DNA from: Actinoallomurus purpureus
Lineage (GTDB): Bacteria; Actinomycetota; Actinomycetes; Streptosporangiales; Streptosporangiaceae
DNA: 64,000 nucleotides
Reading direction: 5' to 3'
Assembly: GCF_024055795.1 (NCBI RefSeq)
Contig: NZ_JAMXMY010000013.1
Coordinates: 124,001-188,000, forward strand
Below the pieces are notes generated by a model that saw only the letters and a list, made by a program, of their open reading frames with translations, was not told the DNA's origin and made no database searches. The position numbers and the translations under genes were made by a program. Of the stretch, positions 1 through 64,000 are shown in pieces. How positions within the stretch are numbered: the stretch's first letter is position 1; the number at the start of each line of letters is the position of its first letter.

Positions 1-1031
1 CCTGGCCCATGTGGCCGGCCGGCGCGGACTGGCTGCTGTTCCCGCTGCACGAGTACTGGCAGATGACCGGCGACGACGCCTTCCTCGCCGGGACGCTCGC
101 CCCGTGGCTCATCGAGACGGCCACGTTCTTCGAGGACGTTCTCACCCGTGCGGACGACGAAGGACACGTCGTCATCGTCCCGTCCTACTCCCCGGAGGCC
201 GGCCCGCGGGACGGGCGGGGAGTGGCCGGGATCAACGCCACCATGGACATCGCGGCGGCCCGTCACGCGCTGATCACCGCCGCCGGCGTCTGCGCGTACC
301 TGGACATCGAGCGGGCCGCGGCCGGCCGCTGGCGCGCTCTCGCCGACCGGCTGCCGCCCTACCGCGTCGATGACCACGGCGCGCTCGCGGAGTGGGTATG
401 GCCGGGGCTGGAGACCGCCGACGACCACCGGCACGTCAGCCACCTGTACCCGGTGTGGCCGCTGCACGACATCACTCCCGACGACACTCCCGACCTGGCC
501 GCGGCGGCCCGCATCGCCCTGCTGCGGCGCGGCGATGAGAACTTCTCCGCGCACGGCAGCCTGCACCGGGCCCTGTGCGCCGCACGGCTGAAGGACGGCG
601 AGACGGCCCGCGCGAACCTCCTGAAGATCCTGAAGCGGAACATGGTCTTCCGGTCGCTGATGACGTCCCACAACCCCGATCTGGAGATCTACAACGCGGA
701 CGCCGCGCACTGCCTGCCCGCCGTCGTCGCCGAGATGCTGGTGGACTCCCGGCCGGGGATCGTGGAACTGCTCCCGGCGTTGCCCCCGGAGTGGAGCAGC
801 GGCAGCCTGCGGGGCATCGTCACCCGCGCCCGCGTCACTCTCGAGGAGCTTAGCTGGGACCTGCGGGACGGGACGGTGCGTGCCGTCCTCCGCTCTACCA
901 AGGAACAGTCCATCACGCTCGTTTGCCGCGGCGCACGGGAGGCCGCCGGGCGGAGGCGGCGCGTTGACCTTCCGTCTCGCACACCCGTCACCGTCACCGT
1001 CCGGCTGGCGCCCGGCTCCCCGTCGAATTGA
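1..1031 (+). CDS. GH95-like glycoside hydrolase, C-terminal part (5' end outside window)
   Basis: Open reading frame already running at the left edge and ending at TGA 1029-1031, so about 340 C-terminal residues are visible. The (alpha/alpha)6-type region contains HRHVSHLYPVWP, which matches the HRHxSHLYxxxP signature of family GH95 (alpha-L-fucosidase/galactosidase type), and SHNPDLEIYNADAAH further on. The end (LLPALPPEWSSGSLRG) matches the conserved C-terminal beta-domain start of GH95. Known for the family: inverting hydrolysis of fucosyl or galactosyl side chains. Substrate here is inference. No signal peptide can be judged because the start is missing. It converges on the next gene. Confidence 0.8.
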   Translation, partial: WPMWPAGADWLLFPLHEYWQMTGDDAFLAGTLAPWLIETATFFEDVLTRADDEGHVVIVPSYSPEAGPRDGRGVAGINATMDIAAARHALITAAGVCAYLDIERAAAGRWRALADRLPPYRVDDHGALAEWVWPGLETADDHRHVSHLYPVWPLHDITPDDTPDLAAAARIALLRRGDENFSAHGSLHRALCAARLKDGETARANLLKILKRNMVFRSLMTSHNPDLEIYNADAAHCLPAVVAEMLVDSRPGIVELLPALPPEWSSGSLRGIVTRARVTLEELSWDLRDGTVRAVLRSTKEQSITLVCRGAREAAGRRRRVDLPSRTPVTVTVRLAPGSPSN

Positions 1032-1062
1032 CACGCCCACGCGGAGGCCCGTCGGGTGCGCA

Positions 1063-1089
1063 GAGGGGGCGGGCGTCGTCTGCCCCCTC
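1063..1089. terminator. Hairpin between convergent genes
   Basis: Perfect 8-bp inverted repeat GAGGGGGC / GCCCCCTC (1063-1070 and 1082-1089) with an 11-nt loop, between the stop codons of the converging GH95-like and sialidase-like genes. No T-run follows, which is common for actinobacterial terminators. Confidence 0.5.
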
Positions 1090-1100
1090 GCGCGTCAGGT

Positions 1101-2615
1101 TCAGCTGACCTGAACGATCTGCCATTGCTGGTCGAGGGAGCCGTTGTCGGTCCACTGCACCAGTTGGGCGCCATCGGCGTTCGAACCGCCCAGCACGCCG
1201 AGCACCTTGCCGCTGTGGACATTGCGCAGCTTCACGTACGAGCCGACCTGCACGACCTGCCACTGCTGGTCGGCGGCGCCGGTGTCGAGCCACTGCACCG
1301 CATCGTCCCCGTCCGCGGTGCCCGAGGCGTACACGCCGATCACTCGCCCGCTGCCGCGGTTGCCGAGGACGGTGGTGCCACCGCTGGTCGTGGTCATGTG
1401 CCAGGCCTGGTCGGCGGCTCCGGTGTCCGTCCACTGGACCAGGTCGGCGCCGTCGGCGAGGTCTCCGCCCAGCACACCGATGACCTTTCCGGACTTACGG
1501 TTAACGAACTTGTAGTACGCGCCTGTGGAGTGTCCGAGATCGACGTCGGCGTACCGGATGGTGTTGATCTTGCCCTGCCAGAAGCCGCCGCAGGACATGA
1601 TCAGGACACGCCCCGTGCCGGACACGTACTGCAGGGTGCGGCTGTACCCGGCCTCGATGGGCACCTTCACATGGGTCCACGACCCGACTCCGTTGTTCGT
1701 ATTGATCAACACATCGCTCGATCCGTACGAGTCGTACACGAGCTTTCCGTCGGGGAGCACGATGTTGTAGGGGCTGCCGCCCGTGTCGAGCTGCGTGCCG
1801 AGGTCGGTGGCGTTCCAGCTCTCCGGATCATTGCTGATCTTGAAGTTGTTCGGCGGGCCGGAACCGAGGTTGACCACCTCGTAGCTCATGAAGTACTTGC
1901 CGTCGGCGAGCTTGGAGACCACCGGCATGCCCGGGCGCAGGTTGCTGTCCGTGGGTGCGACGTCGTTGACGACCGGTCCCCAGTGGACGCCGTCCGCGCT
2001 GGTCTGATGGACGATCTTCTGGTTGTTGTGGGCCTTGTCGCGTTCGTCCGAGTAGTAGACGATCAGCTTGTTGTTCTCGACCATGACGAACGGTTCCCAG
2101 ATCGGGGTGGTCGTGTAACCACCGGCCTGGGCGATCTCACTGACCCAGCTCCAGGTCTGGCCGGCGTCGTTGCTCTTGTACACCTCCATGCGCTCCGCCG
2201 ATTTGTCCGGCGGGGCGGAGAGGCCGACGCAGAGAATGGTTCCCGCCGGCAGGTTTCCGATCTGCTGGGGAAGCTCGTAGAGGAAGGCTCCGTTGCGGTT
2301 TCCCCAACCGTTGACGGTGTCGGCGATCGAGCTGATCTGGCCCCACGTCGCGCCGTTGTCGGTGCTGCGGTAGATGGGGAACACGGGTGTGGTGGCAGGC
2401 TGCTCGAAGGTGGTGAGAAGCGCTCCGTTCTTGGCGCCGTTGTGGTGCAGTTGCGCCGTCTTTGGATACAACGCGCCGTACTCCTGTGCGCCCGGAGGCG
2501 GCTGATAAAGAACCGAGGGGCCGTAGGCGTAAGCCTGCGGGGCCAGTGCCAGCAGCGAAATCGTCGTGACCATGACGACGAAGGCGTTGAGGAGTTTCCG
2601 GGCCGTTGAGTGCAA
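1101..2615 (-). CDS. Secreted BNR beta-propeller glycosidase (sialidase/GH93-like) with ricin B-type lectin domain
   Basis: 504 residues. The first 30 or so form a signal peptide ending near AYA. Asp-box-like motifs (STDNGATWG, SNDAGQTWSW, SADGVHWG) mark a six-bladed propeller over residues 40-360; YSDERD and LRPGMPVVSKLADGKYFMSYE resemble GH93 exo-arabinanases more than true sialidases. The last 125 residues are a ricin B-type trefoil with three QxW-type repeats (VQWTDTGAADQAW, VQWLDTGAADQQW, VQWTDNGSLDQQW), a carbohydrate-binding module. Start: TTG at 2615 is preceded by AAAGGAG five bases upstream; the ATG at 2620 is in another frame. Arabinan is a guess; release of sugars from another glycan is possible. 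Confidence 0.72.
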   Translation of the reverse strand: MHSTARKLLNAFVVMVTTISLLALAPQAYAYGPSVLYQPPPGAQEYGALYPKTAQLHHNGAKNGALLTTFEQPATTPVFPIYRSTDNGATWGQISSIADTVNGWGNRNGAFLYELPQQIGNLPAGTILCVGLSAPPDKSAERMEVYKSNDAGQTWSWVSEIAQAGGYTTTPIWEPFVMVENNKLIVYYSDERDKAHNNQKIVHQTSADGVHWGPVVNDVAPTDSNLRPGMPVVSKLADGKYFMSYEVVNLGSGPPNNFKISNDPESWNATDLGTQLDTGGSPYNIVLPDGKLVYDSYGSSDVLINTNNGVGSWTHVKVPIEAGYSRTLQYVSGTGRVLIMSCGGFWQGKINTIRYADVDLGHSTGAYYKFVNRKSGKVIGVLGGDLADGADLVQWTDTGAADQAWHMTTTSGGTTVLGNRGSGRVIGVYASGTADGDDAVQWLDTGAADQQWQVVQVGSYVKLRNVHSGKVLGVLGGSNADGAQLVQWTDNGSLDQQWQIVQVS

Positions 2616-2711
2616 AGCATCTCCTTTGACGCGGAGGAATTGCGCTCAGTTAGACATGAGCGGGACGAAACCAGTATTCGGGCGCGGGGCCCTAATGTCA
2701 CCGGCGCGTTT

Positions 2712-2724
2712 CGAAAGTGTTTCG
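2712..2724. promoter_or_regulatory. Inverted repeat CGAAA-gtg-TTTCG, candidate operator
   Basis: Five-base arms CGAAA (2712-2716) and TTTCG (2720-2724) lie about 97 bases upstream of the TTG start of the propeller glycosidase. Similar CGAAA/TTTCG repeats are known near actinobacterial hemicellulase genes. A second repeat, CGCTCA / TGAGCG (2643-2648, 2657-2662), is nearer the start. The LacI gene ending at 2737 encodes the obvious candidate ligand; this is inference. Confidence 0.35.
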
Positions 2725-2736
2725 GATTATGGTTCG

Positions 2737-3774
2737 CTACTCGGTGCCGGCTCTCGGCGAGGATGTCGAGCTGCGCAGCACGAGCTCCGTCGCCAGCTCG
2801 ATCCGGGGGGACGCCGGTGGCCGGCCCTCGGCCAGCTGCATGAGCACCCGTGTCGCCTCGTGGCCCAGCTTGTCGAACGGCTGGCGCACCGCACTCAGCG
2901 GCGGGCAGGCCATGGAAGCCACCAGGGTGTCGTCGAAGGACATCACCGCCAGATCGCGCGGAACGCTGAGCCCCTGCTGGCGGGCGGCCTCCAGGACCCC
3001 GAGCGCCTGCGCGTCACTGGCCGCGAAGACCGCCGTGGGCGGCTCGTCGGAACGGAGGATCTGCAGGCTGGCGGCCATCGCCTCGTCGAAGTCGAAGTCG
3101 GTCGGCCGCACGATCGCCGGGTCGTAGACGATCCCGGCCTCCTCGAGTGCGGCCCGATAGCCGTGCAGCCGCGCCGCTCCGGCCATCGAGTGTGATCGCC
3201 CTGCCACCATGCCGATCCGGGTGTGCCCAAGCCCTAGGAGGTGCTGCACCGCGTCCTTGGCGCCGTTCCAGTTCGTCACGCCGATACTCGGGATGTCCCG
3301 GGAAGGTGCACTGAGCGGATCGATCAGCACCACCGGAAGCCGCCGTTCGATGATGCGACGCTGATCCTCCTCGGTCAGCATCGAGATCACAATGATCAGC
3401 CCCGCCGCACCGAGTGCCACACACTCCTCGAGCCATTGAGAGATCGAGCGCCTGCTCGTCGTCCCGGTCACCACGTCCACGCCGAGCTCCCCCGCCGCGT
3501 CCACGATCCCGCGGGCGACCTCCAGGGTGTAGGCGCTGAACAGGTCTCGGAATACAGCGACGATCTGACGAGGAACGGCGGGTGCCCGCTCCCATGGGCG
3601 AACGTAACCGCTCCGCGCAAGCAGTTCTTCAACACGGGCACGCGTCTCGGCACCGACGTCGCGACGTCGGTGCACGACCTTGGACACCGTGCTGAGCGAC
3701 ACGCCCGCCTCACTGGCGACGCTGGTCAACAGACCGTACTGCGCGTCCAGGCGTGCCTTGCCCTGAGCTGTCAC
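2737..3774 (-). CDS. LacI-family transcriptional regulator
   Basis: 345 residues. An N-terminal helix-turn-helix at about residues 16-60 (SVASEAGVSLSTVSKVVHRR, then the hinge helix VEELLARSGYV) precedes a periplasmic-binding-protein-like sensor domain with the usual LacI landmarks: a loop beginning IVAVF, GHTRIGMVAGR, RLHGYRAALEEAGI, AVFAASDAQALGVL and VMSFDDT. Family length is normal (330-350). Its place inside a cluster of secreted glycosidases suggests that it represses them and responds to a released sugar. The candidate operators are the palindrome at 11789-11802 and the repeats upstream of 2615. The residues forming the HTH recognition helix are present, so DNA binding should be intact. 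Confidence 0.9.
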   Translation of the reverse strand: MTAQGKARLDAQYGLLTSVASEAGVSLSTVSKVVHRRRDVGAETRARVEELLARSGYVRPWERAPAVPRQIVAVFRDLFSAYTLEVARGIVDAAGELGVDVVTGTTSRRSISQWLEECVALGAAGLIIVISMLTEEDQRRIIERRLPVVLIDPLSAPSRDIPSIGVTNWNGAKDAVQHLLGLGHTRIGMVAGRSHSMAGAARLHGYRAALEEAGIVYDPAIVRPTDFDFDEAMAASLQILRSDEPPTAVFAASDAQALGVLEAARQQGLSVPRDLAVMSFDDTLVASMACPPLSAVRQPFDKLGHEATRVLMQLAEGRPPASPRIELATELVLRSSTSSPRAGTE

Positions 3775-4014
3775 TCGACACCTGACCTACTCGCCGACGC
3801 CAGTGTGCTTGTTCGCAGCGACTTCCGCGCGGGGTTGCCCCGATTGGACGGACAGGTCGGGGCTTGCGGTTATGCGGCAGCATAGTCGGGTCGTTGGGCG
3901 TGTCCGCCCGCAGGTGCGGCGACCATCCGGCATGACCGGCTCGGCGGCCTGCTCCACGGATGATCCCAGGTCACATAGGGCGGATCCGGTCGAGGGCTGA
4001 CGACCAGGCCCACG
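3775..4014. other. Intergenic stretch, nothing recognised
   Basis: 240 bases between the LacI start and the end of the GH95/DUF5703-like gene. It must hold the LacI promoter, but I see no convincing -35/-10 pair. Translations of both strands gave nothing I recognise. Confidence 0.4.
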
Positions 4015-6786
4015 TCAGTTCTGGAGGAGGTCGAACTCCTCCCACGGCCCGATGGCCGTACGGTTCGCGACCAGCGCGGAGGCGCCCGCGTTCTCCGCGG
4101 TCACGTACTGGTTGTTCGCGTGCGCCCGCAGGCTGACGCTGCCGTCGCCGTTGTGGATGAGGTCGAACGTCTCCCACGTCCCGATCGCGGTCCGGTTGGC
4201 GATGAGCGGTGAGGCGCCGGTGTCCTCTGCGGTGACGTACTGGTTGTTCGCGTGCGCGCGCAACGCGATCGCGCCACCGCCCAGGTCGATCTCATCGAAC
4301 TGCTCCCACGGCCCGATGGCCGTGCGGTTGGCGATCAGCGGTGAGGCGCCGGCGTTCTCCGCGGTGACGTACTGGTTGTTCGCGTGTGCCCGCAGGCTGA
4401 TCACGGCATTGCCGGGGCTGAGGCCGAGGGTGGAGGCGGTACCGGACAGCGACTTGGCGCCCTGATTGGCCGTGCCGGTGAGCCGGGTGGAGGAGTAGGC
4501 GCTCAGCGGTTTGGCGGTGCGCTCCAGGACGTACACGGTGTTCGCCGACGTCGGGAAGGTGACCTCACCGTTCGACGACGTCGTGATGATCGCGTTGTCC
4601 GACACGCGCCGGACCCGTACCTCCTGGGTCCCCCAGGGGTTGGCCACCGTCGCCGCGTTGCCGTACAGGCTCTTGAGACCGACGTACTTGATCTCTCCGG
4701 CCTCGCGTTCGGAGCTGACCAGGAAGCCGTTCTTGGCCAGCAGCGTGAACTTCCCGACGAACGAGGAATCCGACGGCACCGACGGAAAGACCCGGATCTT
4801 GTCGTTGTAGCTCTGCAGCAGCGACTCGTTGACCACCGACAGGTGTACGCCGAGGTACTCGAAGACGCCGTTCGTGTTGGCCGTCAGCCCGTTCGGGTAG
4901 TTCTGGTACTTCTGCAGCATGGTCTTCATGCCGTTGTAGGCCTGGTCGCCCAGGCCCAGGCGCGCGGCCTGAATCGCGTCGTTGGCCCACACGTTGTCGT
5001 ACGGGAACGGCCGCCGGTTCCAGGTGTTGACCGCGGTCTGGTAGTCCGGAGCGCCGATTCCGGTCGTGTTGTACGGCCAGATGACCTCCGAGGCGACGTT
5101 CTCGTCGTTGCGCGTCTGCGCGATCGGCGGCGTGTGGGGCAGGTACGCGCTGCCGTCGGTCGGGTAGGGCGCCAGGTCGTCGAGGATGTTCTGCCACTGG
5201 CTCCGCAGGTCGGCGTCCAGGCTGAGGGTCTGGCTCGCCTCGATCGTCACGGGGAAGAGACTTTTCACCGCGGCCAGGTCGGTGATGGCGCCGGGGACGT
5301 TCCAATACGTCTCGTGGGAGTTGGAACCGGCCATCGTGTACTTGCCGGAACTGTCACGGGACAGCTTCGCGGCGTAGAACTTCACGACGTCGCGCATGAA
5401 CGGGTACGCGGTGTTCCGCAGGTAGTTCACGTCGTTCGTGTACCGGTACTGCAGGTACATGTTGTACGCGGCCTCGGTGCCCGTGGACAGGATGTTCTTC
5501 GTGTAGTCGCTGTTGATCGTGCCGCGCGCGTTGCCGTCCCAGCCCATCGTCTCCGGCACCCACAGGCCGTCCACGCCGTAGCGGGTGTTCGTGTACGACT
5601 TCAGCGCGCCGTAGTTGCGGCTGTAGAGGCGGTTGAACGTACTCAGCAGGTCGGCGTGGTTCGAGGCGAGGAACGAGTTGTAGACGTCCCGCTGGTTCCA
5701 GTACCAGTAGCCATAGCTCCACTTGGTCTGGTCGCCGGTGGACCGGTAGACGCCGTTGATGAAGTGGAACGGGTAATTGCCGTACCCGCCCGACGCGATC
5801 ATGTACGTCGCGAGGTAGTAGGCGTTCTCCATGTAGTCCGCATCGCCGGACAGGCCGGAGTACTGCACGAACGACCGCTGCCAGAAGTCGTGCCACCAGT
5901 TGCGGTAGTCGGTGAAGGTCGTGGCGTACCCGGTGTTCTTCACCGCGGCGAGTTGGGACCGGGCCTGGGCGACCGAGTCGTGGTTCGGCGCATTGAGACG
6001 GCCGGCGGCGGTGAACCAGATCGTGTAGCTGGAGGACGGCGTGATGGTGAGCCGTACCTTCGAGCCGTTCACCACCTGGCTCGTGTAGCTCGCCCCTTCG
6101 ACGGTCGCCGCCAGTGTGGAGCCGAAGTTGTTCGGATCGGCCTGTCCCCGGCTGATCCCGACGCCGTTCGAGTCGGCGAAGGTGGAGTAGGTCTTCCAGG
6201 TGTTCAGGTCCGGGACATCGCCGACATCGGTGACCGTGCTCGGATCCCACAGGCTCAGGTCGAGCGCCACGCTGGACACGTTCGTCCGGCGGTCGTCGAC
6301 GTGGATGCCCATGACCTCGGAGTTCGGCGACCCCATGACGGTCACCGTGCGATCGGAGTCGTACTTGGTGGTGAGCGAGCCGTCGTACAGCGACAGCCGC
6401 TGCTGATAGGTGGAGTATCCGGTGTCCATGCCGGGGGTGGAGTACAGGTTCACGAGCCCCGCCGCGTACGCCGACTGCTCCGACAGGTCGGCACCGGAGA
6501 CCTGCATGGTGAGGCCGTTCTGGTTCCAGACCATCGCGCCCGTACGGCCGTTGCCGACGGTCAGCCCGTACGCGGGGTTCGTGTTGGGCCGGTTGTAGAC
6601 GATGTCGTGCTTGCTCAGGTAGGCGGCGTAGTCGACGTTCAGCGCGCCGGTCGAGCCGTCGAACGCCGCGTCCGTCGGGGACGCGAGGGCAGGGACGACC
6701 ACCGCGAGGTCCAGCGCGCCCGCCATCAGGGCGAGGGCCGCCAGGAGACGCCGGGTCCTGTGCTCATGACGCTTCATTGTCACCAC
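4015..6786 (-). CDS. Secreted GH95/DUF5703-like (alpha/alpha)6 enzyme with C-terminal fascin-like trefoil
   Basis: 923 residues. Signal peptide over about residues 1-36 ends at ALA. The N-terminal part (LSKHDIVYNRP, LTVGNGRTGAMVWNQNGL) is the DUF5703/GH95-type beta-sandwich; the middle (YWNQRDVYNSFLASNHADLL, HETYWNVPGAITDLAAV, NTNGVFEYLGVHLSVVNESL) is the helical barrel. The last 125 residues are three repeats of the type SLRAHANNQYVTAEN...IANRTAIGPWE.F, a fascin-like beta-trefoil. The gene starts one base after the stop of the beta-helix gene and is therefore translationally coupled as the third gene of the operon. GTG 6786 has AGGA upstream; ATG 6777 is an alternative. The substrate is unknown; a side-chain sugar of a plant or algal polymer is likely. 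Confidence 0.75.
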   Translation of the reverse strand: MVTMKRHEHRTRRLLAALALMAGALDLAVVVPALASPTDAAFDGSTGALNVDYAAYLSKHDIVYNRPNTNPAYGLTVGNGRTGAMVWNQNGLTMQVSGADLSEQSAYAAGLVNLYSTPGMDTGYSTYQQRLSLYDGSLTTKYDSDRTVTVMGSPNSEVMGIHVDDRRTNVSSVALDLSLWDPSTVTDVGDVPDLNTWKTYSTFADSNGVGISRGQADPNNFGSTLAATVEGASYTSQVVNGSKVRLTITPSSSYTIWFTAAGRLNAPNHDSVAQARSQLAAVKNTGYATTFTDYRNWWHDFWQRSFVQYSGLSGDADYMENAYYLATYMIASGGYGNYPFHFINGVYRSTGDQTKWSYGYWYWNQRDVYNSFLASNHADLLSTFNRLYSRNYGALKSYTNTRYGVDGLWVPETMGWDGNARGTINSDYTKNILSTGTEAAYNMYLQYRYTNDVNYLRNTAYPFMRDVVKFYAAKLSRDSSGKYTMAGSNSHETYWNVPGAITDLAAVKSLFPVTIEASQTLSLDADLRSQWQNILDDLAPYPTDGSAYLPHTPPIAQTRNDENVASEVIWPYNTTGIGAPDYQTAVNTWNRRPFPYDNVWANDAIQAARLGLGDQAYNGMKTMLQKYQNYPNGLTANTNGVFEYLGVHLSVVNESLLQSYNDKIRVFPSVPSDSSFVGKFTLLAKNGFLVSSEREAGEIKYVGLKSLYGNAATVANPWGTQEVRVRRVSDNAIITTSSNGEVTFPTSANTVYVLERTAKPLSAYSSTRLTGTANQGAKSLSGTASTLGLSPGNAVISLRAHANNQYVTAENAGASPLIANRTAIGPWEQFDEIDLGGGAIALRAHANNQYVTAEDTGASPLIANRTAIGTWETFDLIHNGDGSVSLRAHANNQYVTAENAGASALVANRTAIGPWEEFDLLQN

Positions 6787-6787
6787 G

Positions 6788-8323
6788 TCAGTCCTGGATG
6801 AGGTCGAACTCTTCCCACGGCCCGATGGCCGTGCGGTTCGCGATCAGCGATGACGCGCCGGCGTTCTCCGCCGTCACGTACTGGTTGTTCGCGTTCGCCC
6901 GCAGGCTGACGCTGCCGTCCGCGTTGTGGACGAGCGCGAACGTCTCCCAGGAACCGATCGCCGTACGATTCGCGATCAGCGGCGCGGCTCCGCCGTTGTC
7001 CGCGGTGACGTACTCGTTGTTCGCGTGGGCGCGCAGGGCGATCGCGCCGCCCCCCTGGTCGATCAGGTCGAACTGCTCCCAGGAGCCGATGGCCGTGCGG
7101 TTCGCGATGAGCGGTGACGCGCCGGCGTTCTCCGCCGTGACGTACCGACCGTTGGCGTGCGCGCGCAGGCTGACGACGGAACCGGTCGGCGGGTGCTCGG
7201 CGACGCCGAGGACGTACGTCAGCTGGGCGCTGGTGAACTCCTGCTGCAGGGTGCTGGAGGTCGCGGACTGGACCTGGAAGCGGCCCGGCGTCGACACCGT
7301 GCCGCCGCAGCCGGCGTTCGGCGTGCCGACGTGGGTGGACGTGTCCGTGTTGCCGGTCACGGTCCAGTCGCGGACGCCGTTGACGGCGTATCCGTAGCCC
7401 ATGTGGGCGCCCCGCAGCGTGTTGCCGGTGACCGACGCGCCGTAGTTGGTGCCGCTCCCACAGCCCCAGACCTGCGGGCCCATGGCGAAGCCGACCTTGA
7501 TGAAGGCGCTCTCGGCGCTGATGGTGTTGCCGGTCACGGTCGTGCCGGTGTAGTTGCCGTTCATCGGCGCGTAGTCGACGAGGTTGATGCCGCCGAGCAG
7601 CGTCCGTGTCCTGGCGACGATCGTGTTGTTCTGCACCGAGGAGCCGGGCGCCCCGAAGATGACGATGCCGCCGTCGGTGGCGTCCTGCACCGTGTTGCCC
7701 TGGACGGTGCTGTTGCCGCAGGCCAGCGATATGCCGTCGGCCCACGTGCCGCTCGGCGTGTCGGTGCCCGCCGGGCCGATCGTGTTGTTCAGGATCTTCG
7801 CGCCCTGGCAGGCCGGCGTGCTGTTCGTGACGGCGCCCTCGATGAAGTGCAGCGTCGACCAGCTCCGCGTGTCGTGCGCGTAGACGTTCTGGACGGTCTG
7901 ACCGGTGCCGGAGGCTCCCATCTCCATCAGGGCGCCGCCGTCCAAGCGGCCGAGCGTGGGCCGCCCGCCGTCGATCTGGATGTTCTGCACCGTCACGCCC
8001 GGTTGGTCGGTGCCGTTGATCGCCGTGGTGAGCGAGCCGGACACCTTCAGGGTGGCCCGGCTGTCGTCTGTGGGCAGGCCCTGCGTCTCGATCCGCTGGT
8101 TCGAGGCCGTGAACCGGATCGAGTTGCTCAGGGTGAAGACGGCGCCGGGGCACAGGCCGGCGATTGCGCCGGATCCGGTGAGCGCGGCGTTGATGGCGGC
8201 GTCGGTGCCGGACGGGATGCAGGTCGCCGCGGCGCGGGCTCCCGTGGCTGTCATCGGCACCAGGAGTGCCGTGACGGCCGCGAGCATGGACAGGAACGGA
8301 ACGGATCTTCCGCGAGCTGACAT
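6788..8323 (-). CDS. Secreted right-handed beta-helix protein with C-terminal fascin-like trefoil
   Basis: 511 residues. A signal peptide over about residues 1-32 ends at ARA. Residues 60-340 contain regular turns such as VTVQNIQIDGG, AKILNNTIGP, STVQGNTVQDATDGGIVIFGAPGSSVQNNTIVA and VTGNTISAES, which is the pattern of parallel beta-helix (pectate-lyase-like) proteins. The trefoil at the C terminus is nearly the same as in the downstream gene. No diagnostic catalytic residues could be assigned, so lyase versus glycosidase activity is open. AGGAT sits seven bases before ATG 8323. It lies 31 bases after the GH3 gene in the same operon. Confidence 0.72.
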   Translation of the reverse strand: MSARGRSVPFLSMLAAVTALLVPMTATGARAAATCIPSGTDAAINAALTGSGAIAGLCPGAVFTLSNSIRFTASNQRIETQGLPTDDSRATLKVSGSLTTAINGTDQPGVTVQNIQIDGGRPTLGRLDGGALMEMGASGTGQTVQNVYAHDTRSWSTLHFIEGAVTNSTPACQGAKILNNTIGPAGTDTPSGTWADGISLACGNSTVQGNTVQDATDGGIVIFGAPGSSVQNNTIVARTRTLLGGINLVDYAPMNGNYTGTTVTGNTISAESAFIKVGFAMGPQVWGCGSGTNYGASVTGNTLRGAHMGYGYAVNGVRDWTVTGNTDTSTHVGTPNAGCGGTVSTPGRFQVQSATSSTLQQEFTSAQLTYVLGVAEHPPTGSVVSLRAHANGRYVTAENAGASPLIANRTAIGSWEQFDLIDQGGGAIALRAHANNEYVTADNGGAAPLIANRTAIGSWETFALVHNADGSVSLRANANNQYVTAENAGASSLIANRTAIGPWEEFDLIQD

Positions 8324-8354
8324 TCACGCGATCCTTACTGGCGGCTGTGGGGGA

Positions 8355-11300
8355 CTAGCGGGAAGGTCTCCGGACACGCTTCGTCGTCGTCCACACGAAC
8401 GTCGTGGTGCCGGCGGCGCCGGTGGAGTCGGTGGCGGTCACCGTCACCGTGCTGGTTCCGGCGTTGCGGGCTGAGCCCGTGATGGTCCCCGAGCGGCTGA
8501 TCGACAGACCGGCGGGCAGGCCCGTGGCGGTGAAGGTCAGGTCGCGGTGCCCGGCAGCGACCGCCGTCATCCGCAGAGAGACCGCCGCGCCCACCGGGCT
8601 GCTCATGCCCTTCGGTTCGGAGACGACCACCGCACCGGACACGTTGGTCTTCAGCGTGCTCGTGACGTTGATCGAGCCGCTCAGCGGCAGGTTGCGCGAG
8701 GAGTCGCCGACCAGGATCTGGTACGTGCCGGGCGTCGTCGTCCAGCCGCCGGCCGCGTCGTCCCAGTGCGCCAGGTCGTGCGCGGTCACAGTGAACCGTA
8801 CGGTCTGGCTCTGGCCCGGCTGCAGCTCGACCCGCTGGAACCCCTTGAGCTGGTGCGGCGGCTCGCCCGTGGAGGCCGGGGCGCCGACGTAGAGCTGGAC
8901 GATCTCGGCCCCGGCCCGGCTCCCGGTGTTGGTGACGGTGGCCGTCACCGTCGAACCGCCCGAGCCGAGCGCGCCGACCTGCAGGTTGGAGAAGGAGAAG
9001 GCCGTGTACGACAGGCCGTACCCGAAGGGGAACAGCGGCGTGATGTTCTTCGCGTCGTACCAGCGGTAGCCGACGTTCACGCCCTCGGAGTACTGCACCT
9101 GGCTGCCGTTGCCGGGCCACTGCGCGGTGGTGTGCGCGGGCACGTCGTTCAGGCTCGCCGGGAAGGTCACCGGCAGTTTGCCGGACGGGCTGACGTCACC
9201 GAACAGGATCGCCGCGAGCGCGTTGCCGACTTCCTGGCCGGAGTACCAGCCCTCCAGCACTCCGGCGACCTGGCCCAGCCACGGCATGGTCACCGCGGAG
9301 CCGGTGTGCAGGACCACGATCGTCTTCGGGTTGGCCGCGGCCACCGAGGAGATGAGCTGGTTCTGCTGGCCGGGCAGGTCGATCGAGGTGTTGTCGGTGC
9401 CTTCGTTCTGCGGATACGTGGCGAACACGATCGGCACGTCCACCGACTTGGCCAGGGTGACCGCGCGGTTGATGCCGTCCGTGCCGTCGGCCGCCTCGTA
9501 CTGAACCGTCGCGCCCGACCCGGCGCGGTTCTGGATGCCGGTGAGCGGCGAGATGGTGCCGGAGGAGGTGACGGTGGCGCTGCCGCCTCCGACGCTCGCC
9601 ACGCCCGCGCCGCCATCGGCGCCGATCACGGCGATCTTCTTGGTCGTGGAGGTGGACAGCGGCAGCACGCCGTTGTTCTTGAGGAGGACGGTGCCCTCCT
9701 CGGCGATCTGGCGGGCGGTGGCCTTGTGCGCGTCGGTGGTGACGACCGCGCCGGTCGAGCCGGTCTTGGTCTTGTCGAACAGGCCGAAGGCGAACATCTG
9801 GGTCAGCACCCGGCTGACCATGGTGTCCAGCGTCGCCTGGCTGACCTGGCCGGACGTGACCGCCTGCCGGAGTTGGTCACCGAAGAAGGCGGCGCCCGGC
9901 ATCTCCATGGTCATGCCGGCGTTGGCCGCGGGAGCAGCCGAGTGCAGTGCGCCCCAGTCGGATGTGACGAACCCGTTGAACCCCGCCTGCTGGTAGAGCG
10001 CCGTGTTGAGAATGTACGGATTCTCGCAGGCGAACTTCCCGTTGATCACGCTGTAGGCGCACATCACCGAGGCTGCGGCGCCCTGGCCGACAGACGCCTG
10101 GAATCCGGGCAGGTAGATCTCCTGCAGCGTGCGGGTGTCGACGATCGCGTTGTCCGACATCCCGTTGCGGTAGGTCTCCTGGTTGTAGACCGCTGCGTGT
10201 TTGGCCTGGGCCATGACGCCCTGGCTCTGCACGCCGTTGATCTGCGCGACGGCCATCTGGCTCGTCAGGTACGGGTCCTCGCTGAAGCTCTCGAAGCCCC
10301 GGCCCCAGCGCGGGTCACGGTCGATGTTCAGTGTCGGGCCGAGCGCGACGTCCGCACCCTTGCCGGCGAACTCATTGCCGGCCACCACGCCGTACTGCTG
10401 CTCGAGCGTGGTGTCGAAGGTCGCCGCCCCGGCCACGGGGGCGGGCAGCTGGGTGACGCCGCCGAGCCCGTCACCCGGTCCACCCGGCCCGTCCTCCAAG
10501 CCCATCGCCGGGACGCACAGCGACGGGATCGCGCTGGTGTTCCCGATGTACGGTGAGGCGTTGCCGTTGCCGTGCAGCATCGAGATCTTCTGGTCCTGGG
10601 TCATCTGCGCCATGAGCTGGGCGACGCGCTGGGACACCGGCGCGGTGGAGCCGACCCACGGGCAGGAGCCGTTACCGCCGCCTCCGCCGATGGTGAACAC
10701 GGCGAACTCCCAGAGCGAGTAGCCGTACTGGGTCGCGCGGGCGGTGCCGTACATCCGCACGTAGCGCCCGGTCCCGGAGACGTTCAGCGTCTGGGTGCCG
10801 CCGGTGCCCGTGGTGGTCGAGTAGATCGTCGTCCAGTTCGTTCCGTCACCGGAGACCTGGACCTGGAACGCGGTGGCGTAGGCGGTCTCCCAGGTCAGCT
10901 GGGCCCCGCAGACCTGCTGCGACGAGCCCAGGTCGACCTGGAGCCACTGCGGGTCGCTGAACGCCGAGGACCAGCGGGTGCCGGTGTCGCCGTCGGTGGC
11001 GGCCGAGGCGGGGGCCCCGGCGTTCTCGGTCGAGGAGGCGGTCGTCGGCCGGTTCAGGGCGTAGTCGGCGGTGCCGCACGACGCCGACCCCCCTGAGCCG
11101 TAGACCTGGAACTCCCAGAGAGAGTAGCCGTACTGGGTCGCGCGGGCGGTGCCGTACATCCGCACGTACCGGCCGGCCCCGGAGACGTTGAGCGTCTGGG
11201 TGCCGCCGGTGCCGGTCGTGGTGGAGTAGATGGTGGTCCAGGCGTTCCCGTCGGCGGAGGTCTGGATCTGGAACGCGCTCGCGTAAGCGGCCTCCCACTG

Positions 11301-11597
11301 CAGGACCACCTGGCTGATGGTGGCGCTGGATCCGAGATCGACCTGGAGCCACTGCGGGTCGCTGAACGCCGAGGACCAGCGGGTACCGGTGTCGCCGTCG
11401 GTGGCGGCCGAGGCGGGGGCGCCGGCGTTCTCGGTGGACGAGGCCGTGGTCGGCTTGCCCTGGGAGAGCAGGACCGCCGCGGCGCGGCCGGGCGGCGCCA
11501 CGGCCGTCGACGCGGCGATGAGCCCGGCGAGGGCGATGAGCACGACGAGCAGTGAGCGTGACGAATCGAGCAGGCGTCTGGGGCGAGCGCGGAACAT
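8355..11597 (-). CDS. Secreted GH3 enzyme with two N-terminal CBM32 (F5/8 type C) domains
   Basis: 1080 residues from ATG 11597, which has GAGGAG five bases upstream; the open frame extends further 5' but lacks a signal peptide there. Signal peptide about residues 1-40; two tandem F5/8C domains (about 45-165 and 180-300, TASSTENAGAPASAATDGDT in both); GH3 barrel with KHAAVYNQETYRNG and nucleophile Asp547 in VTSDWGALHS; a GH3 C-terminal domain; a fibronectin-III-like domain (GAEIVQLYVGAPASTGEPP); and an Ig-like tail (ATGLPAGLSISRSGTITGSA). Family activities are beta-glucosidase, beta-xylosidase and arabinofuranosidase; which applies is unknown. First gene of a three-gene operon under the 11789-11802 palindrome. 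Confidence 0.88.
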   Translation of the reverse strand: MFRARPRRLLDSSRSLLVVLIALAGLIAASTAVAPPGRAAAVLLSQGKPTTASSTENAGAPASAATDGDTGTRWSSAFSDPQWLQVDLGSSATISQVVLQWEAAYASAFQIQTSADGNAWTTIYSTTTGTGGTQTLNVSGAGRYVRMYGTARATQYGYSLWEFQVYGSGGSASCGTADYALNRPTTASSTENAGAPASAATDGDTGTRWSSAFSDPQWLQVDLGSSQQVCGAQLTWETAYATAFQVQVSGDGTNWTTIYSTTTGTGGTQTLNVSGTGRYVRMYGTARATQYGYSLWEFAVFTIGGGGGNGSCPWVGSTAPVSQRVAQLMAQMTQDQKISMLHGNGNASPYIGNTSAIPSLCVPAMGLEDGPGGPGDGLGGVTQLPAPVAGAATFDTTLEQQYGVVAGNEFAGKGADVALGPTLNIDRDPRWGRGFESFSEDPYLTSQMAVAQINGVQSQGVMAQAKHAAVYNQETYRNGMSDNAIVDTRTLQEIYLPGFQASVGQGAAASVMCAYSVINGKFACENPYILNTALYQQAGFNGFVTSDWGALHSAAPAANAGMTMEMPGAAFFGDQLRQAVTSGQVSQATLDTMVSRVLTQMFAFGLFDKTKTGSTGAVVTTDAHKATARQIAEEGTVLLKNNGVLPLSTSTTKKIAVIGADGGAGVASVGGGSATVTSSGTISPLTGIQNRAGSGATVQYEAADGTDGINRAVTLAKSVDVPIVFATYPQNEGTDNTSIDLPGQQNQLISSVAAANPKTIVVLHTGSAVTMPWLGQVAGVLEGWYSGQEVGNALAAILFGDVSPSGKLPVTFPASLNDVPAHTTAQWPGNGSQVQYSEGVNVGYRWYDAKNITPLFPFGYGLSYTAFSFSNLQVGALGSGGSTVTATVTNTGSRAGAEIVQLYVGAPASTGEPPHQLKGFQRVELQPGQSQTVRFTVTAHDLAHWDDAAGGWTTTPGTYQILVGDSSRNLPLSGSINVTSTLKTNVSGAVVVSEPKGMSSPVGAAVSLRMTAVAAGHRDLTFTATGLPAGLSISRSGTITGSARNAGTSTVTVTATDSTGAAGTTTFVWTTTKRVRRPSR
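10690..11455. repeat. Near-identical tandem CBM32-coding units
   Basis: Two direct units of about 365 bases (roughly 10690-11060 and 11100-11455) encode the two F5/8C domains of the GH3 enzyme. The stretch encoding ASSTENAGAPASAATDGDT and the one encoding MYGTARATQYGYSLWEF are almost unchanged, while the centres differ (SATISQVVLQWE against SQQVCGAQLTWE). This is a recent internal duplication or a gene-converted pair. Confidence 0.85.
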
Positions 11598-11788
11598 CAA
11601 GGCTCCTCGGCCGGTGGGAGGCGGACACCGGCGATTCGAGGTGCTGGCGGATCCGGCGGCATGAGGGCATGCGCGGCCACGGGCATGCCGCCTGGAGGGG
11701 GCGGCGTCCGGAGCCGGCACGCCATGCTGCCGGTTCGGCCACACCTGGCGGGGTGGAAGGCGGGACAGGCGCGTGGCGCCCGCGAAAC

Positions 11789-11802
11789 TGAGAGCGCTCT
11801 CA
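11789..11802. promoter_or_regulatory. Perfect palindrome TGAGAGCGCTCTCA, LacI-type operator
   Basis: A 14-base perfect palindrome in the 328-base divergent region between two GH3 genes. It has the AGAGCGCTCT core seen in actinobacterial LacI operators (the CebR site is TGGGAGCGCTCCCA). It lies just downstream of the minus-strand -35 element, around the expected start of transcription of the leftward GH3 operon, and about 56 bases upstream of the rightward -35. The LacI protein of 2737-3774 is the likely binder. Confidence 0.75.
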
Positions 11803-11828
11803 GGAAGAGTGACTCCCATCACATGAGC

Positions 11829-11886
11829 TGTCAAGGACGTCCGATCTTTGGAGTCCCTTGACAAAAGGCTGCAAACCCTGGATAAG
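11829..11886. promoter_or_regulatory. Divergent promoter region with mirrored TTGACA boxes
   Basis: TGTCAAGG (11829-11836) and CCTTGACA (11856-11863) form a perfect 8-bp inverted repeat, so a TTGACA hexamer faces outward in each direction. Rightward: TTGACA 11858-11863, 17-base spacer, GATAAG 11881-11886, then GGAG and ATG 11926. Leftward: TTGACA on the minus strand (11834-11829), with only a weak -10 at the right distance, next to the palindrome at 11789-11802. Confidence 0.6.
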
Positions 11887-11925
11887 TTCACGGAAAAAGC
11901 GAACAGCCTTCGATCGGAGCCCGCG

Positions 11926-14847
11926 ATGAGAGGACATCTGCTCAGAACCGTCGCCGTCATCGGGGCACTCATCGGAGGGCTGCTGGCCGGCGTGCCCGCG
12001 AACGCCGCGGCACGGCCGTGGCAGAACACGGCGCTGGCCCCGGTCGACCGGGCGAACGCGCTGCTCGCGCAGATGACCCTGGCGGAGAAGATCGCCATGA
12101 TGCACCAGGGCGCCTCATGCGACTACGGCGCCTGCGTCGACGGCAATACGCGCCTCGGCATCCCGCAGCTGCGGCTGCAGGACGGCCCGGCCGGTGTCGC
12201 CGACGGCGCCACGGGCGTCACGCAGCTGCCCGCGCCCGTCGCGGGCGCGGCGACCTGGGACACCGACCTGATGGGGGAGTACGGCAAGGTCGTCGGCGCC
12301 GAGGCGTGGGGCAAGGGCGCCAACACGGTGCTCGGCCCGACGATCAACATCGATCGCGACCCGCGCTGGGGACGGTCGTTCGAGTCGCTGAGCGAGGACC
12401 CGTACCTCGCCGCGCAGCTCGGCGCCGCCGAGATCAAGGGCATTCAGGCGCAGGGCCCGATCGCGCAGGTCAAGCACTACGCCGTCTACAACCAGGAGAC
12501 CTACCGCAACACCCCGCAGGACAACGCCGCCATCGCCGACCGTACGCAGCGGGAGATCTACCTGCCCGCCTTCGAGGCCGCGGTCAAGGACGGCAAGGCC
12601 TACTCGGCGATGTGCTCGTACTCGCAGATCAACGGCACCTTCGCCTGCGAGAACGGGCAGCTGTTGAACACGATCCTCAAGCAGCAGTGGGGCTTCTCCG
12701 GGTTCGTCACCTCCGACTGGGGCGGCACCCACTCCACGGTGGCCTCGGCGAACAACGGCCTCGACCAGGAGATGACCGGCAGCACGTACTACGGCGACGC
12801 CCTCGCCGCCGCGGTGAACAGCGGCCAGGTCTCCCAGGCGACGATCGACGACCACGTGCGCCGGATCCTGACCTCGATGTTCGCGAGCGGCCTGTTCGAC
12901 TCGCCGCCGACCGGGAACATGGGTGCGACCGTCACCTCCGACGCCCACCAGGCGACCGCCACGAAGACCACCGAGGAGGGCAGCGTGCTGCTGAAGAACA
13001 GCGGCCCGGTGCTGCCGCTGGGATCCTCGACCTCGTCGATCGCGGTGATCGGCGACGACGCGGGCGCGAACGCGATGACCGCAGGCGGTGGCAGCGCCCA
13101 CGTGAACCCATCGACGCTGGCCTCGGTCGTCACGCCGTACCAGGGCATCAAGGTCCGGGCGGGCAACGGCGCCACGGTCACGTACGCCCAGGGCGTCGCC
13201 TCGCCGAACGGCCAGGTCGTCGACTCCTCGTACCTGACCCCGTCGTCCGGCTCCGGGAACGGGCTGACCGCTCAGTACTACAACAACACCGGCATGACGG
13301 GCAGCCCGGTCCTCACGCGGACCGACCCGAACGTCAACTTCCTGTGGGGCGGCCAGCCGCCCGCGTCGGGCCTCCCCGGCAACGGCTGGTCGGTCAAGTG
13401 GACCGGCAAGCTGACGCCGCCGACCACCGGTACGTACACGTTCGCCCTGACCAGCGACGACGGCAGCCGGCTGTTCGTCAACGGCCAGCAGGTCATCAAC
13501 AACTGGGCGAACCAGCCGCCGACCACCAAGACCGGCACCATCTCCCTCACGGCCGGACAGCCCGTCAGCATCGAGGTCGACTACTTCCAGGACGGCGGCG
13601 GCAGCCAGGTCAGCCTCGGCTGGCAGATCCCGAACCAGAACCTCCACGACGAGGCCGTCGCGGCGGCGCGCGCCGCGCAGGTCGCCGTGGTCTTCGTCTC
13701 GAACGGCGAGGGTGAGGGCGCCGATCTGGGCAACATGGACCTGTCGGGTGACCAGAACCAGCTGGTGACCGACGTCGCCGCCGCCAACCCGAACACCGTG
13801 GTCGTCGTGGGCAGCGGCTCGGCGGTCACCATGCCCTGGGCGAACGCGGTCAAGGGCATCATCGAGAACTGGTACCCGGGCCAGACCGACGGAACGGCGA
13901 TCGCCGCATTGCTGTTCGGCGACGTGAACTTCTCCGGCAAACTCCCCGTCACCTTCCCGCAGAGCCTCGCCGACGTGCCCGCGAGCACCGCCGCGCAGTG
14001 GCCCGGCCAGAACGGGACCGTGCAGTACTCCGAGGGCCTGAATGTCGGCTACCGGTGGTACGACGCGAAGAACAAGACGCCGATGTTCCCCTTCGGGCAC
14101 GGCCTGTCCTACACGACCTTCGGCTACAAGAACCTGACCGTCGGGACGCCCGACTCCTCCGGGAACGTCGCCGTCGGCTTCGACGTCACCAACACCGGTT
14201 CGCGGGCCGGGGCGGAGGTCGCCCAGGTCTACGTCGGCCAGCCGTCCTCGACCGGCGAGCCGCCGAAGAACCTGCGCGGCTTCAGCCGCGTCGCGCTCGA
14301 CGCCGGCCAGACCAAGCACGTCACGGTCACGCTGGACGCCCGCAGCTTCCAGTACTGGAACGGCAGTGGGTGGACGACCGCCGCCGGGACGCATCAGATC
14401 CTCGTCGGCGCGTCCTCCCGTGACATCCGCCTCACCGGCCAGGTCTCCGTGGCCTCGACGAACCACGTGATCAGCCTCCGGGCGCACGCGAACAGCAAGT
14501 ACGTGACGGCGGAGAACGCCGGGGCCGCAGCGCTGATCGCGAACCGGGACGCGATCGGGCCGTGGGAGCAGTTCGACCAGGTCGACGAGGGCAACGGTGC
14601 CATCGCACTCCGCTCGCTTGCGAACAACGAGTACGTCACCGCCGGCACCTCGCCGTTGATCGCCGACGCGACGAGCGTCGGCGCGGCGCAGACCTTCGAC
14701 CTCATCCACAATCCCGACGGCAGCGTCAGCCTGCGGGCGCACGCCAACAACGACTACGTCTGCGCCGAGAACGCCGGTGCCGCTTCACTCATCGCCAACC
14801 GCACGGCGATCGGGCCCTGGGAAGAGTTCGACCTCGTCAACGATTGA
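11926..14847 (+). CDS. Secreted GH3 enzyme with PA14 insert and C-terminal fascin-like trefoil
   Basis: 973 residues from ATG 11926 (GGAG seven bases upstream). Signal peptide about 1-27 (ANA). GH3 catalytic barrel with KHYAVYNQETYRNT and nucleophile Asp264 in VTSDWGGTHS. A PA14 domain (about residues 440-570; YTFALTSDDGSRLFVNGQQV) is inserted in the GH3 C-terminal domain, as in known PA14-GH3 beta-glucosidases. Then the fibronectin-III-like domain (GAEVAQVYVGQPSSTGEPP) and a three-repeat fascin-like trefoil (SLRAHANSKYVTAENAGAAA). Divergent from the GH3-CBM32 operon and probably co-regulated. One trefoil repeat is shorter (NEYVTAGTSPLIADATS). Exact sugar specificity cannot be read from sequence. 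Confidence 0.88.
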   Translation: MRGHLLRTVAVIGALIGGLLAGVPANAAARPWQNTALAPVDRANALLAQMTLAEKIAMMHQGASCDYGACVDGNTRLGIPQLRLQDGPAGVADGATGVTQLPAPVAGAATWDTDLMGEYGKVVGAEAWGKGANTVLGPTINIDRDPRWGRSFESLSEDPYLAAQLGAAEIKGIQAQGPIAQVKHYAVYNQETYRNTPQDNAAIADRTQREIYLPAFEAAVKDGKAYSAMCSYSQINGTFACENGQLLNTILKQQWGFSGFVTSDWGGTHSTVASANNGLDQEMTGSTYYGDALAAAVNSGQVSQATIDDHVRRILTSMFASGLFDSPPTGNMGATVTSDAHQATATKTTEEGSVLLKNSGPVLPLGSSTSSIAVIGDDAGANAMTAGGGSAHVNPSTLASVVTPYQGIKVRAGNGATVTYAQGVASPNGQVVDSSYLTPSSGSGNGLTAQYYNNTGMTGSPVLTRTDPNVNFLWGGQPPASGLPGNGWSVKWTGKLTPPTTGTYTFALTSDDGSRLFVNGQQVINNWANQPPTTKTGTISLTAGQPVSIEVDYFQDGGGSQVSLGWQIPNQNLHDEAVAAARAAQVAVVFVSNGEGEGADLGNMDLSGDQNQLVTDVAAANPNTVVVVGSGSAVTMPWANAVKGIIENWYPGQTDGTAIAALLFGDVNFSGKLPVTFPQSLADVPASTAAQWPGQNGTVQYSEGLNVGYRWYDAKNKTPMFPFGHGLSYTTFGYKNLTVGTPDSSGNVAVGFDVTNTGSRAGAEVAQVYVGQPSSTGEPPKNLRGFSRVALDAGQTKHVTVTLDARSFQYWNGSGWTTAAGTHQILVGASSRDIRLTGQVSVASTNHVISLRAHANSKYVTAENAGAAALIANRDAIGPWEQFDQVDEGNGAIALRSLANNEYVTAGTSPLIADATSVGAAQTFDLIHNPDGSVSLRAHANNDYVCAENAGAASLIANRTAIGPWEEFDLVND

Positions 14848-14932
14848 GGCCTCTGCGGGAGCGAAGGCCTGATGGCGTGGGTAGACGATGGCCGGGTGCT
14901 GACCGATCTGGGCGAATGCAGGGGCCGGGCGG

Positions 14933-15568
14933 CTATGCCTCAGTACTGAGGTCACGGGCGGCCCTCGGCGGCGGACCCCAACGCGGATCCCTGCCCGAAA
15001 GGGCCAGGACCTGGTCGAACAGAGAGGCGTCGGCGTCCGGCATCACTTCGTCGGCGAGCAGCCCCAGGCCGCGCATCCGCGGAGCCTCCCGCCTGTAGAT
15101 CTCCAACGAGGACGCGGCCAGGTGATCGGGGATCCGCAGGAACCGGCCGGTGGCAACGGCCAGATCCCAGGCGTGAACGGTGAACTCCGCGATCAATATC
15201 CCCCCGACGGTGGCGGTGGCCATGAGCGAACCGCTCAGGCTCGCCTCTCCCTCCCACACCTGAGGGTCGGCCCATGTCTTCGCCGCCGCTTGGGCTCTTT
15301 CGGCGAGGAGAGGCGGCCATCCCGACTCCGGCGTTTCAGCGAGAAACGGCATGGGATCCGCGGTCGCGACCGAGGGATCCCATTCCGTGCCCGTGCCGAT
15401 GGCCTCGGTCATGAGGAACATCTTGGCCACGTGGTTCACCAGGTCCCTCACGGTGAACGCGGCGCAGGGCGTCGCATCGCCGTACTGATCGACGGACACG
15501 CCGGTGAGTACGTGCATGAAGAGGTTGATGCTCTGCCCCAGCCGTTCTGGGGACGATGGGTATGACAT
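14933..15568 (-). CDS. DinB/MDMPI-like (TIGR03086-type) metal-binding protein
   Basis: 211 residues. The pattern of an early TPCAAFTVRDLVNHV helix followed by FTVHAWDLAVATGR is typical of the TIGR03086/maleylpyruvate-isomerase-like four-helix family, in which His residues of the first helix and of HAWD bind a divalent metal; both are present (NHV and VHAWD). Members often conjugate small thiols with substrates, but the reaction here is unknown. ATG 15568 has AAGGT upstream. It starts 14 bases after the stop of the OYE-like gene and forms an operon with it, which suggests a shared substrate such as an electrophile. Confidence 0.75.
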   Translation of the reverse strand: MSYPSSPERLGQSINLFMHVLTGVSVDQYGDATPCAAFTVRDLVNHVAKMFLMTEAIGTGTEWDPSVATADPMPFLAETPESGWPPLLAERAQAAAKTWADPQVWEGEASLSGSLMATATVGGILIAEFTVHAWDLAVATGRFLRIPDHLAASSLEIYRREAPRMRGLGLLADEVMPDADASLFDQVLALSGRDPRWGPPPRAARDLSTEA

Positions 15569-15582
15569 GTGAGTACCTTTGT

Positions 15583-16737
15583 TCAGGCCAGGCTATTCGG
15601 TTCGGCCGCGCTCGTCGCCGAGGCCGGTCGTTCCGCGTGCGACGGCGGATAGTCGGTGTAGCCGGCGGCAGCCGGACCGTAGATGAGGTCCCGTTTCGGC
15701 ACGGCCAGCGGGGAGCCGGAGGCGAACCGAGCGGGCAGGTCCGGGTTCGCGATGAACAGCGTGCCGAAGGCCACCAGGTCCGCCAGGTCCTCGGCGAGGA
15801 TCCGGTTCGCCCGCCGCTGATCGAAGCCGACGTTGGCGATGATGGTGCCGTGGTAGACCTTCCGGAAGTGGCGGAACATGCCGTCGCCGGCCAGATGCTC
15901 CAGCGGACCTCCGTTAGGGTCGACCATCGTTCCCATCAGGAGCAGATGCGACAGCTCGTAGTCGTTGAGCCGCCCGAGCACATACTCGCTGTCCGCCACC
16001 GTGGCGGGCGCGGCGACGAATTCCCCCGTCTCCGACCAGGCCGGTCCGGCCTTCACACCGACGCGCCGTAGGTCGACGAACTCACCGACCGCTTCGATGA
16101 CATCGAAGAGAAAGCGGGCCCGATTCTCGATCGAGCCTCCGTAGAGGTCCTCACGCAGGTTGGTGCGCGGGTTCAGGAACTGGCTGATCAAGTAGTTGAA
16201 GCCCGCCTGAAGTTGTATCCCGTCGAAGCCGGCCGCCATCGCGTTCCGCGCGGCGGTCGCATAGTCGGCGACGGTCCGGCGGATGTCCTGCGCCGTCATC
16301 GCCCGTGGCCGCACGGTCGGTTTGCGGCCGGTGGGTGTAGGCGACGGCAGCCCCGGGTTCACGGCCGATGGGGCAAGAGGCGGGCGGCCGTCGAAGAAGT
16401 CGGGGTGGGACGCGGACCCTGTGTGCCACAGCTGAGCGAAGATGGTGCCCCCTGCACGGTGGACGGCGTCTGTCACCTTTCGCCATGCGGCGACTTGCTC
16501 GCCGGTGAACAGACCGGGCACGTCGTGCCATCCCACGGCGTCACGGCTGATCCAGACGCCTTCGGAGATGATCAGTCCGGCCGAGGCGCGTTGGGCGTAG
16601 TACTCCGCGTGGAGATCGATGGGCGCGAGACCGTGATTGCGGGCGCGACTCCGCGTCAGCGGCGCCATGACCACGCGGTTCTCAAGTGTGACGTCGCGCA
16701 GGTGGTACGGCAGTAGCAAGGGCTGTGTGAAGCTCAT
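15583..16737 (-). CDS. Old Yellow Enzyme-family protein lacking the usual His-Asn pair
   Basis: 384 residues from ATG 16737, chosen because AGGAAT lies six bases upstream (an ATG ten codons earlier has no ribosome site). An FMN-binding TIM barrel of the NemA/OYE type: VVMAPLTRSRA, AEYYAQRASAGLIISEG, AQLWHTGSASHP and EDLYGGSIENRARFLFDVIEAV. The motif that normally reads HGANGYL is here QAGFNYL, so the substrate-binding His (position 177) is Gln and the paired Asn (position 180) is Phe. The 43887-44954 OYE in this window keeps both. FMN binding looks intact, but alkene reduction may be altered. Leads an operon with the TIGR03086-type gene. Confidence 0.85.
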   Translation of the reverse strand: MSFTQPLLLPYHLRDVTLENRVVMAPLTRSRARNHGLAPIDLHAEYYAQRASAGLIISEGVWISRDAVGWHDVPGLFTGEQVAAWRKVTDAVHRAGGTIFAQLWHTGSASHPDFFDGRPPLAPSAVNPGLPSPTPTGRKPTVRPRAMTAQDIRRTVADYATAARNAMAAGFDGIQLQAGFNYLISQFLNPRTNLREDLYGGSIENRARFLFDVIEAVGEFVDLRRVGVKAGPAWSETGEFVAAPATVADSEYVLGRLNDYELSHLLLMGTMVDPNGGPLEHLAGDGMFRHFRKVYHGTIIANVGFDQRRANRILAEDLADLVAFGTLFIANPDLPARFASGSPLAVPKRDLIYGPAAAGYTDYPPSHAERPASATSAAEPNSLA

Positions 16738-16881
16738 AGGGGATTCCTGTCCAGGGAACGAGTACAAAAGTCGATCAAGGGAGCCTCGGGTGGACGGCTA
16801 CGTCTCGCGCCCGAAGTCCTGAGCGCGAGGAGGCGCGGCGGACGGACACGGTGACTCACCTGGCACGGCGAGGCGCACTCT

Positions 16882-16903
16882 TAAAGCAATGATCTGTGCT
16901 TTA
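16882..16903. promoter_or_regulatory. Inverted repeat TAAAGCA-N8-TGCTTTA, candidate operator
   Basis: Perfect 7-base arms (16882-16888, 16897-16903) about 145 bases upstream of the OYE-like gene. A related sequence follows at 16930-16949 (AAAGCCAAAATCTGTGCCTT), sharing ATCTGTGC with the first. The pair looks like a two-site operator for an unlinked regulator. Confidence 0.45.
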
Positions 16904-16949
16904 GCTCTACCGTAGCAGTCCATCGCCTAAAAGCCAAAATCTGTGCCTT

Positions 16950-17534
16950 CTGGCGAAGTCCGGACTCCGGCTCTCCATCACGCCGAGGGCCGGCGGCTGC
17001 GGTGCCACCGCGCTGGCGTTGATCAAGAGATCGGGACCAGGAGAGGCCCTGGGTGGCTCACGCGGACCAGGTGGCCAGGGGCGGCCACGCTCGTGGCAGC
17101 GGACGGCCTCGCCGGTGGCCCGATCGAGCGCGGCCGGCCGCGGCGCCCTGGATCGCCCGGCACGGGAGTTTCAGTGGCGCGTTGACGCCGAGCCAGGAGG
17201 GGCGGCCGCGCAGTGCTCTGGACCTCGGCAAGGGCGCAACGTTCCGGTTGGCAGGCCCGCGGCTCGTATGCCAGGAACTTGGCTACCCTGGAGGGGCGCA
17301 CCTGCGTTGCTCTGTCCGAGGCAGTTCAAGGTGGCTGGAGCATCGCCGGCCACGCGTACACCAACGACGAGATTGTCCAGCACGCAAGGTAACTCATCGG
17401 CAAGTAGTGCCGACGATCCCACCGAATCCCAGGCCTTGCACTGTCGGGCATATACGGCCGTCAGCGAAAAAATCAATAGCCGCGGGGAGGTCTGTTAGGC
17501 TCGAATTCGTAATAGTCCACAAAGGGGATCATCA
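16950..17534. other. Intergenic stretch of about 585 bases, no gene recognised
   Basis: No frame here shows an identifiable protein family. A short open stretch on the plus strand near 17270-17395 reads LATLEGRTCVALSEAVQGGW and ends at a stop, but has no start; it could be the tail of a decayed gene. The 3' end must contain the promoter of the MBL gene; AAGGGG precedes its ATG. Confidence 0.35.
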
Positions 17535-18437
17535 ATGGTTGAATTCGCCCCTGTACCAGATTTCGCCCGAGGCCCGAAAATCCCTGATTCCGGTTATCTT
17601 GTCACTGAGCTGGGTGGCGGGGCCTACGGAATCACCAGCGGCTTGGTCACCACCATGTTCCTGGTGACCAAGAAGGGCGTGGTCGTCGTGGACGCCCCAC
17701 CGGACCTGGGCGAAAAACTGCTGATCGGCGTCGAGGAGGTCACTCCGAAGCCGATCACTCACCTCATCTACAGTCACGCGCACGCCGACCACATAGGGTC
17801 CGCTCACTTGCTGACACGGGATGGCTTGAAGATCGTCGCCCATGAGCTCACCGCGCAGTTCATCAAGGAGGCGCAGGACGACAATCGGCCTCTGCCCAAT
17901 GAAACCTTCGGTGGGGCTAGAAGCGAGCTGAGTATCGACGGAGAAAGGATTATCCTCGAGTACACGGGAGATTGGCATCAGGCGGGTAATCTGTTCATCC
18001 ACCTCCCGGAACAGAAGATCCTGACGGCGATCGATAGCTTCACGGTGAAGAACGCGCCGTTCTTCCGTCTTGCCTTCTCCGCCCATGTGCCCGCGTACTT
18101 CGACGCGATGGATCAAATGCTGGAGTATGACTTCGAGACCGTCGTGTCCGGTCACATGGCCCTGTTCGGCACTCCCGAGGACGTGCAGACGAATCGCGAG
18201 TACATTCGCGACCTGCGGGCCTCCGCCACCGAGGCGCTGCGTATGGTGGACCTGCGGGAGGCTGTTGCCGCTGTGCCGGACGACAACCGGCAGGCACAGC
18301 TCAAGGTCTGGATGGACGCTGTCGTCGCTCGCGCGGCAGAGCTCATGCCGGCGTCCTGGGGCAAGCGCCTCGGAGGCAACGACATCTTCCTCACCGACAA
18401 CCTCAACGCCGTCGCATGGAGCGTTTTCATCGACTAG
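17535..18437 (+). CDS. MBL-fold metallo-hydrolase
   Basis: 300 residues. Metallo-beta-lactamase fold with the metal motif SHAHADHIG (His81, His83, Asp85, His86), a third histidine in GDWHQAGNLF and a C-terminal histidine in VVSGHMALFG. The first 40 residues (GGGAYGITSGLVTTMFLVTKKGVVVVDAPP) are the usual leading beta strands. The family includes lactonases, thioesterases and dioxygenases; this subfamily (about 300 residues, no extra domain) has no function I can name. ATG 17535 has AAGGGG seven bases upstream. It appears monocistronic, followed by the truncated SnoaL-like frame on the other strand. Confidence 0.85.
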   Translation: MVEFAPVPDFARGPKIPDSGYLVTELGGGAYGITSGLVTTMFLVTKKGVVVVDAPPDLGEKLLIGVEEVTPKPITHLIYSHAHADHIGSAHLLTRDGLKIVAHELTAQFIKEAQDDNRPLPNETFGGARSELSIDGERIILEYTGDWHQAGNLFIHLPEQKILTAIDSFTVKNAPFFRLAFSAHVPAYFDAMDQMLEYDFETVVSGHMALFGTPEDVQTNREYIRDLRASATEALRMVDLREAVAAVPDDNRQAQLKVWMDAVVARAAELMPASWGKRLGGNDIFLTDNLNAVAWSVFID

Positions 18438-18450
18438 TACCAGAGTGAAT

Positions 18451-18597
18451 TCATTTCATCCGCGTAAGAGCCGAGGCGCTGTGCTGGATGTATTCGGGGG
18501 ACCAGAACCGCTCGGCAGCGGCGTAGTCCCGCTTGTTGAACAGAGTGTCGAAAGCTTCACGGACGATGGCCTTGTTCTTGTCTTCGATGGTGCTCAT
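18451..18597 (-). pseudogene. Truncated SnoaL/NTF2-like gene (N-terminal 40 residues)
   Basis: A 48-codon frame starting at ATG 18597. The first 41 residues (KNKAIVREAFDTLFNKRD, then AAAERFWSPEYIQHSA) match the start of SnoaL-like polyketide-cyclase/NTF2-fold proteins, which are normally 130-150 residues. After HSA the frame turns into ALTRMK and stops, so about two thirds of the domain is missing. No ribosome-binding site is visible. The deletion end point lies directly beside the 3' end of the MBL gene. Confidence 0.7.
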
Positions 18598-18694
18598 GAA
18601 GGGATAATCGCTTTCTGTCTATGGCTTGCAGAAATTGGTGCGGGCACCACCCACGTGGCAGTGAGTGCGAGGTGCGGGGGAGCCGTCATGGGTG

Positions 18695-19300
18695 TTATCG
18701 GTGGGCGAGGGAGTTCCTGCCCGCGATGTGGATTTCGGCCTGACGAGTGACTCGGGCCCCGAGGTGTTCGGCGGTGGCGAGGTCGGAGGCGTTGACGGTG
18801 TCGACGCTGCCGTCCTGGGGGGTCGAGGCGCCGGCACCGATCCAGAAGCCGAGGCGGTTGAGGTCGTCTTCGGCGGCGGTGAGGGCATTCCAGCCGGGGG
18901 GCAGGCCGAGGCCGACCCAGATCATGTGGTGCTGGGCGGCGAGAGCGGTCATGAAGTTGAGGGTGTTGAGCTTGTCGCCGCTCTTGGAGGCGGAGTTGGA
19001 GAAGCCAGCGGCGATCTTGTCGGCCCAAACGCTTGTGAGGTAGCGGCCGCTGGTGGCTTCGGCGAAGGCGTGGAAGGCGGAGGAGGCGCCGCCCATGTAG
19101 GTGGGGGAGCCGAAGATGATGGCATCGGCGTCGTCGAGCCGCTGCCAGTCCTCGTCGGTGATGGCGTCCACCGGGATGTAGGCGACCTCGGCTCCGGCCT
19201 TTTCGGCACCGCGCTTAACCGCTTCGGCCAGAACAGCGGTGTGTCCGTAGCCGGAGTGGAAGGCGATGGCGACCAGGGGGCGCTTGATGGTCTTGGTCAC
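18695..19300 (-). CDS. Flavodoxin-like NAD(P)H-dependent oxidoreductase (WrbA-like)
   Basis: 201 residues. Flavodoxin fold: the N-terminal strand and FMN phosphate loop AIAFHSGYGHTAVLAEAV, the SPTYMGGASSAFHAF loop and KSGDKLNTLNF, as in WrbA-type quinone reductases. GTG 19300 has AAGGAG six bases upstream. It is transcribed away from the HxlR gene, and its promoter overlaps the palindrome at 19340-19358. Known for the arrangement: HxlR regulators often control a neighbouring quinone or flavin reductase in response to reactive carbonyls or quinones. Two-electron reduction of quinones is therefore the likely role. Confidence 0.85.
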   Translation of the reverse strand: MTKTIKRPLVAIAFHSGYGHTAVLAEAVKRGAEKAGAEVAYIPVDAITDEDWQRLDDADAIIFGSPTYMGGASSAFHAFAEATSGRYLTSVWADKIAAGFSNSASKSGDKLNTLNFMTALAAQHHMIWVGLGLPPGWNALTAAEDDLNRLGFWIGAGASTPQDGSVDTVNASDLATAEHLGARVTRQAEIHIAGRNSLAHR

Positions 19301-19339
19301 GGACTACTCCTTAGGTAGGTCTGATCTCTAATCTATACC

Positions 19340-19358
19340 TGACCTCTAAAAGAGGTCA
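19340..19358. promoter_or_regulatory. HxlR operator TGACCTCT-aaa-AGAGGTCA overlapping a promoter
   Basis: Perfect 8-base arms (19340-19347, 19351-19358). On the minus strand TTGACC (19359-19354), followed 16-18 bases later by TATAGATT, forms a promoter for the flavodoxin-like gene, so a bound dimer would cover its -35. The HxlR gene is on the other side; TATTCT (19381-19386) lies just before its ATG, suggesting a leaderless transcript. Confidence 0.7.
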
Positions 19359-19393
19359 AACCCCTTTGGGGGTGCTGGTGTATTCTGGGGGTC

Positions 19394-19804
19394 ATGTCAC
19401 AACGGGAGCAGTCACCGAACAGCCTCGACCCGGAGCGGCCGATGGACATCCTCGACGCGGCCTGCCCCAGCCGTGACGTCTTCGTGGATCTGGCCGACAA
19501 GTGGGCCCTGCTGATGCTGCTTAGCCTGCGGGAGCGCGGTGTCCAGCGGTTCTCCGAACTGCAGCGCTCCATCGGAGGGATCAGCCGCAAGATGTTCTCG
19601 CAAACCCTGCGAACTCTGGAACGCGATGGACTCGTCGCCAGGACGGTGGACCCCAATGCCACGCCGCCTCTGGTCCTCTACGGACTCACCGACCTCGGCA
19701 GCGAAATCGCCGAGGAAACCCGCGTCCTCTGCACATGGACCCACACCCGTGCCGCCCAGGTCCACGCGGCACGCGCCGCCTATGACCGGCGCACCGTCGA
19801 CTGA
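19394..19804 (+). CDS. HxlR-family transcriptional regulator
   Basis: 136 residues. Winged helix with the family pattern DAACPSRDVFVDLADKWALL, LRERGVQRFSELQRSIGGIS and RTLERDGLVARTVDP, ending YGLTDLGSEI. A single cysteine precedes the HTH (Cys at about 24), the position at which redox-sensing HxlR/QorR proteins carry their sensor thiol; another is in VLCTWTH. Divergent from the flavodoxin-like gene with a palindrome between them, so it most likely represses that gene and itself. Known for the family: release from DNA on oxidation or alkylation of the cysteine. That this applies here is inference. Confidence 0.88.
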   Translation: MSQREQSPNSLDPERPMDILDAACPSRDVFVDLADKWALLMLLSLRERGVQRFSELQRSIGGISRKMFSQTLRTLERDGLVARTVDPNATPPLVLYGLTDLGSEIAEETRVLCTWTHTRAAQVHAARAAYDRRTVD

Positions 19805-19867
19805 CTGTCTCCAGTTGAGCGGGGTTCGTTCCGATCGGTCGGGTGATTACTCCTTGCCGGCGAGGTT

Positions 19868-19985
19868 CCTCGCGGTCTGGACACGCCCAGCACATACGAC
19901 GCTGCGATCACCGAGACCAGGGCCTGTTCGGCCTGCCGGCGCCGTTCCAGCAGCCAGTCACCACCCCCGTGGGCGCAACCCTCGT
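19868..19985 (-). pseudogene. Possible IS256-family transposase fragment
   Basis: The minus strand reads LLERRRQAEQALVSVIAASY followed by VLGVS, which resembles the N-terminal part of actinobacterial IS256/mutator transposases (RRRAEQALV..V...YLLGVSTRR). After VS the similarity stops, and there is no start codon, DDE motif or terminal inverted repeat nearby. A short relic only. Confidence 0.4.
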
Positions 19986-20002
19986 GAGTGATCGCCCCCT
20001 GG

Positions 20003-20461
20003 CTACTGGTCGCGGCCCGCGTCCCCGAGCTCCTTGAGTAGCAGAGTCAGGGTCGCGAGTTGTTCAGGCCCGAACAGTTCTTCGATCCAACGGCTTGCTT
20101 CCTGTGCCTGCTGGCGACCCAGGGCTGCTCGTTCGTGCCCGGCAGGAGTTAGAGCGACCAGTTGCCGACGGCGGTTGTGGGGATCCGTGCTCTTGGTGAT
20201 CAGGCTACGAGTCAGGAGTCGGTCGAGGAGGGGGGTGAGTGTCGATCGGTCGACTGCAGCGAGGGCACCGAGAGTCTTCTGGTCGAGGCTTCCGCGCTCA
20301 TCCAGGACTTGAAGCACTGCGAACTGCGGAGGCGTGAGGTCGCTGCTGCGAAGTTGCCACGAGGCGTTCACCACCTGTGAGGCACGTCGGAGCTGGTGGG
20401 CCATGCCGTCGGCCAGCACCCCGTCGTATCGCGCTCCGGTCGTCACAAGCTCAGGATACAT
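20003..20461 (-). CDS. MarR-family transcriptional regulator
   Basis: 152 residues from ATG 20461; the frame is open 12 codons further upstream, but those codons lie in the operator region. Winged helix at about residues 40-105: SSDLTPPQFAVLQVLDERGS, KTLGALAAVDRSTLTPLLDR and the wing TDPHNRRRQLVALTPAG, all typical of MarR. It is divergent from the UbiX/UbiD pair. MarR and PadR proteins commonly control phenolic acid decarboxylases and are released by the phenolic substrate, so this protein probably senses a hydroxybenzoate-type ligand. Candidate binding sites are the TCCGTGTAC boxes at 20461-20549. Confidence 0.85.
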   Translation of the reverse strand: MYPELVTTGARYDGVLADGMAHQLRRASQVVNASWQLRSSDLTPPQFAVLQVLDERGSLDQKTLGALAAVDRSTLTPLLDRLLTRSLITKSTDPHNRRRQLVALTPAGHERAALGRQQAQEASRWIEELFGPEQLATLTLLLKELGDAGRDQ

Positions 20462-20549
20462 CCGTGCACTGTGAGTTGGTACACGGACTATTTGCAATCG
20501 GAAGCTTCACCTTCTACATTGATCCGTGTACGGACTTACCGTGTACGGA
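20461..20549. promoter_or_regulatory. Four TCCGTGTAC-type boxes in the MarR/UbiX intergenic region
   Basis: TCCGTGCAC (20461-20469) and inverted GTACACGGA (20479-20487) face each other; TCCGTGTACGGA (20523-20534) and ACCGTGTACGGA (20538-20549) follow in tandem. The first pair abuts the MarR start; the second pair covers the +1 region of the rightward promoter. Spacing and symmetry suit a MarR dimer repressing both directions. Confidence 0.65.
20492..20520 (+). promoter_or_regulatory. Promoter of the UbiX/UbiD operon
   Basis: TTGCAA (20492-20497), 17-base spacer, TACATT (20515-20520). Each hexamer matches consensus at four positions. The first downstream box, TCCGTGTACGGA, begins three bases after the -10, a classic repressor position. 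Confidence 0.5.
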
Positions 20550-20560
20550 AGGTGGTTCCC

Positions 20561-21151
20561 GTGCCGCGACGGGTGATCTTGGGGATGACCGGGGCGACCG
20601 GCGCCGTCTTCGGTGTCGAGCTGCTTCGCCGGCTGCGGAACCAGCCGGACGTGGAAACTCATCTCGTTCTGTCGCAATGGGCCAAGGCGACAATCCATCT
20701 GGAGACCGACCTGTCGGTTCGCGAAGTAACCGACTTGGCGGACGTGGCCTATTCATGGAACGATCAGGGTGCGGCGATTTCGTCAGGGTCATTCCGGGTG
20801 GACGGAATGATCATTGCACCGTGCAGTATGAAGACCCTCGCCGGAATCCGAACCGGATACGCTGATGGCCTCATTCCCCGTGCTGCCGACGTGACGCTGA
20901 AAGAGCGGCGTCCCCTGGTGCTCGTGCCGAGGGAGACCCCGCTCAGCGAAATCCATCTCGAGAACATGCTGGCGCTCTCCCGCATGGGGGCGAGAATCGT
21001 TCCGCCGATGCCGGCCTTCTACCGCCGCCCGAAAACCATCGACGAGCTCGTTGAGTATTCCCTTGTCCGAGTGCTGGATCAATTGGATATCCAGCTGCCA
21101 TCGACGCAGCGCTGGGAAGGAATGCCTCGCCCATCCGAATTGAAGGCGTAA
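20561..21151 (+). CDS. UbiX-like flavin prenyltransferase (decarboxylase subunit B type)
   Basis: 196 residues from GTG 20561 with AAGGTGG five bases upstream. The start VPRRVILGMTGATGAVFGVE is the FMN-binding P-loop of the UbiX/Pad1 family; GMIIAPCSMKTLAGIRTGYADGL and LVLVPRETPLSEIHLENM are the other family blocks. UbiX makes prenylated FMN from FMN and dimethylallyl phosphate, the cofactor needed by UbiD enzymes. UbiD follows after seven bases, so this is the cofactor-supplying partner. Dedicated UbiX copies next to UbiD are typical of hydroxyarylic acid decarboxylase operons (VdcB/ShdB). Confidence 0.92.
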   Translation: MPRRVILGMTGATGAVFGVELLRRLRNQPDVETHLVLSQWAKATIHLETDLSVREVTDLADVAYSWNDQGAAISSGSFRVDGMIIAPCSMKTLAGIRTGYADGLIPRAADVTLKERRPLVLVPRETPLSEIHLENMLALSRMGARIVPPMPAFYRRPKTIDELVEYSLVRVLDQLDIQLPSTQRWEGMPRPSELKA

Positions 21152-21158
21152 GGAACCG

Positions 21159-22661
21159 ATGTCCGAAATCGATGACCTCCGATCCTACATCTCTGCGCTC
21201 GAAGCGCTGGGAGACATTCAGCGCATCTCGCGCGTGATAGATCCGAACCTGGAAGCGTCGGCCGTCACACGACGGTCCACCGAGAACGGCCGGCCCGCCC
21301 CGTTCTTCGAGCACCTCAGCGGGGTCGATGAGGGGTTCCGCATGATCGGAGCCCCGGGCGCCCTGTCGAGCGTTCCTGGGCATCCGCTGGCGCGGGTCTC
21401 CCTTTCTCTCGGTCTGCCGTACACGACGACCGCTGCCGAGTTGGTCGAACATCTCAGGCAGGCAGGCGCTAAGCAACTGCTCCCACCACGGCGTGTGGCG
21501 GCCGACTCGGCGCCCTGCAAGCAGAACATCCTGATGGGGGAAGAAGCTCGTCTCGACCGATTCCCGATCCCGTTCGTTCACCAGAGCGACGGCGGTCCCT
21601 ACGTCAATACGTGGGGCGTGATCGTCGCGAAGACACCGGACGGCCGGTGGACGAATTGGTCTATTTCACGCATCATGATGATCGACGATCGGCATATGAC
21701 CGGGCTGGTGCTGCCGAGTCAGCACCTCGGCATGATCTGGCGTGAGTGGGAGGCCATCGGCGAGCCGATGCCCTACGCCCTCGTCCAGGGAGGTGACCCG
21801 GGCGTTCCCATTGTCGGCGGAATGACCGTCCCGGCCGAGGTCGACGAGGGCGCGTATCTCGGAGCGGTGCGGGGCAAGCCGGTCGACGTTGTGAAGTGCG
21901 CGACAAACGATCTGGAAGTGCCGGCCTCCGCCGAGGTCGTCATCGAGGGGCACCTGTCCGCAACGCGTGATGCCGTGGAGGGCCCGTTCGCGGAGTTCCA
22001 CGGCTGGGCACTCCCAGAGACGTCGCCGCAGCCGCTCTTCAGCATTGAGGCGATCACGTACCGAGACGACCCCATCTGGCCGCTGGCCGCCGCCGGACGG
22101 CCTGTCGACGACTCGCACGTCGCACCGGCTGCGGGCATCTCCGCAGAGGTCGTCGCGGTCTTGCAGGAGGCGGGACTGCCCATCACGACTGCCTGGCTAC
22201 CGCTCGCCGCCGCCTGCTTCTGGACGGTGATCACGGTCCCGCAGAACTGGCGCGATGTGTTGCCGGGTACGGACACCGCGCGATTCGTGCACCGCATCGG
22301 TGAAGTACTGAACGGCACCCGGGTCGGCCGCCTCTCCCCGGTCGTCTATGTCCTCGACGACGACGTGGATCCGTCGAATGACTCGGATCTCCTGTGGGCG
22401 CTGGCCACCAGGGTGCATCCGTCGCTCCGCCAAGAGCAGTGGCACGGGCCGATCATGCCGTGGTACCCGTGCTTCCTCGAAGGGGAACTGCACAACGGCT
22501 GGGGAGCCATCGTCGTGCACGACGCCGTGCTCCCGGCGGTGGGAAGCGGACGCGTTCCGCCTGCCACCTTCGACGGCGTCTTCCCGGCAGATGTGCGTGC
22601 CAAGGTCCTCGCCGCCGAGTCCGAGTCGGCAGGCGACACCGGCTCTGCCGCATCGCGCTGA
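21159..22661 (+). CDS. UbiD-family decarboxylase (non-oxidative hydroxyarylic acid type, subunit C)
   Basis: 500 residues, ATG 21159 with AAGGAA upstream. UbiD landmarks: LRSYISALEALGDIQRISR at the N terminus, the prenyl-FMN and metal region NTWGVIVAKTPDGRWTNWSISRIMM, and the E-x-x-E-like acidic segment in EGPFAEFHG. UbiD proteins catalyse reversible decarboxylation of aromatic or alpha,beta-unsaturated acids with prenylated FMN. With UbiX upstream and a MarR sensor, the likely substrate is a phenolic acid such as vanillate or 4-hydroxybenzoate. The small third subunit (D, about 75 residues) often found in these operons is absent downstream. Confidence 0.9.
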   Translation: MSEIDDLRSYISALEALGDIQRISRVIDPNLEASAVTRRSTENGRPAPFFEHLSGVDEGFRMIGAPGALSSVPGHPLARVSLSLGLPYTTTAAELVEHLRQAGAKQLLPPRRVAADSAPCKQNILMGEEARLDRFPIPFVHQSDGGPYVNTWGVIVAKTPDGRWTNWSISRIMMIDDRHMTGLVLPSQHLGMIWREWEAIGEPMPYALVQGGDPGVPIVGGMTVPAEVDEGAYLGAVRGKPVDVVKCATNDLEVPASAEVVIEGHLSATRDAVEGPFAEFHGWALPETSPQPLFSIEAITYRDDPIWPLAAAGRPVDDSHVAPAAGISAEVVAVLQEAGLPITTAWLPLAAACFWTVITVPQNWRDVLPGTDTARFVHRIGEVLNGTRVGRLSPVVYVLDDDVDPSNDSDLLWALATRVHPSLRQEQWHGPIMPWYPCFLEGELHNGWGAIVVHDAVLPAVGSGRVPPATFDGVFPADVRAKVLAAESESAGDTGSAASR

Positions 22662-22683
22662 CCGCCGTCTTTCATTAAGCGGT

Positions 22684-22698
22684 CAGAACGGTGTTCTG
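22684..22698. terminator. Short hairpin after the UbiD gene
   Basis: CAGAAC-ggt-GTTCTG, a perfect 6-bp stem 22 bases after the UbiD stop codon. The stem is short and no T-run follows, so it is a weak candidate. Confidence 0.3.
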
Positions 22699-22831
22699 GC
22701 GGTCGGCTGATGGATTCGCGGTGTTCGGGGCGTGCCGATGGCCCGGCGCGGTGGCCGGGTCCCGCCGGATCGCAATATTCGAGCGGTACAGGACCCCGGG
22801 GACGCGGGCCAAACGTCAATGGTTAAGTGTC

Positions 22832-22867
22832 TTTACAATTGCCGGTCGTGTACTTACTGTGACGTCA
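22832..22867 (+). promoter_or_regulatory. Promoter of the alginate lyase gene with TGACGTCA at the start site
   Basis: TTTACA (22832-22837), 17-base spacer, TACTGT (22855-22860). The 8-base palindrome TGACGTCA (22860-22867) overlaps the predicted transcription start and could be an operator. The leader to GTG 22980 is about 115 bases. Confidence 0.5.
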
Positions 22868-22979
22868 TGGCCTGGGAGGGACCCCCGCTTTGGTCCAGGA
22901 ATCCATGAACTGTGCCCGCACGGCCACGTTCGCGCCCCCGCCAGGACGCGTGTGCCCCAGCACGTGAAGGAGAACGTTC

Positions 22980-23822
22980 GTGACAGCAGAGAACGACCGA
23001 ACGCGCCGTACCCGCCGGAAGATCCTCGCGGTAGCCGCAGGCGGCACCATGGTGATCGCCGCAGGCGCCATCGGCGCCGGTGACGCCGTGGCTGCCGGCT
23101 CCGCCCCAGTCACCGCCCTGAGCGCCGCCAGCCTCGATCCGACCGTCGCACCGGGCGGCAACTTCAACCTGTCGGTGTGGGAACTCCAGCTCCCGATCGG
23201 GTCGCCCGGTTCGCCGACCACGATCCCGCCGTCGCAGTTGAAGGGCGCGAGCGGGTACACGAACCCGGCGTACTTCTGGACCGACAAGAACGACGGCTCG
23301 ATGACCTTCTGGGACCCCGAGTCCGGAGTCACCACGCCGAACTCGAACTACGCCCGCTCCGAACTGCGCGAGATGAACGCCAACGGCAGCGCCGCGGACT
23401 GGTCCCTGTCCGGCACTCACAAGCTGTCGGCGACCTTGCGGATCGTCTCGGTGACGAAGAACGTCTGCGTCGGACAAATCCACCTCGGCAGTGGCGGCTC
23501 GTCGACGAAGCCGCTGCTCGAGCTCTATTACCACTCCAACGGCGACGTCGTCCTCGGCCTCGAGAAGTCACCCGACGGCGGTCAGGACACCTACACCCTG
23601 ACCAATGTGCCGCTCGGCACCCAGTGGAGCTACGTCATCGCGATCGTCGGCGGCAAGATCCAGATCACCGTCAACGGCAACACGAAGAGTTACTCGATCG
23701 CCTCGGGCTTCAACGCGTACCACCAGTACTTCAAGGCCGGCGACTACAACCAGTCCTCGTCGAGCAGCACCAGCAACGGCGCGAAGGTCAAGTTCTACGC
23801 CCTGACCGTGGCCCACGGCTGA
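22980..23822 (+). CDS. Secreted polysaccharide lyase family 7 (alginate lyase)
   Basis: 280 residues from GTG 22980 (AAGGAGAA upstream). The N terminus has TRRTRRK followed by a long hydrophobic/alanine stretch to AVAAG, a Tat-like or Sec signal. The catalytic jelly roll shows all PL7 signature strands: YARSELREM, CVGQIHLG (Q-I-H) and YFKAGDYNQ, which contain the Arg, Gln, His and Tyr residues used for beta-elimination. Endolytic cleavage of alginate is the known family activity; the QIH form is usually linked to polyguluronate preference. It stands alone with its own promoter and terminator and is unlinked to the glycosidase locus. Confidence 0.92.
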   Translation: MTAENDRTRRTRRKILAVAAGGTMVIAAGAIGAGDAVAAGSAPVTALSAASLDPTVAPGGNFNLSVWELQLPIGSPGSPTTIPPSQLKGASGYTNPAYFWTDKNDGSMTFWDPESGVTTPNSNYARSELREMNANGSAADWSLSGTHKLSATLRIVSVTKNVCVGQIHLGSGGSSTKPLLELYYHSNGDVVLGLEKSPDGGQDTYTLTNVPLGTQWSYVIAIVGGKIQITVNGNTKSYSIASGFNAYHQYFKAGDYNQSSSSSTSNGAKVKFYALTVAHG

Positions 23823-23828
23823 CCGCGT

Positions 23829-23864
23829 ACCCGTTGGCCTCTCCCCCCGATGAGGCCAACGGGT
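23829..23864. terminator. Strong bidirectional hairpin
   Basis: Perfect 13-bp inverted repeat ACCCGTTGGCCTC / GAGGCCAACGGGT with a 10-nt loop, located between the convergent alginate lyase and luciferase-like genes. It can terminate transcription from both sides. Confidence 0.85.
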
Positions 23865-23892
23865 CCTCAGAGGACCCAGGGGCCTTACCCGT

Positions 23893-24915
23893 TCAGCGCC
23901 AGCCGAGTCCCGGTGCCACGTGGGTGAGGATGCTCTCCAGCACGTGGGCGTTGTAGTCGACTCCGAGCTGGTTCGGGACGGTCAGCAGCAGGGTGTCGGC
24001 GGCCTGGATGGCCTCGTCCTGGGCGAGTTGCTCGATCAGCACGTCCGGCTCGGCGGCGTACGATCGTCCGAAGATCGCTCTTGTCGTGTCGTCGATCATG
24101 CCGATCTGGTCTCGTGAGTCGCGGTCGTGCCCGAAGTAGGCGCGGTCCAGGTCGGTCGTGAGGGCGAAGATGCTGCGGCTCACCGACACCCGTGGCTCCC
24201 GCTGGTGGCCGGCCTCCTGCCACGTCTCGCGGAATGCTTCAATCTGCTTGCGCTGCTGGACGTGCAGTGGCTCACCGGTCTCATCGTCCTTGAGCGTGGA
24301 GCTTTGTAGGTTCATGCCGAGCTTCGCGGCCCACACGCCGGTCGCGTTCGAGCCGGAGCCCCACCAGATGCGGTCGCGCAGGCCCTCGGAGTGTGGTTCG
24401 AGCCGCAGCAGCCCCGGTGGGTTGGGGAACATCGGCCGTGGGTTCGGCCGCGCGAAGCCCTCGCCCTCGATCACCGTGAGGAACGTCTCCGCGTGTCGGC
24501 GGGCCATGTCGGCGTCCGTCTCGCCCTCGGCGGGGGCATGGCCGAAGTAACGCCATCCGTCGATCACCTGCTCGGGGGAGCCACGGCTGATGCCGAGCTG
24601 GAGCCTGCCGCCTGCGATGAGGTCGGCCGCGCCGGCCTCCTCCGCCATGTACATCGGGTTCTCGTAGCGCATGTCGATCACGCCGGTGCCGATCTCGATC
24701 TTCGAGGTGCGCGCGCCGATCGCGGCGAGCAGTGGGAACGGGCTGCCCGCCTGGCGGGCGAAGTGATGCACCCGGAAGTATGCCCCGTCCACGCCGAGTT
24801 CCTCGGCCGCGACCGCCAGGTCGATGGACTGCTGCAGGAAGTCACTGGCGGACCGGGTCTGCGACTGCGGGCTCGGCGTCCAGTGCCCGAAGGAGAGAAA
24901 GCCAATCTTCTTCAC
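23893..24915 (-). CDS. Luciferase-like (LLM) flavin-dependent monooxygenase
   Basis: 340 residues from GTG 24915 (GGGAG upstream). Bacterial-luciferase TIM barrel: AVAAEELGVDGAYFRVHHFA, IGTGVIDMRYENPMYMAEEA, ADLIAGGRLQLGISRGSPEQ and later WWGSGSN. It needs reduced FMN supplied by a separate reductase; the SsuE-like enzyme at 35852 could serve. The substrate is unknown. It is divergent from the Rrf2 gene, sharing the 233-base promoter region with the CTACCAA/TAGGTAT box pair, so membership of the sulfur regulon is plausible. It differs clearly from the two SsuD-like proteins further on. Confidence 0.85.
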   Translation of the reverse strand: MKKIGFLSFGHWTPSPQSQTRSASDFLQQSIDLAVAAEELGVDGAYFRVHHFARQAGSPFPLLAAIGARTSKIEIGTGVIDMRYENPMYMAEEAGAADLIAGGRLQLGISRGSPEQVIDGWRYFGHAPAEGETDADMARRHAETFLTVIEGEGFARPNPRPMFPNPPGLLRLEPHSEGLRDRIWWGSGSNATGVWAAKLGMNLQSSTLKDDETGEPLHVQQRKQIEAFRETWQEAGHQREPRVSVSRSIFALTTDLDRAYFGHDRDSRDQIGMIDDTTRAIFGRSYAAEPDVLIEQLAQDEAIQAADTLLLTVPNQLGVDYNAHVLESILTHVAPGLGWR

Positions 24916-25111
24916 TGCAGCTCCCAGCGCGCGGCGGCCACGTTTGATTCCCGCGCCTCGCGTGTGACTCCATGCACGTCGATACCGGCCTGCTGCGCCG
25001 CCGCCATGCGTAGAGCTTCATGGAGCACGGGATCAGGAGGTGGCGTATTGCTCGACGTCCGTACGCTGGTCGCCCCCGAGCTGGGCTGGCGGCCTGCCCT
25101 CACGGCAATAG

Positions 25112-25137
25112 ATACCTAAAGGGGGCTAATTTGGTAG
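25112..25137. promoter_or_regulatory. ATACCTA-N12-TTGGTAG box pair upstream of the Rrf2 gene
   Basis: Read on the minus strand this is CTACCAA-N12-TAGGTAT; the same two boxes, ten bases apart, occur in the promoter of the leader peptide and ABC operon (27006-27029). It ends 11 bases before the Rrf2 ATG. A probable binding site for the Rrf2 protein or another sulfur regulator. Confidence 0.5.
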
Positions 25138-25148
25138 CGTAAGACGCC

Positions 25149-25598
25149 ATGCGAATCTCGGCCCGCGCGGACTACGCGATCCGGGCGCTCCTGGAGCTTG
25201 CCGCCGACACCGGCCGGCCACTCACCTGTGAAGCCATCGCCCAGTCCCAGGGCATCCCGCACCGGTTCCTCAAGGCGGTCTTCCGCGACCTGCGGCAGGC
25301 CGAGCTGGTGCGCAGCCAGCGCGGCTGCGAGGGCGGGTACTGGCTGAGCCGCGACGCGGCCTCGATCTCGCTGGCGGCCGTCGTCACCGCGGTCGACGGC
25401 CAGCTGATGACCGTGCATGGCGAGAGTCTCGGCGGCCGGAGTTACCCGGGCCCGGCCGCCCGGCTGTCGGAGCTGTGGTCCGGGGTAAGGAAACGGTTCG
25501 AGGACATCCTGGCCGGCGTGAGCCTGGCCGACCTGCTGGCGGACGACCCGCCCGAGCCGGCCGTGTCGTTGCTGCGCGACGCGGCCCTCAGTGCGTGA
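25149..25598 (+). CDS. Rrf2-family transcriptional regulator
   Basis: 149 residues. Classic Rrf2 start MRISARADYAIRALLELA, HTH in TCEAIAQSQGIPHRFLKAVF, wing RSQRGCEGGYWLSRDAASIS. The three cysteines that ligate the Fe-S cluster in IscR/NsrR are missing (only Cys59 in RGCEGGY), so it resembles the CymR type, which controls sulfur metabolism together with cysteine synthase. No Shine-Dalgarno sequence is visible before ATG 25149, consistent with a leaderless mRNA. First gene of a set with a cupin and a DsbA-like protein, upstream of the sulfonate-type importer; control of that cluster is the simplest reading. Confidence 0.85.
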   Translation: MRISARADYAIRALLELAADTGRPLTCEAIAQSQGIPHRFLKAVFRDLRQAELVRSQRGCEGGYWLSRDAASISLAAVVTAVDGQLMTVHGESLGGRSYPGPAARLSELWSGVRKRFEDILAGVSLADLLADDPPEPAVSLLRDAALSA

Positions 25599-25629
25599 CG
25601 GCACGACGAACACCGATGGGAGCCACCTG

Positions 25630-26052
25630 ATGGCGGACGACTGGCACGGCGAGCTGCGGCACATCCGCGGTACGCAGCTGACCGGGGACACCGGTCAGAC
25701 CATGGGCATGACCCGGCTGGAGGCCATCTCCGGCAAGACGGTCGGCTCGTCGAAGCTCTGGACGGGCAAGACCCTGGTGGCGCCCGACACTAACTCCGGT
25801 GACCACCATCACGGCGACACGGAGACCTCGATCTACGTCGTGTCCGGCAACCCGGTGTTCGTCTTCGCCGACGGTGACACCGAGGTACGCCTGGAGACCG
25901 AGCCCGGCGACTTCGTCTTCGTCCCGCCGTACGCCCCGCACCGCGAGGAGAACCCCGGCGACACCGAGGCGGTCGTGGTCATCTCGCGCAGCAGCCAGGA
26001 GGGCGTCGTGGTGAACCTGCCCAGTCTGTGGTCGCCGGTCGACCGGTCATGA
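25630..26052 (+). CDS. Small cupin-domain protein
   Basis: 140 residues from ATG 25630 (GGGAG seven bases upstream); a GTG at 25591 overlapping the Rrf2 stop is an alternative start. One cupin barrel: motif 1 GDHHHGDTETSIYVVSG with three His and a Glu-like ligand, motif 2 PGDFVFVPPYAPHREEN. Metal binding is likely; the reaction is unknown. It overlaps the next gene by four bases (ATGA). Stand-alone cupins of this kind are common in actinobacterial organosulfur gene sets. Confidence 0.8.
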   Translation: MADDWHGELRHIRGTQLTGDTGQTMGMTRLEAISGKTVGSSKLWTGKTLVAPDTNSGDHHHGDTETSIYVVSGNPVFVFADGDTEVRLETEPGDFVFVPPYAPHREENPGDTEAVVVISRSSQEGVVVNLPSLWSPVDRS

Positions 26053-26936
26053 CCGCGGGCGGCCCGCTGACCGTCGTGGAGTTCACCGACCCCGCGTGCC
26101 CGTGGGCGTGGGGCTCGGAACCGAAGTTCCGCTGGCTTCGCGCCGCGCTGGACGGCGTGGCCGCCTGGCGCCGCGTCTACGGGATCCTGTTCGACGATGA
26201 CGACGATCCGGCGCCCGACCCCGACGCGGAGGCCGCCTGGTACCACCGGTACACCACCGGCATCGCCGCGCACACCGGAGCACCGTACGCCTCGCGGCTG
26301 CGGTGGGTGGCGCGGAGTAGCCGGCCGGCCTCGCTCGCGGCCAAGGCGTCCGAGGCGCAGGGCGCCGAGACCGCGGCCTTCGTCCTGCGCCGGCTGCGCG
26401 AGACGAGCTTCCTGCTGGGCGCGCCCGCCGACGACGTGGAGAGTGTCCTCGACGCGGTGACCGGAGTGCCCGGCCTGGACCACGCCCGGCTCGCCCGCGA
26501 CCTCGTCTCCGATGACGTGCGTTCCGCGGTCCGCCGCGACTGGACGGAGACGCGGGAGCCGTACCCCGAGGTGCTCACAGTCGAGGGGCCGGGTCCGCAT
26601 CCGGGCGCGGCGAAGGAGGTCGGTGGGCGGCATCGGTTCGCCCTGCCCACTCTGGTGTTCAGCGGCCCCGCCGGGCGGGCGGTGGTGCCGGGCTGGCGGG
26701 AGCTCGGCGAGTACGCCGAGGCCGCCGCGCGCGTGGCGCCGGGGCTGCGCCTGGAGGTCTCGCCGCGTACCCCGGCGGAGCTCCTCGAACGCCACCGCAG
26801 CCTGACCGGGCCGGAGCTCGCGCTGCTGGCCGGCTCGGCCGGTCCGCCGCCCGGCGGCGTCCGGTTCGACGGCGCCGGCGGGCCCGTCTGGCTGCACCCG
26901 GCGGAGGCCGCCGCTCACCCGGTCTCCCGCCTCTGA
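26049..26936 (+). CDS. DsbA/FrnE-like thioredoxin-fold protein with a single active-site cysteine
   Basis: 295 residues from ATG 26049, whose ATGA overlaps the cupin stop. LTVVEFTDPACPWAWGSEPK is the start of a DsbA/FrnE-type thioredoxin fold with an inserted helical domain (residues 60-180), and HRFALPTLVFSGP is the cis-Pro strand. FrnE proteins normally have CPWC; here the motif is CPWA, so only one cysteine remains and disulfide exchange would need an external thiol. It could act as an isomerase or glutathione/mycothiol-type transferase. Probably co-transcribed with the Rrf2 and cupin genes. Confidence 0.7.
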   Translation: MTAGGPLTVVEFTDPACPWAWGSEPKFRWLRAALDGVAAWRRVYGILFDDDDDPAPDPDAEAAWYHRYTTGIAAHTGAPYASRLRWVARSSRPASLAAKASEAQGAETAAFVLRRLRETSFLLGAPADDVESVLDAVTGVPGLDHARLARDLVSDDVRSAVRRDWTETREPYPEVLTVEGPGPHPGAAKEVGGRHRFALPTLVFSGPAGRAVVPGWRELGEYAEAAARVAPGLRLEVSPRTPAELLERHRSLTGPELALLAGSAGPPPGGVRFDGAGGPVWLHPAEAAAHPVSRL

Positions 26937-26992
26937 CCATCGGCTCGGAGCGTATGAGCGCTGGTCGCATATAAGACATATCTAGGTGGCTA

Positions 26993-27029
26993 TTGACAGG
27001 ATTTACTACCAAGGCGACCATATAGGTAT
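26993..27029 (+). promoter_or_regulatory. Promoter of the leader peptide and ABC operon with CTACCAA-N10-TAGGTAT boxes
   Basis: TTGACA (26993-26998) with GACCAT 17 bases later (27016-27021) places the transcription start at about the leader ATG 27028, so the leader would be leaderless. CTACCAA (27006-27012) and TAGGTAT (27023-27029) overlap the spacer and start site, where a repressor would block initiation. Confidence 0.5.
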
Positions 27030-27102
27030 GACTTCGACGCATCCGGGCGTGGTCTGCCGCTTCGTCGACTACCGGCGTACGTCCAGCGCCCTGTGTTGGT
27101 AG
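27028..27102 (+). CDS. 24-residue Cys-containing leader peptide of the sulfur operon
   Basis: ATG 27028 to TAG 27100-27102. The C-terminal half reads CRFVDYRRTSSALC followed by W, which fits the short actinobacterial leader peptides annotated before sulfur genes (Arg-rich core, [V/I]D, S-A-x-C near the end). Cysteines at positions 10 and 23. Known analogues: cysteine-sensing uORFs, where slow translation at Cys codons changes read-through of downstream genes. No ribosome site precedes it; the promoter spacing suggests a leaderless mRNA. The stop codon lies 15 bases before the hairpin at 27118. Confidence 0.7.
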   Translation: MTSTHPGVVCRFVDYRRTSSALCW

Positions 27103-27117
27103 CCGCGGGCCCCGGAG

Positions 27118-27300
27118 CCACCGTCGTCGGTGGAGCTCCCTCCCGCGCGACCGTCCCTCACGCCGGATCGTTCCCTCTCTCCTGATCTCCCCAGCGCCGC
27201 GGAGATCCCCCTCGTCTCACGACTCCTCCGGAGACCGCCACGCGCCGTCCCCGGGACATCGCCGCGCCGACCCGCCGTCCCTCCGGTACCCCGACCGTTC
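27118..27300 (+). promoter_or_regulatory. Attenuator-like leader: hairpin then C-rich, G-poor tract
   Basis: CCACCG-tcgt-CGGTGG (27118-27133) is a perfect 6-bp stem with a tetraloop. It is followed by about 110 bases rich in C and T and poor in G (runs such as CTCCCTCCC, GTTCCCTCTCTCCTGATC, CCCCCTCGTCTC), the composition expected of a Rho-binding (rut) site. In leader-peptide attenuation Rho loads here when the leader is translated normally. The mechanism is inference. Confidence 0.4.
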
Positions 27301-27323
27301 GCGAAAGGTGGACTCGACCCCCC

Positions 27324-28862
27324 ATGAACACCGCTCTCTCCGAACCCAGCAGACGTTCCTTTCTGGGGCTCGGCCTCGCCACCGGCTCGTCGCTCCTGCT
27401 CGCCGCCTGCGGCGCCGGCGGCGCGGCGGGCTCAGGCGGGGCCTCGGCCGACACGCTCAAGTGGGGCTGGGCCCTGCCCACGTCGTGGGACCCCGTGACG
27501 TCGTCGGCGGGCTGGGACGTGCACGCCCTCTCACTCGTGTACGCCGGGCTCACCAAGCACGACTCGCAGGGCACCGCGGTCCCGGCCCTCGCCGAGTCGT
27601 GGGCGTACAGCGAGAAGGGCAGCCGCGTCACGTTCAAGCTGCGGTCCGGCCTGAAGTTCAGCGACGGCACGACGCTCGACGCGACCGCGGTGAAGAAGAG
27701 CATCGAACGCGGACGCGACGCGCCGAAGTCGCTGATCGCCGCGCAGCTCGCCGACGTCAAGACCGTCAGCGCCCCGGACCCCACGACCGTCGTCATCGAT
27801 CTCAGGTCCCCCAACTATCAGATCCCCAGCCTGTTCGCCGGAAAGACCGGCATGGTGGTCAACCCCGCGGCGTTCGAGAGCAACGCCGCGGGACTGGCCA
27901 CCAAGCCGGCCGGTGCCGGCCCGTACACCCTGACCTCGTACGTCGAGAACTCTCAGGCGACCCTCAAGCGCAACCCGAACTACTGGGACGCCGCCTCGAT
28001 CAAGGTGGCGAACTTCCAGCTCTTCCCGCTGCCGGACGCCGCCACGGTGATCGCCGGGCTGCAGTCCGGCCGCTACAACGTCGCCCAGATCCCGGGCAGC
28101 CAGGTCGCCGCGGCCAAGGCCGCCGGGCTCGAGGTCCAGGTGATCCCGTCCCTGGTGGTCGCGGTGCTGGACGTCAACATCACCAAACCGCCGTTCGACG
28201 ACCCCAACGCGGCGCTGGCGCTGAAGTTCGCGGTGGACCGCGCGGCGCTGCTGAAGACCCAGCAGTTCGGCATCGGCGAGGTCTCCTACCAGCCGTTCCC
28301 CAAGGGCTACGTGGGCTACGACCCGGCGCTGGAGGGCATCTACGCGTACGACCCGGCCAAGGCACGCCAGCTCCTCGCCAAGTCCAAGTACGGCATCGGA
28401 GCACCGGTCACCATCACCGCCTCGGCTACCGGTAACCTCCCGCAGCAGCTCCAGGCCCAGCTCCAGGCGGTGGGGTTCAAGCCGACGATCGAGACGATCC
28501 CGCAGGCCGAGGCCACGCAGACCTTCTACATCCAGCATTCCAAGGCGCTGGCCGTGGACGGGTTCGCCGGCCGCGACTCGACCGCGCAGACGTTCCAGGT
28601 GCTGTTCGGCGCCGAGGGCCTGATGAACCCGGGCCGCACCACGCCACCGGAGCTGAACGCGGCGGTCCAGAAGATCGTCCAGACGCCGCTGGACGACCCG
28701 AAGTACCCGCAGGTGGTGCAGGCCGCGACCGCCGCCGCCGTGCGCACGATGCCGAACGTCTTCCTGTTCACCACGCCGCGGATCCTGGCGCACACCACGT
28801 CGGTGTCGCCGCTGCCGAAGGACACCGTCGTCCAGCGCTTCGAGGGGGTCACGCTCACGTGA
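27324..28862 (+). CDS. ABC importer substrate-binding lipoprotein (SBP family 5, Dpp/Opp type)
   Basis: 512 residues. SRRSFLGLGLATGSSLLLAAC combines a twin-arginine motif with a lipobox (Cys30 or thereabouts), giving a membrane-anchored extracellular protein. The body is the SBP_bac_5 fold: WALPTSWDPVTSSAGWD, LAESWAYSEKGSRVTFKLR, GLKFSDGTTLDATAVK and KRNPNYWD. Family members bind peptides, nickel, glycosides or opine-like compounds. With SsuD- and SsuE-like genes downstream, a sulfur-containing organic solute is likely. AAAGGTGG precedes the ATG at a rather long distance. First structural gene of the operon. Confidence 0.88.
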   Translation: MNTALSEPSRRSFLGLGLATGSSLLLAACGAGGAAGSGGASADTLKWGWALPTSWDPVTSSAGWDVHALSLVYAGLTKHDSQGTAVPALAESWAYSEKGSRVTFKLRSGLKFSDGTTLDATAVKKSIERGRDAPKSLIAAQLADVKTVSAPDPTTVVIDLRSPNYQIPSLFAGKTGMVVNPAAFESNAAGLATKPAGAGPYTLTSYVENSQATLKRNPNYWDAASIKVANFQLFPLPDAATVIAGLQSGRYNVAQIPGSQVAAAKAAGLEVQVIPSLVVAVLDVNITKPPFDDPNAALALKFAVDRAALLKTQQFGIGEVSYQPFPKGYVGYDPALEGIYAYDPAKARQLLAKSKYGIGAPVTITASATGNLPQQLQAQLQAVGFKPTIETIPQAEATQTFYIQHSKALAVDGFAGRDSTAQTFQVLFGAEGLMNPGRTTPPELNAAVQKIVQTPLDDPKYPQVVQAATAAAVRTMPNVFLFTTPRILAHTTSVSPLPKDTVVQRFEGVTLT

Positions 28863-28884
28863 ACGCCCCGGATCGGAGCACCCG

Positions 28885-29892
28885 ATGAGCGCCGTCGTCG
28901 CGGTGCCACGGCCCGGCGCCGCGGTCGCCGAGACCTGGCGGCTGTCCGGCTGGGCCCGCAGGGTGCTGCGGATGCTGGTCACCACGGCCACGGTCTTCCT
29001 CATCACCTCGTTCGGCACGTACGCGCTCGGGGCGCTGTCGAAGACCAACCCGGCCGCGGCCGTGCTCGGCGAGACCGCCACCCCGGCGGACATCACCCGT
29101 ATGAACCACCAGTTCGGGCTGGACCGGCCGCTGCTCGTGCAGTACGCGACCTGGCTGGGCCACGCCTTCACCGGCGACCTCGGCACCTCCTACTTCACCT
29201 CCATCCCGGTCGCCGCCAGCGTCCGCCAGGCGCTGCCGGTGGACCTCGGCATCACCGGCCTGGCCGCGCTGTTCGCCGTGCTGATCGGCGGCACGGCCGG
29301 GATCGCGGCGGCGCTGAACGGCGGTGGGCGGCTGGACCGCTCGGTCACCGCGGTCTGCTCCGCCCTCAGCACCATCCCCGGGTTCGTCATCGGCATCGTC
29401 TTGATCGTGGTGTTCTCCGCGACCCTGCGGATCCTGCCGGCCGGCGGATACGTGAGCTTCGGCACCGACCCGGTCCAGTGGTTCCGGTGCCTGCTCATGC
29501 CGTCCTTCGCGCTGAGCCTCACCCTGGCGGCTCACATCGCCCGGCAGCTGCGGACCTCGCTGGTCGCCACGCTGCGGGAGAACTACGTCGTCGGGGCGAC
29601 CGTGCGCGGCCTGTCGCAGCGGCGGGTGCTGCTGCGGCACGCGCTGCGCAACGCCATGGGACCGGCGCTGGGCATCCTCACCGTGGGCGTGCCCGCGCTG
29701 CTCAGCGGCTCGGTGCCCACCGAGCGGATCTTCAACCTGCCGGGCGTCGCGCTGCTGACGCTCCAGTCGGCGGAGCGGCACGACATCCCGGTGATCCAGG
29801 GGACGCTGCTGGTGACCGTGACCACCGTACTGGTGTGCAACCTGGTCCTCGGCGCGCTGCTCGCCCGGTTCACCCCGCAGGCGAGGAGGTAG
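28885..29892 (+). CDS. ABC importer permease, DppB type
   Basis: 335 residues, GGAG upstream of ATG 28885. One N-terminal membrane segment (MLVTTATVFLITSFGTYALG), a periplasmic loop with FGLDRPLLVQYATWLGHAFTGDLGTSY and five further segments. The EAA-like coupling loop reads RQLRTSLVATLRENYVVGAT, followed by RGLSQRRVLLRHALRNAMGP, as in DppB/OppB. It pairs with the next permease. The 3' end contains the ribosome site (GGAGG) of the following gene. Confidence 0.88.
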   Translation: MSAVVAVPRPGAAVAETWRLSGWARRVLRMLVTTATVFLITSFGTYALGALSKTNPAAAVLGETATPADITRMNHQFGLDRPLLVQYATWLGHAFTGDLGTSYFTSIPVAASVRQALPVDLGITGLAALFAVLIGGTAGIAAALNGGGRLDRSVTAVCSALSTIPGFVIGIVLIVVFSATLRILPAGGYVSFGTDPVQWFRCLLMPSFALSLTLAAHIARQLRTSLVATLRENYVVGATVRGLSQRRVLLRHALRNAMGPALGILTVGVPALLSGSVPTERIFNLPGVALLTLQSAERHDIPVIQGTLLVTVTTVLVCNLVLGALLARFTPQARR

Positions 29893-29894
29893 CC

Positions 29895-30782
29895 GTGCGT
29901 ACTCTCCGCCGCGCTCTGCGGCTGCCGTCGGCCCGGCTGTCGGCCGTCGTTCTGGTCGTCGTGGCGGTGGCCGCGGTGTTCGGCCACTGGCTCGCGCCCC
30001 TCGACCCGCTGGCCCAGGACTCGGCTCACGTGCTGTCCGGCCCGAGCGCCGGCCACCTCCTCGGGACCGACGGCCTCGGCCGGGACGTGCTCAGCCGGCT
30101 CGTCGCCGGCACCTCCTCGTCCATCGTCGCGACCCTGGAGGCCGTCGGCACGGCGCTGCTGGTCGGGATCGTCCTGGGCATCGGCTCGCTCTGGCTGGGC
30201 CGGGGGTACGAATGGGCGTCGCTGCGGTTCGTCGACTCGCTGCAGACCCTGCCGTACGTCGTGTTCGTGGTCGCCGTGGTCGGTGTGCTCGGCAACGGCC
30301 TGACCCAGGCGATGCTCGCCATCGGGCTGCTCTACTCCCCGATCTTCTTCCGGGTGAGCCGGGCCGCCTCGCTCGCCCTGCTCCGCGCCCAGTACGTCGA
30401 GGCGGCCGAGCTCTTCGGCGCGACCCGGCTCTGGATCCTGCGCACCCATCTGTGGAGCAAGATCCTGCCGACCATCGCGGTCACCGCGGCGCAGGCGAGC
30501 GCCGAGTGCCTGCTCGCCGTGCAGTCACTGAGCTTCCTGGGCATCGGGGTGCAGCCACCGGCGCCGACGTGGGGCGGCATGCTGGCCGACGACCTGGGCT
30601 TTTTGGCCCAGCAGCCGTGGGCCCCGCTCATTCCCGCCATCACGATCATGATCACGGTGGGTGCGCTGAACGCCATCGCCGACGCGATCAGCGACAGCGC
30701 CGACCTGCTCGTCGTGGACGCCTCGCCGCCCCAGCCCGGCTCCGCCCAGGAGGTGTCCGATGCCGCCGTCGCCGTCCGCTGA
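29895..30782 (+). CDS. ABC importer permease, DppC type
   Basis: 295 residues from GTG 29895, two bases after the preceding stop, with GGAGG five bases upstream. The frame is open far upstream, but that part is a shadow of the DppB-type gene. Features: LAPLDPLAQD...HLLGTDGLGRDVLSRLVAG at the N terminus (DppC signature), membrane segments, and the coupling loop QYVEAAELFGATRLWILRTH. Ends VDASPPQPGSAQE, overlapping the ATPase gene by 23 bases. Confidence 0.88.
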   Translation: MRTLRRALRLPSARLSAVVLVVVAVAAVFGHWLAPLDPLAQDSAHVLSGPSAGHLLGTDGLGRDVLSRLVAGTSSSIVATLEAVGTALLVGIVLGIGSLWLGRGYEWASLRFVDSLQTLPYVVFVVAVVGVLGNGLTQAMLAIGLLYSPIFFRVSRAASLALLRAQYVEAAELFGATRLWILRTHLWSKILPTIAVTAAQASAECLLAVQSLSFLGIGVQPPAPTWGGMLADDLGFLAQQPWAPLIPAITIMITVGALNAIADAISDSADLLVVDASPPQPGSAQEVSDAAVAVR

Positions 30783-31767
30783 GACCCGTGCCGAGCCCCG
30801 GCCCGCCGCCGCACCGGCCACCCCGCTGCTCCGCGTCGGCGGCCTGCACGTCACGGTCGGCGGCGGCACCGCCGAGGCCGTCCGCGACGTCTCCTTCACC
30901 GTCCACCGCGGCGAGTCCGTGGGTCTGGTCGGCGAGTCCGGGAGCGGCAAGACGCTGACCTGCCGGTCGATCCTGGGCGTGCTGCCGAAGGGCTGCGCGG
31001 TCAGCGCGGGGACCGTCGACCTGGCCGGCGTCGAGCTGACCGCGCTGACCCGCCGCGAGTGGGACGGCGTACGCGGCCGTGCGCTCGGCGCGGTCTTCCA
31101 GGACCCCGCGTCGTACCTGAATCCGTCGATCACGGTGGGCCGCCAGCTCACCGAGTCGCTCCGGGTGGCCGCCGGGCTGCCGAAGGACCAGGCTCGTACG
31201 CGGGCCGTCGAGTTGCTCGACGCGGTCGGCCTGCGCGACCCGTCCAGGGTCTATCACCGGTACCCGGACGAGCTGTCCGGCGGCATGCTGCAGCGGGTTC
31301 TCATCGCGATCGCGATCGGCGGCGAGCCGGACCTGCTCATCGCCGACGAGGCGACGACCGCACTGGACGTGGTGGTCCAGGCCGAGGTGCTGGATCTGCT
31401 CGCGCGACTGCGGGCAGAGCGCGGCCTGTCGCTGCTGCTGGTCACGCACGACCTCGCCGTGGTCGCCGAGACGTGCGACCGGGTGCTCGTGTTCTACGCC
31501 GGGGAGCTCGTGGAGTCGGGCCCGACCGAGCAGGTGCTGCGGTCGCCCGCCCACCCGTACACCGAGGCGCTGCTGCGGGTCGCGGCGCCCGGCTCGGTGG
31601 AGGTGCTGCCCGGCCGGCCGCCGCCGACCGGCGCGGAGCTGCCCGGCTGCCGCTTCGCCGACCGGTGCCCGTACGCCGAGGACCGCTGCACGGCCCGGCC
31701 GGTGGCGCTGCGGACGACAGGCGACGGTCGCGCGGCCCGGTGTGTTCGCGTCGGGGAGCAGCCATGA
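30760..31767 (+). CDS. ABC importer ATPase, DppD type
   Basis: 335 residues. Walker A GESGSGKT, Q-loop VFQDPASYLNPSI, signature LSGGMLQRVLIAIAI, Walker B LLIADEATTALD, switch His in LVTHDLAVVAE. The C-terminal Cys-containing extension (GCRFADRCPYAEDRC) is the oligopeptide-transporter domain that often binds an Fe-S cluster. It overlaps the upstream permease by 23 bases and the next ATPase by four (ATGA). Supplies half of the ATPase dimer for the importer. Confidence 0.92.
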   Translation: MPPSPSAETRAEPRPAAAPATPLLRVGGLHVTVGGGTAEAVRDVSFTVHRGESVGLVGESGSGKTLTCRSILGVLPKGCAVSAGTVDLAGVELTALTRREWDGVRGRALGAVFQDPASYLNPSITVGRQLTESLRVAAGLPKDQARTRAVELLDAVGLRDPSRVYHRYPDELSGGMLQRVLIAIAIGGEPDLLIADEATTALDVVVQAEVLDLLARLRAERGLSLLLVTHDLAVVAETCDRVLVFYAGELVESGPTEQVLRSPAHPYTEALLRVAAPGSVEVLPGRPPPTGAELPGCRFADRCPYAEDRCTARPVALRTTGDGRAARCVRVGEQP

Positions 31768-32756
31768 GCGAAAGCCTGCTGGACGTCGAGGGGCTCGCAG
31801 TCTCGTACGGCCGCCCGTCAGGCCGGGTGCTGTCCGACGTGAGCCTGAGCGTACGGCCCGGGGAGATCGTCGGCGTGGTCGGGGAGACCGGCTCGGGCAA
31901 GACGACGCTGGTACGCGCCGTGGTCGGCCTCGTCCCGGCGGAGGCGGGGCGGGTCACCTTCGACGGCACGGAGGTGACGGCGCTGCGGGGGCGGCGGCTG
32001 CGGGCGTTCCGCCGGGCCGGGGGGATCCAGCTGGTCTTCCAGGATCCGCTGCGTTCCCTCGACCCGGACCTGACCGTGGCGGCGATCGTCGCCGAGGGGC
32101 TGACCGTCGCCGGCGGCCTCACACGGTCCGAGCAGGCCGAACGCGTGGACGAGGCGCTGACCCGCGTCGGCCTCGACCCCGCGCTCGCGTCCCGCAGGCC
32201 CGGGCAGATCTCCGGCGGGCAGCGGCAGCGGGTCGCTCTGGCCCGTGCCATCGCGGTACGCCCGAAGCTGCTGCTGTGCGACGAGCCGGTCAGCGCCCTG
32301 GACGCCTCCAGCCGCAACCGGGTCCTGGTGCTGCTGGACCGGCTGCGCCGCGAGCTCGGCGTCGCGATTGTGATGATCTCCCATGATCTGACGTCGCTGG
32401 CCGGGGCGGTGGACCGGGTCGCGGTGCTGTTCGGCGGGCGGCTCGTGGAGCAGGGCCCGGTCGGCGAGGTGTTCGGTGACCCTGCCCACCCGTACACCGC
32501 GCTGCTGGTCGCCTCGGCCCCGAGCATCGGCGAACGTCCGCTCGGCCGGCCCGCCGCGAGCCTGCGCCCGGCCCCGGACCGGGAGCCGTGGCCGCACGGT
32601 GACGGATGCCGGTACGCCCCGATGTGCCCGTTCGCCACCGCCGAGTGCGCCGTCGAGCCGCGGCGCGAATCACGGGCGGGTGGCCGGGCCGTGGCCTGCC
32701 ACCACGCCGACACCTGGCCCGACCTGGTCGGGCGGACAAGAGGAGCACTGACATGA
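31764..32756 (+). CDS. ABC importer ATPase, DppF type
   Basis: 330 residues from ATG 31764 (ATGA overlap with the previous stop). Walker A GETGSGKT, Q-loop FQDPLRSLDPDL, signature ISGGQRQRVALARAI, Walker B LLLCDEPVSALD, switch His in MISHDLTSL. The C-terminal domain has Cys residues in DGCRYAPMCPFATAECAVE as in DppF/OppF. It overlaps the LLM monooxygenase gene by ATGA, so import and oxidation genes are translationally coupled. Confidence 0.92.
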   Translation: MSESLLDVEGLAVSYGRPSGRVLSDVSLSVRPGEIVGVVGETGSGKTTLVRAVVGLVPAEAGRVTFDGTEVTALRGRRLRAFRRAGGIQLVFQDPLRSLDPDLTVAAIVAEGLTVAGGLTRSEQAERVDEALTRVGLDPALASRRPGQISGGQRQRVALARAIAVRPKLLLCDEPVSALDASSRNRVLVLLDRLRRELGVAIVMISHDLTSLAGAVDRVAVLFGGRLVEQGPVGEVFGDPAHPYTALLVASAPSIGERPLGRPAASLRPAPDREPWPHGDGCRYAPMCPFATAECAVEPRRESRAGGRAVACHHADTWPDLVGRTRGALT

Positions 32757-33829
32757 GCATCGAGTTCATCGGCATCGCCGCCACCCAGGCGCACACCGAG
32801 ACCGAGATCGAGAAAGCGGCCGACGGCCCGGTGGTGAACGCCGAGTACCTGCGGGCACTCGCCAAGGCGCACGAGGAGGCGGGGTTCGACCGGGTGCTGG
32901 TCGCGCACTCGTCGGCCAGCCCGGACGGGTTCATCGTTGCCGACCAGGTGCTCACCGGGACCGACCGGCTCGGCGTGCTGCTGGCGCACCGGCCCGGCTT
33001 CGTGGCGCCCACGCTGGCGGCCCGCAAGTTCGCCACGCTCGACGCGTTCCACCCGGGACGGGTCGCGCTGCACGTGATCACCGGCGGCGACGACGCGGAC
33101 CAGGCACGGGACGGCGACATCACCGACAAGCCGACGCGCTACCGGCGTACGGACGAGTTCCTCGACGTGCTGCGCCTGGAGTGGGAGTCCACCCGGCCGT
33201 TCGACTACGACGGGGAGTTCTACCGGGTACGCGGCGGGTTCACCCCGGTACGCCCGGACGGCCGGGTGCCGGTCTACTTCGGTGGCGCCTCCGCGGACGC
33301 CGTACGCGTCGGGGGCAAGCACGCCGACGTGTACGCGTTCTGGGGTGAGCCGCTGGCCGGCATCGCCGAACGCATCGCCGAGGTACGCGCCGCGGCCGCC
33401 CCGTACGGGCGCGACCCGCGGTTCAGTGTCAGCCTGCGGCCGATCCCGGCCGCGACCGAGGCCGAGGCGTGGGAGCGGGCTCGCGACATCCTCCGGCTCA
33501 CCAAGGAACGGGTCGGGGAGCTGAAGAAGGTCTTCAACATCGATGGCTCCGCACAGCAGGGCAGCAAGCGGCTGCTGGACTTCGCCGACCAGGCCGAGGT
33601 GCACGACAAGCGGCTGTGGACCGCGATCGCCAAGGAGACCGGGGCCGCCGGGAACTCCACGGCGCTGGTCGGCAGCTACGAGCAGGTCGCCGAGTCTCTG
33701 CTCGACTACGTCGACCTCGGCGTGAGCACCCTGCTCATCCGCGGGTTCACCCCGCTCGCCGACGCCACCGACTACGGGAACCTCGTCCGCCTGGTCCGCG
33801 AGCGGGCCCTGACCGGCGCGCCCTCCTAG
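32753..33829 (+). CDS. SsuD-like FMNH2-dependent monooxygenase, copy 1
   Basis: 358 residues. SsuD/alkanesulfonate-monooxygenase branch of the luciferase family: EFIGIAATQAHTET, LLAHRPGFVAPTLAARKFAT, ALHVITGGDDADQARDGD, RRTDEFLDVLRLEWESTRPF, FGGASADAVRVGGKHADVYAFWGE and NSTALVGSYEQVAESLLDY. SsuD cleaves sulfonates to aldehyde and sulfite with FMNH2 and O2. The SsuE-like reductase at 35852 would supply the flavin. The ATGA overlap with the transporter ATPase ties it to the imported solute. The actual sulfonate or related substrate is unknown. Confidence 0.88.
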   Translation: MSIEFIGIAATQAHTETEIEKAADGPVVNAEYLRALAKAHEEAGFDRVLVAHSSASPDGFIVADQVLTGTDRLGVLLAHRPGFVAPTLAARKFATLDAFHPGRVALHVITGGDDADQARDGDITDKPTRYRRTDEFLDVLRLEWESTRPFDYDGEFYRVRGGFTPVRPDGRVPVYFGGASADAVRVGGKHADVYAFWGEPLAGIAERIAEVRAAAAPYGRDPRFSVSLRPIPAATEAEAWERARDILRLTKERVGELKKVFNIDGSAQQGSKRLLDFADQAEVHDKRLWTAIAKETGAAGNSTALVGSYEQVAESLLDYVDLGVSTLLIRGFTPLADATDYGNLVRLVRERALTGAPS

Positions 33830-33845
33830 AGAAACGGCAGCAGAG

Positions 33846-34910
33846 ATGACCTTCGAACTTCTCGGCATGGTCGGGACGCGGGACGCGTCCGAGACCCACG
33901 GCGACCACTACGGAACCATCGACGCGGACTACCTGACGAGGTTCGCCCAGGCGCACGAGGCCGCCGGCTTCGACCGGGTCCTCATCGGGTACGGCGCGAC
34001 CGGCCCGGACGGGTTCGCCGTCGCCGCGCACGTCCTGAACGCCACGACGCGGCTCAAGGTGCTGATCGCGCACCGGCCCGGCTTCGTCGCCCCGACCCTC
34101 GTCGCCCGCAAGCTCGCCACGCTCGACCACCTGACCGGCGGCGGCCGGGTCGGCATCCACCACATCACCGGCGGCGACGAGGCCGACCAGAAACGCGACG
34201 GCGACTTCGCGGACCACGACCGGCGGTACGCGCGGACAGCCGAGTTCATGGGCCTGCTGCGGCGCGTGTGGGAGTCGGACCGGCCGTTCGACCACAGCGG
34301 CGAGTTCTATCGGGTGGAGGGCGCCTTCAGCACGGTCAAACCGGTCACGCCCGAGGGCATCCCGCTGTACTTCGGTGGCGCCTCGCCCGCTGCGATCGAG
34401 GTCGGTACCCGGCACGCCGACGTCTACATGCTGTGGGGCGAGCCGCGGCAGCGGATCGCCGAGCGGATCGCCGCGCTGCGCGAGGCCGCCGCCGCGCACG
34501 GCCGTACGCTCCGGTTCAGCCTGTCGCTCCGGCCGATCATCGCCGACACCGAGGACGCGGCGTGGGAGCGGGCCGAGCGGATCCGCGCGCTCACCGCCGC
34601 TCGGACCGGCGAGGGCAACGCGTTCCGCATGTCGACCTCGGTGGGCTCGGCCCGGCTGCAGGAGCAGGCGGCCGAGAGCGAACGCCACGACGAGCGGCTC
34701 TGGTACGGCATCACCGCGCTGACCGGCCCCGGCGGCAACTCCACGGCGCTGGTCGGCACGCCCGAGCAGGTCGCGGAGGCGCTGGACGGGTACCGCCGGG
34801 CCGGCATCGACACGATCCTCATCCGCGGTTTCGACCCGCTGGAGGACGTCGTCGACTGGGGACGCCACCTGGTTCCGCTGCTGCGCGCGAACGACGCGGC
34901 GCTGGTCTGA
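33846..34910 (+). CDS. SsuD-like FMNH2-dependent monooxygenase, copy 2
   Basis: 354 residues. Paralogue of the preceding gene, sharing LIAHRPGFVAPTLVARKLAT, HHITGGDEADQKRDGD, YFGGASPAAIEVGTRHADVY and NSTALVGTPEQVAEAL. The middle differs more. Two tandem SsuD-like proteins could oxidise sequential or alternative substrates, or form a heteromer. The ribosome site is weak (GCAGCAGAG). Sixteen bases separate it from copy 1. Confidence 0.88.
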   Translation: MTFELLGMVGTRDASETHGDHYGTIDADYLTRFAQAHEAAGFDRVLIGYGATGPDGFAVAAHVLNATTRLKVLIAHRPGFVAPTLVARKLATLDHLTGGGRVGIHHITGGDEADQKRDGDFADHDRRYARTAEFMGLLRRVWESDRPFDHSGEFYRVEGAFSTVKPVTPEGIPLYFGGASPAAIEVGTRHADVYMLWGEPRQRIAERIAALREAAAAHGRTLRFSLSLRPIIADTEDAAWERAERIRALTAARTGEGNAFRMSTSVGSARLQEQAAESERHDERLWYGITALTGPGGNSTALVGTPEQVAEALDGYRRAGIDTILIRGFDPLEDVVDWGRHLVPLLRANDAALV

Positions 34911-34931
34911 TCGAATGAACAGGACACGCTG

Positions 34932-35069
34932 GTGACCACCACGTCCTTGTACGCGCCCCCACGGCTGGCCGACGTCACCGCGACGCTGGCCGCCCGCGCC
35001 GACGAACACGACCGCGACGGGTCCTTCCCCAACTCGCCCGTGTCGCCCCTGACAGCTGAGGAACCGACC
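34932..35069 (+). pseudogene. N-terminal remnant of an acyl-CoA-dehydrogenase-like (SfnB/DszC-type) gene
   Basis: GTG 34932 with AGGA seven bases upstream opens a frame whose residues 8-32 (PPRLADVTATLAARADEHDR then DGSFP) match the N-terminal helix of acyl-CoA-dehydrogenase-like flavoproteins used in sulfur metabolism. Similarity ends at GSFP; the following NSPVSPLTAEEPT leads in frame into the alpha/beta hydrolase. An in-frame internal deletion seems to have removed the catalytic body, leaving the start fused to the next gene. An alternative is a chance N-terminal extension. Confidence 0.5.
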
Positions 35070-35807
35070 ATGACCGAACCCGTCACCCTGCCGGCCGTAC
35101 GTACCTGGCTTCCAGCGCCGGAGCTGCACCAACGCGGCACCGTCGTGCTGTTGCCCGGCCGGGGCGAGCACGGTGGCGTGTACGAGCGGCTGGGTCGGCG
35201 GCTCTCCGCCGACCGCTACGCCGTACACGCCGCCGACAGCACGCCCGGCGACGACCTCGACGTCCTCGCCCGGCTGGTGGCCGAGACGCCCGCGACCGAC
35301 CCTCTCGTCCTGGCCGGCTCCGACACCGGCGCCCTCCAGGCCCTCGCCCTGGCCGCGGGGCCGGGCCGCGCGCCGGCCGGCGTCATCATCGCCGGCCTCG
35401 CCGACCCGGGTACGCCCTCCCCGCTCTCGTGGGACGACGAGCTCGAAGCGCGTACCGCCTGCCCCACGCACCGGCGACGGCTGACCGACGACACTCGGTT
35501 CGTCCGCGGCGCGCTGTCCGAACCCCTGCCGACCGCGCTGCTGTCCGCGGAGCTTCCGCTGGAGCGGATCGACCTGCCCGTACTCCTCCTGCACGGCGAC
35601 ACCGACCCGGCCACCGCGCCGGCGATAGCCCGCTCGGTCGCCGCCCGATTGCCGGGAGCCGAGCTGGCCATCGTGCGCGGGGGACGGCACGACGTCTTCA
35701 ACGACATCAACCACCGCAGCGTCGCCGCGCACATCGTGCAGTGGCTGGAACGCCTGCGCTCCGGACCGGACCGCGCCCCCGTCGTGGTCGTCGAGAACCC
35801 CAGCTGA
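35070..35807 (+). CDS. Alpha/beta hydrolase of the sulfur cluster
   Basis: 245 residues from ATG 35070, which has GAGGAA six bases upstream; translation from GTG 34932 would add 46 residues (see the remnant entry). Alpha/beta hydrolase core: VVLLPGRGEHGGVYERLGRR after strand 3, the nucleophile-elbow position VLAGSDTGALQALAL (GSDTG, so Asp replaces the usual Ser), VLLLHGDTDPATAP and GGRHDVFND with the catalytic His. The Asp nucleophile would fit dehalogenase or epoxide-hydrolase-like chemistry rather than an esterase. Located between monooxygenases and the FMN reductase, so it probably acts on a monooxygenase product. Confidence 0.78.
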   Translation: MTEPVTLPAVRTWLPAPELHQRGTVVLLPGRGEHGGVYERLGRRLSADRYAVHAADSTPGDDLDVLARLVAETPATDPLVLAGSDTGALQALALAAGPGRAPAGVIIAGLADPGTPSPLSWDDELEARTACPTHRRRLTDDTRFVRGALSEPLPTALLSAELPLERIDLPVLLLHGDTDPATAPAIARSVAARLPGAELAIVRGGRHDVFNDINHRSVAAHIVQWLERLRSGPDRAPVVVVENPS

Positions 35808-35851
35808 GACAGAGTCCCGTTCCACCCTCCCGAACGCGAGGCGAGATCACC

Positions 35852-36409
35852 ATGGCCAGCATCCTGTCCGTCTCCGGAAGCCCGTCCGCGACCTCACGTA
35901 CCGCCCGGCTCCTCGGCCACGTGGCGGAACGGCTCACCGCGGACGGTCACGAGGTCACCACCCTGGACGTCCGTACCCTGCCCGGCGAGGCCCTGCTCGG
36001 CACCGACTTCGGCCACCCGGCCATCGTCGCGGCCACCGAACTGTTCGAACGCGCCGACGGCGTCGTCATCGGCACACCCGTCTACAAGGCCGCCTATTCG
36101 GGTCTGCTGAAGTCCTTGCTGGACCTGCTCCCGCAGTTCGCCCTGGCGGGCAAGACGATCCTGCCGCTGGCCACGGGCGGAACCACGGCACACGTCCTGG
36201 CCATCGACTACGCGCTGCGCCCGGTTCTGTCCTCGATGGGCGCGGGCCACATCGTCCAGGGCTGGTTCGTACTGGACCGCCACATCACGCTCCACGAGGA
36301 CGGCACGACGACCATCGAGCCCAGCACCGAGGAGGCGCTCACCCCTCTGATCACCCAGTTCTCCACCGTCATCACCCGTACGTCTCTCGCACCCGCCAGC
36401 GCTGTGTAG
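35852..36409 (+). CDS. ssuE: SsuE-like NADPH-dependent FMN reductase
   Basis: 185 residues. SsuE/MsuE family: ILSVSGSPSATSRTARLLGH (phosphate-binding loop), GVVIGTPVYKAAYSGLLKSL and ILPLATGGTTAHVLAIDYAL. It reduces FMN with NAD(P)H and hands FMNH2 to SsuD-type monooxygenases; two such enzymes lie just upstream and another at 23893. Last gene of the operon, followed by the hairpin at 36549. The ribosome site is a modest GAGGCGAG. The name reflects family and context; substrate specificity is not proven. Confidence 0.88.
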   Translation: MASILSVSGSPSATSRTARLLGHVAERLTADGHEVTTLDVRTLPGEALLGTDFGHPAIVAATELFERADGVVIGTPVYKAAYSGLLKSLLDLLPQFALAGKTILPLATGGTTAHVLAIDYALRPVLSSMGAGHIVQGWFVLDRHITLHEDGTTTIEPSTEEALTPLITQFSTVITRTSLAPASAV

Positions 36410-36548
36410 AACCGTCCGCGTACGGCTTGGGACGCCCTGCAGCGCGCCGCGAAGACCCGGCGGTACCGCGCGCCGGCCGGCTCACCGTCCTGGTCGTCTG
36501 CGGGGCCGCAGTCGTGTTGTTGTGGTTACCGTTCGGACGCCTGACGCG

Positions 36549-36583
36549 GCTGGCAGCGGTGATCAAGACAGCGTGCTGCCAGC
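36549..36583. terminator. Hairpin between sulfur operon and MDR gene
   Basis: Perfect 9-bp inverted repeat GCTGGCAGC / GCTGCCAGC with a 17-nt loop, between the convergent FMN reductase and quinone-reductase-like genes. Confidence 0.5.
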
Positions 36584-36642
36584 GGGACGCCACTCGTTCT
36601 GGCGCTCGTGGAGGACCTTGATTGACCGGCGGGACTGTTCCC

Positions 36643-37647
36643 TCACGTCATCTTGACGACGACCTTGCCGGCCTTCGCGCGCCCTGCTTCGACGTACTCC
36701 AGCGCTTCTCGGGCAGACTCGAACGGGAACACGGTGTCGACGACGGGTCGGATCTTGCCGGCCTCGATGAGAGGGGTGAGCTCGCGCAGCTGGTCCCCGC
36801 TGGCCTTCATGAACAGGAACGAGTACGTCACGTTGCGGCGCCGGGCGCGTTGTCGGGTCCGGAAACTCAGCGCGGACATCACCAGCCGGATGATCGGATT
36901 CGCTCCCAGCTCCCTGGCGAAAGCAGCATCGGGAGGGCCCGCGACACTGATGACCTTCCCGCCGGGCTTGAGCACGTCCAAGGACTTCTTGAGCGTCTCG
37001 CCGCCGAGCGAGTCCAGGACGACGTCATAGTCGTGCAGCACCGTCTCGAACGCCTGCTTCTTGTAGTCGACGACAACGTCCGCGCCCAGACGCTTCACCA
37101 GGTCGACGTTGGCCGTGCTCGTGGTGGTCGCCACGCGCGCACCCAGCTGCTTCGCCAACTGGATGGCGATGGTGCCCAGGCCTCCGGAGCCCGCGTGGAT
37201 GAGGACCTTCTGGCCCGGCTGAATGTGCGCCCGCTCGACCAGCACCTGCCACGAGGTCAGGGCGACCAGGGGAAGGGACGCTGCCTCCTCCATGGTCAGC
37301 GTGGCCGGCTTGATCGCCACGTCGTCCTGGTGCACCGCGATGAGTTCGGCGAACGTGCCGATCCGGTCCTTGTCGGGGCGGGCGAAGACCTCGTCGCCCA
37401 CCGCGAACCGCGTAACGGCCGCACCCACATCGACCACCACTCCGGCCAGGTCGTTGCCCAGGACGAACGGGACCCGGTACGGCAGGATCGCCTTCATCTC
37501 CCCGTCTCGGATCATGCGGTCGAGCGGGTTGATGCTCGCGGCCTGGATCCGGACCAGCACGTCGTCCGCGCCCACCTCCGGGTCCGGCACGTCGCCGGCA
37601 CGCACGCCGGCCTTGTCGCCGTAGCGCTCTACCGTGAAGGCCCTCAT
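36643..37647 (-). CDS. Zinc-free MDR NADP-dependent oxidoreductase (quinone reductase-like)
   Basis: 334 residues from ATG 37647, chosen for GGAG six bases upstream; ATG 37659 is possible. MDR fold: GroES-like domain (SINPLDRMIRDGEMKAILPY, FVLGNDLAGVVVDVGA) and Rossmann domain with HAGSGGLGTIAIQLAKQLGA. Structural and catalytic zinc cysteines are absent, as in quinone oxidoreductases and enoyl reductases. Expected reaction: NADPH reduction of quinones or alkenals. It lies at the left end of the detoxification island; the OYE remnant follows upstream. No ATTACG-type operator lies directly before it. Confidence 0.87.
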   Translation of the reverse strand: MRAFTVERYGDKAGVRAGDVPDPEVGADDVLVRIQAASINPLDRMIRDGEMKAILPYRVPFVLGNDLAGVVVDVGAAVTRFAVGDEVFARPDKDRIGTFAELIAVHQDDVAIKPATLTMEEAASLPLVALTSWQVLVERAHIQPGQKVLIHAGSGGLGTIAIQLAKQLGARVATTTSTANVDLVKRLGADVVVDYKKQAFETVLHDYDVVLDSLGGETLKKSLDVLKPGGKVISVAGPPDAAFARELGANPIIRLVMSALSFRTRQRARRRNVTYSFLFMKASGDQLRELTPLIEAGKIRPVVDTVFPFESAREALEYVEAGRAKAGKVVVKMT

Positions 37648-37774
37648 CGTCGTCTCCATATCTCGTCCGCAAGCGGACGGGGGTGCTGTTCATCCCGGGC
37701 TTCCCGGGTAGTGGGCAGTGATTCGTGGCGGTATGCGGTTTTGCGTAATGGGTTTTATGGGAGGCGGGGCTCTT

Positions 37775-37900
37775 GACCCTGGCTGTCGGCGGAGGGTTGA
37801 GCGCCCTCGGTGATGAGCGCGTGTGAGGCGCGCCGGCTGTAGTGCCCGACGTTTACCTCGGTCGGTAGAACCTTCCGGGGGTGCCCTGTCTCGTGTCGTG
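37775..37900 (-). pseudogene. OYE (NADH:flavin oxidoreductase) gene fragment
   Basis: The minus strand reads EVNVGHYSRRASHALITEGA then QPSADSQGQ, which aligns with ELNAEYYAQRASHALIITEG, TQPSADGQG of the intact OYE at 43887-44954; the DNA is also clearly similar. One Ile codon is lost, and neither the start nor the rest of the barrel is present. A relic of a second copy of the OYE gene, with its operator (37947-37960) still upstream. Confidence 0.8.
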
Positions 37901-37946
37901 GATGCCAACGTCGGCCCGTGTGGCGGGCGAGGGCCAAGATCATTGG

Positions 37947-37960
37947 ATTATGCTCGTAAT
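37947..37960. promoter_or_regulatory. TetR-type palindrome copy 1: ATTATGCTCGTAAT
   Basis: Imperfect copy of the ATTACGATCGTAAT palindrome, followed by GCTAAGCGG as in copy 6 (53150). It lies upstream of the OYE fragment, at a position matching that of the palindrome before the intact OYE gene. Confidence 0.6.
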
Positions 37961-38194
37961 GCTAAGCGGTCGGTCGGCGGATTGCAACTAGGCCCGTTCC
38001 TCTCGGGGGCCGTGCCCGTGGCGGACGCGGGACTGATCAGCGAGGCCCGGTCGCCGGCCGAGCTGTTGCCCTCGAAGCCTCGCGGAGCCATTCGGCTTGA
38101 GCGACGAGGAGTTGATATGGCGTGGGGTCAAGCGGTGCGCCGCCCAGGCGTAACGGGCGACCTGTGGTGCGCCCAGGTACATTCTGCAGATACG

Positions 38195-38839
38195 TCAGTC
38201 CGAGGTCCTGGCGTGCTCACGCTCGACGCCCAGTAGTGCGAGGGCGTTGTAGATGCCCTGCTCAAGGAGTTCATCGGCGAGTTGCTCGTCGGCGAGGGCT
38301 CGGGAGAGCTGCAGCGTCCCGGCCATCATGGCGTAGGCGCTGAGCGTCTTGGTGCGGACCGAGAGTGGATCATCGGGTGCCAGGCGGGCGGCGATGCCGT
38401 CGATGACAACCAGCACGGCGTCGGTGTACGCCTGCTTGGTCGGGTCTGTGCAGCGCCCGATTTCGTCGAGCAGGGCGGCGGAGGGGCAGCCGTCGTCGGG
38501 GCTGTCGCGGTGCTGGGTGGACAGGTACCACCGCACGATCTGTTCGAGCCCGGCGCGGCCGGGTGCTGCCTGCGCGACGATGTTCGCGTTCTGTGCCTGC
38601 AACTGGTCGGCGACCGCGGTGGCCACGAGGTCGTCCTTTGATGTGAAGTGGGCGTAGAAGGCGCCATTGGTCAGCCCCGCGTCCTTCATGAGTGTCGAGA
38701 TGCCCGAGCCGTCGATGCCGTCCCGCTTGAACCGGCGGCCGGCCGTCTCGATGATCCGCTGCCTGGTCGCCTGCTTGTGCTCTTTCCCGTATCGCAACGC
38801 ACGCTCCTTCGCTCGCCGGAGGAGCTGCTCGCCCTCCAC
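38195..38839 (-). CDS. TetR-family regulator, copy 1
   Basis: 214 residues from GTG 38839; TTG 38797 with GGAG six bases upstream would match the start of its paralogue at 42534. HTH: TRQRIIETAGRRFKRDGIDG, STLMKDAGLTNGAFYAHFTS, then KDDLVATAVADQL. The C-terminal domain contains DDGCPSAALLDEIGRCTDPT with two cysteines, conserved in the paralogue, as in TetR proteins that sense electrophiles or aldehydes. Its promoter carries the 24-base palindrome 38855-38878, so autorepression is likely, and the related palindromes elsewhere in the island suggest that it controls the OYE, SDR, MDR and hydrolase genes. Confidence 0.88.
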   Translation of the reverse strand: MEGEQLLRRAKERALRYGKEHKQATRQRIIETAGRRFKRDGIDGSGISTLMKDAGLTNGAFYAHFTSKDDLVATAVADQLQAQNANIVAQAAPGRAGLEQIVRWYLSTQHRDSPDDGCPSAALLDEIGRCTDPTKQAYTDAVLVVIDGIAARLAPDDPLSVRTKTLSAYAMMAGTLQLSRALADEQLADELLEQGIYNALALLGVEREHARTSD

Positions 38840-38854
38840 TGGTTCCCTCGCTGT

Positions 38855-38878
38855 ATTGTATTGCGAACGTAATCCAAT
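38855..38878. promoter_or_regulatory. TetR-type palindrome copy 2 at the TetR gene
   Basis: Core ATTGCGAACGTAAT (38860-38873) with outer arms ATTG (38855-38858) and CAAT (38875-38878), a near-perfect 24-base dyad ending 16 bases from the GTG start of TetR copy 1. Its position argues for autorepression. Confidence 0.7.
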
Positions 38879-39051
38879 GATTTCAGGGTGTCCGGCGACC
38901 GCTCGGTCGACGGCGAGGTGCCGCTGGGCAGCCTCGCGCCCCCTCTTGCGACGGGCCGTCTCGCTGCCGGCTCGGGCTCATTCCGTAGCGCGCCGCGGGC
39001 TGCCGCCTGCCGCAAGCACTCACTTGCGCCCCGCGGTCTCCCATGCATAGT

Positions 39052-39065
39052 ATTACGAACATAAT
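39052..39065. promoter_or_regulatory. TetR-type palindrome copy 3: ATTACGAACATAAT
   Basis: Followed by TCAATTG. It lies upstream of the SDR remnant (39147-39278) and the alpha/beta hydrolase at 39394, and faces copy 2 across about 175 bases in which I recognise nothing. Confidence 0.65.
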
Positions 39066-39146
39066 TCAATTGTACATCCCGGGAGGTGCCGCCCTCGCGC
39101 TCCGCAAGGCGGATTCCGAGGTGATCGGAACGAGTCGGAAGGCATG

Positions 39147-39278
39147 GAGGTCACCCGTCGCGGCGGCTGAATCTTCGTCGAGCTCGATGCAGCCGGTGAC
39201 GCGCAGGTCAACAACGTGGTCGAGCAGGTGATCGGCCAATTCGGGCGGATCCACGACCTGGTCGGCAACGCCGGCTGA
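39147..39278 (+). pseudogene. Short-chain dehydrogenase gene fragment
   Basis: After an internal stop the plus strand reads IFVELDAAGDAQVNNVVEQV then IGQFGRIHDLVGNAG and stops. This is the SDR segment from the cofactor strand to the NNAG motif (here GNAG). The Rossmann glycine motif and YxxxK are missing. The intact SDR in this window (52230) is from a different branch. Confidence 0.7.
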
Positions 39279-39393
39279 GCACACCGGGCGCCGGTGAAGA
39301 GAACTCCATCCCGCAGTCCCAGCACGTCTTTGGTGTGCTGCGCGAGCAGACCCGCGAGATGTCACGCACACCCACCAACAAGAGAAGGACATC

Positions 39394-40245
39394 ATGAGCA
39401 CGTATCTGGCAGACAAGGCCGAGGACCTCACCGTCGAGGGTCCCTCCGCGCGGTTCACCTACCGGCGGATGGGTCCGCAGGGCGGCGTCCCGCTGGTCCT
39501 GCTGAACCGCTTCCGCGGGACCATCGACTGGTGGGACCCGGAGTTCCTGGACTACCTGGCCGCCGACCACGACGTGATCGTGTTCGACAACGTCGGCGTC
39601 GGCTACACCGACGGCGAGCCGCGCGACTCCCTCGAAGGATTCGCCGAGGGAGCCATCGAGTTCATCGAGGCACTCGGCCTCGCGCAGGCCGACCTGCTCG
39701 GCTGGTCCCTTGGTGGCATCGTGGCCCAGCGTGTGGCCCTGCGACGCCCCGAACTGGTGCGCAAGCTCGTCGTGGCGGGCAGCGGCCCGGCCGGCTGGGT
39801 GCCCGATGCGCCGCCCATGAGCGAGAAGGTCCTGGGCATCATGGCAAAGCCCGATGCCGACCTGGAGGACATGCTGTACCTGTTCTACCCCGAGACGGAC
39901 ACGGCCCGCGCCTCTGGGCGCGAGCACTTCGGCCACGTCTCGACCCGGCTCGCCGCGGGTGGCCCTGCGGTCTCCGAGACGGCGGCGCAGGGCATGCTCA
40001 CCGCGGCGGGCACTCTCCTGGCAGCCCCCTTCGACCAGGTGCGGGCGGAACTGGAGGCCATCAAGCATCCCGTCCTCTACGCCAACGGCCTGAACGACGT
40101 GATGATCCCCGCCCACAACTCCTATGTCGCGATCCAGCACCTCGACAACGCCACCCTCGTGCTTTACAGCGGCGCCGGCCACGCCTTCCTCTTCCAGTAC
40201 GCCAAGGCCTTCACCAAGCAGGTGGCCGACTTCCTCGCCGCCTGA
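39394..40245 (+). CDS. Alpha/beta hydrolase (island copy 1)
   Basis: 283 residues; AAGAGAAGGA precedes ATG 39394. Alpha/beta hydrolase: VPLVLLNRFRGTIDWWDPEF (oxyanion region), DVIVFDNVGVGYTDGEP, nucleophile elbow LLGWSLGGIVAQRVAL (Ser), GLNDVMIPAHNS (Asp) and SGAGHAFLF (His). FDNVGVGxxxG and GWSLGG place it with the carboxylesterase/perhydrolase-like group common beside TetR regulators. It lies downstream of palindrome copy 3 and of the SDR remnant, which probably was once the first gene. Followed by a strong terminator. Confidence 0.87.
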   Translation: MSTYLADKAEDLTVEGPSARFTYRRMGPQGGVPLVLLNRFRGTIDWWDPEFLDYLAADHDVIVFDNVGVGYTDGEPRDSLEGFAEGAIEFIEALGLAQADLLGWSLGGIVAQRVALRRPELVRKLVVAGSGPAGWVPDAPPMSEKVLGIMAKPDADLEDMLYLFYPETDTARASGREHFGHVSTRLAAGGPAVSETAAQGMLTAAGTLLAAPFDQVRAELEAIKHPVLYANGLNDVMIPAHNSYVAIQHLDNATLVLYSGAGHAFLFQYAKAFTKQVADFLAA

Positions 40246-40287
40246 CCACGCCGACCCCGAACGATGCAGGGCGGAGGCCGGTGGTCC

Positions 40288-40335
40288 ATCGTGCAGGCGC
40301 CGCCTCACAGCCGTGTGAGGCGGCGCGTGCACGAT
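40288..40335. terminator. Long hairpin terminator
   Basis: 22-bp arms (40288-40309, 40314-40335) with one mismatch and a GCCG loop, 43 bases after the hydrolase stop codon. Both arms are GC-rich in the centre (GGCGCCGCCTCACA). The strongest stem in the window. Confidence 0.85.
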
Positions 40336-40445
40336 TGTCCGAACGCAACCCACCACGAGACCTAGCCGGCAGTCGGTGCGTCCCAGCGACGTGACCTCGC
40401 GCAGATGGCCCATGCTCAACCTGGCTGTCCTGCTCAGCCCGCGTA

Positions 40446-40540
40446 CGCCATGAGCGCCGAGCCGTCGACGCCGTCTCCCTGAACCGGCGGCCGGCCGTGC
40501 CGGTGACCCGCCGCATCGTCGCCGTGCCGTCGTGGACCCA
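40446..40540 (-). pseudogene. TetR gene fragment (HTH region)
   Basis: The DNA resembles the part of TetR copy 1 around 38690-38770: the minus strand encodes VTGTAGRRFRETASTA against IIETAGRRFKRDGIDG, and the bases GAACCGGCGGCCGGCCGT are shared. Frames are disrupted, and the remainder is missing. A decayed third TetR copy. Confidence 0.6.
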
Positions 40541-40783
40541 GGTGTAGCTAGTGAGCAGGGTCGGGGCGAATCCGAACACGGCACCGAGATCCAGGAGGAA
40601 GACAGGGTTACGCCTCCAGTGCGCTGGAGCCCGTCGGCGATCACCGACGGCGTCCAGGTCCGGCCCACGGCCGCCGACGCATGAGTACCTGCTCCACGAC
40701 GTGAAGAGTCGAGACCGCCGACAGAACCGATTCGCGATTCCGACGATGACGTCATCTCGTTCAGCTCGCCTACTTGCCTCCCC

Positions 40784-40807
40784 ATTGAATTACGGTCATA
40801 CTTTAAT
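40784..40807. promoter_or_regulatory. TetR-type palindrome copy 4 (degenerate)
   Basis: ATTGAATTACGGTCATACTT then TAAT, with core ATTACGGTCATACT (40789-40802). About 175 bases upstream of the alpha/beta hydrolase at 40983. Confidence 0.5.
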
Positions 40808-40982
40808 TGTCCACGTGATGCTGAGGGGCTCGACCGCTCAGGTTCCGACCCCCACTGCCTTTGAGCGTCGACCCCGCAAACTGCAGCCGGGAGGCGCGCA
40901 GGTAACTGCTCTGCGCCCGGCCCCTCCATGAAGGAGGGGCCGGCGCGCGCTCGCAGAAACCCCCACACCGAAGGGCACGACC

Positions 40983-41849
40983 GTGAATGATTCACAAGAG
41001 GTACGAGGCGACGTGGTGACGTCGTACAAGAACGCACCGACCCGGACCATCACCGCCGGGGGAGTGGCCTTCGCCTACCGCGAGCTCGGTCCCCAGCCCG
41101 GCGTCCCGGTGGTCTTTCTCAACCACCTCGCCGGGGTCCTCGACAACTGGGACCCTCGGGTCGTCGACGGCATCGCCGCCAAGCACCGGGTCATCACGTT
41201 CGACAACAGGGGCGTCGGCGCTTCCACCGGTTCGACGCCGCGCACCATCCAGGCGATGGCGAAGGATGCCGTCACCTTCATCCGGGCGCTCGGGTTCGAG
41301 CACGTCGATCTCCACGGCTTCTCGATGGGCGGCATGATCGCCCAGGCGATCGCACAAACCGAACCGCAACTCGTCCGCAAGCTGATCCTCACAGGTACCG
41401 GTCCTGCGGGCGGCGAGGGCATCAAGAACGTGACCCGGTTGTCCCATCTCGACACCGTCCGAGGACTGCTCACCCTTCAGGACCCGAAGCAGTTCCTCTT
41501 CTTCACCCGCACCGCGAACGGGCGTCGGGCCGGGAAGGAGTTCCTGGCTCGCCTGAAGGAGCGCACCCACGACCGGGACAAGGCGATCTCCCTCATGTCG
41601 TACAGTGCCCAGCTCAAGGCCATTCACCGCTGGGGGCTGGAGCAGTCCCACGATCTCTCCGTCATCCACCAGCCTGTGCTCGTCGCAAACGGTGAGAGCG
41701 ACAGGATGGTTCCGTCGAAGAACTCGGCCGACCTGGCGCGGCGAGTGCCGAACGGCGAGTTGGTGATCTACCCCGACGCCGGCCACGGCGGCATCTTCCA
41801 GTTCCACCGGCAGTTCGTGGAGACGGCTCTTGAGTTCCTCGAACGATAG
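40983..41849 (+). CDS. Alpha/beta hydrolase (island copy 2)
   Basis: 288 residues from GTG 40983 (GAAGGG upstream). VPVVFLNHLAGVLDNWDPRV, VITFDNRGVGASTGSTP, nucleophile LHGFSMGGMIAQAIAQ (Ser), NGESDRMVPSKNS (Asp) and PDAGHGGIFQFH (His). It is a diverged paralogue of the 39394 gene with the same FDNxGVGxSxG and loop pattern. It lies downstream of palindrome copy 4 and converges on TetR copy 2. Substrate unknown; ester or lactone hydrolysis is the usual activity. Confidence 0.87.
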   Translation: MNDSQEVRGDVVTSYKNAPTRTITAGGVAFAYRELGPQPGVPVVFLNHLAGVLDNWDPRVVDGIAAKHRVITFDNRGVGASTGSTPRTIQAMAKDAVTFIRALGFEHVDLHGFSMGGMIAQAIAQTEPQLVRKLILTGTGPAGGEGIKNVTRLSHLDTVRGLLTLQDPKQFLFFTRTANGRRAGKEFLARLKERTHDRDKAISLMSYSAQLKAIHRWGLEQSHDLSVIHQPVLVANGESDRMVPSKNSADLARRVPNGELVIYPDAGHGGIFQFHRQFVETALEFLER

Positions 41850-41961
41850 TAGGCGCGAAGTACGGTCGTCGCCTGGGCCGAGGATGGTGCCTCAGAGTCG
41901 TGGCGCTCTTCGGGCGAGCGGCTTGAGGCACCCGTTCAGTGTTGCGACCTCGCCTTCCCCC

Positions 41962-42534
41962 TCATCGCATGAACGCGAGAGCGTTCTCGATTCCCTGCTC
42001 GAGGACCTCATCGGCGAGCTTCCGGTTGGACAGGGCCCGGGACAGCTGCAACGTCCCCACCATAATGGTGAAGAGCCCGATGGCCTTGGCCCGAGCGGAC
42101 CGCGGGTCCTCGGGTGTCAGGCGAGCGGAGATCTCCTCCATGACGGCCAGCGCACCGTCGCTGTAGGCCTGCTTGGTCCCGTCCCCGCAGCGGCCTATCT
42201 CGTCGAGCAGGGCGGCGGAGGGGCATCCGAGGCCGGGGTTGTCCCGGTGCTCGGCGGACAGGTACTCGCGAATGAGGTCCTCGAGTCCCGGGCGGCCGGG
42301 CCGCAGGGTGTCGTACCTCTCGACCTGTGTGCGCAGTTCGTCGGCCACCACATGGGCGACGAGGTCGTCCTTGGACGCGAAGTGGGCGTAGAAGGCTCCG
42401 TTGGTGAGCCCCGCGTCCGACATCAGCGTGGAGATGCCCGAGCCGTCGATGCCGTCCTGCTTGAACCGGTGGCCGGCCTTCTCGATGATGCGTTGCCGCG
42501 TCACCTGCTTGTGCTCCTTGGCGTAACGCACCAC
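41962..42534 (-). CDS. TetR-family regulator, copy 2
   Basis: 190 residues, start GTG 42534 with GGAGGAA upstream. Very similar to TetR copy 1: RYAKEHKQVTRQRIIEKAGH, DGIDGSGISTLMSDAGLTNG and GCPSAALLDEIGRCGDGTKQ, including the two cysteines. The recognition helix (ISTLM.DAGLTNGAFYAHF) is the same, so both proteins should read the same operator. No clear copy of the palindrome lies at its own promoter (only CGTAAT at 42601), so the two regulators may be wired differently. Confidence 0.88.
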   Translation of the reverse strand: MVRYAKEHKQVTRQRIIEKAGHRFKQDGIDGSGISTLMSDAGLTNGAFYAHFASKDDLVAHVVADELRTQVERYDTLRPGRPGLEDLIREYLSAEHRDNPGLGCPSAALLDEIGRCGDGTKQAYSDGALAVMEEISARLTPEDPRSARAKAIGLFTIMVGTLQLSRALSNRKLADEVLEQGIENALAFMR

Positions 42535-42623
42535 GAGCTTCCTCCGTTCGCTCCGTCAGGCCGATGCCTCACACTCAAGACTAATCCATGACCTGACGCG
42601 CGTAATATCATGACCGGGCCGGC

Positions 42624-43091
42624 TCACGACCGGAGGCGAGCACCAGATCCCAGTCGGGCAGTGACGTCCCCGGGGGTGAGGGCGGAGTGCTCCGCGGAGC
42701 ACTCGACGACGACGCGGACCGGAGCGTCGCAGTCGGTATGGCGGATGTCCAGCACCGGGCCCTCGGGGTCGAGGGCGTACGTCTCGCCCCACTGGCTGAG
42801 CGCCATGAGGACGGGCCACAGGTCCCAGCCCTTGTGGGTCAGGCGGTATTCGTTGCGGGAGCGGCTGCCCGGCTCCCGGTAGGGGGCGGTCTTCAGGATG
42901 CCGGCCGAGATCAGCTTCCGGAGCCGGTCGCTGAGAACGGCTTCCGACAGGCCGATGTGGCGGTGGAAGTCGTCGAAGCGGCGGACGCCGTTGACGGCGT
43001 CACGCAGGATCAGCAACGTCCATTTCTCTCCCACCACGTCGAGCGTGCGCTGGACGGGGCAGTTCTCCGTGCTCGCTTCAAGCCACTCCAT
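42624..43091 (-). CDS. HxlR-family transcriptional regulator (divergent from thioesterase)
   Basis: 155 residues from ATG 43091 (an ATG ten codons earlier is less likely). Cysteine in the family position (STENCPVQRTLDVVGEKWTL), HTH RRFDDFHRHIGLSEAVLSDR and wing APYREPGSRSRNEYRLTHKG. The C-terminal extension has two cysteines (TDCDAPVRVVVECSAEH), a form found in about 150-residue HxlR members. Divergent from the PaaI-type thioesterase across a region with TTGACA and a palindrome (43121-43153); repression of that gene is expected. Confidence 0.87.
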   Translation of the reverse strand: MEWLEASTENCPVQRTLDVVGEKWTLLILRDAVNGVRRFDDFHRHIGLSEAVLSDRLRKLISAGILKTAPYREPGSRSRNEYRLTHKGWDLWPVLMALSQWGETYALDPEGPVLDIRHTDCDAPVRVVVECSAEHSALTPGDVTARLGSGARLRS

Positions 43092-43120
43092 GCCGCCATC
43101 GTAGAGGCCTGGCTTCGTCA

Positions 43121-43153
43121 TTGACAGTCAGGTGAACGGGAAGCTAGCTTCAC
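43121..43153 (+). promoter_or_regulatory. Thioesterase promoter with GAAGCTAGCTTC palindrome
   Basis: TTGACA (43121-43126), 18-base spacer, TAGCTT (43145-43150). The perfect 12-base palindrome GAAGCTAGCTTC (43140-43151) covers the -10, and wider arms GTGAA (43132-43136) / TTCAC (43149-43153) surround it. A probable operator for the divergent HxlR protein. Confidence 0.6.
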
Positions 43154-43183
43154 TCGTAAAAGTCAGATGGAAGGTGCCCGGTC

Positions 43184-43684
43184 GTGGGACGAACACGTAC
43201 GTATCAATGGGAAGATCCCGCGATCCTGGCGGAAGCCGCCGGACGCATGGCGGGCATCGACTTCCTGCGCGAGCTGCGTGCGGGGCGACTGCCGGGGCCG
43301 CCCATCAACTACGCCATCGACTTCACCCTGGACGAGGTGGAGCCCGGCAGGGCGGTCTTCTCCCTGACGCCGGGCGAGGAGCACTACAACCCGATCGGCA
43401 GCGTGCACGGCGGCATCTTCGCCACCCTGCTCGACTCGGCGGCGGGCTGTGCCGTCCAGTCCACCCTCCCGCAGGGCATGGCGTACGCCTCACTCGACCT
43501 GACGGTGAAATTCCTGCGACGGATCACCGTGGACACGGGTACGGTGCGCGCCATCGGCACGGTGGTCAACAAGGGCCGTCAAACCGCCCTGGCCCAGGCG
43601 CAGCTGGTCGACGGGACGGACCGTCTGCTCGCCCACGCCACCAGTAGCTGCATGCTCTTCCCGGTGCCTCCCCCGCAGGGGTGA
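43184..43684 (+). CDS. PaaI-type hotdog-fold thioesterase
   Basis: 166 residues from GTG 43184 (GGAAGG upstream). Hotdog fold with the PaaI signature YNPIGSVHGGIFATLLDSAAGCAVQ split over the Asn, His-Gly-Gly and Asp positions, then YASLDLTVKFLRRITVDTGT. Known for the family: hydrolysis of aryl- or acyl-CoA thioesters in the cytoplasm. The N-terminal 50 residues form helices, as in the YiiD/PaaI group. Controlled by the divergent HxlR regulator. Confidence 0.87.
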   Translation: MGRTRTYQWEDPAILAEAAGRMAGIDFLRELRAGRLPGPPINYAIDFTLDEVEPGRAVFSLTPGEEHYNPIGSVHGGIFATLLDSAAGCAVQSTLPQGMAYASLDLTVKFLRRITVDTGTVRAIGTVVNKGRQTALAQAQLVDGTDRLLAHATSSCMLFPVPPPQG

Positions 43685-43844
43685 GCCTCGGCGGCGACCG
43701 GTATCGGCCTGGGCCGTGATGCCGGACTCCCTCGATCTCGGCGCAGAACGCCAGAGTACGAGGTGAAACGGCTGTGGCGCACGTCGGTGGCGGCCCGTCG
43801 ACTCCTCGGGTAGCCACCGCCGTGAGCCGCAGGCGTGCCCAGGT

Positions 43845-43870
43845 GCCCGAAGGAGATGCTTCCCTCGGGC
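43845..43870. terminator. Hairpin at the end of the OYE gene
   Basis: GCCCGAAGG / CCCTCGGGC, nine-base arms with one mismatch and an 8-nt loop, 17 bases beyond the OYE stop on the minus strand. It also serves the converging thioesterase gene. Confidence 0.5.
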
Positions 43871-43886
43871 GCCGTGCTGCTCTTCG

Positions 43887-44954
43887 TCAGGCGGCGTTGG
43901 TGGGGTAGTCGGTGTAGCCGACCGCGCCGCCGCCGTAGAAGGTGGCGGGGTCGGGGGTGTTCAGGGGGGCGCCGGAGCGTACGCGCTCGACGAGGTCGGG
44001 GTTGGCGAGGGCCATGGTGCCGACGGTGACGACGTCGGCCAGACCTTCTTCGACGTCCTTGGCGCGGGTGGCGATGTCGGCGCCGGCCCGGTTGAGGATC
44101 AGCGTGGTGGGCCACAGCTTGCGGAGGGTGAAGAGGAGTTCCTCGTCGCCGCCGTGGCCGATGTGCAGGTAGGCGAGGTTGAGGGGAGCGAGGGCACGCA
44201 GGAGGTGCGGGTAGAGCTCGTGCGGGTCGCTCTCCGCGAGGTCGTTGAGCTGGAAAGGGTTGCCGGGAGAGATCCGGATGCCGGTGCGGCCGGCACCGAT
44301 CTCGCCGGCCACTGCTGAGGCGACTTCCACCGCGAAGCGGATGCGGTTGTCGAGGGAGCCCCCGTACTGGTCGGTGCGCTGGTTGGCGCTGGGGAAGAGG
44401 AACTGGTTGACCAGATAGCCGTTGGCCCCGTGGATCTCGACGCCGTCGGCGCCGGCCGCGATGGCGGCTGCGGCGGCGCGCCGGAAGTCGTCGACGGTTG
44501 CGGCGACCTCCTCGGTGGACAGCTCGCGCGGCACCGGCATCTCCTGGAGTCCGGACGGGGTGAACGTCTGGCCCGCAGGCTTGATGGCGGAGGGGGCCAC
44601 CGGCTGCCGGTGATGGGGCGTGTTGTCCGGGTGGGAGATTCGCCCGGTGTGCATCAGCTGGATGACGATGCGCCCGTCGGTCCCGTGGACGGCGTCGGTG
44701 ACCTTGCGCCAGCCGGCGATGTGTTCCTCGGTGTAGATGCCCGGGGTCACCGGGTAGCCCTGGCCGTCGGCGGAGGGCTGGGTGCCCTCGGTGATGATGA
44801 GCGCGTGCGAGGCGCGCTGGGCGTAGTACTCGGCGTTCAGCTCGGTCGGTACGCCGTCGGGGGTGGCCCGGCTGCGGGTAAGGGGGGCCATGGCGAGCCG
44901 GTGCGGTAGGGAGATCTCTCCGGCGACGGTCGGGTTCCACAGGGCGTTGAGCAT
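43887..44954 (-). CDS. Old Yellow Enzyme-family alkene reductase
   Basis: 355 residues from ATG 44954 (GAGGAA upstream; an earlier start at 45008 lacks a ribosome site). FMN TIM barrel with LAMAPLTRSRATPDGVPT, AEYYAQRASHALIITEGTQP, IQLMHTGRISHP, the substrate pair His175/Asn178 in EIHGANGYLVNQF, DQYGGSLDNRIRF and IGHGGDEELLFTLR. NADPH-dependent reduction of activated C=C bonds or nitro compounds is the family reaction. The perfect palindrome ATTACGATCGTAAT lies 150 bases upstream. This copy keeps the catalytic pair missing in 15583-16737. Confidence 0.92.
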   Translation of the reverse strand: MLNALWNPTVAGEISLPHRLAMAPLTRSRATPDGVPTELNAEYYAQRASHALIITEGTQPSADGQGYPVTPGIYTEEHIAGWRKVTDAVHGTDGRIVIQLMHTGRISHPDNTPHHRQPVAPSAIKPAGQTFTPSGLQEMPVPRELSTEEVAATVDDFRRAAAAAIAAGADGVEIHGANGYLVNQFLFPSANQRTDQYGGSLDNRIRFAVEVASAVAGEIGAGRTGIRISPGNPFQLNDLAESDPHELYPHLLRALAPLNLAYLHIGHGGDEELLFTLRKLWPTTLILNRAGADIATRAKDVEEGLADVVTVGTMALANPDLVERVRSGAPLNTPDPATFYGGGAVGYTDYPTNAA

Positions 44955-45103
44955 GGGTGATTCCTCAGGTGATGGGTGGTGGTTCCAAAAGGGGCGGGGG
45001 GCGGACACCGCGTGGACGTGGGACCCGGGCGCTTCTGCTTCCGGGTCCGACGACGCACCCGTCGTGCCCCGTCGGCTGAGCTGTCGTCCGCACGATCTAT
45101 TAA

Positions 45104-45117
45104 ATTACGATCGTAAT
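45104..45117. promoter_or_regulatory. TetR-type palindrome copy 5, perfect ATTACGATCGTAAT
   Basis: Perfect 14-base palindrome within an AT-rich 25-base island (TATTAAA...ATATTATT) in GC-rich surroundings. It lies upstream of the intact OYE gene and 80 bases beyond the end of the SpoIIE-type phosphatase gene. Identical to copy 7. Confidence 0.75.
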
Positions 45118-45196
45118 ATTATTCGCTCGGGCGGGTTGTCGCAAGGGAGGGCCCGGGTGGGTTACGAAGCCTTGCGGCGCAGCTCGTGCAAGAACC

Positions 45197-47389
45197 TCAT
45201 GCCAGGGTGGATGAGAGTTCTGCAAGGGAGGCTGGAATCAGCTGCTCCGCCCAGATGACCTTGCCTTCGCGGTTGTGCCGTGTGCCCCAGCGTTCGGTGA
45301 GCTGGGCGACGAGGAGCAGGCCGCGGCCGCCCTCGTCGAGGTCCCGGGCACGGCGCAGGTGCGGGGCGGTGCTGCTGGCGTCGGAAACTTCGCACGTCAG
45401 ATCGGATTGAAGGATCATCCGCAGTTGGATGGGGCTCCTGCCATAGCGGATCGCGTTCGTCACCAGTTCGCTGACCACGAGCTCGGTGGTGAAGGCCATT
45501 GCTCCCAGACCCCAGGCGGCCAGCTGATCGGATGCGTGGACGCGGACCTCGGAGACGACTGCTGGGTCGCAGGGGAGATCCCATGTGGCGACGTGATCGG
45601 CGTCAAGAGCTCCGGTTCGTGCCACAAGGAGGGCGACGTCATCTGCGGGGCGGCTGGGCAGCAGTGCGGACAGCAGTTCGTCGCAGGTCTCCTCGAGCGA
45701 CGCCGGTGCTCGGGCGAGAACATCGCGCAGCAACGCGAGGGCGGTCTCGACGTCACGAGAGCGGCTTTGGACGAGGCCGTCGGTGTACAGAACCAGCCGA
45801 CTGCCCGGTGGCAGTTCGAACTGGACAGTTTCGAAGGGGAGTCCGCCCAGGCCCAGGGGCGGGCCGATCGGCAGCTCCGGGCAGTCGACCGCGCGGGATG
45901 CGTGGGCATCGTCGTCAGCGATCGGGGGAGGCACCACGGCCGGCGGAATGTGTCCGGCGCTGGCCAGGGAGCACGTGCGGGAGACAGGGTCGTAGACCGC
46001 ATACAGGCAGGTGGCGCTGATCTCGTCCGTGCCCCGTTCCTCCTCGCGCTGCAGGCGGATGACCACGTCATCAAGGTGTGTCAGTAGTTCGTCGGGCATC
46101 AGGTCGATGTCCGCCAGAGTACGGACGGCCGTCCGCAGCCGGCCCATGGTGGCCGCGGCATGGAGGCCGTGACCGATCACGTCGCCCACGACGAGTGCGA
46201 CGCGGGCTCCGGAGAGCGGTATCACGTCGTACCAGTCGCCTCCCACGCCCGCTCGCGATCCGCTGGGCAGGTAGCGCGATGCCGTCTCGACGGCGGACGC
46301 CTCCGGCACGTGCTGCGGTAGCAAGCTGCGTTGGAGGGTGAGTGCGGTGGAACGCTCCTGGGTGTAGCGACGGGCGTTGTCGATGTTCACCGCTGCTCTG
46401 GACACGATCTCCTGGGCCAGCAGCAGCTCGTCGTCGTCGAAGGGGTCTGCCGTTTGACGGCGGACGAACTGTGCGAGTCCCAACGGGCTGCCGCGGGCCC
46501 ACAGCGGGACCAGGAGCATGGAGCGGAGGCCCAAGGTGTGCAGGGCGAGCTCGTGGTCCGCCGACATCGCCAGCCATGCGGGGACGTCGTCGGCGGTGAT
46601 GCGGAGCCGGCGGGGCTGTCCGGTGGCCAGTACGCGAGCCGGCTCCGAGCCTTCCGGGTAGGTATGCGTCTGCCCTGTGACGACTGCCGGGTCCGGACAA
46701 TCGTCCGAGACCGCCTGGGCGATTCGGCGGAGTGTCGGAGGACCGGCTACCGCGTACGTCCCCTCCTCTTGGAGGGCGGAGGAAAGGAGGTCGACCGTGA
46801 CGAGGTCTGCGAGGTGGTCGGCACCGACGTCCGCCAGTTCCTGCGCGGTGCGGGTGGTGTCCAGGGTGGTCCCGATCCGCGTCCCGGCCTCGTTGATCAT
46901 GATCAGCCGCCGCTGCAGCCAGCGGTCGCGTTCCCTCTGGTATGCCGCGACAGTCTGTTCCGCCGTGCGATCGACGTATTCGAAGGCCAGCGCGCTCAGT
47001 GTGACCGTCGTCGCGTTGATCAGCTCCTCGGACCCGGCGACACGGGCTGTTTCCGTATAGAGCTGATGAAGCAGGTCTGCGTGGACGAGCCGATAGACGC
47101 GAAGGAGCTGGCTCATCGGCACCCCGTGCTCAGCGAGTCGGCAAGCGAACTCGATGGCGGCAGGTGGCGTCCTGACCTCGGTCATATCAAGGCCGCGCTC
47201 GAAGAAATCAAGACCGGCGGCGACGTGTTCGGACAACGCCACTGGCGCCAGGGCGGCGATGTCCTCGTACTTCCACAGCTCGGGAAGCTCGCTGCGCAAG
47301 TGTTGCAGGATCACGTCGGTCAATTGATCCGCTCGGGGGGCGAGGCCTCGAGCGAGATCGCTGAGGAAGACATGGGCGTCGGTTCCCAC
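45197..47389 (-). CDS. SpoIIE-type PP2C phosphatase with GAF and HATPase (anti-sigma) domains
   Basis: 730 residues. N-terminal helical sensor domain (residues 1-165, PucR/RsbR-like: VPMSQLLRVYRLVHADLLHQ), GAF domain about 180-340, SpoIIE phosphatase about 365-590 (SGSRAGVGGDWYDVIPLSGA, VVGDVIGHGLHAAATMGRLR, TCLYAVYD, TDGLVQSR) and a C-terminal RsbW-like HATPase (about 600-720: ELVTNAIRYG, DEGGRGLLLVAQL). It would dephosphorylate an anti-sigma antagonist and phosphorylate or bind partners in a partner-switch cascade; no antagonist or sigma gene is nearby. Start GTG 47389 has only a distant AGGGG, so the exact start is uncertain. Confidence 0.88.
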   Translation of the reverse strand: MGTDAHVFLSDLARGLAPRADQLTDVILQHLRSELPELWKYEDIAALAPVALSEHVAAGLDFFERGLDMTEVRTPPAAIEFACRLAEHGVPMSQLLRVYRLVHADLLHQLYTETARVAGSEELINATTVTLSALAFEYVDRTAEQTVAAYQRERDRWLQRRLIMINEAGTRIGTTLDTTRTAQELADVGADHLADLVTVDLLSSALQEEGTYAVAGPPTLRRIAQAVSDDCPDPAVVTGQTHTYPEGSEPARVLATGQPRRLRITADDVPAWLAMSADHELALHTLGLRSMLLVPLWARGSPLGLAQFVRRQTADPFDDDELLLAQEIVSRAAVNIDNARRYTQERSTALTLQRSLLPQHVPEASAVETASRYLPSGSRAGVGGDWYDVIPLSGARVALVVGDVIGHGLHAAATMGRLRTAVRTLADIDLMPDELLTHLDDVVIRLQREEERGTDEISATCLYAVYDPVSRTCSLASAGHIPPAVVPPPIADDDAHASRAVDCPELPIGPPLGLGGLPFETVQFELPPGSRLVLYTDGLVQSRSRDVETALALLRDVLARAPASLEETCDELLSALLPSRPADDVALLVARTGALDADHVATWDLPCDPAVVSEVRVHASDQLAAWGLGAMAFTTELVVSELVTNAIRYGRSPIQLRMILQSDLTCEVSDASSTAPHLRRARDLDEGGRGLLLVAQLTERWGTRHNREGKVIWAEQLIPASLAELSSTLA

Positions 47390-47484
47390 AATCAGAATCT
47401 ACCCCTGCCCTGGTCAACGGGCCGTGCCCCGCGCAGTCCGGTGGACGCGCTCGCCCACCGTCGATCAGGCCGTGAGTCAGCCGT

Positions 47485-49374
47485 TCACGGGGTGTGACCG
47501 GCGCTGCGGAGAACAGGGCGCAGGACCTCGATGACGCTGGGGTCGTCCACCGTGGAGGGGATGGGTTCGTCGTGGCCGTCGGCGATACCGCGCATCGTCT
47601 TGCGCAGGATCTTTCCCGAGCGGGTCTTGGGCAGGGCGGCAACGACCGTGACGTCCTTGAGGGAGGCGACGGCACCGATGCGCTCGCGTACGAGCTGGAC
47701 GAGTTCGGCCTCGACGTCGCTCGGTTCGCGGTCGATGCCGGCTTTCAGGACGACGAAGCCGCGCGGTACTTGTCCCTTCAGGGCGTCGGCGACGCCGATG
47801 ACGGCGCACTCGGCGACGTCGGGATGGGCGGCCAGGGCCTCTTCCATGCTGCCGGTGGACAGCCGGTGTCCGGCGACGTTGATGACGTCGTCGGTGCGGC
47901 CCATGACGAAGACGTAGCCGTCGTCGTCGATGTGGCCGCTGTCGCCGGTGAGGTAGTAGCCGGCGTAGGCGGAGAGGTAGGAGGCGACGTAGCGGTCGTC
48001 GTCCTTCCAGAGAGTGGGGAGTGCGCCGGGCGGCAGGGGGAGCCTCACGACGATCGCGCCGTCGACGCCTGCGGGCGCCGGCCCGCCCGAAGGGTTGAGG
48101 ACGCGGACGTCCCAGCCCGGCAGCGGGCGAGTGGGGGACCCGGGCTTGATGGGAGCGGCCTCGATGCCCACGGGGTTGGCGACGATGGGCCAGCCGGTCT
48201 CGGTCTGCCACCAGTGGTCGATCACCGGGATGCCCAGAAGAGCGCTCGCCCAGTGATAGGTCTCGGGGTCGAGGCGCTCGCCGGCGAGGAAGAGGTGGCG
48301 CAGGCCGGTCAGGTCGTAGTCCGCGGTGAGCGTTCCCCTCGGGTCCTCCTTACGGATGGCCCGGAAGGCGGTGGGGGCCGTGAACATGGTCTTGACCCGG
48401 TATTCGGCGGCAACGCGCCAGAACTGGCCCGCGTCCGGGGTGCCGACCGGCTTGCCTTCGTACAGGACCGTCGTGGCGCCGACCAGCAGGGGCGCGTAGA
48501 CGATGTACGAGTGCCCGACGACCCAGCCGACGTCAGAGCCGGTGAACATCGTCTCGCCTGGGCCCACGTCGTAGACGGCTCTCATTGACCAGTGGAGGGC
48601 GACCGCGTAGCCGCCGCAGTCACGCACGACTCCCTTGGGTTTTCCGGTCGTTCCGGACGTGTAGAGGATGTAGAGGGGGTCGGTGGCGGGGACGGGAACG
48701 CAGTCGGCCGGCGGCGCGGCGGCGACCAGGTCGCCCCAGTCGAGATCGTCGGGCCCCAACTCGGCCGGTTCCTGCGGGCGTTGAAGGATCACACGCTTTT
48801 CCGGCTTGTGCACCGCGAGTTCGATCGCCCGGTCGAGCAGGGGCTTGTACGCGATGACACGCTTGCCCTCGATGCCGCAGGAGGCGGAGACGACCACCTT
48901 GGGGGCCGCGTCATCGATGCGGAGGGCGAGTTCGCGCGGGGCGAACCCGCCGAAGACGACCGAGTGGATGGCGCCGATACGCGCGCAGGCCAGCATCGCG
49001 ACAGCGGCCTCGGGGACCATCGGCATGTAGATGACCACACGATCGCCGTGCCCCACGCCGAGCTGTGCGAGTGCTCCGGCGAAGGCCGCCACCTCGTTCC
49101 TCAGCTGCGCGTAGGTGTAGGTGCGCCGGGTGTCGGTCACGGGTGAGTCATAGATGAGCGCGGGCTGTTCGCCGCGGCCGGCTTCGACGTGCCGGTCGAC
49201 CGCGTTGAAACAGACGTTGAGCCGCCCGTCGGGAAACCAGCGGTAGAAGGGCGCGCCCGAGGAGTCCAGGGCGCGTTGCGGAGTGACATCCCAGTCGATG
49301 CCCTCTGCCGCCTTCAGCCAGAAGCTCTCCGGGTCTTCGGTACTGGCGCGGAAGACATCCTCGTACCTTCCCAT
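47485..49374 (-). CDS. prpE: Propionyl-CoA synthetase-like AMP-forming acyl-CoA ligase
   Basis: 629 residues; GGAG six bases before ATG 49374. ANL-family enzyme: A3 YILYTSGTTGKPKGVV, GSDVGWVVGHSYIVYAPLL, A5 WWQTETGWPI, A8 GRTDDVINVAGHRLSTGSME and the catalytic Lys motif LPKTRSGKILRKTMR. VFGGFAPRELALRIDDA and the N-terminal ACAS segment (FRASTEDPESFWLKAAEGID) are typical of PrpE rather than acetyl-CoA synthetase. It activates propionate to propionyl-CoA. The A10 lysine can be acetylated in related enzymes. No methylcitrate genes are nearby, so the connection to the island is unclear. Confidence 0.88.
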   Translation of the reverse strand: MGRYEDVFRASTEDPESFWLKAAEGIDWDVTPQRALDSSGAPFYRWFPDGRLNVCFNAVDRHVEAGRGEQPALIYDSPVTDTRRTYTYAQLRNEVAAFAGALAQLGVGHGDRVVIYMPMVPEAAVAMLACARIGAIHSVVFGGFAPRELALRIDDAAPKVVVSASCGIEGKRVIAYKPLLDRAIELAVHKPEKRVILQRPQEPAELGPDDLDWGDLVAAAPPADCVPVPATDPLYILYTSGTTGKPKGVVRDCGGYAVALHWSMRAVYDVGPGETMFTGSDVGWVVGHSYIVYAPLLVGATTVLYEGKPVGTPDAGQFWRVAAEYRVKTMFTAPTAFRAIRKEDPRGTLTADYDLTGLRHLFLAGERLDPETYHWASALLGIPVIDHWWQTETGWPIVANPVGIEAAPIKPGSPTRPLPGWDVRVLNPSGGPAPAGVDGAIVVRLPLPPGALPTLWKDDDRYVASYLSAYAGYYLTGDSGHIDDDGYVFVMGRTDDVINVAGHRLSTGSMEEALAAHPDVAECAVIGVADALKGQVPRGFVVLKAGIDREPSDVEAELVQLVRERIGAVASLKDVTVVAALPKTRSGKILRKTMRGIADGHDEPIPSTVDDPSVIEVLRPVLRSAGHTP

Positions 49375-49609
49375 CGCGCACTCCTTTGTCGCTTCGGGGT
49401 TCTGCCGCTTTGGGGCCGGACTGCCGCGGTGGTGTACAGAGCGGTGTGGGACACGAATACCGCGTGTCGGCTGACAGGGTGGAACAGGACGGCTGAGACC
49501 AGCCGCCGGTCACCGGGATCGCGGTGGTGCCGGCGGGCTGGCCGGTGAGCCTCCCGTAATCATGCCTTCGCCGAAGCCCGGCGTCGGCGGTGACGGGCCG
49601 TTCTTCCGC

Positions 49610-50521
49610 TCATGCGCCGAGATGGCGACGGAGCCACGCACCCATCTGCTGGATCGCCTGGTCCACCTCGGGTACGCGCCCCGCGCCCAGGACGAACGAA
49701 TGCTGTCCTTCGGGCATCGGGTGGACCTCGGAGGTGACCTTGAAGTCCGCGAGTCGGCGGCCGAGCTGGGCGCCGTCGTCGGCGAGGGTCTCGTACTCGC
49801 CGTAGTGGACGATCGTGGGCGGCAGGCCGGTCAGATCGGCGTTCACGAGGCTGATCTGGGGGTCGGCGAAGTCCACTGCGGGGTCCTGCAGCCATGCTCC
49901 TCGGAAGAGTTCGAGCGTGCCCCTGCTGAGCATCTTGTCCGTTTTCTCGTTCTCGTCCACCGACGCGTTTCGGAGGGTGAGGTCGGTCCACGGCGAGACG
50001 CTGACGATCGCACCCGGGGTCGCCTCGCCCTTCGCGAGTAGACGAAGCGGCAGCATCACCGCGAGGGTGCCGCCGATCGAGTGGCCCGTGCTGCCGATGT
50101 TCCGCGGCTCATAGCCCTGCGAGAGCAGCCACCGGTAGGCCGTCTCGGCGTCGTCGAGCTGCGCCGGGTAGGGATGCTCGGGCGCCAGGCGGAAGTCCAC
50201 GACGAGGGAGCGGGCGCCGGCCGCCTTCGCGATGTGGCCGGCGGTCTTACGGTCCGAGTGCATCGAGGCGGTGACCGACCCGCCGAAGTGGAAGTGGAGC
50301 AGCGCGCGGTCGGGATCGGCGCCCTCGGGGATGCACCAGATGCCGGGGACGCCGTTCGCGTCCACTTCGGCGTAGGTGACGCCTTCCGGCTCGGTCGACG
50401 CCCGATGGTTCGTCTCGACGATGTCGCGGATGATGGCCAGGTCGAGGCCCGGTGTCGACGACTTCGCGCTCACGCTTTCAAGGAACTGCGCGAACTGCTG
50501 TGCCTCTGGGCTTACTCCCAT
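49610..50521 (-). CDS. HSL-family alpha/beta hydrolase (esterase)
   Basis: 303 residues; AAGGAG before ATG 50521. Hormone-sensitive-lipase type: HFHFGGSVTAS (a form of the HGGG oxyanion motif with the first His kept), VVDFRLAPEHPYPAQLDDAE, nucleophile STGHSIGGTLAVML, DLTGLPPTIVHYGEYETLAD (Asp region) and MPEGQHSFVLG (His). Cytoplasmic esterase on short acyl or aryl esters. Divergent from the HxlR gene at 50646, which probably represses it; the promoter region with an inverted repeat lies between them. Confidence 0.88.
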   Translation of the reverse strand: MGVSPEAQQFAQFLESVSAKSSTPGLDLAIIRDIVETNHRASTEPEGVTYAEVDANGVPGIWCIPEGADPDRALLHFHFGGSVTASMHSDRKTAGHIAKAAGARSLVVDFRLAPEHPYPAQLDDAETAYRWLLSQGYEPRNIGSTGHSIGGTLAVMLPLRLLAKGEATPGAIVSVSPWTDLTLRNASVDENEKTDKMLSRGTLELFRGAWLQDPAVDFADPQISLVNADLTGLPPTIVHYGEYETLADDGAQLGRRLADFKVTSEVHPMPEGQHSFVLGAGRVPEVDQAIQQMGAWLRRHLGA

Positions 50522-50601
50522 GGTGACGCTCCTTCACAGGTCGGTGCCACGCCCACTGCTCGTGTGCAGCTAGGCCGATGTGCTGGTCACGACGCTAGTA
50601 G

Positions 50602-50638
50602 CTGAGTATATGAAAGTAAACTCAGAGTCCGTTAGAAT
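50602..50638 (+). promoter_or_regulatory. HxlR promoter with CTGAGT-N12-ACTCAG repeat
   Basis: CTGAGT (50602-50607) and ACTCAG (50620-50625) form an inverted repeat. TAGAAT (50633-50638) lies seven bases before ATG 50646, which implies a leaderless transcript. The repeat would sit at the -35 region and is a candidate autoregulatory site also controlling the divergent esterase. Confidence 0.55.
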
Positions 50639-50645
50639 CACTCTC

Positions 50646-51155
50646 ATGGATGCGTGGACCGAAGCTCTTCAGGACGCCGGCATGGACCCCCGCCTCGACC
50701 GGGACACGTCGAACTGCTCGATCGCGCGGACCCTTGAGATCGTGGGTGAGAAGTGGACGATCCTGATCCTCCGCGAGGTCTGGTACGGCTCGTCTCGCTT
50801 CAGCGACTTCGAACGCGTCCTCGGCTGTCCTCGCAACCTCCTCGCGGCGCGGCTTCGGATGCTCGTGGAGGAAGGGATCCTGACCACCGAGACCTACAAG
50901 GAGCCCGGCTCGCGGAGCCGACCGAAGTACGTGATCACCCCCAAGGGTATGGATCTGGTGCCGGCCGTGATGGGGCTCCTGCACTGGGGTGATCGTTACC
51001 GCGCCGACCCGGAGGGACCGGCCGTACTCGCGCGACACCGCGCGTGCGGCGCGCACGTCGACATCCAGATTCGCTGCGAACGAGGCCACCCTGTGCAGGC
51101 GGAAGACATCGAGAGCGTCCCCGGCCCAGCTTTTCGTATGAAGTCGGCCGAGTGA
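50646..51155 (+). CDS. HxlR-family transcriptional regulator (divergent from HSL esterase)
   Basis: 169 residues from ATG 50646. Family cysteine in RDTSNCSIARTLEIVGEKWT, HTH SSRFSDFERVLGCPRNLLAA, wing ETYKEPGSRSRPKYVITPKG. The C-terminal part has Cys residues in RACGAHVDIQIRCERGHPVQ, the same long form as the 42624-43091 regulator. Divergent from the esterase gene with an inverted repeat in the gap. The open frame extends upstream of the ATG, but the promoter lies there. Confidence 0.88.
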   Translation: MDAWTEALQDAGMDPRLDRDTSNCSIARTLEIVGEKWTILILREVWYGSSRFSDFERVLGCPRNLLAARLRMLVEEGILTTETYKEPGSRSRPKYVITPKGMDLVPAVMGLLHWGDRYRADPEGPAVLARHRACGAHVDIQIRCERGHPVQAEDIESVPGPAFRMKSAE

Positions 51156-51256
51156 GCTGAGCGCGGCTGCGCCAGGCGATCGGCGCGAACTCCTCTGTCA
51201 GACTTTCGGGGTGCGCTCACTCCGTCTGGCTCCGGGCCGCCTCCTCGGTTCGGGCC

Positions 51257-52102
51257 TCAGATCGCGACTGGGGCGTCGGCCGGAGCATCCCCCGCGGCAA
51301 GGCCGGCAGCCGGGCCATCGGCCTTGCGCTGCCGGGGCATCAGGAACGCCAGGGCCGCCGCCAGGGCGACCGCACCCGCCCCGACCCAGAGCGCCGGGAC
51401 CAGCCCGTCCACGAACAGAGAGGCGGACCCGTAGCCGCCCTGGGCGGAGAAGACCGCAGCCAGCGACGCGACGCCGATGGCGCCGCCGACCTCGCGGATC
51501 GCGTTGTTGGCGCCGGAGGCGATGCCCTGCTCCTCCGGGCGGACCGTGCTCATGACGAGGTTCGCGCTGGGGGCGAAGAACATCCCCATGCCGATTCCGC
51601 AGACGATCAGCGCAGGCAGCAGAGCGGTGTACGACACCTGCGGCTCGACGGCCAGCGCCCAGAGCCCCAGGCCCACCGCGTTCAGGGCCATGCCCACCGT
51701 GACGACCGGACCGCCGCCGATGCGGTCGGACAGTGCCCCGGCCAGCGGCCCGGCGATCATGGGCATGGCGGTCCAGGGCAGCATCCGCAGGCCGGCTTCC
51801 ATCGGTGAGTAGCCGCCGACGGTCTGCAGGTACTGGCTGAGCAGGAAGATCGCCCCGAACATCCCCAGGAACATCAGCAGGCTGGCGGCGTTGATGGCGC
51901 TGAAGGAGCGGTGGCGGAAGATACGCATCGGCAGCATCGGCAGCATCGGGTGCTCGGCGCGCAGCTCGTAGCGGACGAAGCCGACGAGCAGGACCGTACC
52001 AGCGAAGAAACCGCCCAGAACCGGGGTGCTGGTCCAGCCGTCGGCAACCACGGCCCAGACGGCGCTGCCGCGCCGAGCCGGTTGCTCGCGGTGCTGTTTC
52101 AT
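51257..52102 (-). pseudogene. 5'-truncated DHA2-type MFS transporter
   Basis: 281 codons. The visible part matches the C-terminal half of 14-helix drug:H+ antiporters, from DGWTSTPVLGGFFAGTVLL through RIFRHRSFSAINAASLLMFL, PLAGALSDRIGGGPVVTVGM and VRPEEQGIASGANNAIREVG to AFLMPRQRKADG. Full-length proteins have about 480-510 residues, so the N-terminal helices with the antiporter motifs A and C are gone. The first 20 residues (MKQHREQPARRGSAVWAVVA) are unlike the family and mark the break. The 14-bp inverted repeat at 52145-52197 lies at the truncation point. It might still be translated but would not transport. Confidence 0.75.
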
Positions 52103-52144
52103 GACGTTCCCCGGGCAGACGTACTCGGCGATTGATCAATGGAT

Positions 52145-52197
52145 GTGGATGCCGGTGCGCGACGGCGCGGCGTGCGATACCGGGCACCGGCATCCAC
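52145..52197. repeat. 14-bp perfect inverted repeat flanking 25 bases
   Basis: GTGGATGCCGGTGC (52145-52158) and GCACCGGCATCCAC (52184-52197). It lies between the truncated MFS gene and the SDR. It could be a terminator for the SDR, a transposon-end relic or a regulator site; no target-site duplication was seen. Confidence 0.7.
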
Positions 52198-52229
52198 GGG
52201 CTCGGTGCGGATTCCTGGGTGGCTGACCC

Positions 52230-52928
52230 TCAGGGGAGCTGTGGGTAGAGCACTGAGACGCCTGCGGCCAGCGCGGCCTGCGCCTGGCGGGCGGCGTTGT
52301 CCGCGAGGATCTCGTAGGCGCCGGCGGCGATGCCGTCGACGGCGATCCGGGCGATGTCGGCGGGCTCGGACTTGGCCGCGTCGACTGCCCGGGTCATGTC
52401 GGTGTCCATGTAGCCGACGTGCAGGCCGGCCACTCGGATGCCCTGGTCGGAGAGCTGCACGCGCAGGGCGTTGGTGAGCGACCACTCCGCTGACTTGGCG
52501 GCGCAGTAGGCGCCGATCTCCGGGAAGCTGACCCAGGACAGGCCGGACAGGACGTTCAGGATCGCCCCGCCGCCGTTGGCCGCGATCTGGGGCGCGAAGC
52601 TCCGGACCACCGAGAGGGTGCCGAAGTAGTGGGTGTCCATCTCCAGTCGGATGTCGTCCAGACCGGCTGCGAGCAGGTCGGCGCCGGTGGCTGACCCCGC
52701 GTTGTTGATCAGGACGGTCACATCGCCGGTGGCCTCGGCGGCGGCCGCGACGGAGGCGGGGTCGGTGATGTCGAGCGCGATCGGCTTGGCGCCGGAGAGG
52801 TCGACCTGGTCGGGGTTGCGGGCGCCGGCGTAGACGGTGGCGCCGCGGCTGAGCAGTTCAGCGGCGAGGGCCCGGCCGAAGCCCCGGTTGGCTCCGGTGA
52901 CAAGGGCGGTGCTGGTGGAGAGGTCCAT
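52230..52928 (-). CDS. Short-chain dehydrogenase/reductase
   Basis: 232 residues; AGGAACT before ATG 52928. Classical SDR: TGANRGFGRALAAELLSRGA (cofactor TGxxxGxG), LDITDPASVAAAAEAT, INNAGSATGADLL (NNAG), catalytic Ser in NVLSGLSWVSFPEIGAYCAA with YxxxK as YCAAK, and GLHVGYMDTDMTRAV. Reduction of carbonyl groups with NAD(P)H is expected. Palindrome copy 6 lies 220 bases upstream, placing it in the TetR regulon. The last residues (VSVLYPQLP) are typical of this branch. Confidence 0.9.
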   Translation of the reverse strand: MDLSTSTALVTGANRGFGRALAAELLSRGATVYAGARNPDQVDLSGAKPIALDITDPASVAAAAEATGDVTVLINNAGSATGADLLAAGLDDIRLEMDTHYFGTLSVVRSFAPQIAANGGGAILNVLSGLSWVSFPEIGAYCAAKSAEWSLTNALRVQLSDQGIRVAGLHVGYMDTDMTRAVDAAKSEPADIARIAVDGIAAGAYEILADNAARQAQAALAAGVSVLYPQLP

Positions 52929-53149
52929 GGAGAGTTCCTGGTGAAGTAGGCAAGGCGTGTTGATCGGATCGACCGCGCCGCCGGTGTTCCCGATCAGCCG
53001 CAGGGCGGTGGTCGGGCCGGTGTGGTGACCGTCGGGTGCGGGCCAGGCGGTGGGGCCGGGCCGGAAGGAAGATCAGGCTGCTGGTGGCGTGGCCTGTCCA
53101 TGAGAACTTGTCGGCCGAGTCGTCGTCAGTGAGGAGACGCGGTCATTAA

Positions 53150-53163
53150 ATTATAACCATAAT
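53150..53163. promoter_or_regulatory. TetR-type palindrome copy 6: ATTATAACCATAAT
   Basis: Degenerate centre, intact ATTAT/ATAAT arms, flanks CATTA and ACTAAGCGG as in copy 1. It lies in the 301-base gap between the SDR and MDR genes; the rest of this gap shows nothing recognisable. Confidence 0.6.
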
Positions 53164-53229
53164 ACTAAGCGGGTGTGCGAGGGCCTGCCGCGCGCATGGC
53201 GGGCCCTCGCGCAGTCCGGTGAAGCAGGC

Positions 53230-54246
53230 TCAGAGCTTGACGATCATCTTTCCGACGTTCTCGCCTCGCATCAACGCGAGGAAGGCGTCCAGGGTGTTGT
53301 CGAGGCCGTCCCTCACGGTTTCGCGGTAGTGGAGCTTGCCCTCGGCGAGCCAGCCGCCGACCTCTCGTACGAAGTCCGGCTGGAGGTCCAGCTCTTCGCT
53401 GAACATGAACGACAGGATGTCCGAACGCGTCACTGACAGGTTCCACAGGTTGCGCGGCCCCACGACCTTCTCGTCGTTGTACTGGGAGACCATCCCGCTC
53501 AGGACGATCCGTGCGTGCAGCCTGAGCGCGCCGATCGCCGCCTCCAGATGCTCGCCCCCGACATTGTCGAAGAAGACGTCGATGCCGTCCGGCGCCGCCT
53601 GTGCCAGCTGCTCGGCGACCGGCCCGTTCTTGTAGCTGAACGCCGCGTCGAAACCGTACTCCTCGACCAGCAGCTTGACCTTCTCGTCCGAGCCCGCGCT
53701 GCCGATTACCCGTCCGGCGCCCTTCAGCTTGGCGATCTGGCCGGCCTGGCTGCCGACGGCGCCGGCCGCGCCGGAGACGAAGACCGTGTCGCCCTCCTTG
53801 ATCTTCGCGAACCGCTCAAGCCCGATGTACGCGGTGAGGCCGGTGACGCCGAGCACGCCCAGGTAGGCGGTGAGCGGCGCCAGATTCGGGTCCACCTTCT
53901 GGGCGGTCACCGCGTCGATGACCGCGTAGTCGCGCCAGCCGAGGACGTGCAGCACGTGGTCGCCGGGCGCGAAGCCCTCGGCGTTGGACGCCAGGACGCG
54001 GCCGACCGCGGGGCCGTCCATCGGCGCGCCCACCTCGTACGGCTCGATGTAGGACTTCTTGTCGCTCATCCGGCCGCGCATGTAGGGGTCGACTGAGAGG
54101 TACTCGTTGGCGACCAGGAGCTGCCCCGGGCCGGGCGTGGGGATGTCCACCTCACGCAGCGAGAAGTCGGACGCCACCGGCCAGCCCTCTGGGCGGGCGT
54201 CCAGGTGCCATGCGCGTGCGGTGGTGGGCAGGGTCTGCTCGGACAT
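53230..54246 (-). CDS. NADP-dependent MDR oxidoreductase (2-alkenal/leukotriene B4 reductase type)
   Basis: 338 residues from ATG 54246 (AAGGGA upstream; a 30-codon upstream extension crosses the promoter). Family landmarks of YncB/CurA-type alkenal reductases: DFSLREVDIPTPGPGQLLVA, EYLSVDPYMRGRMSDKKSY, VSGAAGAVGSQAGQIAKLKG, YGFDAAFSYKNGPVAEQLAQ and DVFFDNVGGEHLEAAI. It reduces the double bond of alpha,beta-unsaturated aldehydes or ketones with NADPH. Perfect palindrome copy 7 lies about 95 bases upstream, so this is a strong candidate target of the TetR proteins. Confidence 0.92.
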   Translation of the reverse strand: MSEQTLPTTARAWHLDARPEGWPVASDFSLREVDIPTPGPGQLLVANEYLSVDPYMRGRMSDKKSYIEPYEVGAPMDGPAVGRVLASNAEGFAPGDHVLHVLGWRDYAVIDAVTAQKVDPNLAPLTAYLGVLGVTGLTAYIGLERFAKIKEGDTVFVSGAAGAVGSQAGQIAKLKGAGRVIGSAGSDEKVKLLVEEYGFDAAFSYKNGPVAEQLAQAAPDGIDVFFDNVGGEHLEAAIGALRLHARIVLSGMVSQYNDEKVVGPRNLWNLSVTRSDILSFMFSEELDLQPDFVREVGGWLAEGKLHYRETVRDGLDNTLDAFLALMRGENVGKMIVKL

Positions 54247-54339
54247 GTGGATCAAGTCCCTTCGGTGGGGGGGGGTGGTGCTCGGATGTGTCGTGGCAAG
54301 CCCGCCGTCCGCGCTCTGTCCGGCTCTCGGGCTCATTGA

Positions 54340-54353
54340 ATTACGATCGTAAT
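54340..54353. promoter_or_regulatory. TetR-type palindrome copy 7, perfect ATTACGATCGTAAT
   Basis: Identical to copy 5. Flanks CATTGA and CTTAAAC. It lies upstream of the alkenal reductase gene, within the probable promoter. Confidence 0.75.
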
Positions 54354-54414
54354 CTTAAACAGAGGGGACTGGCGGCAGCAAGGGGCCCCGCCCGCAGCGA
54401 GTCGGGGAGCTCCT

Positions 54415-54815
54415 CCATCGTCCGGTCGCCGGGCCGTGGAGAAGATCGGCCGGGACATCACGGAGATCTACGTCACGCACGGCCACGGCGACCACTGGCT
54501 CGGTGTTCCCTTCCTGCTCGAACGATTCCCCGACGCAGTGGTCCGTGCGACCGCCGGGACCAGGGCCCAGATGGCCGACCTGGCCACTCTGGAGTCTCGT
54601 GCGGCGTTCTGGGACGCGCTGTTCCCGGGGCAGATCCCGACGACCCCCGTGGACGTGCAGGTCGTCGGCAAAGAGGGGCTGAGCCTGGAGGGGAACGCGC
54701 TCATCCCGATCGAGGTCGGTCACAGCGACGGCGACGACACGACCGTGCTCTGGTCCCGAGCCTGAAGCCGGCCGTCGCCGGCTACGTCGTCTACAACGGA
54801 GTGCACCCGGCGCGG
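54415..54815 (+). pseudogene. Decayed MBL-fold hydrolase gene (fragment 1)
   Basis: EKIGRDITEIYVTHGHGDHW is the metal motif region of an MBL hydrolase; NALIPIEVGHSDGDDTTVL is the next block. At about 54750 the frame shifts, and the similarity continues as PSLKPAVAGYVVYNGVHP in the next frame. The start and the C-terminal half are missing. The flanking sequence continues into fragment 2 on the other strand. Confidence 0.7.
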
Positions 54816-54892
54816 CGGATTCGAACAATCGGATTTCGCCCGCGGTCCACGGGTCGGCGGGCGATTCCTTGCCGACCTCGAATCCGTGCACC

Positions 54893-55157
54893 TACCCGGC
54901 GACGTAGTAGACGCGCCAATCGGCCTCGTGCTCGACGTACTCCTGCACGCCTGTCCGGCCGTGTGGCCGGGCGGCGCCCACCCCGGGAAAGACCTCGTCG
55001 CCGTCGGCCACGAACCGGACTCGAGGGGCGAGGGCGTCCACGATCTGTTCGGTCGCCCCGTAGGTGGTGTGCCGTTTTCCCACTCGGTACGGGAGATCAG
55101 GTAGTCCGCGTGCCCGAAAGCCGGTGCGGCTTCCGCTACGACGCCTGGTACCGCCAT
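54893..55157 (-). pseudogene. Decayed MBL-fold hydrolase gene (fragment 2, opposite strand)
   Basis: On the minus strand FGHADYLISRTEWENGT (one frame) is followed in another frame by DALAPRVRFVADGDEVFPGV, and PPGHTAGQA appears in the first frame again, i.e. the central part of a second MBL hydrolase with two frame changes. It ends with DWRVYYVAG and a stop at 54893. The metal motif HxHxDH is not visible. The remaining bases up to 55415 show no gene. Confidence 0.6.
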
Positions 55158-55415
55158 ATGTCCTGGCCCTGGGGCCGGCGTATCGGGGGAAGCCGGCCCC
55201 AGGGCCGCATGGGGGCGACCTGGGGGCGAGGGATCGATCTGTACCCGTCATCGACCATCATGCCGACCGACCGTGATCGCCGGCACCGGCAGAAATACCT
55301 GCTCCCTACCCGAACAACCGAGGCTCGGGGGCGAAGCCGCCGCCCCGCACCCGCGCCATCGAAGTCGTCCACCACCGCAAGGTCACAAACCAGCGCCTGG
55401 CCGCCGTCGGCGCGT

Positions 55416-57752
55416 CTACGGTGTGTCCTCCTTCGATGCCTTCTGTGCGATCATCCAGATCGCGACCTGGGTGCGGGAGTTGACGCCGAGTTTGGTCATG
55501 ATGTGCTCGACGTGGGCCTTGGCGGTGCGCGGGGCGATGACGAGGGTGGCGGCGATCTGCTTGTTGCTCATCCCTTGGGCGGCCAGTTCAGCGACCTCCC
55601 GCTCTCGTGCGGTCAGTGGCGAGGACGCCGTCACGGCCGCCAGGATGTCCGGTCCGCCCTCTGTCCGGGCGCCGACTGCCTCGGCGATGGCCTGCTCCAC
55701 CGTCAACCGGCAGCCTTGCCGCAGTGCACGGGTAAAGGCCTGTCCTCCCAGGCTGTTCTTCAAAGCGTCGACGCATTGATGCTGACGGCGCGGGAGCAGT
55801 ACAAAGGGAGTGATCCCGGCGGAGCGGCCGACAGCCTCGGCGGCACCCAGCATCCGGGCCGCGTCTTCGCGGTGGCCCTGGCCGGCGAGGGCGAGGGCCA
55901 GGATCTCGATCGCCGACGTCATGTTCTGCCGGTCGTTGAGAGCATGGCCGACCAGCAAGCTCTCCCGCGCCGCATGGATGGCGCGTTCGTTGTCGCCGTG
56001 ATTCCACATGTGGAAGGCGAAGGATATGAGCGCCCAGGCGCGGCACCAGCTGTCTCCGGCGCGATGGGTCAGCGTGAGGGCGCGCTCGAACGGCTCCTTG
56101 GCCCGCGTCTCCTGGCCCAGGCAGCCGAGGACCGCTGCGAACACAGGCAGGGTGAGCACGACGCCGAATTCGTCGCCCACGGCGGTGTACTGTGCCACGG
56201 CCTTTTCCAGCAGAGTCGCCGCTTGTGCGTGGTCGTTCTGCCAGTGGGCACCGAACCCGCAGACCATGTGTATCTGGGCCATATAGGGCGGGTCGTCCAG
56301 CTGGTCGGCCAGTGCCCGGGCTTCGGCGATCAGCGGCCGGCCCGCCGCGAAGTCGCCGAGGAGGTACGCGAGCAAGGCGTCGGCGCATAGTGCTCGTCCG
56401 CGGGTCGTGGTGGGCGCGGGGTTCGCGTGCAGCATTCGGCCCAGCCAGTGGCGGCCCTCGTTGTAGAACGCGTTGGCCAGCCAGTGCGGCCGGTGCAGGT
56501 CGGTGGCCATGCGCAGCCCGATCTCGGCCTGGCCGGGTTCGGTCAAGCAGAAGTCCATGGCGGCGCGCAGGTGGGCGTGTGCCAGCCGGAGCCGGGTGAA
56601 CCAGGCCGCCTGCTCGGGCCCGTACCATTTCGCGGCCGCCTGCTCCGCCAGATGGGCATTCCAGTCGCGGTGCCGGTACAGAAGTGACCGCCGTTCGGGT
56701 TCGGTCAGGTGCATCTGGCCGAACTCGCGGATGGTCTCCAGCATGCGGTAGCGGGCCTGGCCGGCGTGTTCCTCACGCAGCAGCAGCGATTTGTCCAGCA
56801 GGGCGTCGATCAGGTCGACCACGTCTTCCTGCTCGATGCCGTCGCCGGCGCAGACGGCTTCCACGGCCTCCAGATCGACGTGTCCTGGGAAGATCGACAT
56901 ACGGCTCCACAGCGCCTGCTCGGCGGGTGAAAGCAGCTGGACGCTCCAGTCGATCAGGGCGTGCAACGTCCGATGTCGTGGCACGGCAGCTCCGTGTCCG
57001 CCGGTAAGCAGGCGGTAGCGCTGGCTGAGGTGCTCGGCGAGCCGGCCTACCGACAGGGTCCGTAGCTGCACCGCGGCCAGCTCGATCGCCAGCGGGATCC
57101 CGTCCAGGTGACGGCACAACCGGGCGACGTCGCGCTGATTGTCCTCATCCACACAGAAACCGGGCGTCACGGTGGTGGCGCGATCCACCAGCAGGGTGAC
57201 CGCGTCGAAGAGCTGCAGTGCCCTGGGGGTCAGCGCTTGATCGGGTTCGGGGACGGACAGCGGCGCGACACTCAACTGTTGTTCTCCGGCGATCCCGAGC
57301 GACTGTCGGCTGGTGGCCAGGATGCGCAGCGTGGGCACGGCGCGCAGGAGATGCCCGGCGAGCCCCGCACAGGCGTCCAGCAGGTGCTCGCAATTGTCCA
57401 GCACCAATAGCGTCCGCTTTGAAGCCAGGAAATCAGTCAGCGCCTGCAGCGGGGCGGCCTCGGAGTGGTCGTCGCGCAGGCCGATGGTCGCGGCCACGGT
57501 CTGCAGGACGAGCGCGGGGTCGGTGAGACTGGCCAGGTCCACCAGCCAGACCGCGTCATAGGCGCGGTACTGCTGGGCTGCCGCCCGCCGGGCCAGCCGG
57601 GTCTTACCGACACCACCCACCCCGGTCAAGGTCACCAATCGGGAGACGGACTGCAGCCGCCTGATCTCGGCCAGTTCCTGCCTGCGGCCCACGAAACTGG
57701 TTTGATCAGCCGGAAGATTGCCGGCCTGCCGCGCGAATGTGGGACCAGCCAC
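55416..57752 (-). CDS. LuxR-family regulator with NB-ARC-type ATPase (AfsR/LAL-like)
   Basis: 778 residues. Residues 15-51: DQTSFVGRRQELAEIRRLQS and Walker A GVGGVGKT (44-51); Walker B region RTLLVLDNCEHLLD; further STAND motifs (LDGIPLAIELAA, RHRTLHALIDWSVQLLSPAE). Residues 400-680 are TPR-like helical repeats. The C terminus is a LuxR HTH: TAREREVAELAAQGMSNKQI, AATLVIAPRTAKAHVEHIMT, KLGVNSRTQVAIWM. Such proteins are ATP-dependent activators triggered by ligand binding to the repeat domain. Its target is not evident; the aldo/keto reductase lies further upstream, separated by a decayed SnoaL-like piece. Confidence 0.9.
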   Translation of the reverse strand: MAGPTFARQAGNLPADQTSFVGRRQELAEIRRLQSVSRLVTLTGVGGVGKTRLARRAAAQQYRAYDAVWLVDLASLTDPALVLQTVAATIGLRDDHSEAAPLQALTDFLASKRTLLVLDNCEHLLDACAGLAGHLLRAVPTLRILATSRQSLGIAGEQQLSVAPLSVPEPDQALTPRALQLFDAVTLLVDRATTVTPGFCVDEDNQRDVARLCRHLDGIPLAIELAAVQLRTLSVGRLAEHLSQRYRLLTGGHGAAVPRHRTLHALIDWSVQLLSPAEQALWSRMSIFPGHVDLEAVEAVCAGDGIEQEDVVDLIDALLDKSLLLREEHAGQARYRMLETIREFGQMHLTEPERRSLLYRHRDWNAHLAEQAAAKWYGPEQAAWFTRLRLAHAHLRAAMDFCLTEPGQAEIGLRMATDLHRPHWLANAFYNEGRHWLGRMLHANPAPTTTRGRALCADALLAYLLGDFAAGRPLIAEARALADQLDDPPYMAQIHMVCGFGAHWQNDHAQAATLLEKAVAQYTAVGDEFGVVLTLPVFAAVLGCLGQETRAKEPFERALTLTHRAGDSWCRAWALISFAFHMWNHGDNERAIHAARESLLVGHALNDRQNMTSAIEILALALAGQGHREDAARMLGAAEAVGRSAGITPFVLLPRRQHQCVDALKNSLGGQAFTRALRQGCRLTVEQAIAEAVGARTEGGPDILAAVTASSPLTAREREVAELAAQGMSNKQIAATLVIAPRTAKAHVEHIMTKLGVNSRTQVAIWMIAQKASKEDTP

Positions 57753-58009
57753 GAGGTAACGCTAGGACAGGCAAAGTCGCTGGTCAACGGATGCGCCCCT
57801 GGACGTGACGCGAAGGCCCTGGCCAGCCTGCTGCTGAACACTGTCAACGGCATGCGGGCTCACGGCCCGTGTCGAGTCGGGGCCCGGCCGCCTCCTCAGG
57901 GTCCGCGACCAACCACTTCGGCGCCACGCTCAGCTGCGGGCCGGCCCTTCACGCCCGCCACGCCGGCGGGGATGTTCGGGCTGTGCTCGTGGTCCTCGGG
58001 GCTCACGTA

Positions 58010-58185
58010 CGTGTCGATGGCGGTCAGATCCTTGCGGACCGGGAGCCTCCTGGGGGATGTCCCGATGCTCGGCGGTCTTCCGGTCCCGGAAGTGGAAGAC
58101 GGCGAGCCCGGGGGGTGCCGGGGGTCGGGGCACCGCTGGAGTGCAGGAGTACCAGGGCGCCCTGGGAGATGACTCGCTTGGTTCG
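58010..58185 (-). pseudogene. SnoaL-like gene fragment (C-terminal part)
   Basis: The minus strand shows, in shifting frames, SQGALVLLHSSG, then LAVFHFRDRKTAEHRDIPQE, which resembles the end of SnoaL-like proteins (VVDIFRxEDGKIVEHWDVxQ). No complete frame exists. The surrounding 57753-58296 gap holds nothing else I recognise. The N-terminal counterpart at 18451-18597 is a separate relic of the same superfamily. Confidence 0.45.
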
Positions 58186-58296
58186 TAGATGATGGGGCTC
58201 TGGCCCGGTTGGGCCGACCGCCGGGTGGCTGCCGTCGGATTGTCGGGCTTCTGGGGCAGAGCCGTTCCCGGGGGCCAGGTCCTACGCCTTCGGGTG

Positions 58297-59352
58297 TCAG
58301 GCCACCGGTGTGGCCGGGGGGAGCACGCGGTTGGCATCGCCTCCCTGGACGGCGTCTCGGACGCCGGCGGTCGCCTCGTGGGGCACGCCGAGGGGGATTG
58401 CGCTGACGTCGGACAGGCGAGCGAACTGTTTCGAGGTGAGTTGGACGTCCAGGGCGCCCACGTAGTCGTCGAGCTGGGTGAGGTTGCGCGGGCCGATGAT
58501 CGGGATGAACGAGGTAGACGCCTGGACGGCACGCTCACGGAGCCAGGCCACCGACACCTGGGCGGGCGTCGCGCCGGTCTCCTCGGCGATGGCCAGGACG
58601 GTGTCGACGACGGCGGTCTTCTGCTCGGTGCTCTCGGTGTGGATGACCGCCTTGAGATCGGTCAGCCGCCCCTCGGTGCTGCGGCGGTACTTGCCGGTGA
58701 GTAGTCCGCCGCCGAGCGGGGACCACAGGGCGGCGCCGAGTCCCAGGCTCTCGGCCATCGGCAGCAGCTCGCGGTCGGCGGTCCTCTCGACGAGGCTGTA
58801 CTCGATCTGGATGCCCGTGACCGGTGCCCAGTTCTTCAGGTCCGCGAGGGTGGCGGCGCGGGACACACGCCATGCGGGGAAGTTGGACAGGGCGGCGTGA
58901 AGGATCTTGCCGGACCTGACCAGGTCGTCCAGTCCGCGCAGGATCTCCTCCATGGGCGTGAGGTCGTCGGGGAAGTGGACCCAGTACAGGTCGATGTAGT
59001 CGGTGCCGAGGCGCTTCAGGCTCGCCTCCAGCGAAGCGACCATGTTCTTGCGGCTGTTACCCGTCCTGGAGATGTCGGGTTGTGGGGTGGCCCCGTTGGT
59101 GAACTTGGTGGCCAGGACGAAGTGGTCCCGGTCGGCGGCGACGAACTTCCCCACCAGCTCTTCCGACTCGCCGAACTGGTAGCCGTCCGCGGTATCGAGA
59201 AACGTTCCGCCGGCCTCGGCGAACCTGTCGAACATCCGGCGCGACTCGTCCGGCTCGGCACCGGCACCCCAGCCGGTGCCGAAGTTCCCCGTGCCGAGTG
59301 CGTACTCGGAAACGCGCAGTCCTGTCCGTCGTCCGAAGGTCGTGTAATGCAT
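58297..59352 (-). CDS. Aldo/keto reductase
   Basis: 351 residues from ATG 59352 (AAGGAG five bases upstream). AKR (alpha/beta)8 barrel: MHYTTFGRRTGLRVSEYALG, GGTFLDTADGYQFGESEELV with the catalytic Asp and Tyr, FVLATKFTNG (Lys), YIDLYWVHFPD (His), and the NADPH-binding end SFIPIIGPRNLTQLDDYVGA. It belongs to the YajO/MocA-like branch. Divergent from the TetR gene at 59583, and the two tandem operators lie between them; it is the likely target of that repressor. Reduction of aldehydes or ketones with NADPH is expected. Confidence 0.9.
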   Translation of the reverse strand: MHYTTFGRRTGLRVSEYALGTGNFGTGWGAGAEPDESRRMFDRFAEAGGTFLDTADGYQFGESEELVGKFVAADRDHFVLATKFTNGATPQPDISRTGNSRKNMVASLEASLKRLGTDYIDLYWVHFPDDLTPMEEILRGLDDLVRSGKILHAALSNFPAWRVSRAATLADLKNWAPVTGIQIEYSLVERTADRELLPMAESLGLGAALWSPLGGGLLTGKYRRSTEGRLTDLKAVIHTESTEQKTAVVDTVLAIAEETGATPAQVSVAWLRERAVQASTSFIPIIGPRNLTQLDDYVGALDVQLTSKQFARLSDVSAIPLGVPHEATAGVRDAVQGGDANRVLPPATPVA

Positions 59353-59500
59353 CAGGTCTCCTTGGTGCTGATTTCGCATTGATGGTCGGGACGGGTGAGG
59401 CGCCGGGCAGGGCGGGGGCGATCAGGGGCGCCGAGCGCGCCCTGGGCGGATGCGGCACCGACGAACCACCCATCCGCGTGCGGCGCGATGCCGGGCGTGG

Positions 59501-59577
59501 CTAAGTAAGACGATTGGTCTACTTAGGGTTTCACTGTAGCTGGCTCACTGGCCTATGTAAAACGATCGGTATCCTTA
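59501..59577. promoter_or_regulatory. Two tandem TetR operators, GTAAGACGATTGGTCTACTTA type
   Basis: Site 1 (59501-59526) is a 26-base near-palindrome, CTAAGTA-AGAC...GTCT-ACTTAG. Site 2 (59557-59577, GTAAAACGATCGGTATCCTTA) matches it at most positions and ends six bases before the TetR GTG. They lie between the aldo/keto reductase and its TetR regulator, unlike the ATTACG palindromes of the island. Confidence 0.7.
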
Positions 59578-59582
59578 AGGCT

Positions 59583-60191
59583 GTGACCGAACCTCACCTC
59601 GTACGTCGGCGTCGTGGGCGTGGCGCCCGGGAGCGGATCCTCAAAGCGGCGACCGAGCTGTTCACGGTGCAGGGGATCAACGCGACCGGGATGGAGCAGC
59701 TGTCGACCGTCGCGGAAGTGTCGAAACGCACTCTCTACACGCACTTCCCCAGCAAGGACGGGCTCGTCGAGGCGTACCTGCAGTCCCTGAAAGACGATCT
59801 CCTACCCGTTCTCCCGTCGCCCGCCCAACCGACACCGAGCCCGCGTGAGCAGCTCCTCGCCGTCTTCGACTGGAAGCTGCCGGAAACCACCGCTCCGTTC
59901 CGGGGATGCCCGTTCCTGAACGTCAGCGTCGAGGTACCCGACCCCGGGCATTCCGCCCACCAGTTGGCTGCGGCGTACAAGAGGGAGTTCGCCCGCCGCC
60001 TCACGGACATCGCACGGCAGGCCGGGGTCGCCGACCCGGAAAACCTCGGTGAGCAACTGGCGCTGCTCTTTGACGGCGCGGCCGCACGCGGCACTGCACT
60101 CAACAGCAGCGACACCGGCGTGTGCGCGCGATCCATCGCAGAGTCGTTGGTCGATGCCGCCCTCACCGACGTCGGCCCGGCATCTCCGTGA
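59583..60191 (+). CDS. TetR-family regulator of the aldo/keto reductase
   Basis: 202 residues from GTG 59583; the frame is open upstream but those codons overlap the operators. HTH: RRRGRGARERILKAATELFT, MEQLSTVAEVSKRTLYTHFP, SKDGLVEAYLQS. C-terminal domain TetR_C type with FRGCPFLNVSVEVPDPGHSA, the motif of the YcdC/AcrR-like group whose Cys may sense oxidants. Operator site 2 touches the start codon, so strong autorepression is likely. Confidence 0.88.
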   Translation: MTEPHLVRRRRGRGARERILKAATELFTVQGINATGMEQLSTVAEVSKRTLYTHFPSKDGLVEAYLQSLKDDLLPVLPSPAQPTPSPREQLLAVFDWKLPETTAPFRGCPFLNVSVEVPDPGHSAHQLAAAYKREFARRLTDIARQAGVADPENLGEQLALLFDGAAARGTALNSSDTGVCARSIAESLVDAALTDVGPASP

Positions 60192-60391
60192 TTAGGTCGG
60201 CAACCTCCCGCGCGAAGTCGTCACCATCCCTGATGAACGGCAAGGCGGGCCGACCGCCTCGAAGCCGCTGACCGGGAAGGCGCGTGGCCTCGAAACGCCG
60301 GATGGCGTGGCGGCCGGCAGCCCACGCAACTCGGGGCAGGCGCGGGACTCCATAAGATCCCAGTGAGGTTCGGCGGCGAGAGGATGTGGGC

Positions 60392-60420
60392 ATGCGATCG
60401 GCACAGGGTGCCGATCGCAT
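60392..60420. terminator. 13-bp perfect hairpin
   Basis: ATGCGATCGGCAC-AGG-GTGCCGATCGCAT, two hundred bases after the TetR gene. A perfect stem with a 3-nt loop; it could be a terminator, or a palindromic element bordering the tRNA relic that follows 80 bases on. Confidence 0.65.
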
Positions 60421-60500
60421 TCCTATGAAGTGCCTAAGCGGCGTGCTGCATGGCGCCGTCGGTGGTCGACATCGCTGCTGCCAGGGGAGGACCTCAAGTA

Positions 60501-60540
60501 ACTCGAACGCCGACCCAGCGGATTAAGAGTCCGCTGCTTT
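60501..60540 (-). pseudogene. tRNA-Lys(CTT) fragment
   Basis: The minus strand reads AGCAGCGGACTCTTAATCCG then CTGGGTCGGCGTTCGAGT: the end of the D arm, a 5-bp anticodon stem (GCGGA/TCCGC) with loop CTCTTAA (anticodon CTT at 60525-60527), the variable loop and the T loop TTCGAGT. The acceptor stem and the 3' T-stem strand do not fit, and the 5' part is replaced, so this is not a functional tRNA. Such fragments can remain from integration of mobile elements at tRNA genes. Confidence 0.6.
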
Positions 60541-61157
60541 CATGTCGAATCGGTATTCTCTCTGTCAGGTTGTGCCGGTTCGTCGGCGATCCCGCCGGTT
60601 CGGCTAGCGGATTGTGTCGCCGTGTGACGGCGCGTGCCGTGGCATACGAGCACCCACGGAGCACTCATCATCCCCAGTGCGTTGATCATCAAGGGGCAGA
60701 TCGTCGCGTTGGCTCGTGTGTCCGAAATCCCGTAGGGCTTAGGCAGTGCCGATGTCATTTGCCGCCCATGCTGAGCGTCACCAGGCTGGTGTCGGCTGCC
60801 AGCCGGTCGATCTGCGGAGGCTCGCCGCGCTCCCCGATGTTCAGCAGGTTCTCGGTCCGCGCGCCGCTGCACGCCCAGAAACCACCTCTGCCTTGGCGAA
60901 CCTGTACGCCTGCGAGCCCGTCGGGAAGTAGGACTGCTGCGAGCGGTGGAAGCCCTCCGCACCACCGTCGATGTACGCGCGGTCCGCCACCAACGCGAGA
61001 CAAGGGCTCCACGCCGCGTACGAATCCGGCGCCACAGCGCTGCCATACCCCGCCTTCCCGACGCAAAATGGTCCCATGCGCCCGCCGAATCGGCGCTCGT
61101 GACAGGGCGGCGGTTCCCGGAGGAACCTTCCTCCGCATCGATGACGTCTTACCTGGC
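60541..61157. other. Intergenic stretch with an unidentified minus-strand fragment
   Basis: About 600 bases. Between roughly 60850 and 61060 the minus strand has an open frame containing DSYAAWSPCLALVADRAYID and FHRSQQSYFPTGSQAYRFAK. It looks like real protein sequence (low-complexity bias absent) but I cannot assign a family, and it has no plausible start. It may be the end of a truncated gene. Confidence 0.35.
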
Positions 61158-61745
61158 ATGTTCGCGACATTGACCGGGCTCGGCCTATCCGCATCGGCCG
61201 GTCTGAACGCCTATATCCCGATCCTGGTGGTCGGCCTGCTCGCCCGCTTCACCGACGTGATCGCGCTGCCGCACCAGTTCGCGTGGATGTGCAACGGATG
61301 GGCGCTCACGGCCGTGGCAGTCCTGCTCGCCGCGGAAGTCGTTCTCGACAAGGTCGCCGTCGTCGACCATGTCAACGACGCGATACAGACATTCGTACGG
61401 CCTGCGGCCGGCGGTGCCGTCTTCGCCGCCTCGGACGCCGCCGCGCGGATCGACCACTCCGGGTGGATGACCGATCATCCCTGGGTGGGCTGGGCGCTGG
61501 GCATCGTCGTCGCGCTGTGCGTGCATGTCACCAAGGCCGGCGTGCGTCCCGTCATCAACGTCGGCACGGTCGGCGTCGGAACGCCCTTCGTGAGCGCGGC
61601 GGAAGACGCGATGTCACTGGTGATGAGTCTCGTCGCGCTCCTGATGCCAGCGCTCGTCATCCTGTTCCTGATCGTGCTCGTCCTGATCGGATGGCGGTTG
61701 ACACGAATGATTCGCAAGCGGCGTAAGCCGGAGAACGTCCGCTGA
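61158..61745 (+). CDS. DUF4126-family membrane protein
   Basis: 195 residues from ATG 61158. The start MFATLTGLGLSASAGLNAYI, PILVVGLLARFTDVIALPHQ and the later TKAGVRPVINVGTVGVGTPF, SAAEDAMSLVMSLVALLMPA are typical of DUF4126. About four to five membrane segments are visible. Function unknown; often encoded alone. No strong ribosome site is seen before the ATG. Confidence 0.85.
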   Translation: MFATLTGLGLSASAGLNAYIPILVVGLLARFTDVIALPHQFAWMCNGWALTAVAVLLAAEVVLDKVAVVDHVNDAIQTFVRPAAGGAVFAASDAAARIDHSGWMTDHPWVGWALGIVVALCVHVTKAGVRPVINVGTVGVGTPFVSAAEDAMSLVMSLVALLMPALVILFLIVLVLIGWRLTRMIRKRRKPENVR

Positions 61746-61960
61746 TCCATGCTCCGTGGACAACGGATCGGCCGTGCGGCACATTCGGTCGGACGCCATC
61801 CGGCCGCACGGCGTCCAAGAACTCCTAAGAGAGCGATACTGTTTCGCGGTCATCGAGCACACAGGGTCGCTCAGCAGGCCAGGAACCTGATGACCGGCCT
61901 GGGGGAGCGGGCCGGGTCATTCAAATTGCCGCGCCGGGCGAGCTCTTCTCTCAGGTGCGG

Positions 61961-63223
61961 TTACTCCGATTCCGTGTGGGGACGCCAGGTTCCGTCGAGC
62001 GAGATGCCGGCGGCGGCCGCGATCCGGTTGCGCGATTCCAGCAACCTGGTCTGCAATGCCGACAGGTCCATGCCCACCAGCTGCCCGTCGCGCTTGACCA
62101 CGCGGCCGGCCACCAGAACCGTGTCGACCAGGCCGGGATGGCCGGCGGCGACGATGGTGCCGGCGGGGTCGGTGACCGGGAATGCGGTGGGGTCGTTGGC
62201 GCGCAGCAGGATGATGTCGGCGTCCTTGCCGGGTGTGAGGCTGCCCGTTCGGGCGGCGAGTCCGCACGCCTGGGCGCCGTCGACGGTGGCGAACTTCAGC
62301 AGGTCGCGGGAGTTCAGGCCGCCGTCGAGGCCGCGCTGCACGGCGTAGGCGGTGCGCATGGTGGCGAACATGTCGCCGCCGGCCGAAGGGCAGTCGTCGA
62401 TGGACAACGTCGGGCGTAGGCCGGTCGCCAGCATGCGTCTGGTCATCGGCCAGCCGAAGCCCATCTTCAGCTCGACGTCCGGGCTGATCGACACCGAACT
62501 GCCGGCGTCGGCGAGCATCCGCAGCTCGTCGTCGCTGATCCCGTTGGCGTGCACGAAGGTCGTGGTGTCGAAAAGCAGACCGTGCTCGCGGAGCTCGGCG
62601 ATCGGGCGGCCGCCCGTCAGGCCGTCGACGTGCACACTGGTCCGGAGTCCGAGATCGGCTGCCAGCTTCAGGTCTGTGGCGACCATGTCCATTGTGGCCT
62701 CACCCGGACCGCGCAGTCCCAAGGCCATGGTGACCAGGCCGTCCTCCGGAACGTCGGACCGGACGCGGCGGACCTCGGCGTCGATCTGGTCATCGGTGCG
62801 GTACCCCGCGCCGTAGCAGAAGATCGACCGTCCTGGCACGGCTCGCAGGCCGGCGAGGGCGGCGTCCGCGTGTTCGGGGCTCTGCGCGGCGTGGAACCAG
62901 TCCAGCATCGTCGTGACGCCGGAGTGCAGCGCCTCCAGCCGGCCCAGCAGGTTGCCCAGATAGACGTCCTCAGGCCGGTAATGGGGCTTCAACGTGCCGT
63001 GCACCGCCACCACGTAGTCGGCGAACGTCCAATCCGCGCCGACGCCGCGGAACGCGGTCTGCCAGGTGTGCCGGTGGGTGTCGACGAAGCCGGGCAGCAC
63101 GATCCGGTCGGTCGCGTCGATCACCGCCGCGTCCGGCGCGTCGATCCGCTCGGCCACCTCGACGATCACGCCGTCTTCGATCAGCACGTCGCCGCGGTCG
63201 AAATCGCTGACAGCCGCGTTCAT
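61961..63223 (-). CDS. Amidohydrolase (AtzA/TrzN/cytosine-deaminase-like), probable 5' frameshift
   Basis: At least 420 residues from ATG 63223. Metal-dependent hydrolase: VLPGFVDTHRHTWQTAFRGV (HxH), the EALHSGVTTMLDWFHAAQSP segment, HVDGLTG (His), FVHANGISDDELRMLADAGS (His), SIDDCPSAGGDMFATMR (Asp), TVDGAQACGLAARTGSLTPG and KDADIILLRAND. Deamination or dechlorination of an N-heterocycle is the family activity. An ATG at 63249 has GGAGG upstream and encodes MRTLIAGS, the usual first strand, but in another frame; a single missing base between 63249 and 63223 would join it to MNAAVSDFDRGDVLIEDG. It may be a sequencing error or real decay. Confidence 0.8.
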   Translation of the reverse strand: MNAAVSDFDRGDVLIEDGVIVEVAERIDAPDAAVIDATDRIVLPGFVDTHRHTWQTAFRGVGADWTFADYVVAVHGTLKPHYRPEDVYLGNLLGRLEALHSGVTTMLDWFHAAQSPEHADAALAGLRAVPGRSIFCYGAGYRTDDQIDAEVRRVRSDVPEDGLVTMALGLRGPGEATMDMVATDLKLAADLGLRTSVHVDGLTGGRPIAELREHGLLFDTTTFVHANGISDDELRMLADAGSSVSISPDVELKMGFGWPMTRRMLATGLRPTLSIDDCPSAGGDMFATMRTAYAVQRGLDGGLNSRDLLKFATVDGAQACGLAARTGSLTPGKDADIILLRANDPTAFPVTDPAGTIVAAGHPGLVDTVLVAGRVVKRDGQLVGMDLSALQTRLLESRNRIAAAAGISLDGTWRPHTESE

Positions 63224-63289
63224 GCGGACCCGGCAATCAGGGTCCTCATTGGGCAAACGCCTCCACGAACGCCTTCGCATTGTCCAACA

Positions 63290-63502
63290 TCAAGTTGTGG
63301 CGGGAGCCCCGTGCCGCCGAGCGGTCAGCAGCTCGCCGTTGTGGCGACCACCGCGTCGGCCCCGCCGGTCGACGGCGGCCTGCGCGAACTGCTCCGCGTC
63401 CTCGGCCCAGAACGTCGCCGTCTGGTAGATGGGCCGGGCCACTGCGCGACTGGGATGGACGTCGCGGTCGGCATGAACGGCAACTGTGCTGCTACCCGAC
63501 AT
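63290..63502 (-). pseudogene. 5' fragment of a Cys/Met-metabolism PLP enzyme gene
   Basis: From ATG 63502 (AGGGGAA upstream) the frame reads STVAVHADRDVHPSRAVARP then IYQTATFWAEDAEQFAQAAV, the N terminus of cystathionine gamma-synthase/methionine gamma-lyase type enzymes (TLAVHAG...PPIYQTSTF). After DRR the similarity is lost, and a stop follows at 63290; the PLP-lysine domain is absent. The amidohydrolase begins right after, so a deletion fused the two neighbourhoods. Confidence 0.7.
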
Positions 63503-63588
63503 GGTTCCCCTCTCCATGGACCACCTGACGTGACGTCACAAGCGTGGCCGACCGGCATGCCGCCTCGGTCGGCCCCGTGCGTCGGAGG

Positions 63589-64000
63589 TCAGCGCACGCC
63601 GAGGTGCCGTGCCTGCTGGGTGGCGGTTCGGATGCCGTCGGTGAAGGGTGCGCCGTGGCCGGGCAGCAGCAGGTCTGCCGTCAGTTCGTCGAGGCGGTCG
63701 AGGGCGGTGATCGCGGCTCGGCTGTCGTGGGTGAAGCAGCGGCTCACGATCGTGGGTCCGATGTGGCCTGACAGTCCGTCCTGGGTGACCAGGGCGTCGC
63801 CGGTGAAGAGCAGCCCGCGGTCGGCGAAGAGGTACGCGGCGCTGCCGGGTGTGTGGCCGGGCAGCACGACGGCCTGCGGGGCACCGGGGACATCTTCCAG
63901 CACCTGGTCGGCGTCGAAGACCCGCGCATTCTTGACGGCGGGAGCGGTGAAGGCCCCCGCGCGGGCCAGTTGGAGGAGGAGGGCGAACGAGGAGGGCCTG
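63589..64000 (-). CDS. MBL-fold hydrolase, C-terminal part (5' end outside window)
   Basis: The minus-strand frame is open to the window edge and ends at 63589. Visible: AVVLPGHTPGSAAYLFADRG (third metal histidine), LLFTGDALVTQDGL (bridging Asp region) and LLLPGHGAPFTDG (C-terminal His), which are the second-half motifs of glyoxalase-II-like MBL hydrolases. The HxHxDH motif would lie outside the window. The palindrome GTGACGTCAC (63530-63539) lies between this gene and the PLP remnant. Confidence 0.82.
   Translation of the reverse strand, partial: RPSSFALLLQLARAGAFTAPAVKNARVFDADQVLEDVPGAPQAVVLPGHTPGSAAYLFADRGLLFTGDALVTQDGLSGHIGPTIVSRCFTHDSRAAITALDRLDELTADLLLPGHGAPFTDGIRTATQQARHLGVR

Follow-up and report, generated by a model that had tools for sequence, protein, structure and literature searches.

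Two putative TetR repressors, TetR1 and TetR2, very probably control a regulon through eight operators in the window, that is, the whole 64-kb stretch of DNA that was analysed; this confidence is for the regulon itself, with the inducer left out of consideration. The original prediction of a local TetR regulon was strongly supported by a consensus confined to this cluster and by sites lying before orthologous genes. An eighth site and an oxidoreductase gene were added to the regulon, and the assignment of the site at 37947 was revised.

Predicted operators, target genes and promoters in the window

The seven copies of a 14-bp palindrome claimed in the original prediction were all located at 37947, 38860, 39052, 40789, 45104, 53150 and 54340. 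The copies at 45104 and 54340 are indeed identical and perfect; those at 37947, 38860 and 39052 have two mismatches each to the perfect 14-mer, that at 40789 three and that at 53150 four. A search of the 64-kb window allowing up to three mismatches gave 7 matches against 0.35 expected, of which six belong to the predicted sites and one, at 30639, lies outside the set. The conserved element is longer than the 14 bp first described, covering about 24 bp, with the consensus WTWRN-ATTAYGNNCRTAAT-NYWAW. A 24-bp matrix trained solely on other genomes scored the seven sites at 34.1-47.5 bits and added an eighth, weak site at 42593 (operator 42588-42611; 17.4 bits) before TetR2, which the set of seven had missed. 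No further position in the rest of the 64-kb window reached 4 bits.

The predicted operators O1 to O8 were matched to the neighbouring genes. O1 (37942..37965, minus strand; 34.1 bits) overlaps a likely minus-strand promoter, TTGCAA-17-TAGCAT, and was earlier taken as the site of an OYE relic. As an operator it most likely belongs to the intact zinc-type quinone/alcohol oxidoreductase gene, QOR (36643..37659, minus strand; Pfam ADH_zinc_N_2, E=8.8e-36), a probable regulon target unnamed before. The relics of OYE and SDR genes are present as described. The OYE fragment (37777..37886, minus strand) sits in the QOR leader, matches the intact OYE gene at 81% identity across 114 columns and is also present in the related locus L035, where the same leader and operator precede the oxidoreductase with 88.8% identity over 347 columns. 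The SDR fragment (39171..39275, plus strand; adh_short E=4e-4, 20.3 bits, under the cut-off of 26.6) lies between O3 and the first hydrolase gene, and the stretch around it is 86% identical in L035.

O2 (38855..38878, minus strand; 35.5 bits) lies before TetR1 (38195..38797, minus strand; Pfam TetR_N, E=1.4e-8), whose probable TTG start at 38797 was set by alignment, the longest reading frame extending to 38839. O3 (39047..39070, plus strand; 42.4 bits) and O4 (40784..40807, plus strand; 37.3 bits) precede the alpha/beta hydrolase genes ABH1 (39394..40245, plus strand; Pfam Abhydrolase_1, E=1.3e-21) and ABH2 (40983..41849, plus strand; Abhydrolase_1, E=2.1e-29), respectively. The weak O5 (42588..42611, minus strand) is found before TetR2 (41962..42531, minus strand; TetR_N, E=4.3e-8; a GTG at 42531 is the probable start from the alignment). 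O6 (45099..45122, minus strand; 47.5 bits), with a perfect core, precedes the old yellow enzyme gene OYE (43887..44957, minus strand; Pfam Oxidored_FMN, E=8.1e-77). O7 (53145..53168, minus strand; 35.7 bits) precedes a short-chain dehydrogenase/reductase gene, SDR (52230..52928, minus strand; Pfam adh_short, E=3.6e-34; NCBIfam PRK08264.1-5 above cut-off), and has no clear -35 hexamer. O8 (54335..54358, minus strand; 43.0 bits), also with a perfect core, lies before a gene for a CurA-like alkenal/curcumin reductase (53230..54246, minus strand), which scored 348 bits with NCBIfam CurcmRedCuraProt, under the cut-off of 440.

Likely promoters were also seen at O3 (TTGCGC-18-TAGTAT), O6 (TTGCGA-17-TAATAT) and O8 (TTGCTG-18-TAAGAT), the hexamers of O1 and O3 having been read by eye. 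At O4 the likely -10 box CATACT lies inside the right half of the operator, with TTGCCT as -35 and a spacer of 17. Contexts in the relatives were taken from sites of at least 30 bits that had just one labelled gene in the surrounding 300 bp. A TTG-type hexamer stood at an offset that places a -10 box on the operator in 9/11 QOR, 11/23 OYE and 5/5 SDR contexts (offset -22 or -23) and in 17/24 ABH2 contexts (offset -10). In the ABH1, TetR1, TetR2 and CurA-like contexts, no -35-like hexamer recurred upstream of the operator. The overlap of the operator with the likely -10 box makes steric repression by bound TetR likely. The sites, their conservation, the target set and the overlap with promoter-like hexamers are read directly from the sequence.

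Distribution of the operator in the own genome and in relatives

The genome-wide motif scan proposed with the original prediction was carried out over the 9,248,008 bases of the own genome. The 24-bp consensus WTWRNATTAYGNNCRTAATNYWAW at up to three mismatches occurred in 7 places, all of them in the window, against 2 places for the same consensus read backwards. The 14-mer at up to two mismatches occurred in 9 places, of which 5, the two perfect copies among them, lie in the window. The operator was absent from ten further TetR loci of the own genome, the next nearest ones.

The relatives were sampled as 80 loci picked by similarity to TetR2. Since these loci also supplied the 90 unique 24-mers, none from the window, on which the matrix was trained, the counts within them are not independent of it. 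Sites of at least 12 bits were found in 79 of the 80 loci, and at a threshold of 14 bits 312 sites were counted against 1 in the reversed loci. The true palindrome gave 102 matches and six permuted palindromes gave 0 to 9. Between different promoters, conservation was concentrated in the 24-mer. Out of 309 sites, 66 fell inside mechanically called genes and 42 had no called gene within 400 bp. Within the fetched stretches, 47 loci had a TetR2-type gene only and 33 had both types. A few of the 80 loci overlap and were counted unmerged in the relatives' counts, which gave a site at most 250 bp upstream of 80/87 TetR2-like genes (commonest nearest-site distance 66 bp) and 27/34 TetR1-like genes.

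The relatives of OYE, QOR, SDR and the hydrolases are enriched for sites. A site was present for 24/31 OYE relatives (24/24 among those at least 85% identical), 16/38 QOR relatives (11/11 at the same identity), 14/20 for ABH1, 44/72 for ABH2 and 9/18 for SDR, compared with 82/990 other called genes, a set that comes from a crude gene caller and in which some genes may lie divergently to true targets. Only two CurA-like relatives were counted in the loci, and one had a site. In the relatives' loci, sites also stood before enoyl-CoA hydratase-, amidase- and SnoaL-type genes (by Pfam, one example each). Locus L041 was without OYE and more besides.

The genome, eight-Streptomyces and motif-first scans are less circular than the locus counts, although the sites in these loci also supplied the consensus. 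In the eight Streptomyces genomes the sites were mostly clustered. By coordinates read by eye, 5/33 sites in these eight genomes lay away from any TetR locus. In genome G344 the clustered sites were near locus L061, not near L059. The motif-first search of 394 genomes gave 10 with a match; of 14 fetched loci in other genomes, 9 held a TetR or target relative and 5 held nothing. In the own family outside the own genome, only 2 of 14 loci with the 14-mer at up to one mismatch had a TetR relative within the fetched 3 kb. The motif-first searches agreed in part with the locus counts. A plasmid search with a 9.4-kb query matched 23 records, of which the 8 listed each cover 11% at 80-83%; this search gave no place covering 80% of the query. 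Judged by sequence, the operator with its gene set, which recurs in other actinomycetes, appears to be a genuine regulatory unit common to them.

Proposed repressors, possible inducer and alternative explanations

TetR1 and TetR2 scored 34.8 and 33.3 bits with TetR_N (PF00440) against a gathering score of 24, placing both in the family, and are 67% identical to each other. As earlier claimed, both have the recognition helix LTNGAFYAHF and the two conserved cysteines. The helix is identical in 32/33 aligned proteins, the exception, in locus L101, having one A-to-T change. The structure of TetR2 was predicted with a pLDDT of 90.8, and the leading Foldseek matches were 2fd5, PA2196 and NemR, the last (4yze_A) at rank 3 with E=4.4e-6 and TM 0.77, below 2fd5 and PA2196. 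TetR fits the palindrome best as its regulator, HxlR being the one rival compared.

We infer that TetR1 and TetR2 bind and share these operators and repress from them. As sister repressors of the TetR superfamily, both would recognise the palindrome of about 24 bp, present once per target gene and mostly over the likely -10 hexamer, and the bound dimer would block RNA polymerase. Under this control would come OYE, QOR, SDR, the CurA-like reductase, ABH1, ABH2 and the genes of TetR1 and TetR2 themselves, with O5, before TetR2, as the weakest operator. The inducer might be a reactive carbonyl or alkene such as a quinone, enal or enone; acting on the invariant Cys103, the ligand pocket or both, it would release the repressors and switch on the enzymes that reduce or hydrolyse it.

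The regulon may respond to reactive chemicals, and electrophile sensing by TetR1/TetR2 is plausible, being favoured because of the NemR-like fold and the NemA-like OYE. Cys103 is invariant (33/33 proteins) and aligned with NemR Cys106; it argues only weakly for such sensing because its GC motif also occurs in other TetR chains, and Lys175 of NemR has no counterpart here, falling in an alignment gap. These two points suit a reading to which we give nearly even odds, namely the same regulon induced by a specific substrate or signal (e.g. an aromatic, terpenoid or polyketide metabolite) in the TetR pocket rather than by a cysteine-modifying electrophile, with the cluster as a catabolic or resistance island. 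Several targets being hydrolases also fits such a ligand, and the hydratase, amidase and SnoaL-type genes with sites in relatives suit catabolism. However, the core of OYE, QOR, CurA-like reductase and SDR resembles an alkene/carbonyl detoxification set, and NemR is among the nearest folds.

Slightly less probable is a division of roles between TetR1 and TetR2 on shared operators, in which repression falls mainly to one of them while the other, under weak autoregulation, senses a different ligand. The own operators are unequal in strength (median 23.6 bits for TetR2-like against 37.0 bits for TetR1-like genes), and within the fetched stretches the TetR2-type gene stands alone in 47 of the 80 loci, both occurring in 33, but the recognition helix is identical in TetR1 and TetR2.

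Binding of the palindrome by another regulator, HxlR-type or otherwise, with TetR a mere neighbour, is very improbable. In the window TetR2 has an HxlR gene as its direct neighbour, and 12/14 own-family loci with the 14-mer lack a TetR relative within the fetched 3 kb; against this, the operator also stands beside TetR genes only 29-37% identical (loci L136, L148 and L160), and is absent from the ten own-genome TetR loci mentioned above. HxlR as the binder was rejected, a site being found in 1/21 HxlR relatives. Chance or a mobile repeat, which the AT-rich islands and the seemingly horizontally acquired cluster might suggest, has a negligible probability and was rejected on the window expectation and the permutation counts, conservation between promoters also being limited mainly to the 24-mer.

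Known systems and meaning of the probable regulon

The regulon of TetR1 and TetR2 was compared with known systems. NemR of E. coli is likewise a TetR-family repressor (27% identity in alignment), and its OYE target NemA is 44% identical to the OYE of the window; the two systems were compared by protein and gene content. In E. coli nemR, nemA and gloA are adjacent genes, whereas here there are eight separate operators, two repressors and no glyoxalase among the identified operator-bearing genes. Background on NemR is given in the excerpt of a glyoxal-signalling paper (PMC12274486), and according to the excerpt on a NemR-based sensor protein, sulfenamide was not found (PMC8748444). The best sequence and fold relative was the P. 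aeruginosa TetR regulator of PDB 2fd5, which has the GCP motif in common and which we take to be PA3133. PA2196 (4l62, 3rd3; fold ranks 2 and 4) is 20% identical at the protein level. In the excerpt of PMC3447867, PA2196 and PA3133 are among the genes listed as bromofuranone-induced in P. aeruginosa. The further literature match for PA3133 was only PA3133.1, a non-coding RNA.

SAV576/SAV577 of S. avermitilis are likewise two adjacent, similar TetR regulators; by the description in the excerpt (PMC4051647), they are set apart by their target SAV575, a cytochrome P450/NADPH-ferrihemoprotein gene unlike those here. SAV151 of the same species represses dehydrogenase and hydrolase genes, but the binding sequences listed in the excerpt differ from the palindrome (PMC10933834), and it was rejected as the same system. 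CurR (NCBIfam NF058643) with CurA likewise pairs a TetR with a CurA-like reductase and was rejected on scores of 30.1 (TetR1) and 25.4 bits (TetR2) against a cut-off of 300, and 348 against 440 for the reductase. The gamma-butyrolactone receptor ScbR (NCBIfam NF041196) gave 61 and 55.5 bits against a cut-off of 150, over the N-terminal part only. The seven operators tabled in the excerpt of a study of TetR genome context (PMC3511530) differ from the palindrome, and the excerpt on LmbU targets (PMC10763038) gave no link to it; both were rejected. No description of this system was found among the matches listed from the open-licence literature, nor among those listed for CurR/CurA, ene-reductase regulons and PA2196; the 14-mer sequence was not found in the open-licence literature.

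It is tentatively proposed, at somewhat less than an even chance, that this is an undescribed actinobacterial response to enals, enones or quinones on an island moving between families, in which twin Cys-bearing TetR repressors would release together OYE, quinone/alkenal reductases, SDR and hydrolases from dispersed single-gene promoters with the -10 box in the operator, graded operator strengths setting the order of induction. With a well-defined operator, a likely pair of repressors and the targets listed for a conserved ene-/carbonyl-reductase set, inducers become directly testable. If true, the regulon would offer Streptomyces work a compact, naturally occurring pair of sensor and promoter, and would be an example of a regulon travelling together with its dispersed operators.

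The palindrome and its 24-bp form

The seven 14-mers of the original prediction were confirmed at 37947, 38860, 39052, 40789, 45104, 53150 and 54340; those at 45104 and 54340 were indeed perfect and identical, and 53150 was the most degenerate, having four mismatches. The G+C content of the window DNA is 68.5%. At up to three mismatches the 14-mer matched seven places in the window against 0.35 expected from shuffles, one of them (30639) lying outside the operator set, and at up to two mismatches nine places in the whole 9.25-Mb genome, five of them in the window.

From a scan of species genomes that gave 351 TetR2 relatives, the best 80 loci were taken, mostly from Streptomyces and also from Nonomuraea, Frankia, Lentzea, Saccharothrix, Actinoplanes and others. 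These held 102 copies of the palindrome at up to two mismatches, in 53 of the 80 loci. As a control, six permuted palindromes matched the same loci 0, 0, 1, 1, 9 and 0 times. The profile of 97 distinct copies revealed conserved positions outside the 14-mer as well, the fourth base beyond its edge being T (left) or A (right) in 93%, with weaker preferences nearby. Because the conservation extends past the 14-mer, the putative operator was treated as 24 bp, WTWRNATTAYGNNCRTAATNYWAW. A matrix was trained on 90 unique 24-mers from the 80 loci, none from the window. In the window its score passed 4 bits at eight places, namely the seven known sites (34.1-47.5 bits) and an eighth at 42588-42611 (17.4 bits), upstream of TetR2. 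At a threshold of 14 bits the same matrix gave 312 sites in the 80 loci, against one when the loci were reversed and none in Markov-random sequence. The expectation that the motif would be more frequent near these genes than elsewhere was borne out genome-wide, as all seven places matching the 24-bp consensus at up to three mismatches lie in the window, against two places for the backward pattern.

TetR proteins as candidate repressors

The candidate repressors are the sister proteins TetR1 (38195-38797, minus strand) and TetR2 (41962-42531, minus strand). A site of at least 12 bits was present in 79 of the best 80 TetR2 loci, where 80 of 87 TetR2-like and 27 of 34 TetR1-like genes had a site within 250 bp upstream, the nearest one being mostly 60-66 bp away for the TetR2-like genes. 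TetR2 was aligned with 32 other proteins, 66-89% identical to it; the recognition helix LTNGAFYAHF was unchanged in 32 of these 33, with a single A-to-T change in the exception. No site of 10 bits was found at ten other TetR loci of the same genome. An HxlR protein as the binder was rejected, a site being present in only 1 of 21 HxlR relatives. The window holds two HxlR-type genes, at 42624-43121 (divergent from a 4HBT thioesterase ORF, 43184-43684) and 50580-51155, and neither is preceded by any of the eight sites.

The searches by motif agreed with this in part. A match at up to one mismatch was found in 10 of 394 genomes, including the present one; of the 14 loci taken from the other matched genomes, nine had a TetR, SDR or hydrolase relative no more than 3 kb away and five had none. 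Among the 14 loci found with the 14-mer at up to one mismatch in the same family outside this genome (L125-L138), 12 lacked a TetR relative in the 3 kb covered, two of those 12 having perfect 14-mers, which counts against TetR as the binder. A TetR2 relative was present in 11 genomes of the family, and only 3 of these contained such a 14-mer, although 19 of the 21 family loci around TetR2 relatives (L104-L124) held a matrix site of at least 14 bits. At loci L136, L148 and L160 the operator adjoins a TetR of only 29-37% identity, and at the first two an SDR gene also lies beside it; this arrangement suggests an older TetR-SDR system.

Eight Streptomyces genomes together contained 33 sites (backward control 0); judged by coordinates, 28 of them lie inside a fetched TetR locus or no more than 11 kb away from one, and five elsewhere. 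Genome G344 had clustered sites near locus L061 and none near L059. An identical extra operator, elsewhere on the chromosome and away from the cluster, is common to genomes G341, G344 and G345, perhaps before a third paralogue.

Candidate target genes and their putative promoters

Called genes of the 80 loci with enough upstream sequence were counted as site-bearing when a site lay no more than 300 bp upstream of the called start or 40 bp inside it. Site-bearing relatives were 24/31 for OYE (43887-44957), 14/20 for ABH1 (39394-40245), 44/72 for ABH2 (40983-41849), 16/38 for QOR (36643-37659) 9/18 for SDR (52230-52928), 6/25 for an HSL-type esterase and 1/2 for CurA-like (53230-54246), against 82/990 for other genes. 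Among OYE relatives, all 24 with an identity of 85% or more had the site and none of the 7 at or below 82% did; for QOR, all 11 relatives at 85% or more had it. Relatives may have further targets, each named by Pfam on one example: 12 genes for another SDR, 8 for an enoyl-CoA hydratase, 5 for an amidase and 4 for a SnoaL-like protein. In the window, a short ORF (54436-54765, plus strand) transcribed divergently from the CurA-like gene has a partial metallo-beta-lactamase-fold domain (Lactamase_B, E=8e-8, profile positions 41-138 of 196). The MFS transporter ORF at 51257-52102 matches only the later part of MFS_1 (148-346 of 347) and seems to lack its first half; locus L041 has DNA matching it.

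Site 37947, earlier assigned to an OYE relic, is most likely the QOR operator instead, because the QOR gene of the Streptomyces locus L035 has the same operator and leader (88.8% identity over 347 columns, OYE fragment included). The stretch around the SDR fragment before ABH1 is also common to L035 (86% over 364 columns). The predicted relics are thus present, but both sit in leaders of intact genes shared with a Streptomyces.

Promoters were read from the consensus, those of the window by eye. Several enzyme promoters, read towards the gene, showed a TTGC-type -35, a 17-18 bp spacer and a TANNAT -10 formed by the operator's left edge, the offset of the TTG recurring in QOR (9/11), OYE (11/23) and SDR (5/5, at -22 or -23). 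For ABH2 the TTG was shifted (17/24 at -10), placing the predicted -10 in the operator's right half. On the opposite strand the sole recurrent TTG was the one inside the operator, and no recurrent hexamer upstream of the operator was found for ABH1 (4 contexts), TetR1, TetR2 or CurA-like (2). In the window, the first arrangement was seen for OYE, QOR, CurA-like and ABH1 and the shifted one for ABH2; a clear -35 was not seen by eye for SDR and TetR1. A repressor bound at the operator would cover the predicted -10. Median operator scores were 23.6 bits for TetR2, 37.0 for TetR1 and 32.9-37.8 for the enzymes, and the lower TetR2 scores predict that tetR2 would be released early. Five loci (L025, L028, L035, L037, L038) carry two overlapping operator copies, 14 bp apart, upstream of TetR2, whose operators are low-scoring.

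Possible signal and probable origin of the system

The AlphaFold model of TetR2 was confident (pLDDT 90.8), and its leading solved folds were 2fd5, PA2196 and E. coli NemR. Two alignments place the invariant Cys103 opposite NemR Cys106, and the window OYE is 44% identical to NemA. No NemR cysteine aligned with Cys115 (kept in 30 of 33 proteins), and NemR Lys175 falls in an alignment gap. The GC motif at Cys103 is weak evidence of electrophile sensing, because 2fd5 and other TetR chains have the same motif. P. aeruginosa PA2196 and PA3133 are listed among bromofuranone-induced genes (PMC3447867). Electrophile sensing and a non-reactive ligand appear about equally probable as the signal.

TetR2 relatives were absent from seven congeners at E<=1e-25 and present in 11 of 341 genomes of the family at E<=1e-35, the best other being 74% identical, as against 88-89% in Streptomyces. 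Locus L035 matches the window over 3.9 kb at 92% DNA identity, and in L041 much of 36603-54268 is present at 84-90% with its order kept, but the regions of ABH1 and of HxlR, OYE and the 45197-47389 gene are missing. The cluster was likely acquired by horizontal transfer. Plasmid records among the matches listed contained no more than fragments of roughly 1 kb at 80-83% identity. The palindrome and a description of the system were not found in the open-licence literature searched, subscription papers being outside this scope. Multi-operator TetR regulons are already known, and the putative regulon described here appears to be an undescribed member of that kind.
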